NCBI GenBank assembly: GCA_963402885.1
Contig: OY727098.1
Span: 15,300,717 to 15,364,716 of the forward strand
DNA length: 64,000 bases
Direction: 5' to 3'
Source of the DNA: Antedon bifida
Lineage: Eukaryota; Echinodermata; Crinoidea; Comatulida; Antedonidae
In this document: positions 1-64,000 of the stretch, piece by piece
Position numbering within the stretch: the first letter of the stretch is position 1
Layout: each line of letters starts with the position of its first letter
Program-made: the position numbers and the translations under genes
The notes under the pieces: model-generated
Told to the model about the DNA's origin: nothing
What the model saw: the letters and a program-made list of their open reading frames with translations, nothing else
Databases searched by the model: none

Positions 1-61
1 ATATTAATTATTATAAATATAAAATACATTAAAAATGACAATGCTGTAGGCATCAGGAACC

Positions 62-241
62 GTGGCTGTATTCACCATTCACACTTAGGCTAAAGAAAAC
101 ACTTACCATAAATATTTAAAAAATCTCCTATGTAGGCCTAAGTCAATACAATTTAAGGGAAATACTTAAATATTTATTGAGTGAAATACTTAATATTTAA
201 GAGAAATATCTCACTTAAGTTTGATTGGTGAATACGGCCAC
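62..241. mobile_element. MITE-like inverted-repeat element
   Basis: The left end (GTGGCTGTATTCACCA) and the right end (TGGTGAATACGGCCAC) are near-perfect inverted copies, and the match continues inward as a weaker ACTTA-containing arm for about 27 bases. The interior is AT-rich with no coding potential. Size (about 180 bp) and terminal inverted repeats fit a non-autonomous DNA transposon. I see no clear target-site duplication, so the superfamily is unknown. Confidence 0.55.
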
Positions 242-2205
242 TGGATCTCAATGAAGATAGAAATAAATTAAGCAAAAAGCTCAACAACAAGGCCATATGC
301 ATGGCTGCAGTCGTGCGCAAATTAGAGTTAGTGTTTACCGACGACCTACCGACCGACCGACCAACCGACCGACATAGTGAGCTTTTGAGTCGCGTTTGCA
401 CGCAACTAAAAATCTAAACAGCCAGAAAGAATTACAAGTTTTCGAAAAACAATTATTCTTCGTCAGGGCTAAAATACATTTTTATAAGAGGAAAACGCTC
501 TTTTTTTACAGACTTTTTGTCTTGTCTATTATTACAGTTATAAGATTTGATACTACAGTATACTTAAACGATGAGGTTATACTTTATCAGTTTTCTGTAT
601 TTTAGTGATGCCTTCTTGTATTCGTCCCTGATCACTAAAATGTTCGTCATTTTAGGTATGAAAATAAAATGTTCAAGCAAAAAATAAATCTGCAGACTTT
701 TGGAACCGTATTCCGATCGGTCACGCAACAATATTCATCTGAATCATAAGTATTACAATGACACGGCTATCCATCTACATTTGTTAAATACAATTTGATA
801 TCGTTTATCATTCAATATTTTGCTCCATAATTACACTGCAAGTTGTTGTTGATGAAAACAGACGCTTACCATCTCATATGATGCCCTTGAATGATTATTC
901 ATAATATTATAACAACGTATGGCCTACGATATACAATTTATAAGTATTCTAATGGAGAATTTTAACTTAACAGTTTTCTTTTTCTTAACAATTGCAAAGG
1001 ATTGGTAAATACATTGGTAAAATTCAAACAATAGAGATGATGATTAACCGGGTTTTTAATATTTGGTATTTTAATATGTGGCCCGGTTTCAGCGGCTGAT
1101 TGCTTGTGTTTCAATTCCTATAGTCTATAGCCTACTCACATTGTTACAAACAATCAAGAATGGTGGTTGAGAAGAAATGTTTCAAGATTATGATGATGAT
1201 GATGATGATGATGACGGATGATGAACTAATGCCAAAAATTTGAAATTATGGATGGTAAAATGACAATAAGGATGGCCATGGGCGTAAATAATGATGATAG
1301 GCCTACTGGTTGCCTTGAGGATATGGTATCATGGTGTTGTTCGGAAAGCAACAATTACAGCAAATTGAATACATAAAATACAATTTTTACTTACCCAATA
1401 CGTTGATTTAAGATTCCTGTTGAACGTTACCGATTCATTTGCATAAACAACTGAATGAAGAATAATATGTACATAGTAACAGCTTAGCGTGTGCTGCACG
1501 GCATAATCATGAGATGTAACAGTCTATGTTTGCTGTAGCCAAACATGTTCATTTATATGCCTATATCGAGTGATCGTACAGTTCTAATGGAGCGCAACGT
1601 CACCGAACGTGTGTACAATCATGGACTATTAATATGTTTCGTCACAGAACGTCCACTAATGTGATTGAAACGCGTACTGCCACTCTCCACAAACACAGAA
1701 TTGGCTAATGGTATATTGTAATATCGAAGCGTCCATGCAGAACTACAAATTTAATCTATTATATATAATATGGTTATAAAATTATGGCATTAATCCTGTG
1801 TTTAACAAGATGAATTAAAGTACTCAGAAATGAGAAAATGTTGTGGTGGAACACAATGCTTAATACTAAAATGTTATTGTCCGCGCAATCGAATGACCGT
1901 TTAACGTTGAATACACTATCTTGAATTGCGAATATAACTGTAATATAGAAATGAACTTGAAATGACCAGTACATCTGTTTGATGGATTTATTGTCCCGGG
2001 TTTTGAGAACATTAATGTCCAATGAACAATTATTTTGATGGATCGATCATCGTTACAGGATAATGTCTAATAAACGCAATTGTATTCCATTATGTTAATG
2101 ACCAATACATTGTTCATCAACTGAGCATACAGGCTTCGCATATGATAAAAGGTAGATATTTAACACCAATGAATATATGTGAATAGCTGCTTAAGTGGGT
2201 TCCTA
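242..2205. other. Noncoding stretch with microsatellites
   Basis: I see no credible gene here. There is a degenerate (GACC)n tract at about 343-373 and a (GAT)n tract at about 1189-1216. Short open frames lack coding character and any recognisable motif. Confidence 0.5.
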
Positions 2206-2304
2206 ATGCTTGGTTCACACTAAAGTATGGATTATTCAAACTGTCGCTTGTCATTAGTCAATTCACTTGCGTCTTTGCGTTGCGTCCTAGTGGGAACCAA
2301 GCAT
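2206..2304. mobile_element. Small MITE, about 99 bp
   Basis: The ends ATGCTTGGTTCACACTA and TAGTGGGAACCAAGCAT are inverted copies with one or two mismatches. TA dinucleotides abut both ends, which is compatible with a TA target duplication of Tc1/mariner- or PIF-type MITEs. The interior is noncoding. Confidence 0.6.
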
Positions 2305-4025
2305 ATAAATATTCATGTTATTACCATATCTCAATAACATTATTGCAATGAAATCAAACGATTCATAGTGGAAATTATGCATCAACACAGCATCTGAATG
2401 AACAAAATATGAATTATCAAACTAAAAAGTACTCACGTCACTTACCGTACAATATAAAAGAATCTGATACATTTAAGAAAACATTAGCATCCTGCATATA
2501 AAAGACTAGGAAGGTATGCATTAAGGCTATAGTTTTGAAAATTCATTTTTCCATATTGATATTTTAGTCACACTCTTTGTATGTATAAACAGAAAATAAC
2601 TTTAAAAAAAAGTAACTTAGAAAAGGTTATATACTGATACATTTTATCTTTTAAGATAATAACAATAATGTTTAAAACATTATTGTAGGTATGCCTAAGC
2701 TTTATATGTCATAGATATCAATAATAGGCATCAATATTAACCATTTTAAAAGTTAATCATTCCAAAAAAGATAAAAACAGCAAGAGAAAATACAAACATC
2801 GTAAGCTTCGCTTTAGGCTGGGATAATAAAGAACACGTCATACGTACGTATAAATAGTATATATTTACCTACCACTTAAATGTTCAACATAATCAATAAG
2901 TGTTAGAGTATTTGAGGCTGTCAATTTGCATCATTTAACATGCAGTTTAGGAACTAAACACGTATATAACCACACAGCCGAATGAACAACACACCAGGAT
3001 TCACTGTTTTTATGATCACGAACGCAGCTTAAAACTAGTTGGAGTATTATCGTTGATTGGAATCCGAGGAAATGGAATTAATGGATATAATGGATATATA
3101 TGTATCCTGATACACGTTATTAAAAACACAGCCAGAGGAAAAGCTGAACATGAATGCCGGAACATTTGTTAAAATTAGGATTTTATATAAGATAGAAAAG
3201 ACAAAACGAAATATCAACAATCGTCATTTATTCATAGAAATAGCAATAGATAACATCAAATAGGTTGAAAATGGTTAATCTAAAACAGTTTACTTATGGT
3301 TTTGAGAAAACAAAAAAGTTCAGCAGTATACGAAATAAAATTTGTATATATCGCCCTCTATCCTTATGCATTTTACAGTACTGTATTTCTTTACAAAAGA
3401 ACAATGTGGAACCAGGGAAGAGTGAAATTAGTATAGTCAAAGAATATATTCTTTGGTATAGTATTAACAATTTAGTGTCAATTTGGTTAAGAATTTGACA
3501 CTAAAATGACACACGTTAGTCCAACATTTTCAGACATAACATGAATTAATAACCCTATATTATATACATGGGGAAATCTTTGGAACTGCTAATACAAAAA
3601 CAAAATAAATAAAAATAAAAACGTTATAATATAATATGTTATTATGTTTCTGAAATATTTATTTTGTTGACATCCAACAACAATGTACATATTAAATGAA
3701 TTAATTACAACTCACACATAACCTTAGAATCAATTGTGATTATACAGATTTAATTATATCATAGCTTACATATTAACGGATTCTGCCAAAAAGGAAATAA
3801 TTAATTCAGCAACGCGACAACGTCAGGCTAGGCTTAGCTAGCGTACGATGTTCGTACGGTACCACTTTTTACCAGCTAGGCCTCACAAAACTAAGCCCAA
3901 CTAAGCTAGGCCTAGAAACGTCTACAAGAGAACTTTCGACGCGAGCTACTAATATAGGTAGTGCATTGTTTATGACCTGGTATAATGTTTTTAAAGTTAT
4001 ATATATGCATTATTTTTACAAAACG

Positions 4026-4319
4026 TCACATTGCAGGTCTAGTGTCTTTAATTCATTCTGTGTCAACAAAATGAATTATGCAGGGAGGTGGAAAAATTGT
4101 TCACCTCCCTGAATTATGTATCGACAGAATTCATTCTATATAAATAGAATTTAGGCCTACTCTGTGTAGACAAAATTCATTTTGTGTCGACAAAATTCTT
4201 TTTTCTTTGATATAAGTCATTCCATGTCGACAGAATTCATTTTGTGTCGACAAAATTAATTTTGTGTCGACGACAAAATGAATTTTGTGTCGACGACAAA
4301 ATGAATTATTGTGCTAAGC
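4026..4319. repeat. GTCGAC-rich imperfect tandem repeat cluster
   Basis: A unit close to TTTTGTGTCGACAAAATTCA is repeated several times in both orientations from about 4060 to 4305, because GTCGAC and the flanking AAAAT/ATTTT make the unit partly palindromic. Inside the cluster a clean hairpin (CAGGGAGGTG at 4081-4090, CACCTCCCTG at 4102-4111) can form with an 11-nt loop. No gene is visible. Confidence 0.6.
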
Positions 4320-6818
4320 CTACCCAAGTAGTACAGAACAGTAACAGTAATACTGTATAACTCCGATCTGCACTGCGAACTACTAAACGAGCATCATCAG
4401 ACATGTTTGCAAATATGACGTCATGAGGCATGCATGTTATATTGACGTCCTCTCTATTTTCTGCCTTAACCTAATAGGAAATATACTGTAATAATATTGC
4501 AATTTGTTACACCATGGACAAAAGTATACTAATTAGTCCACTGTCATTGTCTTACTATTATTGTCTACAGAGTTAATGAACATAAACCTGACTGGTGCAT
4601 TGTCTCTCAAAACTTAAAACTTAACTTAAAATGAAGATTAATAAAATCCAAATTTGAATAAGACATTTTTTAATTTAATCATAAGTTAAAAATAATATAA
4701 TTAAGATTTCACATATAAAAAGACAAATTAACTTCCGGTTGAATATTTTTTGTTTGTTTAACTTACATTTAATTTCAGGTAAATATAAAGTGTTTTGGAT
4801 AAAATTCCGATTTACAAATGAGATCACAAGCTGATTCCGGTATCAATTCCTTTATTCTCTCGGCGGTTGCATCATTGTCAATTCCCACAACATTCTAGTA
4901 CAGGCTTAATTTAATATTAATTATCAGTTTCCTAACACGTCTAAAAGTTACGCAATGGAAAAACATGACAAATAACAGATAAATTAAGTTAGATATCATA
5001 GTCATCATTCAAAACATAATTTTAGAATTTAGAATTTAATTTTAGAATTCCGACAAGTTTAAAATACATTTTTACCAATTACACCTGTCGCTCACGTACG
5101 AAAATAAAACACAAGACTATGCTATATATAGGGCCTATATGCTCTATGACATGCCAACGGATACTACCTATGGTGCTAATAATTTCCGATGTAATGTGAA
5201 TAAGCTGTCAATCAATATTTTAAAATAACATAACGTTATTACGTTAAAACAAAGGATGTAACCAAGATATGAACTTCAATAAGCACATGAAAGATGAGCA
5301 ACAATAAACGATAAATCAATAATCAATACAAATAATATATAATACTAAATAAATATTCCTTCGTTCATGGTAGGCACTGCACTTTTGTTTCCGAACCCAC
5401 ACCTTATAATCCATCATCATCGTGCATATCTACTCATGTAAGCTTCTTTTTTTTTAAATAAGGCGCAATTAGTACCGTATATAAATATCTAGCACTCTAC
5501 AATAGTAGATCGGACGTTCGTGAAATTTATACTAGTTAAAATGGCCTTATTTTACAAATTCAGGGTTGAAAATTTGTTGATTGGGAAGCTTTCGTTTTTA
5601 AATCAGATCAGAATACAGGAATTACCCCGAAACCATCTGATAAAGAAATTGATTATTATATTTTGCAAAAACAAGAGTGATTTTGCAATTTTGTTAATAT
5701 AACAGCGTTAATGACGATTTAATTTCTGTTTGATTAAAAGTTTTGACGAGAGAAAGTACAATTTACCCCTGATCTTAGACCACCGTCTGTTAACCTAAAT
5801 TCCTGCAACCAAGGTCAAAATTACGAGAAGAATTATGTAGGCTAGACGATGGGCCTTCAATAGTGTTAATTCATTCATCCAATATAACTACTGTAATACG
5901 CAAGCCGACTATATCCCCGTTATCAGCTACCATGAGAGACCTGTCACTAGTGCACTTTGCCGATGAAGACTCAACATGGAAATTAAATCAAATATTTCTG
6001 CGGGGGGTGAAAGCTATAGTTTATTTCCGACTTACCCCTGAAGTGTTCAAGCGAACCAATACGTTTCCTGACATGTAGAAAGGTCGTCGAGGTTAGCTGT
6101 ATCTGGCAAAAAATACGTCAAAATAATAGTGTTAATTTGGAAGTAATTAATGGAATCTTATTTAGCAGCTTGGTTTTCCGTGCGAACTGAGAGTGAAACA
6201 AAAAAGACGTATGTCCAACCATGTATAGGAAACCCTTGTAATTTATTCCTTCAGTCAGTTTAAAATGGTTGTTTCAGGACACTTTAGTTTTCTTTAGTTT
6301 TATTTCGGGTAATAGGCCGCCTATATCCTCTTTTAGCTCCGTTGATTTTTTTATATCACAAATTGTCATTTGTTAAGACTGTTGGTGCCGACTATCGGTA
6401 CATTTGAATTTCACATGGAAAAGAATAACGATACGGACAACTTTTATTAATAAGTAACTCGCCAGAGGAACTTCGAATCTCATATAATATGAAACTGCAT
6501 CGTATGTTCAGGATATACACTTAAAGGTCAAATGTAAATTAAAGTTTGGCCGGTTGGAAGGGACGCTTATCAAGACACAGGCAGACGGATACATTTTGTG
6601 CAAAAGGCAAATAGCTGATTCTAACATTATGTGAAATTTATAGCATACTGTAGTATAAACCGTATTTGATTAATACAACTAAAAATATTACAGTACTTCC
6701 TTTGTAGATTTGTCTATATTATGTCATAAATCTATTCACCCGCAAAAATAAATGTTATTGCAATGTACACTGTCACCCGTTAACTAATTTTTTTTTTAAA
6801 TATTTTTATTAGGCGCTT
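4320..6818. other. Noncoding, nothing recognised
   Basis: No tRNA, splice-consistent exon or recognisable repeat was found. The open frames at 5520-5702 and 5863-6078 show no motif and are probably chance. Confidence 0.4.
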
Positions 6819-6897
6819 AAGTCTAGACTATCAAACTAGTTTTGACAAAAAAATGGTAGTGATATGACATCATCGCGTACATGGGCACATCACATTT
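6819..6897. mobile_element. MITE family M1, partial copy
   Basis: This is one of four copies of a family whose ends read AAGCTCTGTCTACACTATCA and the inverse, with repeated internal TGGTAGTGATATG and GGGCACATCACA blocks. This copy keeps a diverged left end and the core but lacks the right terminal repeat. Other copies are at 10946-11317, 31555-31673 and 45480-45619. Confidence 0.6.
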
Positions 6898-8044
6898 CAA
6901 TACAGAGGGCGATATCATATAGTTCTTTGACGATTGCTTTGTTCTGAACTTCTTTCCTCGGTGCCTAATACTCTATATTCCAAACTTGAATATAGTTTTG
7001 ATTTTGTCTTCGCTATAGCTTTAATGCACTATTCGCAATGGGGTTAAATAAACTAATTTTGTTTCAATAAGATGCAAAACATATTGCTTATTTTGGTTGT
7101 ATACGGCAAGCGTTTTAAGAATCTATATAAAGCGTAGTGAAACATTATTATATTAAAAACATTTAAAAATACATACAATAGGCCTAGGGCTCATCATTTA
7201 ATTTTGCTCATTCTGAAACTATAAAACTGCAGTAGGCCTAAATTTATTTAAACCGGACGAAATTAATTATGTATATAGTTAGATAAAGAAAACAAAATTA
7301 ATCGTTTGCATTTATTACGAAAGATAACGGCGAGGCAATATCCCGTTGGCGTTTTAAATCTTATTAGCAGCTAAGAATTCTAAAACGTTAGAAAAAGCGC
7401 TAATAGAATTATCGCCTGCGACACTCAAGTAACTCCATTGATATTTTGAGTCTTGATAGCAAAATAAAGGTGGAAGCCCTTATAGATATTGCTTAGTTAA
7501 TGTTCAGTTAGTTATAGTTCAGGTTATGTCAATAGTAATTAGCTTTATAGTTATTCATAAAAACAATTATTATAAAAGGTCTAGGCCAACCTCTAAAAAA
7601 ATGGTGTCCATATATGAGTGGGTGTACTTTTGAAGTACACTTTTATTTATTCAACATTTTATATGTTCAATATGCTCTAGAAATATTGAATTTGACAGTA
7701 GAACCCCTACTCAGGAGAAACCGTAATGTTATACTTGTTCATGGTCCCGTAGTGGTTCACTAAACATTTTTTTCTCTTTTGTGGTGTGCTTTTATTCGTT
7801 CAACATATTAAAAAATACATATTAACTAGATGTTTCATTAAAACATGTGACTCTCTTTTTTCATTCTTCTTCAATTCTTCAATCAATACCTTCATCAGTG
7901 CAAGTGAAGGAATTTGGATGTCATAGCATAAGAACTGGCAAGTGCTGCCTGGGTGGACAGGAATAAAAAAAATACAACAAAAGGAGACAGGGTGGTCAAA
8001 GGTGGGTGGAGACTGAATAAGAGTAGAAAACAAAGAAGGTAGAA
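6898..8044. other. Noncoding, nothing firm
   Basis: No gene is recognised. At 7885-7910 a short stretch repeats the CACTTGCACTGATGAAGG string (minus strand) of the ribozyme-like repeat just downstream, without the rest of the motif. Confidence 0.35.
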
Positions 8045-8081
8045 TTTTGGAATGGAACTAAAAAAACAGCTTAAATGGTGG

Positions 8082-8203
8082 TTAATATTGATATCTCAAT
8101 GGAGATACAAAAAAAAGCGAAAAGCTAAACCAAAACAATAATGTAAAACAGCCAGAAAAGTTAGCAGAGCTTTCAGGCAACACTAGCCCTTCATCAGTGC
8201 AAG
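8082..8203 (-). repeat. Dispersed repeat R1 with hammerhead-like core
   Basis: Read on the minus strand, this repeat starts with CTGATGA (8197-8191), a GGGC...GCC stem-loop, GAAA (8174-8171) and a short AGC-TCT-GCT hairpin. That is the order of the conserved core of a type I hammerhead ribozyme with a minimal stem III. It continues into a T-rich body that recurs at 13535-13610 and 24173-24260. Hammerhead motifs of this minimal kind are known in Penelope-like elements and animal retrozymes. I could not find convincing stem I pairing here, so activity is doubtful. Confidence 0.55.
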
Positions 8204-8350
8204 TGTATAGGTCTATATATATATATAAACACAATAGGAAAAGAACATCAATTTTAAACCGCCCGGTGACCCACTGAAAATGTATTCATCAATCCGAAAC
8301 GACAAGATGAGGAAATCTGTGAGAATGAGAAAAAGTCTATATATATATAT
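8204..8350. repeat. AT microsatellites and R1-associated repeat
   Basis: Two (TA)n tracts (about 8213-8226 and 8338-8353) flank a block whose string AAACCGCCCGGTGACCCACT has a diverged partner near 28525-28550. The partner is also preceded by ATATAAACAC and followed by a GAAAAAGTC string. It is therefore probably part of a dispersed element of unknown type. Confidence 0.4.
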
Positions 8351-8353
8351 ATA

Positions 8354-9229
8354 AAAATGGCTATATAAAATATCTCATTAACGTTTAGACATCTTAACTT
8401 ATTTAATCATATGGGATTTCGTTTTTACTGGCAATAACGTCAATGGCAGAAACATCTGGCGTTGAACTTGAAACATCTAACGTATTTTCCAAATATGACA
8501 CTCACATTATTTCACACGGTTATTAGTTCAAAATTCATTTAGCGTCCGGTTTGCGAATAGTTATTTCCTTCAGTAAGATTTCTCTTTGGTAGTTAGCCAA
8601 CGTTAAGTCAACTCTTATTATCATTTTGCGTTTATGCCGAAAAACAATATGAGTAAAGCGCCACCAAGTTAGTTAGAAATTAAACAAAATTGTAACTGCA
8701 GTACGATATATTATATTATTAATGGGTCTTAATTTCCTGAATGAATATAGAATGATATAAGATTCAAATATACCAGCTTTACAAGTTAGCACGATCGCCA
8801 TAAAAGCCTGTTAATTTCTATAGTATTTAGGAGTAAATGTTCATTTAAAATTGTAACCAATAGATGCACTGATTGTGTTTTAATAACAATTACAGGTATA
8901 ATAGGTATAACATTATATCCAAGTTGTATATACAGTAATTATCCGGTTTTAATATATTTTTGTAATGTTCAATAATCAATTTGCATGCCTTGAAGACTAT
9001 ATTAGGCCAACGTCCTCTTACATAAGAAAAACATATTTTAGTATATTGAATTACGGTTTGTTTTTGATTTGAAATTACTGTAATTGAAAGATTAAAGGGG
9101 AAAAAAAGAAAACAATATATAGTGTACAATATATTTAATAATAGGTCTATACATCATATTCGATGTATGATTTAAAACAATTTATTTCGGTAATTATTTT
9201 CATATTTCAAATAATACGAACTTGATTTA
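8354..9229. other. Noncoding, nothing recognised
   Basis: The sequence is AT-rich with no exon-like or RNA-like structure that I can support. Confidence 0.4.
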
Positions 9230-10290
9230 GTGTCAGTCGATCATAAACAGCAGTACGGTATGAGAGAACGTATAGTCTTCAGTCGACATAATAAAGTTAT
9301 ATCTTTGTCGCAACGTAGAGTTAAATTATGCAAAAAATTCGCTCAAAAAATTCTTCTCGGTTTTGTCACTGGTTCAAAGAATGCCTCTTCAATGAAACTG
9401 CGTAAAAGTAAAACTTTTAAAATACCCTTCATGACAACTGAACGTCTAAAAATTAGCCCTATCCTATATCTAATGAAATTGATCGAGTAGGCCTAATATT
9501 GACATCTTAGACATCTGTGTAGGGCCTAAATATTGACATCTTAGACATCTGTGTAGGGCCTAATATTGACATCTTAGACATCTGTGTAGGGCCTAATTAT
9601 TGACATCTTAGACATCTGTGTAGGGCCTAATATTGACATCTTAGACATCTGTGTAGGGCCTAATATTGACATCTTAGACATCTGTGTAGGGCCTAATATT
9701 GACATCTTAGACATCTGTGTAGGGCCTAATATTGACATCTTAGACATCTGTGTAGGGCCTAAATATTGACATCTTAGACATCTGTGTAGGGCCTAAATAT
9801 TGACATCTTAGACATCTGTGTAGGGCCTAAATATTGACATCTTAGACATCTGTGTAGGGCCTAATATTGACATCTTAGACATCTGTGTAGGGCCTAATTA
9901 TTGACATCTTAGACATCTGTGTAGGGCCTAATATTGACATCTTAGACATCTGTGTAGGGCCTAATATTGACATCTTAGACATCTGTGTAGGGCCTAATAT
10001 TGACATCTTAGACATCTGTGTAGGGCCTAATATTGACATCTTAGACATCTGTGTAGGGCCTAATATTGACATCTTAGACATCTGTGTAGGGCCTAATTAT
10101 TTTTAACAAATGTTTTAAAGTTTGTAGCGTTTGCTTTTTTTTTTATTGTGTCTGTTCTTTGTATTCATATGTGCAATTTGCCTATTAACTAAATCATTGT
10201 TGTACAAATACTGCAATCCAGCGTTTTTTGCTGCAGTGTATATTTTTTGCATGATTGAATGAATAAAGATACCGAATATATATTATAGCT
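9230..10290 (+). mobile_element. 3' end of a LINE (non-LTR retrotransposon), truncated
   Basis: The open frame at 9230-9490 carries RRVKLCKKFAQK followed by LRKSKTFKIPF and TERLKISPILY. This matches the usual C-terminal tail of non-LTR reverse transcriptase polyproteins (pattern L-x-x-R-R-x-x-L-C-x-x-F-A-x-K, then a T-x-R-x-x-x-S-P-x-x-Y motif). The frame ends in TAG at 9488-9490. After a minisatellite, the stretch 10101-10290 looks like a LINE 3' UTR ending in GAATGAATAAAGATACC. The reverse transcriptase core and endonuclease are missing, so this is a 5'-truncated copy. The clade is not certain (CR1/jockey-like group is a guess). Confidence 0.6.
9488..10100. repeat. 18-copy minisatellite, unit 33-35 bp
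   Basis: Eighteen head-to-tail copies contain the string TTGACATCTTAGACATCTGT followed by GTAGGGCCTAAT. Copies differ almost only at the junction (CTAATATT, CTAAATATT or CTAATTATT), so the array is nearly homogeneous and recently expanded or homogenised. It begins right at the stop codon of the LINE frame and lies inside that element's 3' UTR. The minus-strand open frame over it (repeating MSKMSILGPTQ) is a by-product of a 33-bp period and not evidence of a gene. Confidence 0.95.
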
Positions 10291-10945
10291 AAGTACTGAC
10301 TGTCCGAATCGTTGACCGTTAGTTCAATTCCAAGCCCATATCGGTAGTCAAACTTTCACGCGTGTCAATTGAGTGTAATCGTTCCAAATATTTTCCGAAG
10401 AAAATTCTATCGCTGTGAATCTACACTATCGGTCGGAACTGTTTGGAATTAAACAATTATGAATAATGTGAGCAAAATGGATCACGTTTCCTTTTCCATG
10501 ATTAAGTTAAGTGGAATGAGTACATTAGTATTACATTAAAAATGTATTTCCCCTAAAAATATTAAAGATGAATAAAACAAATTGAATAGGTCATTTTGTA
10601 GTTTTAATATAGCCACTTTTTTGAACAAGAAAAATCAACAAAATAATAATTTCGTTTTAATATACAAACAAGATAAAACAGATAAATTTAACCAGAAACT
10701 TGACTAGACCATACAATTGGTTCTTTACTTTTGTTTTAATTCAATTGTTGATCAAAGTAAACAAACATCAACAATTTCAAAGGAAAATTATATATATTTA
10801 AAAAATAATTCGGGTGTTTAAAGGAATCATCATTAAGTTCCCAATTTGATGATTCTTATTTTATAATTCTAAAATATGTTTTAGTCTATTTCTGAAAGTC
10901 TTGATTGGAAGCCTAATAAAGGTTGAGTACATTGGGGACAAACTT

Positions 10946-11317
10946 AAGCTCTGTCTAATATAATAATAATAACTGGTACTTGATATAGCGCATTATGCTG
11001 AAAGCCTCAATGCGCTTTACAAAGACAGAAAATTTTGAAAAATTACAAATTAAAAAGGTGGGTTTTGAGGAGAGATTTGAAGACACTGGTGGAAGTAGCC
11101 TGACGGATTTCAATAGGCAACGCATTCCATAGAGAAACGGATGCCGAAGAAAATGAACGATTTCCATAAAACTTAAAATCAACTATCAAACTAGTCGGAC
11201 AAAAAAGTATGGTGGTGATATGCCCAAATATGGTAGTGATATTACATCATCATGTCTATATATTATAGGCACATCACATTTGTTGTCACATAAAGTTTGG
11301 TAGTGTAGACAGAGCTT
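10946..11317. mobile_element. MITE family M1, copy split by a LINE
   Basis: The left end AAGCTCTGTCTA (10946-10957) and the rest of the element (from ACTATCAAACTAG at 11182 to GTGTAGACAGAGCTT at 11317) are separated by a truncated LINE. The inverted ends and the repeated TGGTAGTGATAT core identify the family. The nested order shows the MITE was there first. Confidence 0.75.
10958..11181 (-). mobile_element. Truncated LINE 3' end inside the MITE
   Basis: On the minus strand the frame encodes SLWNALPIEIRQ and FKSLLKTHLF, the widespread C-terminal motif of non-LTR reverse transcriptase ORFs. It is followed by a GCGCTATATCAAGTACC string and an (ATT)n tail at 10958-10972, typical of LINE 3' ends. 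Only about 224 bp remain, so it is strongly 5'-truncated and cannot move by itself. Confidence 0.7.
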
Positions 11318-13259
11318 AACACGAAATACTATGAATGCAGAACAAAGTGTATTTATGATACGATGGTCTGAAAGAAATCTGTCTCCCCGTGAGAGTAAGT
11401 TTGTAGGTGGAAGAAATTTATGAAAAAAGGAACAAACAATATATGCAAAATTTAAATGAAAATTAAATTAAATTTACCTTGAAGATTAGAACTTGAGCAC
11501 TACTCATTTTGTTCCTTCGACGTCATAGCTGACAACTACAGGCGAAACTTTGGTGGTGGTCAGATCATGTTTTAGCTATTCCAAGATGCTGTGTTTAATA
11601 ATGTTAATGAATAAGTTAAAAGGAATCGGATTGAACCACATGATGTAGGTATAGCGTACCTCTTTTGAAATCCGAAAAATATTTATTATCTTATCAATAT
11701 CTTTATTGATTAAACACACCATAGTCAAACATTTTAGCAGACAAATTAATTTGATATAACAACATAAAACCTTATCCAGAGAAACTGTCTCTAGGGAACT
11801 AAGCTCATGAGAATACTGTCATGGGGAACTATTTTCTGTGAGAGAGGGGTACTACAGGTGCAAAACCACTGGTTTCCGTTGACCATGTGAAGGTGCGTGA
11901 CATCCACCAGACCCACACTGAATTGAACTGGTGTTGAGAACATCACCCGTCCTCATAGACCGGATCAATTCTATTTTTATCATTTTTGAAAAATTTTTCT
12001 GTAACAAGTGTTGAATCATTACAATCAATTAAACTTTCAATTTTCTTGTACAGTAAATCCTTAATTTAACACTCAAAGATGACATATCAAGACTTCATGC
12101 TTGTTTTTTTTTAAATCATTGTCTCCTACTTTTATGTTTCTTTTTAGGGTAATGCTTATCAAAATCGTTTAATTTTCAGAGTATGCCTATTTAAGTATGT
12201 ATTTAACTTTTATAAGCTTATAAAGTTTAGGCCTAAACATAGGCTTATTGATGATCTCGATATTTCTGTGAACCTCTTTTTTTAAATCTTATCAAGTTTC
12301 TTAGTTGTTAGCTTAATATAGGCCTGTTGTGGCTTTAAAGAAATACATAAAGTAATAAGAAAGAGTTAAAATCTAGTTTAATTTAGAGCAATTTCAATAA
12401 GTTGTTGTTAAAATTAATATCTTTGTCTCGTTTTTAACAAAGAACACCATTAATGACACCATTAATTGAATGCAAAGCTCAAAAGGTGAGTGGTTAACAC
12501 GTTTCTAATCAAATCATGATTAGGGATCATTCAAAGGTGACAAAAGAATAAATGTCATGAATTAAAGGTGGAAATGGCTAAATGACACCCCAGTAGGAAA
12601 TGAACAATTGGAAGTGCCCGTTAATACGAAAGTCCAGGTCAATGATATGCATTGTCGCAGATCTGAGATTTTAAATTAAACAAGTAGCAGGAATGAACTA
12701 CAAAATAAGCTAAAACCAACAAGTGACCTTTTACAATCATGATAATGGGGAGTGGGTTACCAAGCAAATTAACGGTTTTTTTCTAAAGTCAATAAGAAAA
12801 TAAATGTTTGTATTTGCCTTCATTTTAATGTAGGTCGCGCCACTATATTATATTGTGTTAAATTTACTAATTTATATTATAATAAAATACATAGCGTATA
12901 CATAATTAATTAATTTGGCGAACGTGTGTTGTTGTGACCATGGTGTTATTACAACCAATGGTGTGACTCATGATGTAGTACCTCAACTTTTATTAGATCA
13001 TTGAGTTTACATAATATTGTTAATGAATCTCTCAATATAGACTGAGCGAGCGGGATGTGATGAGATGTTGATAAAAATAGACTGCTTTATAAGGAGATAC
13101 GACGTATCATCTACATACTCAGTCGTGTTCTTAAGCGCATGGCTTACACTTCCGCTTCTTTATTTTTTGACATACTGAAATTAAATTTATTTTAAGTCAA
13201 TAACACGTTTATGAACGACCTCATTATTGAAACAAATAGGCCTATTTGTTATATACCTG
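11318..13259. other. Noncoding, nothing recognised
   Basis: No exon, RNA gene or clear repeat is supported in this stretch. Short strings such as the AGGCCTA motif occur (for example at about 12230). Confidence 0.4.
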
Positions 13260-13290
13260 TAGATGATGGGCTATGCCCGAAACATGTCGT
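13260..13290 (+). ncRNA. Hammerhead-like motif of Penelope type
   Basis: The segment reads TAGATGA, then a stem-loop GGGC-TAT-GCCC, then GAAAC, AT and GTC. This is the arrangement of the minimal hammerhead ribozymes at the ends of Penelope-like elements, where the short stem III (ACATGT here) is self-complementary and can pair between two copies. The first core block differs from the consensus CTGATGA, so self-cleavage is not expected. It is followed by an AATAAAC string but no coding part of an element. Confidence 0.5.
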
Positions 13291-13534
13291 AAAAATAAAC
13301 TTATATTGAGGCAGTTTTAACTTATTTGATCTTGATTTTTTTCTATATCCTGCCTATGCAGCTCTTTGGTTTATGTATATATATATATATATATCTACCC
13401 ATAGGGAGAAAATCTTTTTTTTCGCCTTAAGGATAGTATTTTTTCCCCTTAAGGAAGGACTTGTTTTGTTCTTACCTAACCTTTTGTCTATGTTTCTCCT
13501 TAAGTCACTTATAGGCTTATATGTATATATATAT

Positions 13535-13610
13535 CTGCTAATTTTTCTGGCTGTTTTACTTTATCGTTTTGATTTAGCTTTTCGCTTTTTTTTGTATCTC
13601 TATTGAGATC
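13535..13610 (+). repeat. Dispersed repeat R1, second copy (body only)
   Basis: From CTGCTAATTTTTCTGGCTGT to TATTGAGATC this matches the body of the repeat at 8082-8170 (other strand) and at 24173-24260. The hammerhead-like head is absent and (TA)n tracts flank it (13376-13393, about 13524-13533 and 13664-13678). Confidence 0.65.
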
Positions 13611-14070
13611 CAGCCACTGATACCCACAGCATTATCTTTTTTTTCAGTAATTTACCTTTGGATTTATATATATATATATTTTCTTTACATGCTTTTCAAT
13701 TTCGTTATCGGCTATGTTGCGTCGTTTGCACATGTATCACTTTTATATACTTTATTAATTTCATAGGCCTAAGTGATCTTTAAACATAGCACATTGTAAT
13801 TCATAGACGAGGAAGGAAGATGGATTCAATAAATTGACATTTTCCCAGTAGGCCTAAACCCGGATACCTCTGGGTGGTGAACCAAGATCATATATCAGGA
13901 AATTCCCAGAGGATCGAATGTGCGGGTGTGACGAGATAAATCGAAATGGATTGTGAAAAAACCCATAGGCATGGAATGTAAAGTAAAAATAAATTATTGT
14001 TTATTATAATTATTTATTATTTGGTGGTTCCGGACAATAGCTAGGCCTACTGTATTATGTTTCGGACACT

Positions 14071-14556
14071 AAGTTGAAAAAATATACGTTCTTCTAGCCG
14101 TCTACACGGTCACGTTCAGATGAGTTGCATTGTTTTATGCCAGTAGCCCGTATATCATTAATATTAATATATTTTATTATGGTTATTCATGAAAATGTTC
14201 TGCCGCAGGAAGACCAGGTGTATTAAGATAAATCGTCTACACGGTCCGACGTTCAGATGAGTTGCATTGTTTTATGCCAGTAGCCCGTATATCATTAATA
14301 TTAATATATTTTATTATGGTTATTCATGAAAATGTTCTGCCACAGGAAGACCAGGTGTATTAAGATGAATGGAACGTAAATGTTCTACAAAGAAATCATT
14401 TACGTTCCATTTATCTTAATACACCCGGTCTTCCTGTGGCAGAACATTTTCATGATAACCATAATATATAATAGATACTGGTTACTGGCATAAAACAATG
14501 CAACTCATCCTGAACGTGACCGTAGACGACTAGAAGAACGTATAATTTTTCAACTT
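14071..14556. mobile_element. Fold-back element with one duplicated arm
   Basis: The outer ends AAGTTGAAAAAATATACGTT (14071-) and its inverse (ending CAACTT at 14556) bracket long inverted arms that include CAGATGAGTTGCATTG and AACATTTTCATGATAACC. The left arm is present twice as a 135-bp tandem duplication (units starting at CGTCTACACGGT at 14099 and 14234). The right arm is single. A spacer around 14370-14395 forms the tip, flanked by AACGTAAATG/CATTTACGTT. There is no coding content. It is a non-autonomous fold-back or MITE; I see no clear target duplication. Confidence 0.8.
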
Positions 14557-14654
14557 GGAACTCTCAAACCCAATGGACTTAAAATCATTTAGGAATTGAG
14601 TACTATATCTTGTCTATCTGATTGTAGGCTAGGCCTAGTATAGTAATTCTGTAT

Positions 14655-14702
14655 AGCTACGTTCACATCAAGCCCGGATTCGGGCTTGATGTGAACGTAG
14701 CT
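14655..14702. repeat. Perfect 22-bp-arm hairpin
   Basis: Two 22-nt arms (14655-14676 beginning AGCTACGTTC, and 14681-14702) are exact reverse complements around a 4-nt loop GATT. It may be the fused ends of a MITE that lost its interior. The flanks are CTAG- and CTACTA-rich low-complexity DNA up to about 14960. Confidence 0.9.
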
Positions 14703-14970
14703 TTAGCCTACTACTACTAGTAGTACTCTAGGCGTCTGTCTAGCTAGTACTAGTACTAATTACTACTAGTAGTAGGCTACTACGTGACTAGCCTAGGCCT
14801 ACTACTACTCAACTAGTTAGTTAAGGCTAGGCTTCTAGGTATCTACGGTGTGTAGTATCTAAAACTACTACTGTACTACTACTGTAACTAGGTTAGGCGT
14901 ACTCGTCTACAAACATTGAGTAGGGCTGCATCCTACGTACTAACTAGTGTCGTAGGACATTATATTTTTA
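14703..14970. repeat. CTA/CTAG-rich low-complexity tract
   Basis: Repeated ACTAGTAGTA, CTACTACT and CTAGGCCTA strings make this block highly self-similar on both strands. Nothing coding is seen. Confidence 0.6.
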
Positions 14971-15090
14971 TAGGCCTAACTCAGTGAAAACATTTTTAAA
15001 CATCGGCGCGTTTCTTTTGGCGGGCTATATCGTCGTAGATAATGAACTGCAACAATGGTGTATCGAATAAATTTCCAGACTACCACGCGA

Positions 15091-15163
15091 GCCCGGTTAG
15101 CTCAGTCGGTAGAGCATCAGACTTTTAATCTGAGGGTCAAGGGTTCAAGTCCCTTATCGGGCG
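15091..15163 (+). tRNA. tRNA-Lys (anticodon TTT)
   Basis: A full cloverleaf can be drawn. The acceptor stem is GCCCGGT with ATCGGGC (15156-15162, one G-U pair). The D arm is AGCTCAGTCGGTAGAGC, the anticodon stem TCAGA/TCTGA with loop CTTTTAA (anticodon TTT), and the T arm AAGGG-TTCAAGT-CCCTT. The discriminator is G and no CCA is encoded, as is normal in eukaryotes. U33 is present and there is no intron. An 8-T run at 15170-15177 is a good RNA polymerase III terminator, so the gene looks functional. Confidence 0.95.
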
Positions 15164-15169
15164 AGTTAA

Positions 15170-15177
15170 TTTTTTTT
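15170..15177 (+). terminator. Pol III terminator of tRNA-Lys
   Basis: A run of eight T starts seven bases after the tRNA 3' end, which is ample for RNA polymerase III termination. Confidence 0.85.
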
Positions 15178-15837
15178 CATTTTTTAAATATCGAAAAATA
15201 TAAAATAATATATTTTTACCAAATTATACTAGCTAAAATGCACTTCTGATATTTTTAAAACATTTTCTTTTAAAATTCAAACATTACAAATGTGTGTGAA
15301 CACGGTTCATACAGCTGAGGCTGAATGCATCATTACCGTAATACTGCACTACTGGACTAAATGCAGTATAGTATGGTATACATTACCAGTTTTGTTAAAT
15401 TGCCTATTAAATCTGTCGTTGGAATAGTAATTATTAGTTAAATTTTATTCATGTCAGTTAATTTGTTTTAAAAATACTTTGTGTTATTTTCGGTGTTTTT
15501 TAAGCCCTCAAAAGTAACGTCGGTGATTCAGATAATTAACCCATAATTTGTCAGTACCATAGAGGAAAATCAGTTATTTTCCTAATCGAAAGTCTACATA
15601 AGTAAGTACTAAAACCTTAGTATTTCCTTAAGCTGTTAGGCCTAAAAGGTGACTTGCATTTGTGTGAACTGTCAAAAATCCCATCCGACGTCAATAAAAC
15701 ATTAAAGTACTTTTAATAAGATTTCCAGAAAAAATAAAAGAATTAAACAAGGAATCAATACAGCTATCAATACAGAGTAGGCCTATTTGTATTGTACTAA
15801 TGAAATAATAGACCTACCACCTCACATGAAAGTCATG
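15178..15837. other. Noncoding, nothing recognised
   Basis: AT-rich intergenic DNA without an exon or RNA gene I can support. Confidence 0.4.
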
Positions 15838-15900
15838 GATTCAGATTCAGATTCAGATAACATTTATTCAGATAATAATGAATGAACATATACAAAATAG
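15838..15900 (-). mobile_element. LINE/SINE-like 3' tail with (GATTCA)n
   Basis: On the minus strand the sequence reads TGAATAAATGTTATCTGAAT followed by a (CTGAAT)n run, the kind of short tandem tail that ends many non-LTR retroelements. No coding part is recognised upstream (to its right), so the extent is uncertain. Confidence 0.45.
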
Positions 15901-18900
15901 AAAAAAGATATTAAAGTGAACATAGATAAATCAGTAATTGGTAGTCATTATTATCATGGATTCCTTCTAGAAGTTTAAAACTTGTCTCGCAGGGATAAGT
16001 TTCTGATGCCTGGAGCATAGCCGAAAAATGAACTTTGTTTAGAGTAGTTAATTGAGGGTCAAAACTTGAAGGGTAGATGGCTAATGTATGCACTGTAAAT
16101 CATCAAATTATCATTATGATAAGATTTTAGTCTCTATATTAATATTGACATAAGTGTGTATCTGGTACGGTACGTGACAGTACGTAACAATGCAGGCTGC
16201 GGTATACCTAACTGTATTCAAGCCGTTTATACAACAAAAGAAAGGATTTACATTCTTCGTATTGTTTGAGTTTCGCCTCATTACCACTTAATTCTAACCG
16301 TATTGGCATTAAACACAATTAAACCAAATACCTTGATTTCCGTTTTCTCAATGACTGGGTTCTAGGTTTGATCTGCTGCATTTCAGGTACTTATGGGTCA
16401 CCACATAGAGACGATCGACAAGGCTTAAATTCTGTTTGTAAAACGATAATTTTGTTTTTGCAAATCCTATACTTTGTCTATTAATAGACGGTACAGATGT
16501 AGATATTTTTACAGATTTAATTTTTCTTATAGACATATCATATATATCCTTATAATGAATTAATTGTTTAATAATGTACTGGTAAATCTTAAATAAAAAA
16601 AATATTCTTCTGCTGAGAACGTATGGTCTACAGTATTCACACCCTTCCTTTATGTACCACCCACCATGGTCCATTGATATCTCAAAACATAGCCCTACCC
16701 TCCCTATCCCTTATCCTGCCCATCTCCCCCCCCCCCCCCACTCAAAAATACTCCGAAACCAATGGAACCAACCAGTCGAAAGCAAACTTATTAGTCTCTT
16801 ATAGAGTGATCACGTTAAACATGGAGGAAAGTAACTTATTTATCCATGTGTCAACCGATTCCAAATCGATGATATTGGGGAAGGGGGTGAGACTGCGGCA
16901 ATGAAGTCCTAGATGTGATACAAACCCTCTGGATCCGCATGTGATTTAACTTTAACTAATTAAAGTTGGCCTAGTCATGAGGTTTGTCTTCTCAGAACGC
17001 TTTGAGTTGAATGTGTGCTCTCATTGTTCACGTAATAATAAATCCCTAGTTCAGAATTAGCAGTTATTTATAATGAAATATCAGCTATTGGAAAATCCTG
17101 CAAGTAACGGAATGAGTCAGTTATACAGTCAATGGAGACGTACCATAGGTGCCAACAGCTCTTGTACTGTATATTGAAAATGAGTCACAACACTAATGTT
17201 GTGGAAATATTCCATCTTATGTGATGGGAATAATGCCAATATTCACAAAATGTGTTAATGGGTTACCGGTACATAATGCCAGTTGTTTCTTTGCGTGTTA
17301 TTGGTGTACGTTGATCTGGCGACTTAATTGGCACACTCAAATTTATATATTATATATGTTGTTTTAATTGGTTCTGAAATAGATAAATAAAACTGCTGTT
17401 TTATTTGAAGGAATTATTTAAGCTGATATGTATAAGAGTCGTTAATTTGGTTTCGCCCAATCGAAATATCATGATTGCAGATACTGCGGTTTTTATGCAA
17501 ATGATTTGATTTCAAATTTCCTCAGCACGTCTAGTTAGACATAATATTTTCAATTTTGTAAAAGTGACTATTCATTTCTATCTTTGAAAGAAAGTGAATG
17601 CTTATGCTTGATTAATTGACTGATTGATAAGCCTTTAATCGGTAAAACCCTCCGCAGATATTAATTTAGAAATGGCACGGGCCTTTTCTTTATAAGAACA
17701 CGCTTAATGTACATGGCAGTTCAAAGTCAAGTTCGATAAAATGTGTAATTGTCTAAAATAATTTTAATTAACATGTTGCAAGTAATCACCAGTTCCCGAC
17801 TTCCTTTTTAAAAAAATAATAAAATTGAGAATTTACTAATGGAAGTCGGCAATATTTTAACACGTCAACAAGTAGACAAAAGAAAACTCATAAATAAAAA
17901 TCCTAATATTTAGTTATCTCTCAATTGATGGGTAATTACAGTAATTGAAATAGTGTCATGTACGGATGGGCTTCATTATTTATAGACAGATCCGATTTTA
18001 GGCCTATACATAAATGTACCAATTCGGTAGTAACCACAATTTTGCGGCGATTATGGTGTAGTGTCTGATCTCACCGCCAGGAGCCAGGGAGCTAAACAAT
18101 AGTTTGAGATTAGGGAAATTGTTTGGTTATTTGATCAATATTGCTAATTAAACCATTTCCATGATCAAGTTTTGCTGTTGCTCAGCAGTTTTTCTTCTTC
18201 TTTAATGGCATAACACATTCTATACAGTATTAAATTATAGGAAAATTCTGCACTGTATATACCCTTAATGTGACGCTATGTTGTACGTGACACTGTATTA
18301 CAGAATTTGCTTATACATTACTAGGCCATCGATAGAGTACCGAGTCGAATATTGGGACTTTATTATGACATTTGTAATAGCGTATTAGTGAAATGGGACG
18401 TGAAAGAACGTCTCTTTAGGGACGTGAGCTTAAATTCAAACCAAAGATATTAGGGAATAAGGTTTGGTATACGGTCTAATAAAAAATAGGCCTATATCAA
18501 TTAACTGGAGAATGATATGTTTCAACAATTAGTTGAGATTAGTTATTTAAAAGCAACAAAAATGGTAAAAACACGATGAAATGATTAACACAACATACGA
18601 TACTTAGTCACTTAGAACACAATTAAGAAAATATTTAAATATTTTTGTTCAGAGAAGAATTACAAGTGCACTATTTTATGATGGTATAATCGTGAATTAA
18701 ATATCCTCATCATCAAGGTTATTTATATTTGTATTCAGTGAGTAATGATAACGACTATTTATCGGATTTGTTTTTAATAATTATTTCATGACTTTGCAGT
18801 CTATATAATATAACGATTATTTTTCTTTGGCCTAAAAAGGTGATTTTGACAGTGCGTAGGCACGTGAGTGAATGACAAACAAACAACAATACACAGGTAC

Positions 18901-19260
18901 CTAGCTACATCGTACCTGTCAAAATCGTATGATTATCAAACAGGAAATACTTTTGTTTTATTGCCTTCGTCAAATTAATAGAGATAATTTGCAAATAAAC
19001 GATATAACTATAAAATGTACACTATGTGATTATTATCATCATAATCATAATTATCACTAATGGTGTACCGCAAACTTTATATCAACATTTGATTTCGCCA
19101 TGCAAACCTTCAAACAATACATAATTATCACGTAATTGGCTAAATTCAGGCCCTACGGAACATAATAGGGAACTATACTGAATATACGGAACTATACTGA
19201 ACATAATATGCCGAACTATGCGGAACATTCTAGAACACTAGTATAATTTTGTTCCTACAA
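15901..19260. other. Intergenic DNA upstream of the KLF gene
   Basis: No gene is supported. The 108-codon minus frame at 16348-16674 has no recognised motif. There is a run of 14 C at about 16726-16739. A small inverted repeat (GATTTTGACAG at 18842-18852 and its inverse at 18916-18926) may be the ends of an 85-bp MITE. Confidence 0.4.
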
Positions 19261-19314
19261 TTTTTAAGAATAGTACCTTCTGATGCAATATATATATAAT
19301 ATAGTACCTTAACT

Positions 19315-19388
19315 TGCATTGATGAAGGGCTAGTGTTGCCCGAAAGCTCTACTTACTTTTCTGGCAACACTAGCCCTCCATTAGTGCA
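19315..19388. repeat. Fold-back of the R1 hammerhead-like head
   Basis: The string TGCATTGATGAAGGGCTAGT (19315-) and its inverted partner ending ATTAGTGCA (19388) face each other around a 22-nt centre, so the R1 head is present twice in opposite orientation. The left copy also has GAAA in the hammerhead position. (TA)n tracts flank both sides (19288-19298, 19388-19402, 19438-19456, 19490-19502). Confidence 0.6.
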
Positions 19389-20011
19389 TATATATATATA
19401 TAATATATCCTAACGGTCTGATAACTTCAACCTGAATATATATATATATATATATAAATCCAAAGGCAAATTACTGAAAAAATGACAATATATATATATA
19501 TATTTAAAAAATAATAATTTTAGACCTAAACTGTTAGTTAAAATATTTGCATAAGCCCAATGGTGGATGTCAACAGTCGAATTTTAGCCCGATATTAAAA
19601 AATACAAACTTCAACACTTTATTTCATCAATAAAAATCGCATATTTTTAGTCTGAATAAATATTAGTAGCACTATATTTATATAAAAAATAAAAATTGAG
19701 ATATATTAATAGTAATTATATGCGCGGATAAAGTACAAACAACAATTGATAAATAAATAACATTTATAATATTATATTAAATTTAATATTATTCCTTATT
19801 GTAATTATGTAATAAGCTTAATCATATTTTATTTTGATAGCGTTTTAAAGTTTTTTCCTAGCTCATAAGATTGTGTTGTTATCGTATTTAACAAAATGAA
19901 ATCCTTCCTATAAATCAACAGACTGCTGCAGCTTGAGATCCGAACATCCCCGACAGTTCCATTCGATCGAATGGTATGTGAGTCACGAACACACTCCGCT
20001 TATATAGCCGG

Positions 20012-20381
20012 TTAAAAATAGACGGAAGGACCCGGCTGATAAATAGAAAATTACCATATTTTTCTTTTCCACTAGACTGAACTAGCGGCGACCTCTATCC
20101 GTGAACCCTCGTCAGACTTAACCAGCTTACGTCATTACTTCATTTCTAAATGAATCGGAAATCGTTTGTAAACACTGCTTTTGTTACACTTTTGTTATGC
20201 CAATGTTTATTCATGTATATTCAATATCGTCATAGCAACAGCAATTTGCCGCGTCAGCTCAGGATACTCCGAGAGCAGAAGTACTATGAGAGCTAACAGC
20301 AGAATATCTTCGGGTTTATATACCATCTAAATATAGCACTCGAATCTCATTGGCTAACGCTACCAGATCGACCATGATTGG
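20012..20381 (+). promoter_or_regulatory. Candidate KLF promoter region
   Basis: Upstream of the KLF start codon are two matches to the MEF2 consensus YTAWWWWTAR: TTAAAAATAG at 20012-20021 and CTAAATATAG at 20327-20336. There is a TATA-like TTTATATA at 20315-20322, and two inverted CCAAT boxes (ATTGG at 20349-20353 and 20377-20381). The start site is not determinable from sequence. In vertebrates KLF2 and KLF4 are induced through MEF2 downstream of ERK5, so the MEF2 matches are suggestive, but in DNA this AT-rich such matches also arise by chance every few kilobases. Confidence 0.4.
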
Positions 20382-20511
20382 TCGATGGTTTATGAGTACA
20401 GTATGGCTATAACTACTGTCCAACATGTTTTGAACACATTGATCACGATTTCTCATGAGTTTACCTCTTTGAATCTAATATTTTTACAATTTCTAGCAAA
20501 TAAAACAAAAA

Positions 20512-22163
<1,652 letters not shown>

Positions 22164-23120
22164 ACATTTTATGCAACTCAGACATAAGTCTGAAAGCGTT
22201 TCATTTTAACCTATTTTGGCACTTTTAACTAAAGTCACTTGTGACATTATAAATGTTAAAGATGTAATGCCTTTTGTGCAAACATTAGTTGCCATAGGTG
22301 TCGTGTTACACGCACAAAAACGACGAAATTAAATGCCTCTGCCAACTGACCAGACCTGTTGCAGGGCTTGGGTGACGGCAAGATGAGGTCCATAGGTGCT
22401 ATTCGTTGCGTTAATTAAACATTAAAAATCAAGCATAATTTTAAAAATGTTTGCCAATTTTAATTAAACTTTGAGTAGGCCTACAATGTTCCAGTGAACT
22501 ATTTGTATGTGTTTGATCAATTGCTAAGGATTGTGTTTTAACATCGTAATGTATTGTGATAGTATCATTTAGGTGGAACAATTTTGAATTTAAGGAGGTG
22601 CTTTAAGCACGTGTACACACATTTAACACCGTGTAAAGTTTTTATAACTCGTTTTCCTAAGGGAAGTTTAAACATAAAGTCGACAAAATCGGTTGCGGTT
22701 TTGCTTAATAGATGATCGTGGGTTAGGTATTAACTCGTAGTTTATTTAGCAACGTAGACTTGTATGTAGAATAATGTGCAATCGTATTGGGGTAGGTGTT
22801 TTGATAATGTTTTAATCTAAAATCACCGGGCTGGTCCCCTCGCCGAGTTGGCACAACTCAATTACCGAATCTTCCGGATTAAAACTCGTTTGAAATAAAT
22901 TTAAATATTAAATGAATTCCTTGTAAATAGAAAGAATTTTATATTAACGTGCTATTATCTGCACAATTATTTTTATATGTTTCGATAAAGTACTTATAAT
23001 ATTAATGTTTCATGATTGCACTCGCAAATATTAATTTGTTGCATTTTGTGAATTTATGTTTTATTCTTTATATTTGTGGTTTTCTGTGGTTTACAAACGA
23101 TAAACAACGATAAATAAATA
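22164..23120 (+). other. KLF 3' UTR with polyadenylation signals
   Basis: No coding frame follows the stop. AATAAA occurs at 22894-22899 and again at 23113-23118/23117-23122, giving a 3' UTR of about 0.75 to 1 kb. Which is used cannot be told. Confidence 0.5.
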
Positions 23121-23122
23121 AA

Positions 23123-24172
23123 ACAAAACAAAAAATAAGTTAATGTTTTCTTAAATTTATTTCAGTATATTATTAATTAAATGTGAGCAATGAGAGGTGA
23201 AAGAATGCGTTGTGAAATACTGTATTGACTTTCAACGTTTGACGATGACTTTGAAAAAATATAGGGCCTATAGGCCTATTATATTTTTGCTGTAGCTTGT
23301 ATGAAGGAAAACCCAAATTGATGTGTTTTCCACAATCGTGCAACCAAAATCTGTCTATTATAGGCCCTAACCTTAACAATGTCAAAACTATTAATATTAA
23401 TCGTGTGATTTACCACAAAAATCAGGTGACTTATTAAATATCCATTAAAAAAATCTCGCAAAGTTTTCTGATTGAACAAAAACGTTTTCCTTCATGGTAT
23501 CGATTAACAGGGAAAACACAATAATATATAAAGTAGGCCTGCTGTAATTTTACCAAATGATTGGTCAAAAAAAACCCCCGATTTCCCGTGATTTCCAGGT
23601 ACAACTATGATAATAGGCCTAACCATAAGGAGTTACGTGGTGGTATCTCATTTTTACTTGGAAATTAGGACAAACGGGATGCAGAGGTGTAAGGAAACTG
23701 AATGAAAATAGACTCATATTTCAGGCAAATATCACGGTTATCACATTTTGATTTTTGATTGTTTTAGGGAGCACTGATTAGGCCTAATAGTAATACACTG
23801 TATGGGGTTCAGGGTCCATAAGAACGGTACCTGGACCACAACGCTAATAAATACCGGAAGTTATCAATAGATAAGACAGGTGTTATAATCCATCGGAAAC
23901 GCTCTAATCTTTCCATAGGCCTACTATTTTTTTTTCTTGGAAAACCATGTTTTGTTAATATCTCCATGTAGGCCTGCATGACTATTCATTAATAATACAT
24001 AATAATTCTGTATATATTATTTATTTAGGTTAATTTTTTGTTTTATTTTTGCCTAAAAAGGATATATAAAAATACAAAAAAAATAAGGAACAAAAAAAAA
24101 ACACCCAGACAAAAAAACACCACCAGGTAGAGACAGAATTACTAAAAAGTGAACCTAATCATATATATATAT
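23123..24172. other. Intergenic, AGGCCTA-rich
   Basis: No gene is supported. The AGGCCTA/GGCCTATA motif is particularly dense (about 23267, 23275, 23540, 23615, 23782, 23918, 23971). Confidence 0.4.
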
Positions 24173-24260
24173 GAAAGGGCTAGCTCTGCTAATTTTTCTG
24201 GCTGTTCTACTTTTTACGTTTTGATTTAGCTTTTCGATTTTTTTTTGTATCGCCATTTCT
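24173..24260 (+). repeat. Dispersed repeat R1, third copy
   Basis: It matches the other copies from GGGCTAG...CTCTGCTAATTTTTCTGG to the run TTTTTTTGTATC. The part that would hold the hammerhead stem II and GAAA is missing here through a short internal deletion. Confidence 0.65.
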
Positions 24261-24292
24261 CCAGAGTGAAAATCTGTGATAATACCATATAT

Positions 24293-24364
24293 GGCTCTGT
24301 GGTCTAGTAGTATGATACTCGCCCTGTAAGTGAGAGGTTGCAGGTTCGAATCCCGCCAGAGACA
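24293..24364 (+). tRNA. tRNA-like locus, probably degenerate
   Basis: The body (TGGTCTAGTAGTATGATACTCGC... and B box GGTTCGAATCC) is clearly tRNA-derived and resembles the eukaryotic tRNA-Pro body. The best anticodon stem is CTCGC/GTGAG with loop CCTGTAA, nominal anticodon TGT (Thr). The acceptor stem GGCTCTG/CAGAGAC has one mismatch, the T stem GCAGG/CCCGC has one, and position 33 would be C in place of the near-universal U. A T6 run follows at about 24365. These faults suggest a pseudogene or SINE head; a functional but unusual tRNA is less likely. Confidence 0.6.
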
Positions 24365-24490
24365 TTTTTTCATACAACTAAAAAATACGGAACTTTCGCC
24401 AATGAGCTATCTCGACGCGATTATGAGATCATGTTCCGAATATGAGCACTGTTTCTATAATTTACAGTATGATTTATATATATATATATA

Positions 24491-24655
24491 ATATAAACAT
24501 TAAACAATTTGAATAAAATACTATAAGTAAATATAATACGCAATACATTAATCACAACGTAGGGAAATTTAATAATATAAACATTAAACAATTTGAATAA
24601 AATACTATAAGTAAATATAATACGCAATTACATCAATCACAACGTAGGGAAATTT
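24491..24655. repeat. 84-bp tandem duplication
   Basis: Two nearly identical copies (period 84 bp) contain ATAAACATTAAACAATTTGA and end in CACAACGTAGGGAAATTT. The second copy leads directly into the coding part of the Penelope-like element, and its frame is open just before it, so the duplicated block may be the 5' start of that element. Confidence 0.85.
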
Positions 24656-26700
24656 TAGCCAACTTTGAAAAGGCTTACTGGCGTGTCGAGAAGAAACTAA
24701 ATAATGAGGATATGAAGGAGCTCACATCAGCAACTTTAAAGTCGATTGCTCTAAACTACATCGAACGCAAGGACCCATCTCCACCTAGGTCCCTGAAAAG
24801 AGCATTGGGACAATTGAAGAAAAGGGATGACATAGTCATTACTAAACCTGACAAAGGTTCCGGAGTCGTTATCATGGATAAACATCATTATGACCAACTT
24901 CTTAGACAATCGTCTATAAACAACACATCTAAGTTTATACCCGTAAGTAAGACACAACCTAAGTCTAGAGGTAGACCAATTAAGCATTTCCATCCTCTCT
25001 TAGAAAAGGAGAAGCAACTATCTAATATTGTTCGTAATATACTACCGAAGGAAGTAGCATCTACACTAACATCACAAGGCTCGAGGTTAGCCCATCTGTA
25101 TGGTCTTCCCAAGACGCACAAAGAAAATCTATCTATTAGGCCAATACTCTCAGCCACTGGCACTTACAATTTTAAATTAGCACAATGGTTAGATGAGAAG
25201 CTTAAACCATTAGCCAGCAACAAATACTCTATACCAGACATTTTTGATTTTGCTAAAGAGTTACGTTCTACTGAAATTGGTTCAGATGATGTTCTGGTCT
25301 CTTACGACGTAGTTTCTCTATTCACCAATGTTCCACTTGATGAGACCATTAACATTCTTGTTCATAAGGCCGCGCCTTTAAAGATGACTGGTTTAACTCT
25401 GAACACGGTTTATCTATCGATAAACAAGGTCTTAAGGACCTACTTACAATTGCGACCAAAAATCAACTTTTCCAATATGATGGTGATCTATACGAGCAGG
25501 TTGATGGCGTAGCCATGGGTTCACCGCTTGGACCACTGATGGCAAATGTTTTCATGTGTTACATTGAAGATACCTTACAAGCAACAGGGAAAATGCCGCA
25601 GTTCTATCGTCGCTACGTTGATGACACAATCGTATTCATGCTAAGCCAGGTTTTAGCACAGAATTTTTTGAACACTTTGAACAATTCACACGATGCCGTT
25701 GATTTTACAATGGAAATTGCTAGAGATAACTCAATAAATTTTTTAGGTATGACTATCTCAAAAAACGATATATCTCTTGAAACCAAAGTATATAAGAAAT
25801 CCACTAATAAAGGTTTATTATTACATTATGATAGCCATGTGGATATCAAACATAAACGTAATCTAATTCACACAATGCTTAATAGGGCCTACAAATTGTC
25901 ATCTACGCATGACATTTTCCTATCAGAGGTTGATAATGTAACAAAGATTTTTCAAAAGTTGAATTATCCTTTAGATCTTATTAGTAATATTGTTAAGGCT
26001 TTCAACCAATCCATTAATACTTGTGTGACTCCTAGTAATACTAATGAAGATATGCTAACTGATGAATCTCCCCAGCCTATTAGGATTGTACTACCGTACA
26101 AGGATCAAACTTGTTGTAACACGGTTACTAAACAACTTAAACAACTTAGTGCGAAGATTGAAAACGATATTTTACCAGTATTTACTAGTCGTAAGATAGG
26201 TGACACCTTAAAACCTAAAGAAATGAAACCCAGAATCATTAATTCACAATGCGTGGTGTACAAATTTCAATGTGGTTTGTGTGATACAAACTATGTCGGT
26301 TACACTTGCCGACACCTTTACAAACGCATTAATGAACATAACAAAAGTATTATAGGCGATCACCTAAAACAACATGGCATAACTGGTGATATCTCAGAAT
26401 ACTTTAGAGTCTTATCTAAATGTAACAATAAGTTTGATTGCCTAATTAAGGAGATGTTGTGGATCAAAGAGATAAAACCTACACTCAATAAACAATCGGA
26501 TTCCATCAAAGCTAAATTGTTTATCTAACTCAGTAGGAGGAGCTAATTACTTAATTAGCCCTCAATTAGCATTTCCTGTCACCAACTTTGGTGCTTAGTG
26601 CACATAATTTTTATTGTTTTGTATTCACTTGATCTTGAAAATGGTTCTATGATGGTACCGAAACGTCGATCTCTATTTTTGTCATTAAATTTTATATTGA
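24575..26700 (+). mobile_element. Penelope-like retroelement, broken copy
   Basis: A Penelope-like element (PLE) with the two hallmark parts in order. The reverse transcriptase shows ITKPDKGSGVVIMDK, LYGLPKTHK, SYDVVSLFTNVP (motif A), MGSPLGPLMANVF (motif B) and YVDD (motif C). A C-terminal GIY-YIG endonuclease follows, with CGLCDTNYVGYT and a downstream KEMLWIKEIKPTLN. In the family the endonuclease nicks DNA and the reverse transcriptase copies RNA at the nick. The copy is nearly complete over these parts but is broken (about one interruption is evident), so it is a fossil. The 3' flank holds a degenerate hammerhead-like motif. It looks fairly young, since most of its frame is still open. 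It lies between the KLF gene and the matrix gene and belongs to neither. Confidence 0.9.
26641..26672 (+). ncRNA. Degenerate hammerhead-like motif at the PLE 3' end
   Basis: The sequence GATGGTACCGAAACGTCGAT is the core of the minimal hammerhead found at Penelope-like element ends: GGTACC stem II, GAAA, the self-complementary ACGT stem III, and the GTC cleavage triplet. It lies about 110 bp after the end of the coding part, where the family carries it. The copy is degenerate and probably inactive. Confidence 0.5.
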
Positions 26701-28495
26701 AATTATATAGTAAACGTCTTTTAATTCGTAATACATTAGAAATAGACACTATTAATAAATTGCAAATATAAAAACATGATTCCCAACAGGTGTGGGTATT
26801 GATTGGTACTCAGTACTTGGTTAAATTAATCAACGATTTAACTAAGAAATAGACGAGAAAATACAAATAAAGAAATCAAATACAATACTGCTTATTTGGG
26901 ATATCACACATTCTTGTTTTCGATGATAACAATAGCTATTGTAATAGAAATTTCTATTGACGTTGATGGTTTCACCATGCATGTCCACGCCGTCACAAGT
27001 GACTTCCATTGCACCCACTGCTTCCGATTGACATAAAAAAATAACAAAATCAAGACATTTTATTATTCAAACTCAAAATATTCATTTACATTTAAAAAAA
27101 CCTAACTTTGTGTGAAAAAATATTGAACGATCGACCTTTTTTTGTCGTCCAAATATGGTAATTTTGCAATCATTTTTTTTTCTATTTTTTTTAAAAACGA
27201 AAAATAGACATTAAAATCAAAGTTAGATATACAGAAGAGTCTTCCCTGAATATACGAACAAATATATATAACTGTAATAATATCTAAAATTGTACTTGTA
27301 ATTCATGGAAAAAAAACATTGTAAAAAGGCTGGAGATATTTGTTTTTATATTTAGTTTCGTTTTCATAGTGTAGGCCCAAATTGTGTTTTTTTCTCTTTC
27401 GTGGGGGTCACCCACATTTTATTCATTCTGTTACACGGTACCTTTTACAAATATATATATAGTATACATAAAGTTTTGTAAAAATATAAAAACAATAAAA
27501 TTCAATAGAGTAGTTAAAAAGGCACTATATCTATGTACATAAAATCCATGTAGTAAAAGTATGCTTTAAGAACGTACATGTTATGTTTTTGCAAGTTATA
27601 TTAAAAGTACGACTATTTACCATTTACTCTATATTAAGAAATGTATTAAAAAGTAGCTGTTTCTTTTATTAAATTTTAAATCAGTACACACAATTTGTAT
27701 GTTTCTTTTTTTCATTTGACCTTATATTAGGCCTACATCCATTACAATTATATACACCCATACACACAATAATAAACCTATTTACATTCACGAATCAGTT
27801 TAACATAGTTATCATAACATAACATATTATATGCTACATTTTATGTTTTGGCCTTGTATTACATTTTGTTTCATAGTGTAATTGTTTGATCATGAAGGAA
27901 ATTATAAAAATGTCTTCCATTCATCCACGTGTCTATCTATTTGATTGTCGGTATCGATTTCGTAATTCTGTAAAAAAAATAATTATACAATAGATCTATA
28001 GTATGTTACGCGTTTTCATTAAAAAATACTGTATAAAATACAATGAATTTTAAGTACTCTTTTCAGTTGTCCTATAATAATATTTAATCCGATTACGTCA
28101 ATATTGGTGCCAAGCACTAAATAATTATATCAAAAGAAACTTTCATTTACATTAAAGAATAGGTTCATAGATTGATACCATGATAATGTAAGCAAGATAA
28201 ACAAGCATGTATTGTATTATGTACCTTATGTATTGTTATACACTAACAATACGTACCACCATACTTGACAAACGATTGTCGTCATAAATATAAATAATAA
28301 TAATTATATTGTTTGAAGGATGTTTTTTCTTTTCAAAAGGTAAAAATCACAATAATTATTCATAATCACATCATATAATAGAGTTATTTAACAATTTAAA
28401 CAAATAATTTTTATAATTATATCACAGATCACTATGCTCGGTGAAGCTTTATACAGAATCCATTGTTAGTTCTGTATTATATTAATTGTATTACA
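26701..28495. other. AT-rich intergenic DNA
   Basis: No gene or RNA is supported. The stretch is rich in A and T runs. Confidence 0.4.
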
Positions 28496-28496
28496 T

Positions 28497-30240
28497 ATAT
28501 AAACACCAGGCACAGAACAAATTCTAAACCCCGGTGATATACTGAAAATGTGTTGAGGAATGAGGAAACAAGAAAAAGTCGCCCCAAACATATACATTTA
28601 GAATAAAATGATCACCTATTGTTATTGTATGAAATCTTTATTGGTTATCCGCCTCAAGCGGATAACCTCTTGTTTCTTTTTTTATTTAATTATTCTTCTT
28701 TCTTTCCCCAAACTTTGTGTAACACTTTTCTCTTCAACGTGTAAACATAACATGTTGAAACTTGTTCAGCATTTAGAAATTTAACTGTAGTTGTGCTGCC
28801 AAGCTTTTTGACAAGTCAGAGCCGCGTAGCGTAAGTTACCCGCGATTTTCGATACGGGTTGGGTGGATTTTACCAGTATGCGTACCTTTTTACGGCCAAC
28901 GGGTGTCCCGGATATTGCGCACTATGGCCACCAGCGGGCGTCCAATTATTGCGCAACATTTTTTCAATGGCAGCGTCCGCTCCGTACGTGTGAAATAGGT
29001 ACAATGCGACAGAGGGCGCTATATACATAATTAATTTTATATGCTAGTAATAATTATAATTAATTTTATATATACAGCATTTGCAAGTAGAGCAAGCCAG
29101 AACTGAGGCCTCTAAAAGCCTATCTATTTGTTCAGAGCAGGCTAGCCTAAGTTAAACTGATTTAATAAATTATACTACTGTATTTTAGGGCCTAATTAAT
29201 AACAATAATAGTTGAACTATCATTATTTATTTTTTTTTACATTTTTTTTTCTGATAAATAATAATACTAATAATAATTAATAATTAATTAATGATAAATG
29301 TAAATCATATTATATAATAAGGCCTATATAATATGGTGAATTATAAACATCACAGGGACAAAACAAATTCTAAACCAGACACAGACAATACACGCAAGAG
29401 GAAGTAAAAATCAAACATTGAACTTGGGGAAAAACGTATAAATGATATTATTTTAACTATCACAAAGTAACACAAAAGAAACAAGACTACATTACATTTA
29501 AAGATTTGTTAAAATATTAATTTTTATTTTAACATTTGTATACACTGTAGACCTAGGCCAACGAATTGATTAAAAGATCACAGTAGCAGTTCAATTATTT
29601 AATTGATTTTCTGATATTCTTGAATTGATCATAACTTCGAAACAATTAAATAATTTTTAACGAAATTTTCAGCCACATTTTCTTGACATCAATGGTTAAC
29701 CTTTTGACCAGTTACCAGATTTTGTTAAATTAGAAAGTGCGCGCGTAAACGGCGTTTAAAACTTTGAAGGTCATTAAATATGTTTACTTTTAAAAAATTA
29801 TAAGCCTACAGTTCATCAGAATGCGATGTTACCACCATTGTTTATTTTATTTTCTTACAGTCTATGAATCATAAATGTGATTTATTATAGTGTTGATTGT
29901 TAGAATATAACTTACGCTGCGCTACGCGCGATTTTCTGAATTTCATTGATTGATCATTAACAACAATCCAAAATTCGTTTGGTAATGGCACTTGGTGGTG
30001 GAATACAATTCATGTAAAGGGCTAACTTTATGTCGAATAAAATTGCGTGTTTCACAAAAAGTTACGCGTGCACACGCATTGAACATTTTGAAGGGCAGAA
30101 AATATGTATATTAAAAAAAAACAAAACATCAGAATGCGAGGTTGCCCCCCCCCCCCATTTTTCATTTTATTTTCTTACAGTCTATGAAACATTGGTGTGA
30201 TTTATTATAGTGTTGAATGTTAAAATATAATTTACGGCTT
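28497..30240. repeat. Cluster of dispersed repeats
   Basis: It starts with a diverged relative of the block at 8222-8335. At 28643-28667 a perfect 10-bp hairpin (GGTTATCCGC-CTCAA-GCGGATAACC) opens a repeat with TTGTTTCTTTTTTTATTTAA. Two direct copies of an about 100-bp unit lie at 29814-29911 and about 30126-30230 (shared TTTATTTTATTTTCTTACAG and GTGATTTATTATAGTGTTGA). The second contains a run of 13-14 C at about 30146. No coding capacity is recognised. Confidence 0.55.
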
Positions 30241-30619
30241 CATTATTTTCATATTAAATATACATTTTGAAATTGAAATAAAATTTGCGCTTGATTATTG
30301 TTTTTCATAGTTTTATGATATATTTCTTTCATATTTGATGAATTATGAATGCAAAATAATGACACACGTGCACGTCAAACTTTAAAAATCGTGCGCTTGA
30401 AAATTGGTAATTTTATGCAAATTTGTGTAGAAATATGCCTATTTTGAATCGATTATAGCTCTCCGGGATGTCTGATGACCCCCAATTTTTTTAACTTAAT
30501 ATGTAAGCAGTACATAAAGTGTTATTTAAATGGTGTTAAGATTCCACGTGTTGTCCGTCTGAAAACAGTTGTTTGCAAAGCTGTTGGTGTGTTATTTAGT
30601 GTATTGATTGATTGAATAT

Positions 30620-30900
30620 ATATTTATACTGGGTAACCTCTTCAGTCAAAGACTGGTCTCCCAGAGGGCCCAGTTGGTGATCAGTGGCTGTGATGTACTA
30701 ATACACCGGGGTAACCCCCTACTCGTCTCGAAAGATGTACTAGGTTCTTTAAAGTGCACACGAGCTAGATGTGTACACTGGACTTACGGTTTATAGTCCT
30801 TATCCGAGAAGACTCGTTCTACCACCAGAACCATGGAGTGAGTGAGCCTCGAACCCCTGCCGATGTTATGGCTACGTAATTACGTATAGCTGGGGGTATG
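30620..30900. repeat. Unclassified GC-richer repeat, SINE-like
   Basis: A block of distinctly higher GC than its flanks contains CAGTCAAAGACTGG and CTCGAACCCCTGCCG. On the minus strand GGGGTTCGAGGCTC resembles a tRNA B box, so a tRNA-derived SINE is possible. There is no second copy in the window to define its ends. Confidence 0.3.
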
Positions 30901-31554
30901 TATTAAATTTAATTAGTACTTAACAATAACAACAATTAACAGTGCAGTCAAGCATTGTAATGTATGTAAAATTTGTACAGAGAGTAGTAATAATAAGCAA
31001 AATCGTATAACGCAAACAATCACCATCAATTGCTATTGTTGCATGTTTATGTCTTGTCATGATGTATTTTTTGAACAAGATTTTACAGATTACTGTCTAT
31101 ACATGCATCTATTTTAATACTGTATTATCAGCAATTTTTTTCATAGACTCTCTTCTCCCAGACGTGCTTCGGGGTTTGTAATTTTAGCATGACCCGTTCT
31201 AGTTTACAATTTACCAAAAATGTCGGCCTCTAGAAGTATAACTGCTGCTTGCTTTAGCTTCTGAATGAGTAGTCCTCTTGGGACGTACCTGGCTAAAGCA
31301 GCAGCGTGAACAATTTGAAAGTATGTACTTTCACAATATGTCTCTTTTTAAATGTTTTGAAAATGCCATCATATCGGCATTTTTGTGTATTTTACGTACA
31401 TGGATGTTTTTAAAATATTAAATGTCAGTAAAATTATAAAAATTATCACCTATAATTCGTCATAGTGACGAATTAAATTCTAGTTGTAATCTTGTTTCGT
31501 TATTTCTATACTTTCAAATATCTGTTCGTAATTTGCAGAAACCCACTTCTAACG

Positions 31555-31673
31555 CCCTGTCGACACTATCACACTTTATGTGACAAAAAAAATGCCCATA
31601 TATAGACATGATGAGGTCATATCACTACCATATTTGGCATATCACTACCATATGTTGTGGACATATCACACTT
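31555..31673. mobile_element. MITE family M1, partial copy
   Basis: It begins with a diverged left end (TGTCGACACTATCACACTTT), then GACAAAAAAAATGCCCATATA and the repeated ATATCACTACCATAT core. The right terminal repeat is missing. Confidence 0.65.
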
Positions 31674-34600
31674 AAAATAAATAATTCCTTAGATATTTGA
31701 AAGTATAAACTTCACATTTCAAATGTTGATGTTAACGAAATAATTGCGAAATTAAATGCGTACTTTATCGTGTCGTTTTATTTTACATTTGGTGTTTTAC
31801 ATATTTTTATATAAAAACATATAGGCCTAATAATAATATAATACAATAAAATATTTCCATTTACATACATTATTTCATGTTTGTTTCTTTGTAACATTGT
31901 TACGTTGGTTATAATAGGCCTATCGTTTTGTTTTGGTATGTACACAACATTCTTAAAGACTGGCGCACACACAGACTGGTACATTTAAAATCATCCCTAA
32001 AAGCTGGCCAAACAATTTATATTGATCATACATTCCAATAATTATCGATCTATAGTTTCCCCTATGTTTCATCATTTTTGGGACTTTATTTGTGTTATAC
32101 GAGCTTTTTAAAAATAAGCACTTTCTTATCAGTGGGGGGGATAGTTCAAATTACACATCAAAATCTCTATTCTTTTGTACACAAAATTTTTTAAAAACTA
32201 TGAAAAATAAACAGTGTGGTAAAAAATCATATCAGATGACTTCAGAGTTTTATTTTCATGCTATAGCAAGATTATCCACCGTATATCCACCATCTTTTTT
32301 CACCTTCTAGGGAGTCACCAGACATGTTATTACATTAGGTTAAACTACCTGACTACTACTGAAAAAAAGTCTTAATGGTTTTTATTGCAGAATTTTGCCA
32401 AATTTTGTATTTGACCATTTTAAGGGAAATTTTTTCATCTGGATTTCTATTACAAATATTTGGTTTATGTACAATTAACCAGATATTATGTTTAAAATTC
32501 ATGCCTGTACCTGAGCTTTAAAAAAAGTTGTGAAATACTCATTATATGATTATTTCCAATTTATTTGTAAATTCTGATTAGCGTCATCATTATGTGTATA
32601 ATGTTCCGAACAATTGTACCGGTACCTGATTTTTTTCAACATCGTTCCCGGATTGAACATTTTCGGTTTGAGTTTTAAAATAATTTTTTAAACCACAACA
32701 AACAAACATCTGTCTATATAATTTATGATTTGTTGTTGTGGGTTGCACTTTTATCCTGCATGTTACTTTATATATCCTTGATTTTGAAAACGGTAATTTT
32801 ATAAATTCATGCTTTTATTTATAATATTTAAATGTCTAGTTTCCCCCCATGTAATCTTATCGCGGTAGTGTGTTGCGTTGGTTGCTTTTTAATGAATGTT
32901 TAATTAGATTGTAACTGACAAAATCCACAAGTAAATATCGTTAGTTTACTGTTTATATTCATTTATATTTTCCTATAGCCTACCACTTACTTATCGAAGT
33001 CTAATTTAACATAGAAAGATTGAGGAATTTGAAGCTGCCAACTCAAGTCTCGAGGACTGAACCAAGCAATATGACACGTCAGCAGAAGTCACAATGGTCG
33101 TAAAAACCCACACAAAAACTGAGTTCAAGCCCACTTCGTTATAGGCCTATAGGTAAGTATTCCCAAAGGTTTTCTGAACCACTTTTTTTTTGCATTATAT
33201 ACTGTAATTATTTTTACTCATAATAATAATAATAATAATAATAATAAACACTTCACTACAGTACATTCTTAAATTCGATACGCGTTACCTGATATTCTGG
33301 CTTCCTGGTCTAAAAGGTACTTTTTACTTGAGCCTTTCTGAATTATTGAAGACCACACATTTCTTTCATTTTCTTAGATTTAAATGTTATATCATGCACA
33401 AGTTTTCTGCAATGTTTTAAAAATAGTACCGTGAGGTACTTCCGCGCCAAATTTCGCGAGAACTAACATAGAAAGTTGGTGGTAAAGTATTATTTTTTTA
33501 TAGGCAACATTTTATTCAATATAAACTTTAAAATATACATTATACATTATTATAGGATTTATAGATAGTGATAATATAAGTGATTTGATGAAAATAAATG
33601 ATTTTGTTCTTTTATTTATAGTTTTGGTTAAAGCGGATAGTAGACCTACCCTAGACTTTGAGTTTCGTAGTAAAGCTAATGTAGTATAGATAACATATTT
33701 TTAATTGTTATTACCTGAAAACTTAAATAAAGAGTCTTTTTACCAACCATAATGAGCCAAATCTCGCGTAGGTTTTGTTTTTTTTATTTTCTCAAGATCT
33801 AATCTGCTATATAGTATATCTAAATTGAGTAAATTGTGAAATATGTAACAACATTTTACAAACAAAATATAACTTGATTAGGAAATGGAGGAATGATTAT
33901 CTTGCAACAACATCGAGAAGGCTCTGTGTATTAGCATAGGGATTAGCGCCCCCAAACGGTTTGTTATGATTCCATACCCGACTTAGGATAACCTGAGACA
34001 ACTACTGTATATGTCCCTGGGATAACAGAGAATAACAATTCCTCCCAGTATCCTATTGCCTAATAAGATTCACCCACCTGAGTAGGCCTACTAGTAATGT
34101 TTAAGAATGTATTGTATGAAATCTGGACTTTGAAGCGTTAACAGATATAAAGTATGAGTAGGCCTATTGATTGATGGATTTTAAGTTTTATTCTTATATT
34201 GTCATGTTTATGTTGGTATGAAATATTTTCTTCACGCTAAGAGCCGTTCTCATATTTAGTGTCTGCAAAACATGTATTTCAAATGGTACACGTGAGATAC
34301 AAGTCGGGTACAGTAATTACTCGAACCTCAGTGTGATATAGAGGGAAAGAGGGGTGGGGCACATAAGACGTCCTTTCTAAGGATTAGCCCCATATATATT
34401 GCACACGCCATTGCCTCTAATTAGGTTTGTTGTAAACTCATTCTGTCTATCAGAAAAAAAAATCAACAATCATACAAACTGTCTGATATTCTATATCATT
34501 AAGTGTTACCGGTAAATATCAAGGGAAGAACATATGATATTGTTTAGCAACAGACTTCATTTTTACTCAGTGTCTGTGTTAATACAAATTGAAGAATGTT

Positions 34601-36078
34601 GCCTCCAGCAACTGGGTTGAGTTGACTTGATTTGAAATGTAGAAACTTTCAATTCAGATTACAGTTTTAGTTAAGAGAAGCATCACATGAATATTTTGAT
34701 TTAATAGACGCACTTTGACCCGGTCGAATATACTGTAAAAATAAGGACACTAAAACATTATTCTTAACTGAATGGTTACATAAAAACCGCATCAAATAAT
34801 CGAGATAATGCCATTCGCTATCAAATCATAGAATAAATTCGTGTGACATAGTGTAGGAATTCTGTACCAAACAGTCCACAACTGCGACCCATCAATCGAT
34901 CTCCAGTGTAAAATGTTGATCGTGCGTCCAGGGATAAAATCGCGCCCAACACAGACTCATGGGGATGTGGTGTCAACTCGCAATAAGTCTCTTTTGAAAG
35001 GAAGAAAAGAAAAATTAACCATTGATGCAATTAAGATAAACACAACAACTTGCAAAAAACTTATCACCCCAGGTGAGGTTTGATACTTCGAAATAATTGT
35101 TGTTTACGTTGAAATATATTACTGTAGTAGCGCAGTATGTTCCGGTACTTTATTCCGAAATGGCTGACTCATCTGAATTGTGAAAGTTTCCAGATCAATT
35201 CTTACAAAAAGTAATGGTAGTAGTAGTCCGTGCTATCATTTTACAGTATTTGTAAAATGGTAGCAAAGTAACTACAGTTTTTCTTCAAATAAAACCTCTA
35301 AATCTTGTTAATTAGTAAACTTTCAACGGCTTTAGGCCTGTGCTACTAGTGAACTCACTAATCACTAATTGTATGACATTTCAGATTATTGAAAAATTGG
35401 ACTTAAGTTTCAACATTAACACTTAATACGGTAACATTTTTATTTATGTTTAAAATATAAATTCGTAAGAAAGTTTCAATGGATATTTACTGGACTCGAT
35501 TCCGCCACAATGACAAATGTTTTTAGTTTAGATGACAGTGAAAGTTATATTTACTTATTCGTATACCAAAGTGTAGTAGTAAAAATAATGTTCCCGACTG
35601 TGACTTCGGAATGTCAGGAACTCTGAGAAATGACAGACGGGGACGAGTCAACCCTAGGAGAGCTCGGAAAAATAATCTAATCGTCTCGCATTTCCAACTC
35701 TGTGCGGGGCAAGTGCCAATAACAACAGCATTCTGCTTATTAATTCAACACTGTAGGGGGCGGGCTCCTCTATCATTTTGTTGATATCCACAAGTTTCGC
35801 AAGAGTTTGGAACTACAGGTCAATTTAACATTTCTGAAACTCAATTCCAGTTATCTTCCAACTGCACTCAGCTCAACTGGATATAATGCGGACAGTTTGA
35901 ACTGATTTATTACGTAATAAGTGATGGACAGATAGTTGCTCTATTTTTTACTAGACCCTCAGAGGTAATGGTTAACCAGCAATTTGTTTACATGGAAGAG
36001 TTTTAAAAGGAAAATTTATCTTTGTCATAATCTTTCAAGATATTTTTTGTTGGTTCTCAATCTTATCTTTCGATTACA
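31674..36078. other. Intergenic DNA upstream of the matrix gene
   Basis: No gene is supported. There is an (AAT)n microsatellite at about 33220-33246 and a short hairpin (CTATCATTTTAC/GTAAAATGGTAG) at 35233-35263. The block at 34860-34990 is GC-richer than its surroundings but lacks splice-consistent coding sequence. The promoter of the matrix gene should lie in the last few hundred bases; I see no decisive core element. Confidence 0.4.
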
Positions 36079-39000
36079 ATGTGGATGTTTGGTGAATTGT
36101 TGACATTGATTGTTTTTCTTCAACTGGGTTATGCTCAACTTGAACCATTAACTTTAAATGTACCGAAGAAAACATTCGTAGTTGAAGCTAATGATGAATC
36201 GTACGTAGAATATCTTATCGATGTAATAGATGGACTTTTATTATCAAACTCTAACGACGAGGGGAAGTATGTCTTGCAATCGTTTTCAGAGTATGGTATG
36301 TACATGTGATAGTTATTTACTTCTGTATAATTTAAATTGTAGTGAAATTGTAATTACTACGGTAGGTTAAATTTTCTAACGTACACTTTTAAATGTTTAA
36401 CCATCAGACAATCCCAACCCACTCACTTTAAATAGTAATATTGCAAACTATACTGTGGGCTGACATGACAAGTTCATATCTCAATAATTGTAGTTACAAA
36501 GATAATATTGTTCTGTTTTAAAAGTTTATTTAATGTGTGTAGTTCCCAAATCTTCCTTTTGAAAGTAGGCCTAAGTCATAGTGCATTCAGATAAGCAAAT
36601 AAAAAATAATTGCTCCTGACTCATAAATATTAAATTCACTTAAATAAAATTTTTTTCCTTTTCTTATTTGGACAAGACTTGTACATACAGGTAATATAAA
36701 AACATATATTTTTTTAGAAATGTCCATATGACTATATGTGAGTAGAGTATGAGTAGAACATAAAACAGTCTCGCTGCGATAACTAATTTTTCGGCACAGT
36801 TTGGTGTGTAATCGTGCCGTAAAGGTGAACATGAAATAGGCCTATGGCATGCTATCAGTAGCAATAGATCATTAATAGTCCTGGGGAGAAGAATCTCACC
36901 TTAGCGGTGTCGTTTGATAAGAAATTTACCTGTAAAAGTTAATTTTACGTCGGAGAACCTTGAACCGATGTTGTCAAATTAATGGAAACTGAAAGGTAGT
37001 TCGGTTGTCACAGGCCTGTGTTCGACACGTGCGTGCTACACGTAGGCTTACGACGCAAGATTCAGAGTTACCGCTCATGTAATGTGGACATACTCGTTAA
37101 CAACTATTGGTATAGGCTTACTCTGCTGAGGAAAGACCCATTGTTTATACAATTAAAAATGTTTTTGTATTCCATAAATATGACAAAAGCTAATGAAAAC
37201 AATCTGAAATGTTTTGATAGCAAGTAATGAACACGTTGAGATAAAAATTAATCATTTAAATTTCGCGATTTTCTGGGTGAGATCTCTGTTGGGGTTTTTC
37301 TCTCCAAAGACCGTAATTGAATTGTTAACAGATATGACCTTTTTCAGCAAACACTAATCCAGGACAGATTTGTCTAATAATGATAATTTTAATATCTATA
37401 TTGGGGACGTATTATTGATATGCAAGCTAATTTGACTAAGAATGCATTTATAAAGAAATCACAGAGGAAATTAAACATTTGAAGCTGAATTGAATTTCTG
37501 AAAGAAAACAATAATAAACTATTTAAATTTTACGTGCTAAAAGTAATTTTACCAAATTACATTTTATTGAGTAAACGTTATTATATGTTTGATGGGTGGG
37601 ATATTTTCAGTTGACTAATCTCCACAAGTGGTATCAAGAGTGATGTGGTTCGTGCTTTGTGTAATATAATTATATTGACAATTACAATGCATGTACACAA
37701 ATTAAGAAGACCGAATGAAATTGCATAATTATATACCGTTTGGATAGGTTGATTCTTAATATCTAAACTTATGCTCAGAACACAAAACCGAACTGTAATC
37801 AAGTCACCATACAGAAGAAGGTTGTGCCAAATGCTGCAGCAAATCGAATTATTTAGTGAATGTAGTAAGGTGGTACTACTGTATGATGATAACAACTTAA
37901 TATGAATGTTGAAAATCATTTTCCAGCAAAGTTATTAGTACTTTATTACTAAGTTTATTAATTTCAATTTTATTTCACAAAACATTATTGCAAAGTTATA
38001 TTAACAAAACACAACTATATTATTACCATGAAGTTTATATTAGAATTTAACTCTTTAAGTCATTAAATATATTGATTGTGAATCTAACATGAATAACTAT
38101 TAATTGTTAGGCTACTGGGTGGTATGATCTGTCTTGGTCACTACGAACATTAGTACTTCCATCAGGCTTCCCGCTGACGTTGTTGTTATTCTTCATATTC
38201 TCAGTGATCTAGCCTGTGGTAATTATTTTCTTTGAACATGTTTTTGAGAGATGGTATGGAAGTACCCAGGCCCCCGTTTGTATTATTTAAGTTTATTTCT
38301 TATTTCAACATTGAATTCAGCTCCAATTTGTTCTAAATCGATTTGTAAGTTCAGGCTACACGTGTTTAAAATTATCTTTGTATTAATTTAACATTTTTTA
38401 TCAACTTTAACTGTAATTAAACTTTAGTTAGTGCTTTAAAAAGGCTGTAACAACGAACACACACGCGTACCTATGGGAATAAAGCATTTGTAACATGGTT
38501 TTGTCAAGACCAATTAAATTCATTCCCAATTAGGTAAAATTACTTTGTTTGTGGTAATGAATACCAGAAGGAGATTACAACATCAGCACCTGATAAGTCA
38601 GGGTATCGTTAACCGATAGCTTCCAATTTGAATTGGTGAAATTAACCTATAGTAACTTTTGATATATCCCGTAATTACTAAATTAAAATCCTTAATAATT
38701 TCGTTGGGTACATGTGTACTTTATTACTTACTGCAGGTGCTCTAATCTATTGTTGAGTTTTAATCGTTGATTTTCTAAATCTGTTCATCCGTTTTTGTAA
38801 TTTTGTTGAAACTTTTTGTTAGTTTCTCCAATTTTGTCGTCTATAATACTCAATCCATTTTTAATATGTCATGAACTCGTCTTGCTTTTGTACACTGATA
38901 TATTATACTGAAAGTTTACAAGGTATTCTAAAGGTATGTCAACTTTGACCTTTAAATATTATTTCTAACATAGGAGATACCTTAGGGTAAGGAAAAAGGA

Positions 39001-42000
39001 TCACATTCTTTGAAAATAATCGTGTAACTTAGAAACACAAGATCGAAGGTGAATACAAATAATTATAGCTAATATAGGCATATCCTGAATATTTAAAAAT
39101 TAATTATAAAAGCTAAACTTATGCAAAGAATAAAAATTGTTTTGTTGTTTTAAGAATTAACTTAATTTATAAAGTGCATCAGTGCTTGGAAGTTCAGGTG
39201 ATCAATTAACTTTAGGTTCGATTAGGAACGGGGTTCTAAAGGAACATCACGTCTATTGCTCCTAGCATACATTCCAAACCAATTAAATTATGGAAAAATG
39301 TATGGCTACAAAATATATTTAATGGGTAATTGTTCCAATATCTGTCTAATGTTATGGAATATTGCCAAAAAACATTTAATTTCAGCCCACTAAGTTTATT
39401 AATGAATCATTCTTATGATATCAGATTTGTTTCAACTATTCTTGGACATGTTTGTTTTCACAACCTTAAGTCCATAAAAGACAATTTGGTATTAAAACAG
39501 TAATTTCAAAATCATATTCTAAGGATAATATTACTTAAAAACAAGTTGTAATATGCTAAGGAATATTCTTATATTTCAAATTAAATTACGGAAATGCTTT
39601 TATTCGCTACGATTTTGGTCAGTTTAGCTCCAGGTGTTATATTACGTTACATTACCATTAGTATGAAACACATTCTTTACATATTATGTACAAGTTAACA
39701 TGGAAACATTTGATTATGTATTGCAGAATAAAATCAAATCAGCAAATTAAATTGCAAACAAATTAACATGAGATAATTGAAGTGACAAATACGGCGTCGC
39801 AAACTGTGGAGATATTCTGCATTTCAGATTGGTTAGCATTTAATTTTGCTGGCATGACAGGCAGCAACAAGTTTAAAGTTGATGAAAACAGGATATTGAC
39901 CAAAAGGTACAGCAAATTATAATAACTAAATAAGGAAAATTGATATAATAAAAAATAATTAAAATGTAAATAATTAATCCTATATCGAATTATTTAATAC
40001 TTTTTTCTCTTTCACATAAACTTGTAGCAAGCTTTATAGCCCTATATCAATTTAGCTATAGGCCTATTTTTAGACCTAATTATCTAGCCATTTGATACAA
40101 TTTGATAATAAAACAATCAAGGTTTTAGGGCGTTAGTATTACATTCGTAAGAATGGTTTGAACCCACAGTTGGAAAGATTACACGTGTTTGTAATAGAAT
40201 GCACGATAATTATTTTTAATTTTGTATATAATTCGATGGATGAATAATGAAATAGATAAAATACAAAAACAAAAATCCGCAACTAATAGGCTGGCCTATG
40301 TTCAGTCATTGGCATAATCTTTGAATTGGTAACATTCCTGGAATTTTCCTGAGATTTGACGTAATTAATATGTTTATGTATGTATGAATCTTGCGAAGTT
40401 GTTGTTTGTTCATGTTAAGAAGAAAAATAACTGCATATTATAACTCCATGGGAACACTTAGGAACTATTTTTACTGTATTAACATAATTCAAATCTGTAA
40501 CAGAATCCTATTAATTGCAATTATCTTACAAATGGTATTCGAAATGGTAAAGTAATAAAATGCTGTTTTTGTATGTTGATTATGTTAATTATTGTGTCAT
40601 AAAATGTGCGTATAAACGTTTGAATGTAGTTTGAGTGTATCACTTTTCTTGTTGTTAGCATTAACCGGACGTGCTGTGATTCTATCGAAATACCCAGTAC
40701 CCCATTTACCTGGATCATTACCAAGTTGCGTTGGTGAAAACCAACAGCGGTAAAAGATGATTGACACTTTTGCAAAAGTTTTGCGTACAACTTTATGGCG
40801 CCGAAAGCGAACTTTACCTTTGGTACCGTAGCTTGAAGGAGACAGTAGTTTACTCAAAAGATTAATCTGCGCATGCGTATAAACTCAATATACAGAGTTT
40901 CGTTTCACAACACAACATCGCTAATATTTGTGAAGGAATTTGACGTTAGCTAGCATATTTTTGCGTCAAATCATTAATAGTTCAGTGACATTTAATAAAT
41001 TACATTTATAATGTTGATAACATCACATTTATTTGTTGTCTCTTACTTCATGTTTTTATAGGAAATGTGAAATAAATAAACATAATTCTCTAACCAAACT
41101 GAATTTCAATAGCATGCCGCAACTTATTAAACATGAATTTGGTTATCGGGAAATCATGTTTCTATGTTATATGATTCAAGATAACATATCTTAGATTAGT
41201 TGATGCTGTTCGGAACAATGTTTGATACCATTCTGTTGTGATTCCTTGCAACAGGTTCCACGTGAATTAAACAATTCAATTAATTAGAAAAACAAGACAC
41301 AAAGACATGATTTAACATTATTTTAACACCGTGACCTACTTCAGATGTATTATAGATAACATTATTGGATTGGTGTAGGCCTTCTGGAGAACATGGCACA
41401 GCGCGAAGTAACATCTGAACACTGAGAAAACATAGGCTTGGCATGTGTCTCAAATAAAACATTCAAAGATCTATTCATAGTGCATAGCTGGGTTCATTTC
41501 CGAATATCGTATTCAACAGTTTTGTAGTTTTTTGTAATGGGATTAATAGATATAATTAGATATTTCCCCGACGGCAGTTCAGTTGTCCTTTGATAATATT
41601 TCTCAGAGACAGGGTTAAAATTCACCAACATACCACTTTATCAAAATGTTATACATAAACAAAACTATAACAATATAGAAAATATATGTTTAAACAACTG
41701 CTCATTTGTCTCTATGTTGGTTATTTTTTTTACTATAATTACCATCATTTTAAATGCATTTTTTATAGCAAACTGTATTAAACCTTTACCAAAAGTTATT
41801 TTAATATACGAACATCGTGTAAATCACAAATTAACAGCTATTTTGATGAACTTCGAGTTTTACAACAAGCGTTCACCTTGGCAGAGAATGCGGCTCATTC
41901 CAAATCTTTATATTATTAGGTACAAAGCGTATTGTACTTTGAATGACATTATTTCTTTCATATTTCTAGATGTTCCAATTCCGATTGAATCAAACAGCTT

Positions 42001-44275
42001 AATTGAAATTCAAGATTCGGTAAGATCTCTAGATGTTTACGACAATCAGAATTGCTCAACACGTGGCATCAACTCTCTGCCGCTGTACAGTGCTCTCAAC
42101 AGTTCTGCTTCAAATTCACTTGTGGTCGTTGTTACCGGAACAGGTGTCAAATCAGATGGAACTTTTATTCCTGAATTATTTGATCTTATTCAGAAGAAAC
42201 AGCTCAGGGTAAGTTTAAAAATCTTAACTAATCAATCGATTCAAAGACAATAATACCCAGTCGGTATAAAGTTAACAGAATCAGTTTGCAAGTTGAACCG
42301 TTTTAATTAATATTCCAAAAAAGTTTTACATTTTACTAACTAAGCAAGTATTTCTTTCCTTTTGAACATATCTTACAAAGTTTTAATTTGTAGGTTATCT
42401 TTGTTGTATCCGATGAATGTTCTGATGGATCCCGCAATGGACGTCAGTTAATAGACGAGGTCACAGAAGTTAGTTCAGGGGTCATATTTTCATTGGAAAC
42501 TCAAAACATTAGCCAGGTTGGAAGCTTCATTTTGTATTTTGTACAACTATATTTGTTTTGTCAATAATGTAAAATACAGGAATGTCTAAATACTAAATGC
42601 TGTTCAGTAAATTTGAGAATAGGTGTCCGCGTGGGACTCAAACCCATTACCCCCAGATCATCTCTGGAAGTTTTACGGATTATTCTTAATAGTAACTTTT
42701 CAACTAATTTAAGATGTAAAATATCTGTATTTTTCATGTTAATATCGGGATAATATTTTCAATAACAGATTATTCGATTCATTCAAACTTTTGATTACGG
42801 GGATGACGTCAGTCTTCTATCTCCTACGCTATCGACACCAGGAGTTAGTGCCTACCAATTATACGTTGATGAATCAGTTGAACAACTAATAGTGATTTTA
42901 TCAGGCCTCGAACCAATCATATCAATCTCAGACGTCGACGGTAAGTTTATAATATACATTACAGTATAATTTTATACAAAATCACATTATTTTATTCCAT
43001 ATTATTATTTAGACTTTCAATCAATTTTCAATTTTAATGTTTGACGTTAGGATTGGAAATAAAAGAGGAATGATGATACTTTATTGAGTAGTTCAATTCA
43101 GTCTGAAGCTGTACGTTTACGTTTGGCTGTTCACTTTTTACGTTTTTTACTTTTGATGTTTTTTACTTTTGATGTTTTTTACTTTTTGATGTTTTTTACT
43201 TTTTATTAGCGTTTGCTTATTGTTGTATCTCACTTGAAATCAAACAGCTTTGTTTTTCCCTGTAATTTGGCATTTGATGCATGTAAATATTTCTATGGGA
43301 TGTATCAAATCATCAGTCATCTGTTATCAATATATTTATTAATATGATTCGTACTATTGAATAATCTATGTTCAATAGGTAAGAAGCTTGAAGCGGAACA
43401 GGACTTTGAGTACATCGTTGCTTCCAACAAACTACAGATTATTGTTCTTGAGAACGTTTTTCCAACTGAATATACACTCAGTGTATTTAGCTCTACTGAT
43501 AACTTGGTTCAAGTCATTGGATTTGCACCTAGCCCTATTGATATTAGGTATAGGTTTTACTATGAGAAGACCATCAATATGACACAGGCATCGGAAAGGC
43601 CGTACACAACAGAAGGTAACTTTCCTGCAATAAATTCTACAAACAATTAATAATTGTAACAGTCAATATTTAGTTTATTTTTATACTAATTTTCTAATTA
43701 AAGTGCACATAAATTCCTATTACGAAGGCGACTAAAAGTTTTATTCATATTCATATATTCATTAAATAACTTTTAATGATTTCATTTAACTGACATATAT
43801 TATTGTGTTTGAAACTAACTAACTAAACATTAAAAATGCACGTGAGTGATGCACTATTTAGTATATCAAACATCTCTTTCATGCTTGCATAATATTTATT
43901 GTAAGATGTGTACATCATTTTATATAAAAAGATGAACCAATGTATGTCTAAATTTGTATTTGTTTAAATAATCTCTCTCTTTATTTGTAGGTTCACAAAA
44001 TGTCATTCTTATGCAAGTTGAAAACACTGAAACTAATGTATGGCACTCCCATGATATTATTCAGAAGGTAGAATTTATTTCTTTGGTTGGTGAAGTTTTG
44101 CGAAATATTTACATGGGCTCATCAAATTTTGTAAAAGAAGAAAACGCAAACCACGCCCATTATGTTATGCAAATACGGCCACCAGATGATCATTTCTACA
44201 TTACGGTACGAGGAGTTAATAAGAATCAACCATTTCAGAGGTCATCTAAAGTGGCTTTCTCTCAATGGAGACCAG
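36079..44275 (+). CDS. Matrix gene exons 1-6: signal peptide and hemicentin-type head
   Basis: Residues 1-424. Exon 1 has a signal peptide (MWMFGELLTLIVFLQLGYAQ) and the first strand of a VWA-like fold. Exons 2-4 continue it: LVVVVTGTGVKSDG, LIQKKQLRVIFVVSDEC, VTEVSSGVIFSLETQNISQI follow hemicentin's FTDA-containing, IQQKQSQVVFVLTGDC and TSSGQVFHLDKKQVN segments. The metal site is gone: the usual D-x-T/S-x-S position reads VVEANDES, and TDA reads TGT. Exons 5-6 match the region after the hemicentin VWA, ending GVNKNQPFQRSSKVAFSQW like hemicentin's GYDKDGYLFQRVSSVSFSS. Introns are phase 1 or 0. Intron 1 is 5.7 kb, the longest. Confidence 0.85.
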
Positions 44276-47200
44276 GTAGGATTTTTATATATTATATCAT
44301 CATCACAAAAAAATACTGGTGTGAAGCACCAATTGGAGGCACAGGCCTACATGGAAGCTGGGTCTGATTAGGGGTACAGTCGGGAATACACCATCCAGGG
44401 CTTGATAGGGGCCAAACCTCTTCAAAATTGAAGTAGAATGAATGCCTACAATTACAGTAACTTAAATAATAAGAGGAACAATCCACTACTAGTACTAGAC
44501 AACAGTGTATATGAAATCACATTTCTCCTGAGTTGGTCTATAAGTATTTAGTAACTTGAATATTGCAACTGTCAATTTGATATATTATTGAAATGGTTTG
44601 TAAATTTTACTTATAATTACATATTTATTTGGCTCAAGTTCCGAGCAGACCATCGAGTTTTATCGTATTTGAAGCTGAGGACTGTGATTACGAGGCAATT
44701 TGGTACGAACCAGTACACACTTTTACCAAATCTTTGATTGCATATCAGTTTTCGTTTGGATTGGACACAGATACACCTATTGATTTTCTACTACCATCAA
44801 ATGTAACATCATATCGAGTTAACGAATTAGGTTGGTATTTTATTTATATCTAAGTAATTTATAAAATGTATTTCATGTTAGTGATTTATGTTGAAACTAA
44901 TATGTTGAATTAATGTCAAGACTGTTTTAATCACGGTGCAATCATTGCAATTATATTATTTTGGTAAAGTATAAGTTTAATTAATTTTGTGAATAAATAT
45001 TTAATTTCCACCAATGCTTCAGCGAAAGGTTTGACATACGTGTTTACCGTCGCCGCTGTCAACGAAGCTGGCGTAGGAGAATCACTTTCTGTCACCGTCA
45101 TAACGCCTTCTGACAGTAAGTATATATTAATACGGTGTATTAAAACACTATGTAATAATACAATACATAACTGATAAAATAATGTGCCATACAATATCTA
45201 TTGTCCAAGTGAACTATTTTTTAACGAAATCATGTTACAAACATTTGTTACTACTGAATATCGAAAAGAATAAAAATGTTGTTGTCATAATCAAAATTGA
45301 ATATACTGATCAGTAATAATAGAGCGATTTCGATTTGCGACGAACGTACCTAGGATCTGTGCATGTTATGTCGTTGGTCGTCCTCAGGACCAACTCCACC
45401 GAAACCAATGTCCCCACATACCCACAGTAAATTAACATCACGTAATTAGTTCCTAAGCCCTAGATCATGGAAAATCAATCTTTATGTGACAAAAAATGTG
45501 ATGTGCCCATATATGGACACGATGACGTTATATCACTGCCATATCTGAACGTATCACTACCATATTTGGGCACATCACACTTTTTTTATCAAACTATTTT
45601 GATAGTGTAGACAGAGCTTTACACTTTTATTAATATCATAAATTGTTCTTATTTTCAGGACCAATTGCACCACCAACAAACATCCATGCCATTCAGGCCA
45701 CCGATTCGCTTATAGAGATCTCGTGGCAACCACCCGCTGCAACCATGCGTGGCGGAAAGATTATTCGATATACTACAATACATTTCCTTATGACCGAGCC
45801 ATGGAAAAGATACAGGTTTAAGTCCCGCAAAACCAGAGTTGTTTTCAAGAACCTGCTTCCCAATTCAGAATATGGTTTTCAAATATCTGCTCACACAATA
45901 ATGGGCCAAGGTCCATTCAGCCGCACATCAGTTTTTAGAACAACAGCGGGTAGGTAGAAAAGAAATTTAGTGGATGAGCCATCATTTCCACATAGGAAGG
46001 CATTGGTGTACTACATCTTTAATAATTTAAGATAAGAGTACACTTGGAAATTTAAGGGTTGCAGGAATACCTTTGGCATGTATGAATTGCGCATAATTTT
46101 CTCTTTCAATATTTGTTTAGGTCTCTCAAGTGGTCTCAATCCTGTCCAAAACACGACCTATAATCAGACAAACTCGGATATAGATTCTGTTTCTCAAGAC
46201 TCTACAGAAGTATCAGTGGATCCACAGACACGACTGAATGTTACTAAATGGAATATAATTACAAACACAGAAGCAGCACCAACAGATATTCCGGACGAGA
46301 TATCTACAACAGATACTATGGTGGAATCAACAACTAGTGACAAGAATATTGTCTCAGGCAGCCAATCAGAAAGTAAACTGGTTTTTGAAGTGGAAGTTTA
46401 TACTGAAACAAACTCACCAACGCCATCTGGAGAGATCCTGAATGAACTGGATGAAGATATTACTGATGACGTCACTAAAAATCAACAACCAGACGCTGTA
46501 GAACAACAAGACTCATTATTTAATAACAGTTTGGCAAGAATTATTGCATATCCAGTAAACGATCAAGCGTAAGTCAGAACGTTTTGTTTAGCCATTGTTT
46601 AATGATGTTATGACTTTAACATACCTGAAATTATATGGAATGAGGATGTTTTACATTGTTATGCATCTAATAATTCCAAAGGTCAACACTGTTTTGAATT
46701 CTTGTGATCTGTTTTAATGTAATTTTTTTCCTACTTGTTCTGATCATGTTCTTGATTTTGTTTTATCAAACAGTATTTTGTGCAACTTTGTTAAAACGGG
46801 GCTTAATTATTTAATTTTGATCATAGTTCTTTAAGTATCGATTTCCTTATTTTAAACAATCAGAATCATAGAAATAGTTGCAAGAAAAGTAAAGTATTAC
46901 CAGGCTTGTACTACTTAAAAAAATCTTCAAATCTCGTCCCAAAACATGTATATTGCTTGATGTATAATATTATTATCTCTCCACAGTTTAACTATTGTAA
47001 TATTGTGTGGGGCAGATCAAATAAAAAAATACTAATAAACTACAAATGCTACAAAACAGAGCAGCCGAAATTATTACAAAAACAAGTACACAAGCCCTGC
47101 AAAACTTAAACTCAATTCTCAACTATATAATAATGAAGCCAAAATGTTGTATAAAATATTCCATAATCAAGCACCACCATATCTAAACTATTTACACCCA

Positions 47201-50200
47201 AACTAGACACATACAATACAAGATCTAAGAATGTATTAACATTGGATAAACGCAAAACAGAATATAACAAGAAAAGTTTTTCATAAGGCGTGGTGCTAGA
47301 TTATGGAATACGTTGCCTCGTTGATAACTTTTCATCATTCACCTCATGCCATTATTTGTACCATTACACTCATAAACATTCATTATTTTTTTTTTTTTTT
47401 TTTTTTTATTTAATCGGTATATAAAAATATATTACAAAACGACAGTCAAAGACTGAAATGAATTGTATTACAAATAAATAAAAATTAGTTAAAATTGCTA
47501 TAAAAATAGAAACATCTTATTAAAATTAGATATCGTACCATAAAATTATAAACCATACATGAATAAAAAACCTTAAAACATTCACTTATAACATATCTAA
47601 AAAAAGAGCTAGTGATGCCTATTAATTATATCCACCATGGTGGGAACTGGAGACGACCTAAGTCTGTATACTATTGGACGATGATTAATTTCTTTACCTA
47701 TAATCTTCTTTTTAGTGAAACTGAGGCTGATAATGGAAATGGTGGCGAATCATTTATCACTCTGGAGAAGAAGCTTGAAGATGTTACACAACCAGTTAAA
47801 GGTCGTGTAGTTTTTATTTGTCGTATAAAAGGAAGTCCTACAGTTAATTACAGTTGGTATCTCGATGATGAGCTCATCAAAGAAAGATCTGGTCGTGTCC
47901 GAGAGAAGATGATTCCACACCGCGGAATGCGTCTCACAATTCGTGATCTGACGCTGGTTGATCAGGGAAAATACACATGTCGTGGAGAAAACGGAGCTGG
48001 TAAAATAGATACATCTGCTGTGCTCAACGTCAGGTTTGGTAAGTTATTTATTACGTTGTAATCAAATGCTCCCCATGTTTTCCCTGTATCAACAATAAGA
48101 CCACTTTCAAATGTAAATTAAAGAAACATCTACTTAGTAAACTTGAAGAACAATGTCATGCTTAGATCCTGAGGAACATATATTCAATCACTGTAGTTTG
48201 TTTATTTATTTCATGCTTCTTCATATTCCATCATAGTTTTGTGCTTTTAATATTTTAATCGGACTCCATGGAAACTAATTCTTTTTTAGGATTAATTGGG
48301 TTGTCCTGAATATATTAATCTTCATATGTTTCTCATTTGTTTTTTCCTAATATTTTATCATGTTATTTATGTATCGACCTTTAATATATGATGTATAGAT
48401 TCGAATTAAAAACAAACACACAAAGTGTGAAGTCGGCTACTAATTTAATTATGAACTAAGTTTAGTTTAATCAATCTCATAAGACCCACTATAATTGTTG
48501 ACAATATTTAGATTTTTAGACGTCTGTTGCGTTGTTTACTATAGGTCCAACAGGAATCGTGACTGACCTACAAGCACTAGATGTTTCCAGTAACGAAGTA
48601 ACAATCAAGTGGTTTCCTCCATTGCTTGATCTCAGTGATGGACCTCTCTTAAAATACATTGTTTACATACACACATTAAGTCTGCCGTCAGAAACATACA
48701 AGTTTGACACCAACGTTACTGAGCTCGTTTATAAGAACTTAGAGCCAAATACTGAGTATGTAATTAGAGTAAGAGCGGTAACATCAAAGGGGATTGGGCC
48801 GTACAGTTCGGTATCTATCAAGACTATAGAAGGTGGGTACTGAGCTCTTAATTTTTATTTATCCAAAAATCTGCCAAAGGACTGGAACAACCCCAACACT
48901 AGAAGAAATAGACCTAAACATGAGGTTGTAAAAATACGAATGGAGCTAAATTACACATTTAGAACAAAAACTGGATAATATCGAGTATATTGCTTTGGTT
49001 GAAAGTTGTGAATAGAAGTACAGCATTATATTTTAACTACATTTTTCCGGTTCTAATTTATAGTTTTTATTTTTTTGAAACGTCAAATTAAAATGTATTC
49101 CATAATTTATTCCAGAAGATACTCCTGTCGATGATACCACTGATAAAGACGACGATCAAACTACAGGAAAAAGCACTCAAAATATTGTTACAAAAACTCC
49201 TGAGCAACCAGGTATGAATGGGAAAGTAGAAAAAACAACATTAAAGCCGGAGATAACAACCGCCGAATCTAAAGTGCATGGAAGTGATAATGCTGATAAA
49301 GTGAGTGTAACTATTGATGAAACACCCGATACATACCCTACTGAAAAACAAGAAAACAACAACGGTTCAGATAGCGAAGAAATGATACCAGAACCCGAGG
49401 AACATGCTAATGGTGGGGATGACCATTATGTTGTACCAACACCAGAAGATGTCCAAGAACCTGAACCAGACCGGACATCTACTTTACCAACAATCACCAA
49501 ATTAGAAGATGATACAAATAAACAAGATAATATTGAAAGTGTCAATTTTAAACCAGACTCAACAGAGATAAACGTCGAAGAAAAATTGAAAGCAAACACA
49601 AATACTAAAGACAGTTCGGAGGCGGTAAGCATTGAAGAAAAAACAGATAAAACAGATGGAATTGATACTTCTAATGAAGAAAAACCTGAATTAAAGACTG
49701 ATACACCATTCGATATTGAGCCAATTGAAGACGTCGGTGAAAATCAAGAAACTGTTAAGAGTACGACTGTTATACCTAATTACGACGGTAACGAAAATGA
49801 CGATGGTGGCATTGCCATTGTAACTGAAAGTATTGTTGTTAATGTCGATACAACAATGAAAAACGTTGCATTGGGTGAGGACATTGAAACAGCTACTGAT
49901 ATCTCTGTAATGGAAGGTGATTCAAAATCTCTCTCAGTTGATACAAACGGCGACAAGTTAACCGTTGATGAAACAGAAAATATTATTATGCCAATAACAG
50001 ATACATATATAGTAGATGATGATGACGTCAACAACGAAGACATTGTTAATCCAATGGATGGAGGAGAGTAAGAGGACATTTATCATTATGTTTAGTGTAA
50101 ACGTTTTTCATAGTCGACATATATATCAATATCATCAATAAATCATCGTCGAAATATTTTTTTTACAGAGTTGCAGTTGATGAGGTACCACATTTGACCG

Positions 50201-53200
50201 TTGCAGCCCCATTACAACACCGAATAATTGATTATAATGGAAAGGCAACATTGAGATGTTTCGTCATAGGCTTTCCACTTCCTTCATATGAATGGTACCA
50301 CGAAGGGAAAAGGATACCAGTAGCAAGAGGTCGCATTAAGGATAGAACGTTTGGATGGGGATCAAGGATTATTATTAAGAATATTACAGAGTCAGATAAA
50401 GGGCGTTATACATGCGTTGCCAAGAATACAGCTGCAGAGAGAAGTCTAGAGGGCACTGTGTCTGTCAGAGGTGAAACATTTGTGTATTTAGAGTTAAACT
50501 GTATCTTTATTTCTGTGTACCTAGTGGGATACTATGTTAAATACCAAGTTTTCTATTTTGCTAAATTAACAATTCTTTTATTGTTTCTTTTAAAATATAT
50601 TTTTAGGAGTTGCAAAAATTGATGATATTCAGGTTATTATTAAGTCATCAACAGAGGCACTTGTGGTTTGGACAAAACCAAATTACATTGCATCTGGCGC
50701 AACATACGTTGTCCGGTTTTACAATGAAGTTAATCGCGGATTAAAATATCATTTCTCCACAACCAGAACAGAGACTTACTACAGGCAACTATTGCCTAAT
50801 TCGGCATACACGTTCCGAGTGAAGATGCAACGAGACAATAGATCGAGCGTGTTTAGCAAACCAATCATGGTGAAAACACCGCCGTTGGGTAAGTTTGGTA
50901 CCGTAAAGTAAATCATGAAATATCGTTTAACAAATGTAAACAATATTTGTTACTATTTATTTACTCTTTGGTGATCTTACAGAACCCACTACAATATCAC
51001 CCAAGGATTCTACGTCCTCGCCCAGTATTGATTCCACAACTTTATCTGTCAATGACAAAATAGTAGTTGGTGTTACCAATGCAGATACCGGAGAGGGGAT
51101 TCAATTTACTACTGGAAGTCTGGAAGAAGTTCAATTCAGTACTGCCACCAAAGATGAAAAAAGTCAGTCAATGCTAGTAACTACTGCTCCCGAAGCCGCA
51201 TTCGTTAATGAAGATCTAGAACCATTGACAACTGCAGTTCCTGAACCAAAGGCAACTGCAGCTCCTGAACCAATGGTAACTGCAGCTCCAGAATCAATGG
51301 TAACTGATGATCCGGAACCAATAGCAGCTGTATTTCCTGAACCAATGGCAACTGAAACTCATGGACAAGTGGTAACGGATGATCATGAACCAATGGCAAC
51401 AGCAGCCCCTGAACGAATGGCAACTGAAGTTCCTGACGCAGTGGTAACTGATGATAACGAACCAATGGTAACTGCAGCTCCTGAACCAATATCAACTTCA
51501 GCTCCTAAACCAATATCAACCGCAGCTCCAGAACCAGAACCGGAACTAATGGTAACGGATGACAAATCCATTGCAAACGCATCTCCAGAACCAGTTACTG
51601 ACGATACTGATTACACTACCACTAATATCCCTAAAGGTACAGAAGAACCAGAAAAGGCAAATGCAATGAAGTCAACATCATCATCAATCACGAAAAACAG
51701 TCCACTGAATACTAATCCTCCAGCAGACACAGCATCTACGGATCCGGTTGCAAGTAAATTTGACGAAAATGAGGAATCTCAAACATCTGGGTACTAATTA
51801 TTTTGCTGATTTATTTAAAAGAAATAAGACTGAATTATAATACTAATGTTTAGGTATAATGCGAATAGAAAATATTCTTTATTTTACTACAAATTTATAA
51901 AAGTGGTGTTCTAACTTGGGCAAAGTGTTAAATTATATAATATATATGTTTTATAATTACTATAGATTCCAATCATACCATCTATCAGTTCCACTTTATC
52001 TAAGTATAATCGAAAACAAAAACATTTCTCATAGCATATTACTATCAATATGTATACTATTTATTATAGACCGATTGCTAACGACGGCACGTATCTGCGA
52101 TTAATAAGACCTTTGCCAGACGTCATTGCATTTGTCGATGATCGCTTGAATCTACGATGCACCGTAGATGCTAACCCATCAGCTACATTCCTGTGGCACA
52201 AAGATGGAAATCCGTTGAACATAGGAGGTGACAAGATTAAGGAGAGAAAGTATTTAAAAGGGTCAATACTCACGTTTAAGGAAATTAAAATGTCGGATGC
52301 AGGCAGATATACCTGCATTGCTCTCAACCATGGCAATGTTGTAGAAACATCTGGAAATATTACTGTTGTTCCAAGTAAGTGCATTGTATTATGTCATTAT
52401 AATGTAACCTAACGTCTGGTGTTTTAGATCATTACATTGTGTTAGGAAGAGACGAGCTTCAAAGTTATTCGAGGAAAGGACACAAATTAGAATTCTTATA
52501 AGTACCGTATATTGATAACTTGTCTGATTATGGGGGTTGTCTGTACATTTTGCTGGTGTAATATATTAGCACAGGTAATAATTGTTGCAAAAAAAAAATT
52601 GATATTCACGTAATAACCAATTCAAAACATTTCCATATTATAATACGTAGACATATTTTTTTGACATTTTTAGAGGGTGGAATAACACAGAAGCCAGTCG
52701 CTGAAAACGGGCACACAGTAATGAAGCGATCAGTCAGGCCTGGAAGTAATAAGGATGTCGATCCATCATCATCGTACGCATCGTCATACACTACTCATTT
52801 ACCGTCATTAGTGGAGGAGGTGTTCATTACACCTGATGCAGAAACTCCAAAGGTTACAAGAGTATCGCAACATGATCCACAGATGCAGAAGCCTGATGAG
52901 AGTGTTGTGGTACGAGTTACTGGAATTGAACCAGAAGAGGTAGTCCAAGACGCGAAAACTGACAGACTTGGCAATCTTAATGCTCGACCATCTCAAACAT
53001 GGGATTCTAGTCGTAGGTGAGTCAACTTGCTTTATTACCTCCGTCAGAGTAGCGAGAGGTTATGTGGTCGATTGTGTGTGTTTGTTTCTTTCTATATTTG
53101 TTAGTTAGCAGGATTACTCAAAAAGGTATTGCTTGATTTTCATAAGATTTTAAAGGATGGTTTCATAGCTGTATAGGAACACATCATTACATTTTCACAT

Positions 53201-56200
53201 GCCTAGGCAGAGGTTTGCGCTCTCTGAGTGCCCTTATAGTTAGTACAAGTACAGATTATCTGTACATTTCGATGGTAGAATAACTATTTTAATTATTATA
53301 GAATACAAATAATAACGTATATACACTTTAACGACTTTGTTTTTGTATACAGCGGCGAGCCGTATGTAGAAATTAAAAAATACATGGAGGAACAGAGTGT
53401 TGAGGTTGGCGACAGGGTAGTGTTCCTTTGTCGAATCATTGGCGAACCTAAACCAAGGTTTTTGTGGTATAAAGATGGGGCACCATTAGTCTTTGATGAT
53501 AGTCGAATGAAAGAGAGAGTTTTGGACACCGGGTCACGTTTTACCATCAAACGAGCGCTTTTGCGTGATGCAGGAATCTACACTTGTTATGGTCTTAATG
53601 ATTATCAAACGGTGTCTATGCGAGCCACTCTAGAAGTCTTCAATCCATGTGAGTTAATAAACTGTTGATAGTTTGTTCTTTTTGTTACTTGTAAAGGTGT
53701 ATATACGTTCTGTATCAGAGATTGCCCTTCTACTGTTCTTTTGTTTATAAGCAATTGATTTTCGTTTTTAGACGTAAATCCATACCCGCAGCCATCTACT
53801 ACACCCACAAGAACAAAACCGAATACTAAACCAAGAACAAAGCCACCGGCAAAAACAACACCTCTAATCACCTACAAACCAACCGATCCATTTACAACTC
53901 AAGTAACAAACTCGTAAGTTAATGACGTAATCAATCAAATGATAACATCTGTAATAAAATCAAGGGCCATGCATAATAATGGTGATAATGTGGACACACA
54001 TAAACCCCTGTCTAATGATGTTAATAATCGTCATTTTTTGTATTATTAGTGAATAGACACTGACATGTGTTTTCTTTTTAGAAAGTAATGGTTTAATATG
54101 CTATAATACCTTCAAACAAGATAATAATTGCTCAAAAATATTATATCTAATGTCTAAATTGTTTATAAAAATTTAAATTACAGTTACAATAAGAAACATG
54201 ATTGTATTGGAGAAATCTCAAAACTTTGCATGTCAAACGAGTTAGTTGGAAAGAAGGTTGATATAGATGATCGTATCTCGCTCCGGTGTCAAATATTTGG
54301 AGATCCTCAACCTGAATATCGATGGTATAAAAACGGATTAAGAATTTACCCAACAAAACTTGGATTAATAAGAGAGAAGGCATTTCATTGGGGTTCTCGC
54401 TTAGCTTTTAGAGGCGTGAGAGAGGCTGATACTGGTGAATATCGATGTCAGGCGATCAATGCAGCTGGTATTAAAGAAACAAAGGCTTGGCTGCTTGTCG
54501 GACCATGTGAGTATTTTTTTCTCTGTTTATGTTTGTTATTGAAAGGGTACAACATTTACTTTCTATCATGTTTGGATCCTTATTGGATCCGGTATAGGCC
54601 AACTCAGACAGCATCGTACATCGAGGCCCGACCAATTGCCTTGACTCGTTGGTGCTGTCTGAGTTGATCCCGACGAGACGGGTCGAGTCGTCTTGAGATA
54701 GCGTCGGGCGTAGTTTTTAGACTTGTCGGGCCTCGTCGTACGACGCTGTCTCTGAGTTGGCTTTAAGTTGTTTTGTTATTCAGACCGATTGTAAAGACTA
54801 AATAATATTTGTTTCTATTTTAGATGCAACAATTCCTCCACAAATGGAAACAGAAGCACCAACCACAACTGTTGAAGCATACAGACCTACGACGACCCAA
54901 ACAAAACCCAAGCCTCCAAAGAAGACACCAAGGCCAACAGCCCCGCGGCCACCAAAAAAGACAACACAAGGCGTTGACCCTACAGATGTCTTCTTGCCAA
55001 CAAGTACATCCAGACCAAGCGTCCAGTAAGCACAATTGTTTGACGTTCAAATCATTGGTGATTTTTTTTCACAATATATATATATATATATATAGCGTCG
55101 ACGTTTACAAACTATGTCCATTATACTTTCTCTGCTCTTTTCATTGATAGTGATTTGTATAGAAAATTAGATTAAAATTATCATTTTTTAGTACCGTAAA
55201 ATATATACTGCTTCTGAAGATTTTGATCACCTACTTAAGTAATTCTATGTTTCCTATTTAGAAAATGCATTACTGGTGGCAACGGTGAATTATGTTATGC
55301 TAGCATGCCAAATCAAGTCGGAGTAACTGGTGGATCCGTCGTCTTCCAATGCAGAATGACCGGTACACCAGAACCTCAGTTTATCTGGTTCAAGAATGGA
55401 GTTCTTATTTTCATGGACGAGGAAGCTGGAGAAGATGATATGCAACGCATTCGTATTAAACAGATGTCGTGGGGGTCTCGTCTTGTTATCAAAGATATTG
55501 TACACGAAGATGCCGGTACATACCTCTGCGTTGGCGCAGTTGTAGACATATCAGAAATTGTACAAGCTGAATTAAGTGTGGTAGAAGGTTCTCAATCCAG
55601 TAAGTCTTCCACATAGCTTCTTCACTCTTAAATTGACAACTGATATACTGTTGGCCTACATAATAAACTGTTTTTTCTATTCTTAGAACCACCACCAAAG
55701 AAAAAGCCTAACAAGAATAAGCCACCGAAAACTCCAAATACACCAAAGCCAAAGCCTCAACGGCCTAGAACACCAACGGGAGAAGAGAGAGTGACTTCTC
55801 CTCCCGTTTACAGACCTAGACCTGAAACTGGAAACAATGGCGGGCAACCGGAAGGAAGGTATATTAATTAATTTCAACGTACAGATCTCTTTGTTTTCTC
55901 CGTTTACGTTAGTCTAACTATTTACATCCACCAAATAATAGCATCATAACTTTTTTTCTTTTTTCACAGCCCGGATGGTGGAAGATGTGTGGTATACACT
56001 GGCTCCGTGTGTCGTCGTTACCTAAAATCTCAGATGGTTTATGTTGACGGCGGTTCTGACCTATATTCAATTGATTACCAGCTTCAGGCTACTTTACAAA
56101 CACTTTCAGCAACTGACTTACAATGCATGAGCTACCTCGAGCCATTCCTCTGCTTCAAAGCCTTTCCCCTCTGCGACGATAGCGGTAAAAGTAAAAGCAT

Positions 56201-59200
56201 ATGTCAGGAGGATTGCTCTGTACTCACAAGAAGCTATTGTCGTGACCTAACTGATTTGAAAGCCGCATATCCTGGACAATATCTGTGGATGCCTTCATAC
56301 GATGACTGCAGTACTTTATCATCAGTGAACGTAGACAGCCAATGCATAACAGTGGGACTAACGAATTGTACGTATATATAACATAATTGTTCCTTCTATA
56401 ACTGAAAATTCTCAATGTATTAATGTTGTTTAACCCTAGTTTTATTGATGTAATGTGACTTAATTTTAATATTTTTATTGATTGTTTGTAGGGTTTAATT
56501 GATATACAATATGTCAATCAATTGTTCGTTAAATATTTATCTAGCACTATAAATACTCGACAAGGCAGTATTAATTCTACATAAGAAAATTCAGTAGTCA
56601 TTCTGTAGTTCTTATTTAAAAAAATTAACCAACCCATCATAACTAAATATGTTAAGATAAAGAACAAAAACGCTTAACATATTTTTATGTTATATAGTTT
56701 ATCTACATACATTTAGCCTACTTCTCGTTAATCAGGCATTATTCGGCCTAAACTGTAAACGAATAATGACAGCTTAATGGAGTAATTAATATGTTCAACC
56801 ACATAAATAAATCAACTTATAATCAATAACAATGTTCATTTTTTAGCCAACACCAATCGGTCTCCAACTGCGGGGTAAGCTTTCCATTTATTCTAATTTT
56901 GATTGAATAATCAGTTTTTATACACCTAAACTAAACTAGTCTAAATTCTTGTCATTTCATCGAACGATTTTGGGTCACATGGCGTGCAATAGTACGCACT
57001 ATTTAATGGAAGTTAAATAGTACTTTCGTGTACGAAAAAAAAATTTCGCGTACTGAATATGAATGTAGGAAATTGAATATTATTTGTTCATTTTATCAAC
57101 ATTCTTTGCAGTGCTTTTGTCATTAATCTGACATAAATAGCTATTTAACTGGAACTTAATTAAGTAATAGGACCCTTTACTAATATTAATAGGAAATGGT
57201 TTATATAAAAAAGAACCATGAACATATTATTTTATTTCAATAAATAAATGATTGCCTGTACTAGGCCTATAGTTCGGCAGATGAAACTGTAAGTTGTATA
57301 TGTGTTTATTTTATATTTTAGGTCTAAACCTGCCGGCAAATGCAGACCTTATAATTCTGACGGGATTTGCAGCGAATATGTTGGAAACAGGAACACGTTC
57401 ATCAAATCCGGATTAACGTTAGCTAAAATCGAAACTAATGTTATGTCTATTTTCACGGCAGTCCTTACCCTAGGCTCAGTGAGCAGACAGTGTTCCAACT
57501 ACCTCCTTCCATATATCTGTCTGAGGGCTCTTCCACCCTGCAACCGCAACGACAGGCCATTGGAGGTATGCCGCGAGGATTGTGAGGTCCTCTCGAATAG
57601 TATTTGCTACGAAGAATTCAGAGCTACCCTGGCTACGGATGAACTAGATAATAGTGTATTCAAGCTAAATGACTGTCTGTCTCTGCCGTCTCAATCTGGC
57701 AAATACAGCTGCACCACTCTTAGTATATCAAGCGAATTTAGAGGTAAGCGTCATCACTTCCTAATACTGTGAAACTTATGTACAATAGATTATATTTAAC
57801 TTAAGCAGGTGAAAACCAATGTTGTATATCGTCATCATCGTCTAATAGGTATTTACAACAAAAGTATTTTTCTATTTTTGTAGCAACCGAAACTGATGTT
57901 GTTTTTCCTACAAGGTAATGCACACTTTATTATTTTCGTACCCATAATAATGCAATATAAATTTATTTGTGTATTTCTGTAAAAAAAACACCCAACACTG
58001 CATGAATTTAGTCGCACATTTTCGTTAAAAATGTAAATTTTATCAATGTTATTTTGTTATTATGTTTTTTTACCATGTATATTGTATCAGTATGTCCCTT
58101 TGGCCAAATTATATGCATAATCAAATATCACTTTATTTTATTAAGGCCTGCCTTACTTCAATGATAAGAAAAGTATTCCTATAGGTTTCATATTATGTTT
58201 CTTTTGGTTTATATAATGTCAATAATTAGTTGAAATGTACAAAACATAGACAACGTGTCAATGATAATGCTCACTTATAAATTTGGACAATTTTGGATAG
58301 TCCACAGCCTACAAGAAATTGTGAGGCCTACAAAGGAACAGTGTGTTCTAAGTACCTGTCCGGACGCACAATCTACCTTAGCAGTGGACAAAAACAGTCG
58401 GAAATTGAAAATGAGATTCTTAAAATCAAGGAATTGCTAGACACTGAAATGGAATCAAATTGTGGTGGTTACCTCTTCAAGGAGATATGCCTTACAATGT
58501 TGCCAGTTTGCAATAGCCGGGCAAAGAAACGTGAGATTTGCCGAGAGGAATGCTTACAACTCCATAACGAATATTGTTATAATGATTATCAAACATTACA
58601 AGTATTGTTACGTGGCCGTGACGATGTCTTGACTGACTGTTCAACTTTGCCCTGGACTTCAGATATACGGGGCCCGACCTGTATTGAGCTCGGTGTTTCG
58701 TCATTACCTGAGGGTGAGTCTTCACCCCAGAATAAACATGTACTATATATTATTATATATATTAAATACAAAGGCTGTTTGTTAATTAAACATATCTGTA
58801 CTAATTCCAGCTTCCATATATTACTTACTTTTAATGTTACTTACTTTAATACTTTTATTTTATATGTTGACTGCATGTTCACTAATTTAGTAGAATTAAA
58901 AAGGCTACATAGTGCGCTTAACATTGATAGATGAAATGCATGTAATAGTATATATAGAATCCTTTTCCCTTTTAATTACGGTTTTTTAATTTAATTAGCT
59001 TATTATCATAATGTATCAGTTTTAATCTGTTTTATATTATGGTAATATTAGTTTTTATGTAGGCATGTATGTAAACGCTAATCAATTTTTAAGATTTTAT
59101 TATATTTAATATATATATAGGATTACATTTGATATAGAAGATTATCCTACTATTATTTCTATATACCTTATCTGATTACCGTGCCATTTTAATGCTAAAG

Positions 59201-59666
59201 TTAGTGCATATAAGTATTCATAATTATACTGCTATAAAGCGAAGATATACTACAGATTAGCACCTGCATCATCATTGTTTAATCCATTGTATCAGAGAAG
59301 AATGAATTTACAATTGTAATTTCACTCTTCCCTGATGACACTACCGATACGAAAGAAAATAAACAATAACGATGTATTGGTTTAACATTTTCAGTGGCTC
59401 CGCAAGTAGAAGTAGAGCTTGAAATGGATTCAAGTGCAAGACAAACGTCAACAGTTACTCTAAGATGTCGTGTGACTGGATCCCCACCTCCGACAATCGA
59501 ATGGTCAAAAGACGGCGAAATACTACAGAGTACTAATAATATTTCATTAGATAGGAATAAAGTTCGCATTCAAGTTACGAGTGAACGAGAAGAAGGGACA
59601 TACACATGTACAGCGAAAAATTCAGCCGGAATAGACAAACAGAATATGCTCATTAATTTAGTATAG
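36079..59666 (+). CDS. Hemicentin/ROR-like secreted matrix protein, 30 exons
   Basis: Exons: 36079-36295, 41970-42208, 42394-42516, 42769-42940, 43379-43615, 43991-44275, 44639-44830, 45023-45115, 45659-45949, 46121-46568, 47716-48038, 48545-48832, 49116-50067, 50169-50470, 50607-50888, 50983-51790, 52070-52374, 52674-53016, 53353-53648, 53772-53913, 54184-54506, 54824-55025, 55262-55599, 55687-55858, 55970-56367, 56847-56874, 57322-57743, 57884-57914, 58301-58713, 59395-59666. They total 8937 nt, 2978 residues, with GT-AG introns and matching phases throughout. Order: signal peptide, VWA-like, hemicentin-type region, FN3-FN3, linker, Ig-FN3, linker, Ig-FN3, linker, four Ig with linkers, three Frizzled-type domains, Ig, stop. 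There is no internal transmembrane segment, so it is probably secreted into the matrix. The head resembles hemicentin; the tail resembles the Ig-Frizzled ectodomain of ROR/MuSK kinases, without the kinase. I know no named protein with this full order. Missed or alternative exons are possible. Confidence 0.85.
36296..41969 (+). other. Intron 1 of the matrix gene
   Basis: The 5.7-kb intron (phase 1) has no exon I can support; the VWA-like fold is continuous without one. Short open frames on both strands (for example 40597-40857) show no motif. First introns of this length often hold enhancers, but no element is identifiable by eye. Confidence 0.5.
43136..43206. repeat. Short tandem repeat in intron 4
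   Basis: A 16-18-bp unit near TTTTTACTTTTGATG is repeated about four times. Confidence 0.8.
44639..45949 (+). CDS. Matrix gene exons 7-9: two FN3 domains
   Basis: Residues 425-616. FN3-1 is split over exons 7 and 8 (YEAIWYEP, then TYVFTVAAVNEAGVGESL). FN3-2 is a single exon (PTNIHAIQATDSLIEISWQPP ... LLPNSEYGFQISAHTIMGQG), with the typical core tryptophan and the tyrosine in the F strand. All boundaries are phase 1, the classic shuffling phase. The MITE copy at 45480-45619 sits in the intron before exon 9. Confidence 0.9.
45480..45619. mobile_element. MITE family M1 copy in intron 8
   Basis: It runs from TTTATGTGACAAAAAATGTG through the ATATCACTGCCATAT/TATCACTACCATAT core to ATTTTGATAGTGTAGACAGAGCTTT. 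The right terminal repeat is intact and the left end is diverged. Confidence 0.75.
46121..50888 (+). CDS. Matrix gene exons 10-15: two linker-Ig-FN3 cassettes
   Basis: Residues 617-1481. Exons 10-12 encode an S/T/D/E-rich linker, an Ig domain (VVFICRIKGSP, SWYLDD, GKYTCRGENGAG) and an FN3. Exons 13-15 repeat the same order with a 317-residue acidic linker, an Ig (TLRCFVIGFP, EWYHEG, GRYTCVAKN) and an FN3 (LVVWTKP, LLPNSAYTFRV). Phases are identical in both triplets (1-2, 2-1, 1-1), so one is probably a duplicate of the other. The Ig motif WGSRIIIKN resembles the YGSRLRIRN of ROR Ig domains. Linkers would be extended and possibly O-glycosylated (inference). Confidence 0.88.
46890..47385 (+). 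mobile_element. LINE reverse transcriptase fragment in intron 10
   Basis: Translation in shifting frames gives YYLKKSSNLVPKHVYCLMYN, ISPQFNYCNIVWGRSNKK, and further on FHNQAPPYLNY and the L-P motif NTLPR. This is the thumb and C-terminal part of a non-LTR reverse transcriptase. Several frame breaks and stops show it is an old relic. It is in the same orientation as the host gene. Confidence 0.7.
47386..47600 (-). mobile_element. LINE 3' tail with poly(A), opposite strand
   Basis: Read on the minus strand, a 3' UTR-like sequence with CAGTCTTTGACTGTCGTTTT ends in CCGATTAAAT and a long A run (the T run at about 47389-47408). This is how a retroposed LINE copy ends. It abuts the reverse transcriptase fragment, so two elements have landed head to head in this intron. 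Confidence 0.55.
50983..51790 (+). CDS. Matrix gene exon 16: Pro/Glu/Thr repeat linker
   Basis: Residues 1482-1750, one exon, phase 1 to 2. The middle (about 51219-51563) is a degenerate 8-residue repeat close to EPMVTAAP, alternating with VTDDPEP variants, from a 24-bp DNA unit. It should be unfolded and negatively charged, with many Thr/Ser positions open to O-glycosylation. Repeat number is likely variable between individuals. Database similarity of such a tract would be low-complexity and not informative. Confidence 0.85.
52070..55858 (+). CDS. Matrix gene exons 17-24: four Ig domains with linkers
   Basis: Residues 1751-2457. Ig exons 17, 19, 21 and 23 each carry the C-W-C pattern (for example LNLRCTVDANP-FLWHKDG-GRYTCIALN; VVFLCRIIGEP-FLWYKDG-GIYTCYGLN). 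Linker exons 18, 20, 22 and 24 are acidic/serine-rich first, then Lys/Pro/Thr-rich (RPTTTQTKPKPPKKTPRP; PPPKKKPNKNKPPKTP), which might bind acidic polysaccharide. The Ig domains of exons 21 and 23 have an extra cysteine pair N-terminal to the fold (DCIGEISKLC; KCITGGNGELC) and the WGSRL motif shared with ROR. Repeats in introns include a fold-back at 54598-54761. Confidence 0.88.
53030..53250. repeat. Dispersed repeat in intron 18
   Basis: The block ACCTCCGTCAGAGTAGCGAGAGGTTATGT ... TTAGCAGGATTACTCAAAAA ... GCAGAGGTTTGCGCTCTCTG looks like a repeat type I remember from many invertebrate genomes (shown here in pieces). There is no second copy in the window; the ends are uncertain. Confidence 0.4.
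54598..54761. mobile_element. MITE/fold-back in intron 21
   Basis: The ends GCCAACTCAGACAGC and its inverse GCTGTCTCTGAGTTGGC, plus inner TCGTAC/GTACGA and GAGGCCCGAC/GTCGGGCCTC matches, give inverted arms of about 35 bp. The interior repeats CAACTCAGACAGC-like and CGACGAGAC strings. It is far more GC-rich than the intron around it. Confidence 0.75.
55071..55095. repeat. (TA)n microsatellite in intron 22
   Basis: About eleven TA units between exons 22 and 23. Confidence 0.9.
55970..58713 (+). CDS. Matrix gene exons 25-29: three Frizzled-type cysteine-rich domains
   Basis: Residues 2458-2888. Exons 25, 27 and 29 each encode one domain with exactly ten cysteines in Frizzled CRD order: C-x-x-Y-x-G-x-V-C, ...C...C-x-x-x-x-P-x-C, C-x-x-x-C...C..., C...C. 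They follow ROR/MuSK more than Frizzled receptors (VCRRYL, ICREECLQL, the ICQEDC/VCREDCEVL motif and a single-exon layout). Exons 26 (28 nt) and 28 (31 nt) are micro-exons coding 9-10-residue spacers. The family fold binds Wnt or fatty-acid ligands; binding here is inferred only. Confidence 0.92.
59395..59666 (+). CDS. Matrix gene exon 30: terminal Ig domain and stop
   Basis: Residues 2889-2978. The exon opens with VAPQVEVEL after CATTTTCAG and gives an I-set Ig (TVTLRCRVTGSPPP, IEWSKDG, GTYTCTAKNSAG), ending NMLINLV-stop at 59666. No transmembrane or GPI signal follows. An AATAAA at 60177-60182, about 510 nt on, is a plausible polyadenylation signal. Confidence 0.9.
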
Positions 59667-60733
59667 GATTAACAAATAATATTTAAAGGTTCTGTAAAAA
59701 TAAGCAATGGATTTCTAACAAACTGTAAATTAATGTTTATCATGTATTATAATTATTAGGCTAATGTTGATAGATCAAACATAGCGAAATATCATAAACG
59801 CATAATATAAGCGATATTAGAACTAAGATCTACTACAGAGAGTATGGTACTGAGGGATATTGAAATAAGTCTCTTCTTCTGGTGTGCTACAGGACTTTTT
59901 TATATGTTATGAAATAGGAATTTTTCTGATTGTCAATGACTTGCAATAGTTAACCGGGTAGCTACTAGTAATAAGATGCCCGTTGAGACAATATTGGTGA
60001 ATTCTCCTACGAACAAATGTCCTGCTAATATTTAATTTGTAAGTGTTGCATTCGCATTTGGTACTCCTTTATCTTATTTTTGTTCATCATTTAATTAATA
60101 TCTCTCCCATATCGTTTCCAGAAGTAAAACTCATAGATAGGATTAATTTATAGACTTTCAGTATCGAAACGTAGTAAATAAATAGAAACAACTGATGTAT
60201 GTGTATGCTTAGTGGTTTAACTGAGAACATCGTCTTTAACACAGCCATCACAGAAGAAAATTATAACATTTGATATTACATTATAAAATATGTTAGCTGC
60301 AATAAGATTATTAAACGAAGTTGAGCTGATTGGTGATATTCATACCCACTTAACACGTGGAGTAGAACGTTTCAATATAACAATACCCTACTACACCAGA
60401 TGAACTCGTCGTTTAAAGCTGCTGGCGCTAAAATATGGAATTAAATATGAAAGTAAATATTCTCCAACAAATACTTCATTTAAAGCTATATATCGATCTC
60501 ATTTCTTTTCACAAAACTAAACTTTTTTAAATTAAGACAGGGCGACAGAGTTTCCTTTTCTGCTTGTGAAATCCTTTATAAATATGTTGTTAAACAAATG
60601 TTCATAATAGTTAACTGAATCAGTAAACTAGTAAACAAAAAACGCTTTTTCGGTCGTATACGCGAATTAGCGCATTAGTAATAAAACTAACTATTCATAT
60701 TAGGCCTAATTAAGACGGTTGTGAAGATGTGTA
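59667..60733. other. Shared 3' region of two converging genes
   Basis: The stop codons of the matrix gene (+) and the ankyrin gene (-) face each other 1.07 kb apart. AATAAA at 60177-60182 serves the + gene. I see no good polyadenylation signal for the minus gene, so its 3' end is open. Confidence 0.5.
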
Positions 60734-63238
60734 CTATGGGTGTTGCTGGAATCGTTTGACGTAGCGTTTTTGATACAAATGAACATTTTCTGGCTTTGCA
60801 TTATTTTTAATTTCAAACACTTTGGTTTCAGTCAATACTGGTGGTCGAAATCGTTCGGAACCAGAGTAGAAGTGTTGTTTTCCAGATATCTGGCTCTTCG
60901 GCGCTAGCGCAGGTCGGCGTATTGAAGATATTTGTCGAAGCCTTTGTTTTCTGTTTTGTTTTTCTAGCTCTGAAATCTCTTTTAAACATAATGTTTTATC
61001 GTTTTTGCATTCTTCGGAGCGTAACAAATCTTCTGAACTTGAAGACCAACCTAAACTTGGTAGTGACATACTTGATGTCAACGAAGAGGTCGAGTCTGTA
61101 GGATACTTTGATGACCACCCCGACTGTGAATCAAAAGCAACACGTACTTCTATGTTAGAACTCGTCAATAGAGGTTTGTTAGAGACACCGTCTGTAGCCA
61201 ATGTTTCTATTTCGTCTTCTGAATGCCTAGCAGATCTTTCAATGGTCTTTTCGATACTGTTAATGTTATTACTTGAAAACATATTTTGGGGTAACCGTGG
61301 GTGGTAATTTCTAGAACGCCTTCTGGCGTCCATTTTCTCCAAATCTGAACGAAGAGAATCAATTTTTCGATTTAACTCATTTCGTCGATTTTCAGATTCT
61401 ATTTCCTTTTGACGTTTCCATTCTTTTCGAGTTTCTCTTTTCGCTTTTTGTCCCGAATTGGTCGATGAACTGGGAGAATCCAACGTAACCTTTTTATTTC
61501 TTGAGCGAGTCTTAAGTCCGGGAGTCACAGGAGTCGATTGTGAATTTCTGAGCGTAAATTCCTGATCTTTGTGGTGTGCTGGATTAAAGTATTTACTACT
61601 TTCTGAATTTCGTCGATATACCGATTCCTTTCGTGGTGGTGCACTACTTGTCCTGATGTTCGAGCCAGTTCGCGGTCTAACGGAGTGAGTGAAACTTCTC
61701 GATTCTAAATTAAAACGTACGTTATTCTGAATTTTGTTTCTTATTTTACAGACAGCATTTTGCCATCTCGCAATGCTAGGAGATGATACAGCCTTTGTAT
61801 GAAGCACAGATGCACTATGAGGTTTCAAGATTGTATCATCCAGTGGGTTACTGTGCGGTCTGTATTTTCGGTTAGGTGTACTTTCAGGTCGCAAACTTGT
61901 TGATTGTGAAATTCGCGATTTGTTAGTTGTTTCAGGTGATTTTATAACTTTTAAAATACTTATATCTGTAAATGAACATAATCGTTTCTTTGTAACAGGT
62001 GTTGTTAGATTATTCGGTAGTTGTTGGCTTGGTTCATCTGAACTCTCCGTTTCATGAATACCCGAATCAGACCGTTCAATATTGGTGGAAACTTTTCGCC
62101 GATGTTTTATACTTGACATTTTCTTACTTCTAGCATGAACATCTACACTGTGGAAAACATCATCTGTTTGATCTAAATCACTATCAGACGTCTCATAGTC
62201 TGGCGAGATTTCACGTAGACGCGAATTGACGTCAAGTGATAAACTTTCTAAAACGGAGGAGCTATCCACTTGAGAACAATTGGATACACTGTGGGAAGAA
62301 AGACGTGAATCTGTATGCCTTCTTAGAAGATGTTTTGGAATTTGATTTCCAGGATGCATTTTAGTTTTATTTACTAACCACATGACGTCTTCAATAGAGT
62401 ATGTGCCATCTTTATGGAAGTCAAAGAAACTTTTTAATATTGCTGGTGTAGACTTTTTTCGTGGAGTAGTTGCGCTCATTCTGTAAGAAGCAGAGTTCTG
62501 AACTTCATAAATACGGTATGCCGTCGCCAAACACGTTGACATTGATTTTTTAGTTTCCTCTTCATTTTCCGACATAACTTGTTTATTTGTTGCTGAATAA
62601 GACCGTGGTAATTGCTGAGTTGGACTACAATAAATTCTGTCTAAGTTAACGTTAACATTTATTGGATTCGTTTGAGCCCATTCCAAAGCGTTCTTAAAAT
62701 TGATATTATCACGTTTTGAAAGTGACGCTAGGCCTACAGTTATCAGAACTTCTGCACACGAAAGAAATCCTAGTCTTGATGCTATCATTAGAGGTGTCTC
62801 ACCTAAGTTATTTGAAAGATCTACTGAAGAGTGATTCCTTTTCAACACTGTTACCATTTCTGTGACAATATCTACTTCGCCAGAGATTGCAGCGTGATGC
62901 AGAGGTGAATTTCCATCATAATCCAACATATTAAAATCATAATCAACTTGGGACAAGAACATTTTTACAAGTTCGTAACGCCTTCTTATACAAGCATGGG
63001 TTAAAGCATTTTTACCATCTCCATCGGCTATACCAACTTGTGCACCGCATTTTAGTAGCATGCGAGCTATACAAGCGGCAGTGTTTGTGTTTTCAATCTC
63101 ACAAGTAAGTATTAGCGGCGTTTTCGTTTCATCATCTTTAGCATTGATGATTCCATTATTCGTCGTCCTGTTGCGTGTTGCCAATACATACATAACTTGT
63201 TGTGTTCTTTCTTGTCGAATTGCCCTGTGTAAAGCCAT
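60734..63238 (-). CDS. Ankyrin-repeat protein, 834 residues, single coding exon
   Basis: Start ATG at 63238 in a good context (AAGATGGC). An acceptor-like TTTTATCAG just upstream (about 63256 on the minus strand) suggests a 5' UTR intron. The N-terminal 190 residues hold about four to five ankyrin repeats: TKTPLILTCEIEN, DGKNALTHACIRRRYELVKMFL (72-94), DGNSPLHHAAISGEVDIV (108-125) and LGETPLMIASRLGFLSCAEVL (145-165). Residues 273-284 (DFHKDGTYSIED) look like an imperfect EF-hand loop. The rest is Ser/Arg-rich and disordered, with a basic coiled coil at about 595-645 (RKEWKRQKEIESENRR, LNRKIDSLRSDLEKM). The ankyrin block resembles vertebrate ANKRD33/ANKRD34-like proteins but I am not sure of orthology. 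It is probably an intracellular scaffold; function unknown. Confidence 0.88.
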   Translation of the reverse strand: MALHRAIRQERTQQVMYVLATRNRTTNNGIINAKDDETKTPLILTCEIENTNTAACIARMLLKCGAQVGIADGDGKNALTHACIRRRYELVKMFLSQVDYDFNMLDYDGNSPLHHAAISGEVDIVTEMVTVLKRNHSSVDLSNNLGETPLMIASRLGFLSCAEVLITVGLASLSKRDNINFKNALEWAQTNPINVNVNLDRIYCSPTQQLPRSYSATNKQVMSENEEETKKSMSTCLATAYRIYEVQNSASYRMSATTPRKKSTPAILKSFFDFHKDGTYSIEDVMWLVNKTKMHPGNQIPKHLLRRHTDSRLSSHSVSNCSQVDSSSVLESLSLDVNSRLREISPDYETSDSDLDQTDDVFHSVDVHARSKKMSSIKHRRKVSTNIERSDSGIHETESSDEPSQQLPNNLTTPVTKKRLCSFTDISILKVIKSPETTNKSRISQSTSLRPESTPNRKYRPHSNPLDDTILKPHSASVLHTKAVSSPSIARWQNAVCKIRNKIQNNVRFNLESRSFTHSVRPRTGSNIRTSSAPPRKESVYRRNSESSKYFNPAHHKDQEFTLRNSQSTPVTPGLKTRSRNKKVTLDSPSSSTNSGQKAKRETRKEWKRQKEIESENRRNELNRKIDSLRSDLEKMDARRRSRNYHPRLPQNMFSSNNINSIEKTIERSARHSEDEIETLATDGVSNKPLLTSSNIEVRVAFDSQSGWSSKYPTDSTSSLTSSMSLPSLGWSSSSEDLLRSEECKNDKTLCLKEISELEKQNRKQRLRQISSIRRPALAPKSQISGKQHFYSGSERFRPPVLTETKVFEIKNNAKPENVHLYQKRYVKRFQQHP

Positions 63239-64000
63239 CTTAAGCAATCGTTCTGATAAAACAAAACTATAACATTCAATAGGCCGTCAATATCAAATTT
63301 GTAGTTAAACACAACCAAGGAGCGTCTGTGATGTTCGTTTCTATTTTGTGTAAACAACTCCGCCTGATTTATGCGCTAAAATAACTCGTATATGCGCATG
63401 ACCGCCCTCTCAACGAGATTGATAATCGTTTAATTGATAACACTTCCTCGACGCGATGCGAGGCAGGTGTTTCTCGTTTCTCTTCATTCTAATTTCATAT
63501 CCAAAAGCGTTTTTTCTGTCGTTCTAAAAAAAGTAAAATAGTTCACGGGAAATTAACTTATCGACTTATGTTCTGCAATAACCCGCCTAATCGACTTCAA
63601 TATTTTTAAATATCTGTACGGCGAGTAATAATAATCCTCTCTTTAATGTTCAGCTAAATCTACGCAGTATTGTCGGTGAAATATTTTGTATACTATATTT
63701 TATGCCAATTGCTGCGCAGTTGTGTGATCATTTATAGACATTAGATCCACATTAAATTTATGTTGGTCGGATGCTCACCAGATGCCTCATAATACCGATC
63801 AATGGTCCAGATTATTATGGTATGATACCAAACGGATAATTGTGGTGTGGCCCTAGTTTTAGTGTTAAGACCATCCGCAAAAGCTACAATGTCACCACTG
63901 CACAGCCGTCTATGTTCGTAGCATTCCTATATATTCATTAATGCAATGTAGCATAAACAGTGGTTTGCAAACCCATAATAGAGTAAAATATCAATCGATG
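63239..64000. other. Upstream region of the ankyrin gene
   Basis: Likely holds the 5' UTR exon(s) and promoter of the minus-strand gene, but I cannot place them. A moderately GC-rich patch with CCTCGACGCGATGCGAGG lies at about 63446-63463. No other gene is supported. Confidence 0.35.

Follow-up and report, generated by a model that had tools for sequence, protein, structure and literature searches.

A gene of 30 exons, running from 36079 to 59666 on the plus strand of the 64,000-nt stretch of Antedon bifida DNA analysed here (the window), appears to encode a protein of 2978 residues, in which a head of hemicentin type is followed by FN3, Ig and linker segments and by three Fz domains of the ROR/MuSK type. 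The product is very probably a secreted mosaic matrix protein. On the fuller proposal, that one gene specifies a mosaic protein of about 2978 residues which is secreted into the matrix and acts there as a low-affinity scaffold of ROR-type CRDs, we are evenly divided.

Gene model

The window has an A+T content of 66.7%. A first-pass annotation had proposed 30 exons with compatible phases, and this model was examined with an exon-chaining gene finder written for this analysis, a self-trained version of which took its codon statistics from the coding stretches of the region together with an ankyrin ORF. With this version and the start fixed at 36079, intron penalties of -14 and -16 yielded 30 exons and 2978 residues, and penalties of -12, -10 and -8 yielded 31, 38 and 46 exons, respectively. 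A small intron penalty in the first finder run had produced 88-108 micro-exons, an over-splitting that was discarded and the finder retuned.

Since the self-trained version had learned from the gene itself, the finder was retrained without it. The resulting independent finder drew codon statistics only from the ankyrin ORF (on the minus strand) and a KLF ORF, used generic splice models, left both start and end free within 36000-60200, and took both strands of 36401-41000 (intron 1) as non-coding background. In each of its three runs it started at 36079 and stopped at 59666; of the 30 exons it recovered 30 at a penalty of -10 (with six extra), 29 at -12 and 28 at -14. At -12 the forward strand scored 488 versus 48 for the reverse strand, and six dinucleotide shuffles scored between 6.5 and 11.4. 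With these runs the first-pass model is confirmed as real. The two longest linker exons each hold a single open frame, the other two frames carrying 19 and 49 stops in exon 13 (952 bases) and 16 and 30 stops in exon 16 (808 bases). A pseudogene is ruled out, all 30 exons being open and the 24-base repeat of exon 16 preserving the frame.

The exons are the following, all on the plus strand.

36079-36295 (+): exon 1, signal-peptide-like start and first part of VWA; MIDAS position reads EANDES
41970-42208 (+): exon 2, middle of VWA, after the 5674-base intron 1
42394-42516 (+): exon 3, end of VWA; absent from one of the three independent runs
42769-42940 (+): exon 4, start of the hemicentin galactose-binding-like domain; GBD_Hemicentin match at aa 207-298
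43379-43615 (+): exon 5, remainder of GBD_Hemicentin; class 1-1
43991-44275 (+): exon 6, last part of the hemicentin-motif region, aa 330-424; class 1-1
44639-44830 (+): exon 7, FN3 domain 1, first part; class 1-1
45023-45115 (+): exon 8, FN3 domain 1, second part; class 1-1; least certain, with 45388-45441 as a possible extra or alternative exon
45659-45949 (+): exon 9, FN3 domain 2; class 1-1
46121-46568 (+): exon 10, acidic Ser/Thr-rich linker, no Cys; phase 1 to 2
47716-48038 (+): exon 11, Ig domain 1; phase 2 to 1
48545-48832 (+): exon 12, FN3 domain 3; class 1-1
49116-50067 (+): exon 13, long acidic Thr/Asp/Glu linker, no Cys; phase 1 to 2
50169-50470 (+): exon 14, Ig domain 2; phase 2 to 1
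50607-50888 (+): exon 15, FN3 domain 4; class 1-1
50983-51790 (+): exon 16, acidic Thr/Pro/Ala linker; phase 1 to 2; weak donor GTACTA
52070-52374 (+): exon 17, Ig domain 3; phase 2 to 1
52674-53016 (+): exon 18, linker, no Cys; phase 1 to 2
53353-53648 (+): exon 19, Ig domain 4; phase 2 to 1
53772-53913 (+): exon 20, basic Thr/Pro/Lys linker, no Cys; phase 1 to 2
54184-54506 (+): exon 21, Ig domain 5; phase 2 to 1
54824-55025 (+): exon 22, Thr/Pro/Lys linker, no Cys; phase 1 to 2
55262-55599 (+): exon 23, Ig domain 6; phase 2 to 1
55687-55858 (+): exon 24, basic Pro/Lys linker adjoining the Fz block; phase 1 to 2
55970-56367 (+): exon 25, Fz domain 1, 10 Cys, ROR-type spacing; phase 2 to 1
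56847-56874 (+): exon 26, 9-residue linker; phase 1 to 2
57322-57743 (+): exon 27, Fz domain 2, 10 Cys, ROR-type spacing; phase 2 to 1
57884-57914 (+): exon 28, 10-residue linker; phase 1 to 2
58301-58713 (+): exon 29, Fz domain 3, 10 Cys, ROR-type spacing; phase 2 to 1; weak acceptor
59395-59666 (+): exon 30, Ig domain 7 and stop codon

Confidence in the model is lowest around exon 8, because all three independent runs take an exon at 45388-45441 that lies outside the 30-exon model, and two of them use it instead of 45023-45115. A variant gene, obtained with the self-trained finder and free ends within 33000-64000, scored 746.6 versus 738.1 for the 30-exon model. It replaces exon 1 by 34913-35072 and 36182-36295, ends exon 30 at 59607, and adds tail exons at 60832-60865, 60968-61290 and 61752-61786. 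This variant was nevertheless rejected, because the long ankyrin ORF (60734-63286) lies antisense to its added tail, and because the protein begun at 36079 has a signal-like N terminus; the independent runs, confined to 36000-60200, were blind to its start at 34913.

Domain architecture and exon phases

A Pfam search of the whole spliced protein, which the first-pass annotation had called for, identified seven I-set, four fn3 and three Fz stretches, and among the 20 families matched up to E = 1 there was no kringle, kinase, G2F, EGF, fibulin or TSP1 module, nor any NTR, collagen or peptidase domain. The earlier domain summary had omitted the four FN3 domains and the nine linker exons. In order, the modules are the signal, the VWA domain with the hem-motif region, a pair of FN3 domains, Ig-FN3 twice over, four Ig, three Fz and a last Ig.

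Exons 5-9, 12 and 15 are of phase class 1-1. The nine linker exons (10, 13, 16, 18, 20, 22, 24, 26 and 28) run without exception from phase 1 to phase 2, and the domain exon next to each of them (11, 14, 17, 19, 21, 23, 25, 27 and 29) runs from phase 2 to phase 1, so that each linker and domain couple forms a class 1-1 unit. From intron 4 onward, all introns are of phase 1 save the nine inside these couples, which are of phase 2. The gene is a class 1-1 exon-shuffled mosaic with duplicated couples of linker and domain.

The linkers make up 35% of the protein and contain 0 of 51 Cys. Their net charge is negative in exons 10, 13 and 16 and positive in exons 20, 22 and 24, the latter three being Pro/Thr/Lys-rich and placed between Ig4 and Fz1. 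Judged by composition, the linkers are probably disordered, and it is our guess that the basic ones bind acidic glycans. Exon 16 carries a tandem repeat at 51219-51536, with about 13 copies of a 24-base (8-codon) unit that keep the frame, and 16 N-glycosylation sequons occur in the protein.

The N terminus is signal-like by eye and by hydropathy. In a hydropathy scan of the whole protein no 19-residue window exceeds it in hydrophobicity, the maximum elsewhere (1.48) lying inside Ig6. A signal-like N terminus with no other clearly hydrophobic span supports the secretion proposed earlier, and together with the negative Pfam result for kinases it supports the reported absence of a kinase and a membrane span. 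Among the 18 plus-strand ORFs of at least 40 aa lying downstream, a Pfam scan detected no kringle or kinase, the sole match being of PAS type (E 0.011; 16.2 bits versus a cut-off of 27).

The hemicentin-type head

Searched alone, the head passes the Pfam cut-off of 27 bits for both VWA_4 (29.1 bits) and GBD_Hemicentin (29.2 bits), with no other family up to E = 10; in the whole-protein search the same two matches fall just short of that cut-off, at 25.5 and 23.5 bits. The hemicentin-like VWA region noticed at the N terminus is upheld by the search of the head alone. Alignment with the N terminus of human HMCN1 gave 24% identity over 331 columns. By eye, the HMCN1 sequence used agrees, save for one motif I residue, with the vertebrate hem motif letters in the available portion of PMC3707829, and the four hem motif places given there have counterparts in the same order in the head, only partly identical. 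The end of the VWA match (184) and the first FN3 exon (425) are separated by 240 aa.

The MIDAS residues of the VWA domain (DxSxS/DxTxS) are a hemicentin feature. At their place the HMCN1 sequence used reads DVTGSM, and the head reads EANDES. The VWA_4 match begins at profile position 33 of 169, and the unmatched N-terminal part of the VWA domain is the expected place of the metal site. No DxSxS/DxTxS motif is present in residues 1-210, and no MIDAS-like motif was found on the plus strand of 33000-46000, intron 1 included. The VWA metal site looks lost, and the head is of hemicentin type by descent, probably without metal-dependent binding.

The Fz domains

The three Fz domains score 38.0 to 45.1 bits in Pfam (cut-off 32.1), and each contains 10 Cys. 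The gaps between successive cysteines, with those of three known domains for comparison, are as follows.

Fz1: 7,37,8,6,9,3,7,22,11
Fz2: 8,40,8,6,9,3,7,22,11
Fz3: 7,38,8,6,9,3,7,20,13
ROR2: 7,40,8,6,12,3,7,21,13
Nrk: 7,39,8,6,12,3,7,27,14
FZD8: 7,36,8,6,10,3,6,16,12

The C7-C8 spacing is described as 6 residues in Frizzleds and 7 in receptor tyrosine kinases (PMC6938638, available portion); it is 7 in all three domains here and 6 in FZD8. The C8-C9 gap, of 20-22 residues here, compares with 21 in ROR2, 27 in Nrk and 16 in FZD8. The match to ROR spacing is incomplete, because the C5-C6 gap is 9 in all three domains versus 12 in ROR2 and Nrk, which is nearer to FZD8 (10).

A profile of the three domains, compared with solved structures, matched ROR2 (1.4e-25), followed by Drosophila Ror2/Nrk (4.2e-13) and by three MuSK chains (1.2e-6 to 8.7e-6); no Frizzled or other structure appeared up to E = 1. 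Single domains, at E up to 0.001, matched only human ROR2, with Drosophila Ror2 in addition for two of the three. Fold models were of modest quality and served to rank relatives, not to judge the groove. For Fz2 (mean pLDDT 56.5) the Foldseek order was ROR2, MuSK and then Frizzleds; for Fz3 (mean pLDDT 68.5) the best PDB match was MuSK at E 0.054, with Nrk third and no PDB match at E 0.001 or better. By sequence, cysteine spacing and fold search, the domains are of the ROR/MuSK type, just as the first-pass annotation had classed them. Pairwise identity among Fz1-3 is 26 to 32%, and therefore their duplications are not recent. A scan of viral contigs with the Fz alignment gave 40 pattern matches and no relatives. 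A profile search with the Ig domains (best 60 of 855 matches) was headed by titin, Robo and Dscam and is uninformative on a ROR origin.

The hemicentin-type head and the several Ig domains would also suit a divergent, lineage-specific hemicentin whose C-terminal G2F/EGF/fibulin part had been swapped for Fz domains, and which served as an adhesive linker with no Wnt role. Fz domains do occur in structural matrices, as the red-coral skeleton proteome contains frizzled-domain proteins (PMC7853314, in its available portion). However, all 10 Cys and a near-ROR spacing are kept in the three Fz domains, which argues for a retained binding surface, and the head is followed by FN3 and not by Ig. We regard such an adhesive hemicentin as unlikely.

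One gene or two

The unity of the transcript was examined through its splice sites, the best of which were picked ignoring phase, within bounds set by the model exons. Under this phase-blind choice, 24 of the 29 junctions agree in phase, versus 9.7 expected (one in three; P = 6e-8), with mismatches at junctions 4, 6, 16, 25 and 28. In a comparison of the single gene with two genes, over 28 splits (introns 1-28) and with the extra start and stop not charged, six splits scored 0.4 to 4.5 higher than the single gene, and the other 22 scored lower by 2.0 to 25.0. That comparison is not decisive. More weight comes from the phase classes of the exons described above, and a single gene across exons 1-30, as predicted from the DNA, is likely.

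The alternative of two adjacent genes fused in the model would place a hemicentin-headed VWA/FN3 protein in exons 1-10 and an Ig/FN3/Fz protein from exon 11 onward. Apart from intron 1 (5674 bases), introns range from 87 to 1147 bases, and the longest of these, intron 10, is the sole one besides intron 1 above 700 bases. Moreover, the split after exon 10 scores only 2.8 under the single gene, and that after exon 9 only 3.3 under; the six slightly higher splits lie elsewhere. A candidate second start at 46078 (MYELRIIFSFNICLGLSSG) is hydrophobic, though read through a pyrimidine tract, and among the printed alternative starts it is the only one with the look of a signal peptide, as judged by eye; the others are mostly within model exons or very short. 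Against a boundary here, the head side of intron 10 ends in exon 10, which is a linker without Cys and of phase 1 to 2 like the eight downstream linker exons; exon 11 is the matching 2-to-1 Ig exon for it, and junctions 9-10 and 10-11 are both in phase under the phase-blind choice. Two fused genes are thus quite improbable.

Implications for Wnt binding

What may be expected of CRDs of this type is described for their human and Drosophila relatives in the available portion of PMC11219042. The ROR2 CRD has no lipid groove, its place being blocked by an inserted helix, and the palmitoleate groove is also missing from the MuSK CRD. ROR2 has a lower affinity for WNT5A than Frizzled CRDs have; it acts in WNT5A signalling via its Fz domain and still supports the signal without its intracellular part, and in the model preferred by those authors it joins the Frizzled-Wnt complex at a second, low-affinity site (PMC11219042). 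By our reading, the inserted helix that closes the groove would fall in the C8-C9 stretch, which is of ROR length in these Fz domains. Drosophila Nrk buries a fatty acid (PMC11219042), and lipid binding of another kind would be thinkable here.

As the Fz domains are of ROR/MuSK type, and ROR2 is groove-less and weak for WNT5A, the case for conventional Wnt holding is weakened. The earlier suggestion of a protein able to hold several Wnt-like ligands should be amended accordingly: holding them through a lipid groove would be disfavoured by analogy with that type. A classical trap, receiving the Wnt lipid in Fz grooves as in sFRP or Frizzled, could appeal to membership of the Fz family (38.0 to 45.1 bits against 32.1), but is very unlikely for domains that group by sequence, spacing and fold with ROR and MuSK, whose human CRDs (ROR2 and MuSK) are groove-less.

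For the single-gene, secreted scaffold that we propose, class 1-1 modules would have been shuffled and linker and domain couples duplicated. The protein would then be secreted and lodged in the pericellular matrix by its head, its Ig/FN3 chain and its basic Pro/Lys linkers, with three low-affinity ROR-type CRDs displayed side by side. Through avidity, three weak sites in a row may act on Wnt/Frizzled complexes without clasping the Wnt lipid, and the outcome would be a multivalent matrix-bound scaffold, a kinase-free ROR-like co-factor or decoy. A role related to Wnt/Frizzled is an evenly balanced prospect; given such a role, the low-affinity avidity mode is somewhat favoured.

Relation to known families

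Hemicentins (HMCN1/2, and him-4 of C. elegans) share with this protein the signal peptide, VWA_4, the galactose-binding-like domain and the hem-motif region, as well as a large secreted chain with I-set Ig domains. In hemicentins, however, some 40-50 tandem Ig domains directly follow the head, whereas here there are seven Ig in total and FN3 domains come after it. The hem-motif region of hemicentins spans 222-226 aa between VWA and the first Ig, versus 240 aa here before FN3. Their TSP1, G2F, EGF and fibulin modules and the MIDAS motif are all missing, and the three Fz domains and long linkers are extra. For echinoderm hemicentins, the modules on record are VWA, Ig, TSP1, G2F, EGF and fibulin (PMC10381214, available portion), and the VWA domain of HMCN1 is regarded as mediating partner binding (PMC11841684, available portion).

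The ROR receptors (ROR1/2) likewise have an Ig domain upstream of a 10-Cys Fz domain, an order seen here as Ig6 (exon 23), linker and Fz1 (exon 25); the Drosophila Nrk ectodomain consists of CRD and kringle only, with no Ig. ROR is also the best solved-structure sequence match of all three Fz domains, with the same C7-C8 and a similar C8-C9 gap. In contrast, the kringle that follows Fz in ROR, the membrane span and the kinase are all absent here, and this protein has three Fz, seven Ig, a hemicentin head and a C5-C6 gap of 9 instead of 12. MuSK, the second-best solved relative by profile, resembles it in having several Ig domains and then Fz with no kringle, but has a membrane span and a kinase, and lacks the head, FN3 domains, linkers and repeated Fz found here.

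Other proteins, such as sFRP, collagen XVIII and CPZ, are secreted and carry Fz domains outside the Frizzled receptors, as is the case here, and sFRP combines Fz with an NTR domain. The present protein differs from them in that its Fz domains are of ROR type and Pfam finds no NTR, collagen or peptidase domain. By the features tested, it is neither a hemicentin nor a ROR nor a MuSK.

The first-pass annotation knew of no described family with the whole arrangement, and we recognised no protein with the same VWA, FN3, Ig and Fz order in the open-licence literature, among the matches listed; nor was this order met in the available portions of PMC12549020, PMC8382897, PMC11788884 and PMC11841684. 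Some unnamed public prediction may well share this order. The architecture looks unusual, yet mosaic matrix proteins arising by class 1-1 shuffling are already known, and if this is merely a lineage-specific mosaic matrix protein, it would be another product of that process.

A more speculative idea, to which we give a low probability, is that the protein belongs to a conserved animal family, not described before, of ROR-like matrix proteins that have no kinase and whose hemicentin head lodges the multivalent CRD array in the matrix and thereby sites noncanonical Wnt/Frizzled complexes. If that were true, a complex-siting role so far known from membrane-bound ROR receptors would be found in the matrix. 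A natural secreted protein with three ROR-type CRDs and no kinase would offer a test of what such a CRD can do alone and arrayed, and would connect the hemicentin matrix family with Wnt control.

Neighbouring features and introns of the mosaic gene

Several other features accompany the 30-exon gene of the predicted mosaic protein in the window. One is an 850-residue open frame on the minus strand (60734-63286), which is convergent with the mosaic gene, lies about 1.1 kb past its end and carries ankyrin repeats close to its N terminus (Pfam Ank_2, E 8e-24). On the plus strand, an open frame at 21063-22163 ends in three C-terminal C2H2 zinc fingers, as detected with Pfam, and resembles a KLF-type transcription factor. 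Two overlapping open frames follow on the same strand at 24601-26528, the second of which gave Pfam matches to GIY-YIG (28.2 bits) and, below the cut-off, to reverse transcriptase (24.2 bits); we take these frames to resemble a Penelope-type retroelement. A tRNA-Thr-like gene is located ahead of them, at 24292-24365. Positions 9490-10097 are occupied by a tandem array of about 18 copies of a 33-base unit (98% match), which contains open frames of more than 70 codons on both strands.

Intron 10 of the mosaic gene also contains an open frame (46807-47109), which, judged by eye from its sequence, reads like a decayed reverse-transcriptase remnant; a Pfam search of this frame at E 0.1 returned no match. 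Intron 1 (36296-41969) spans 5674 bases, which makes it about five times as long as the gene's second-longest intron, and may harbour regulatory DNA.
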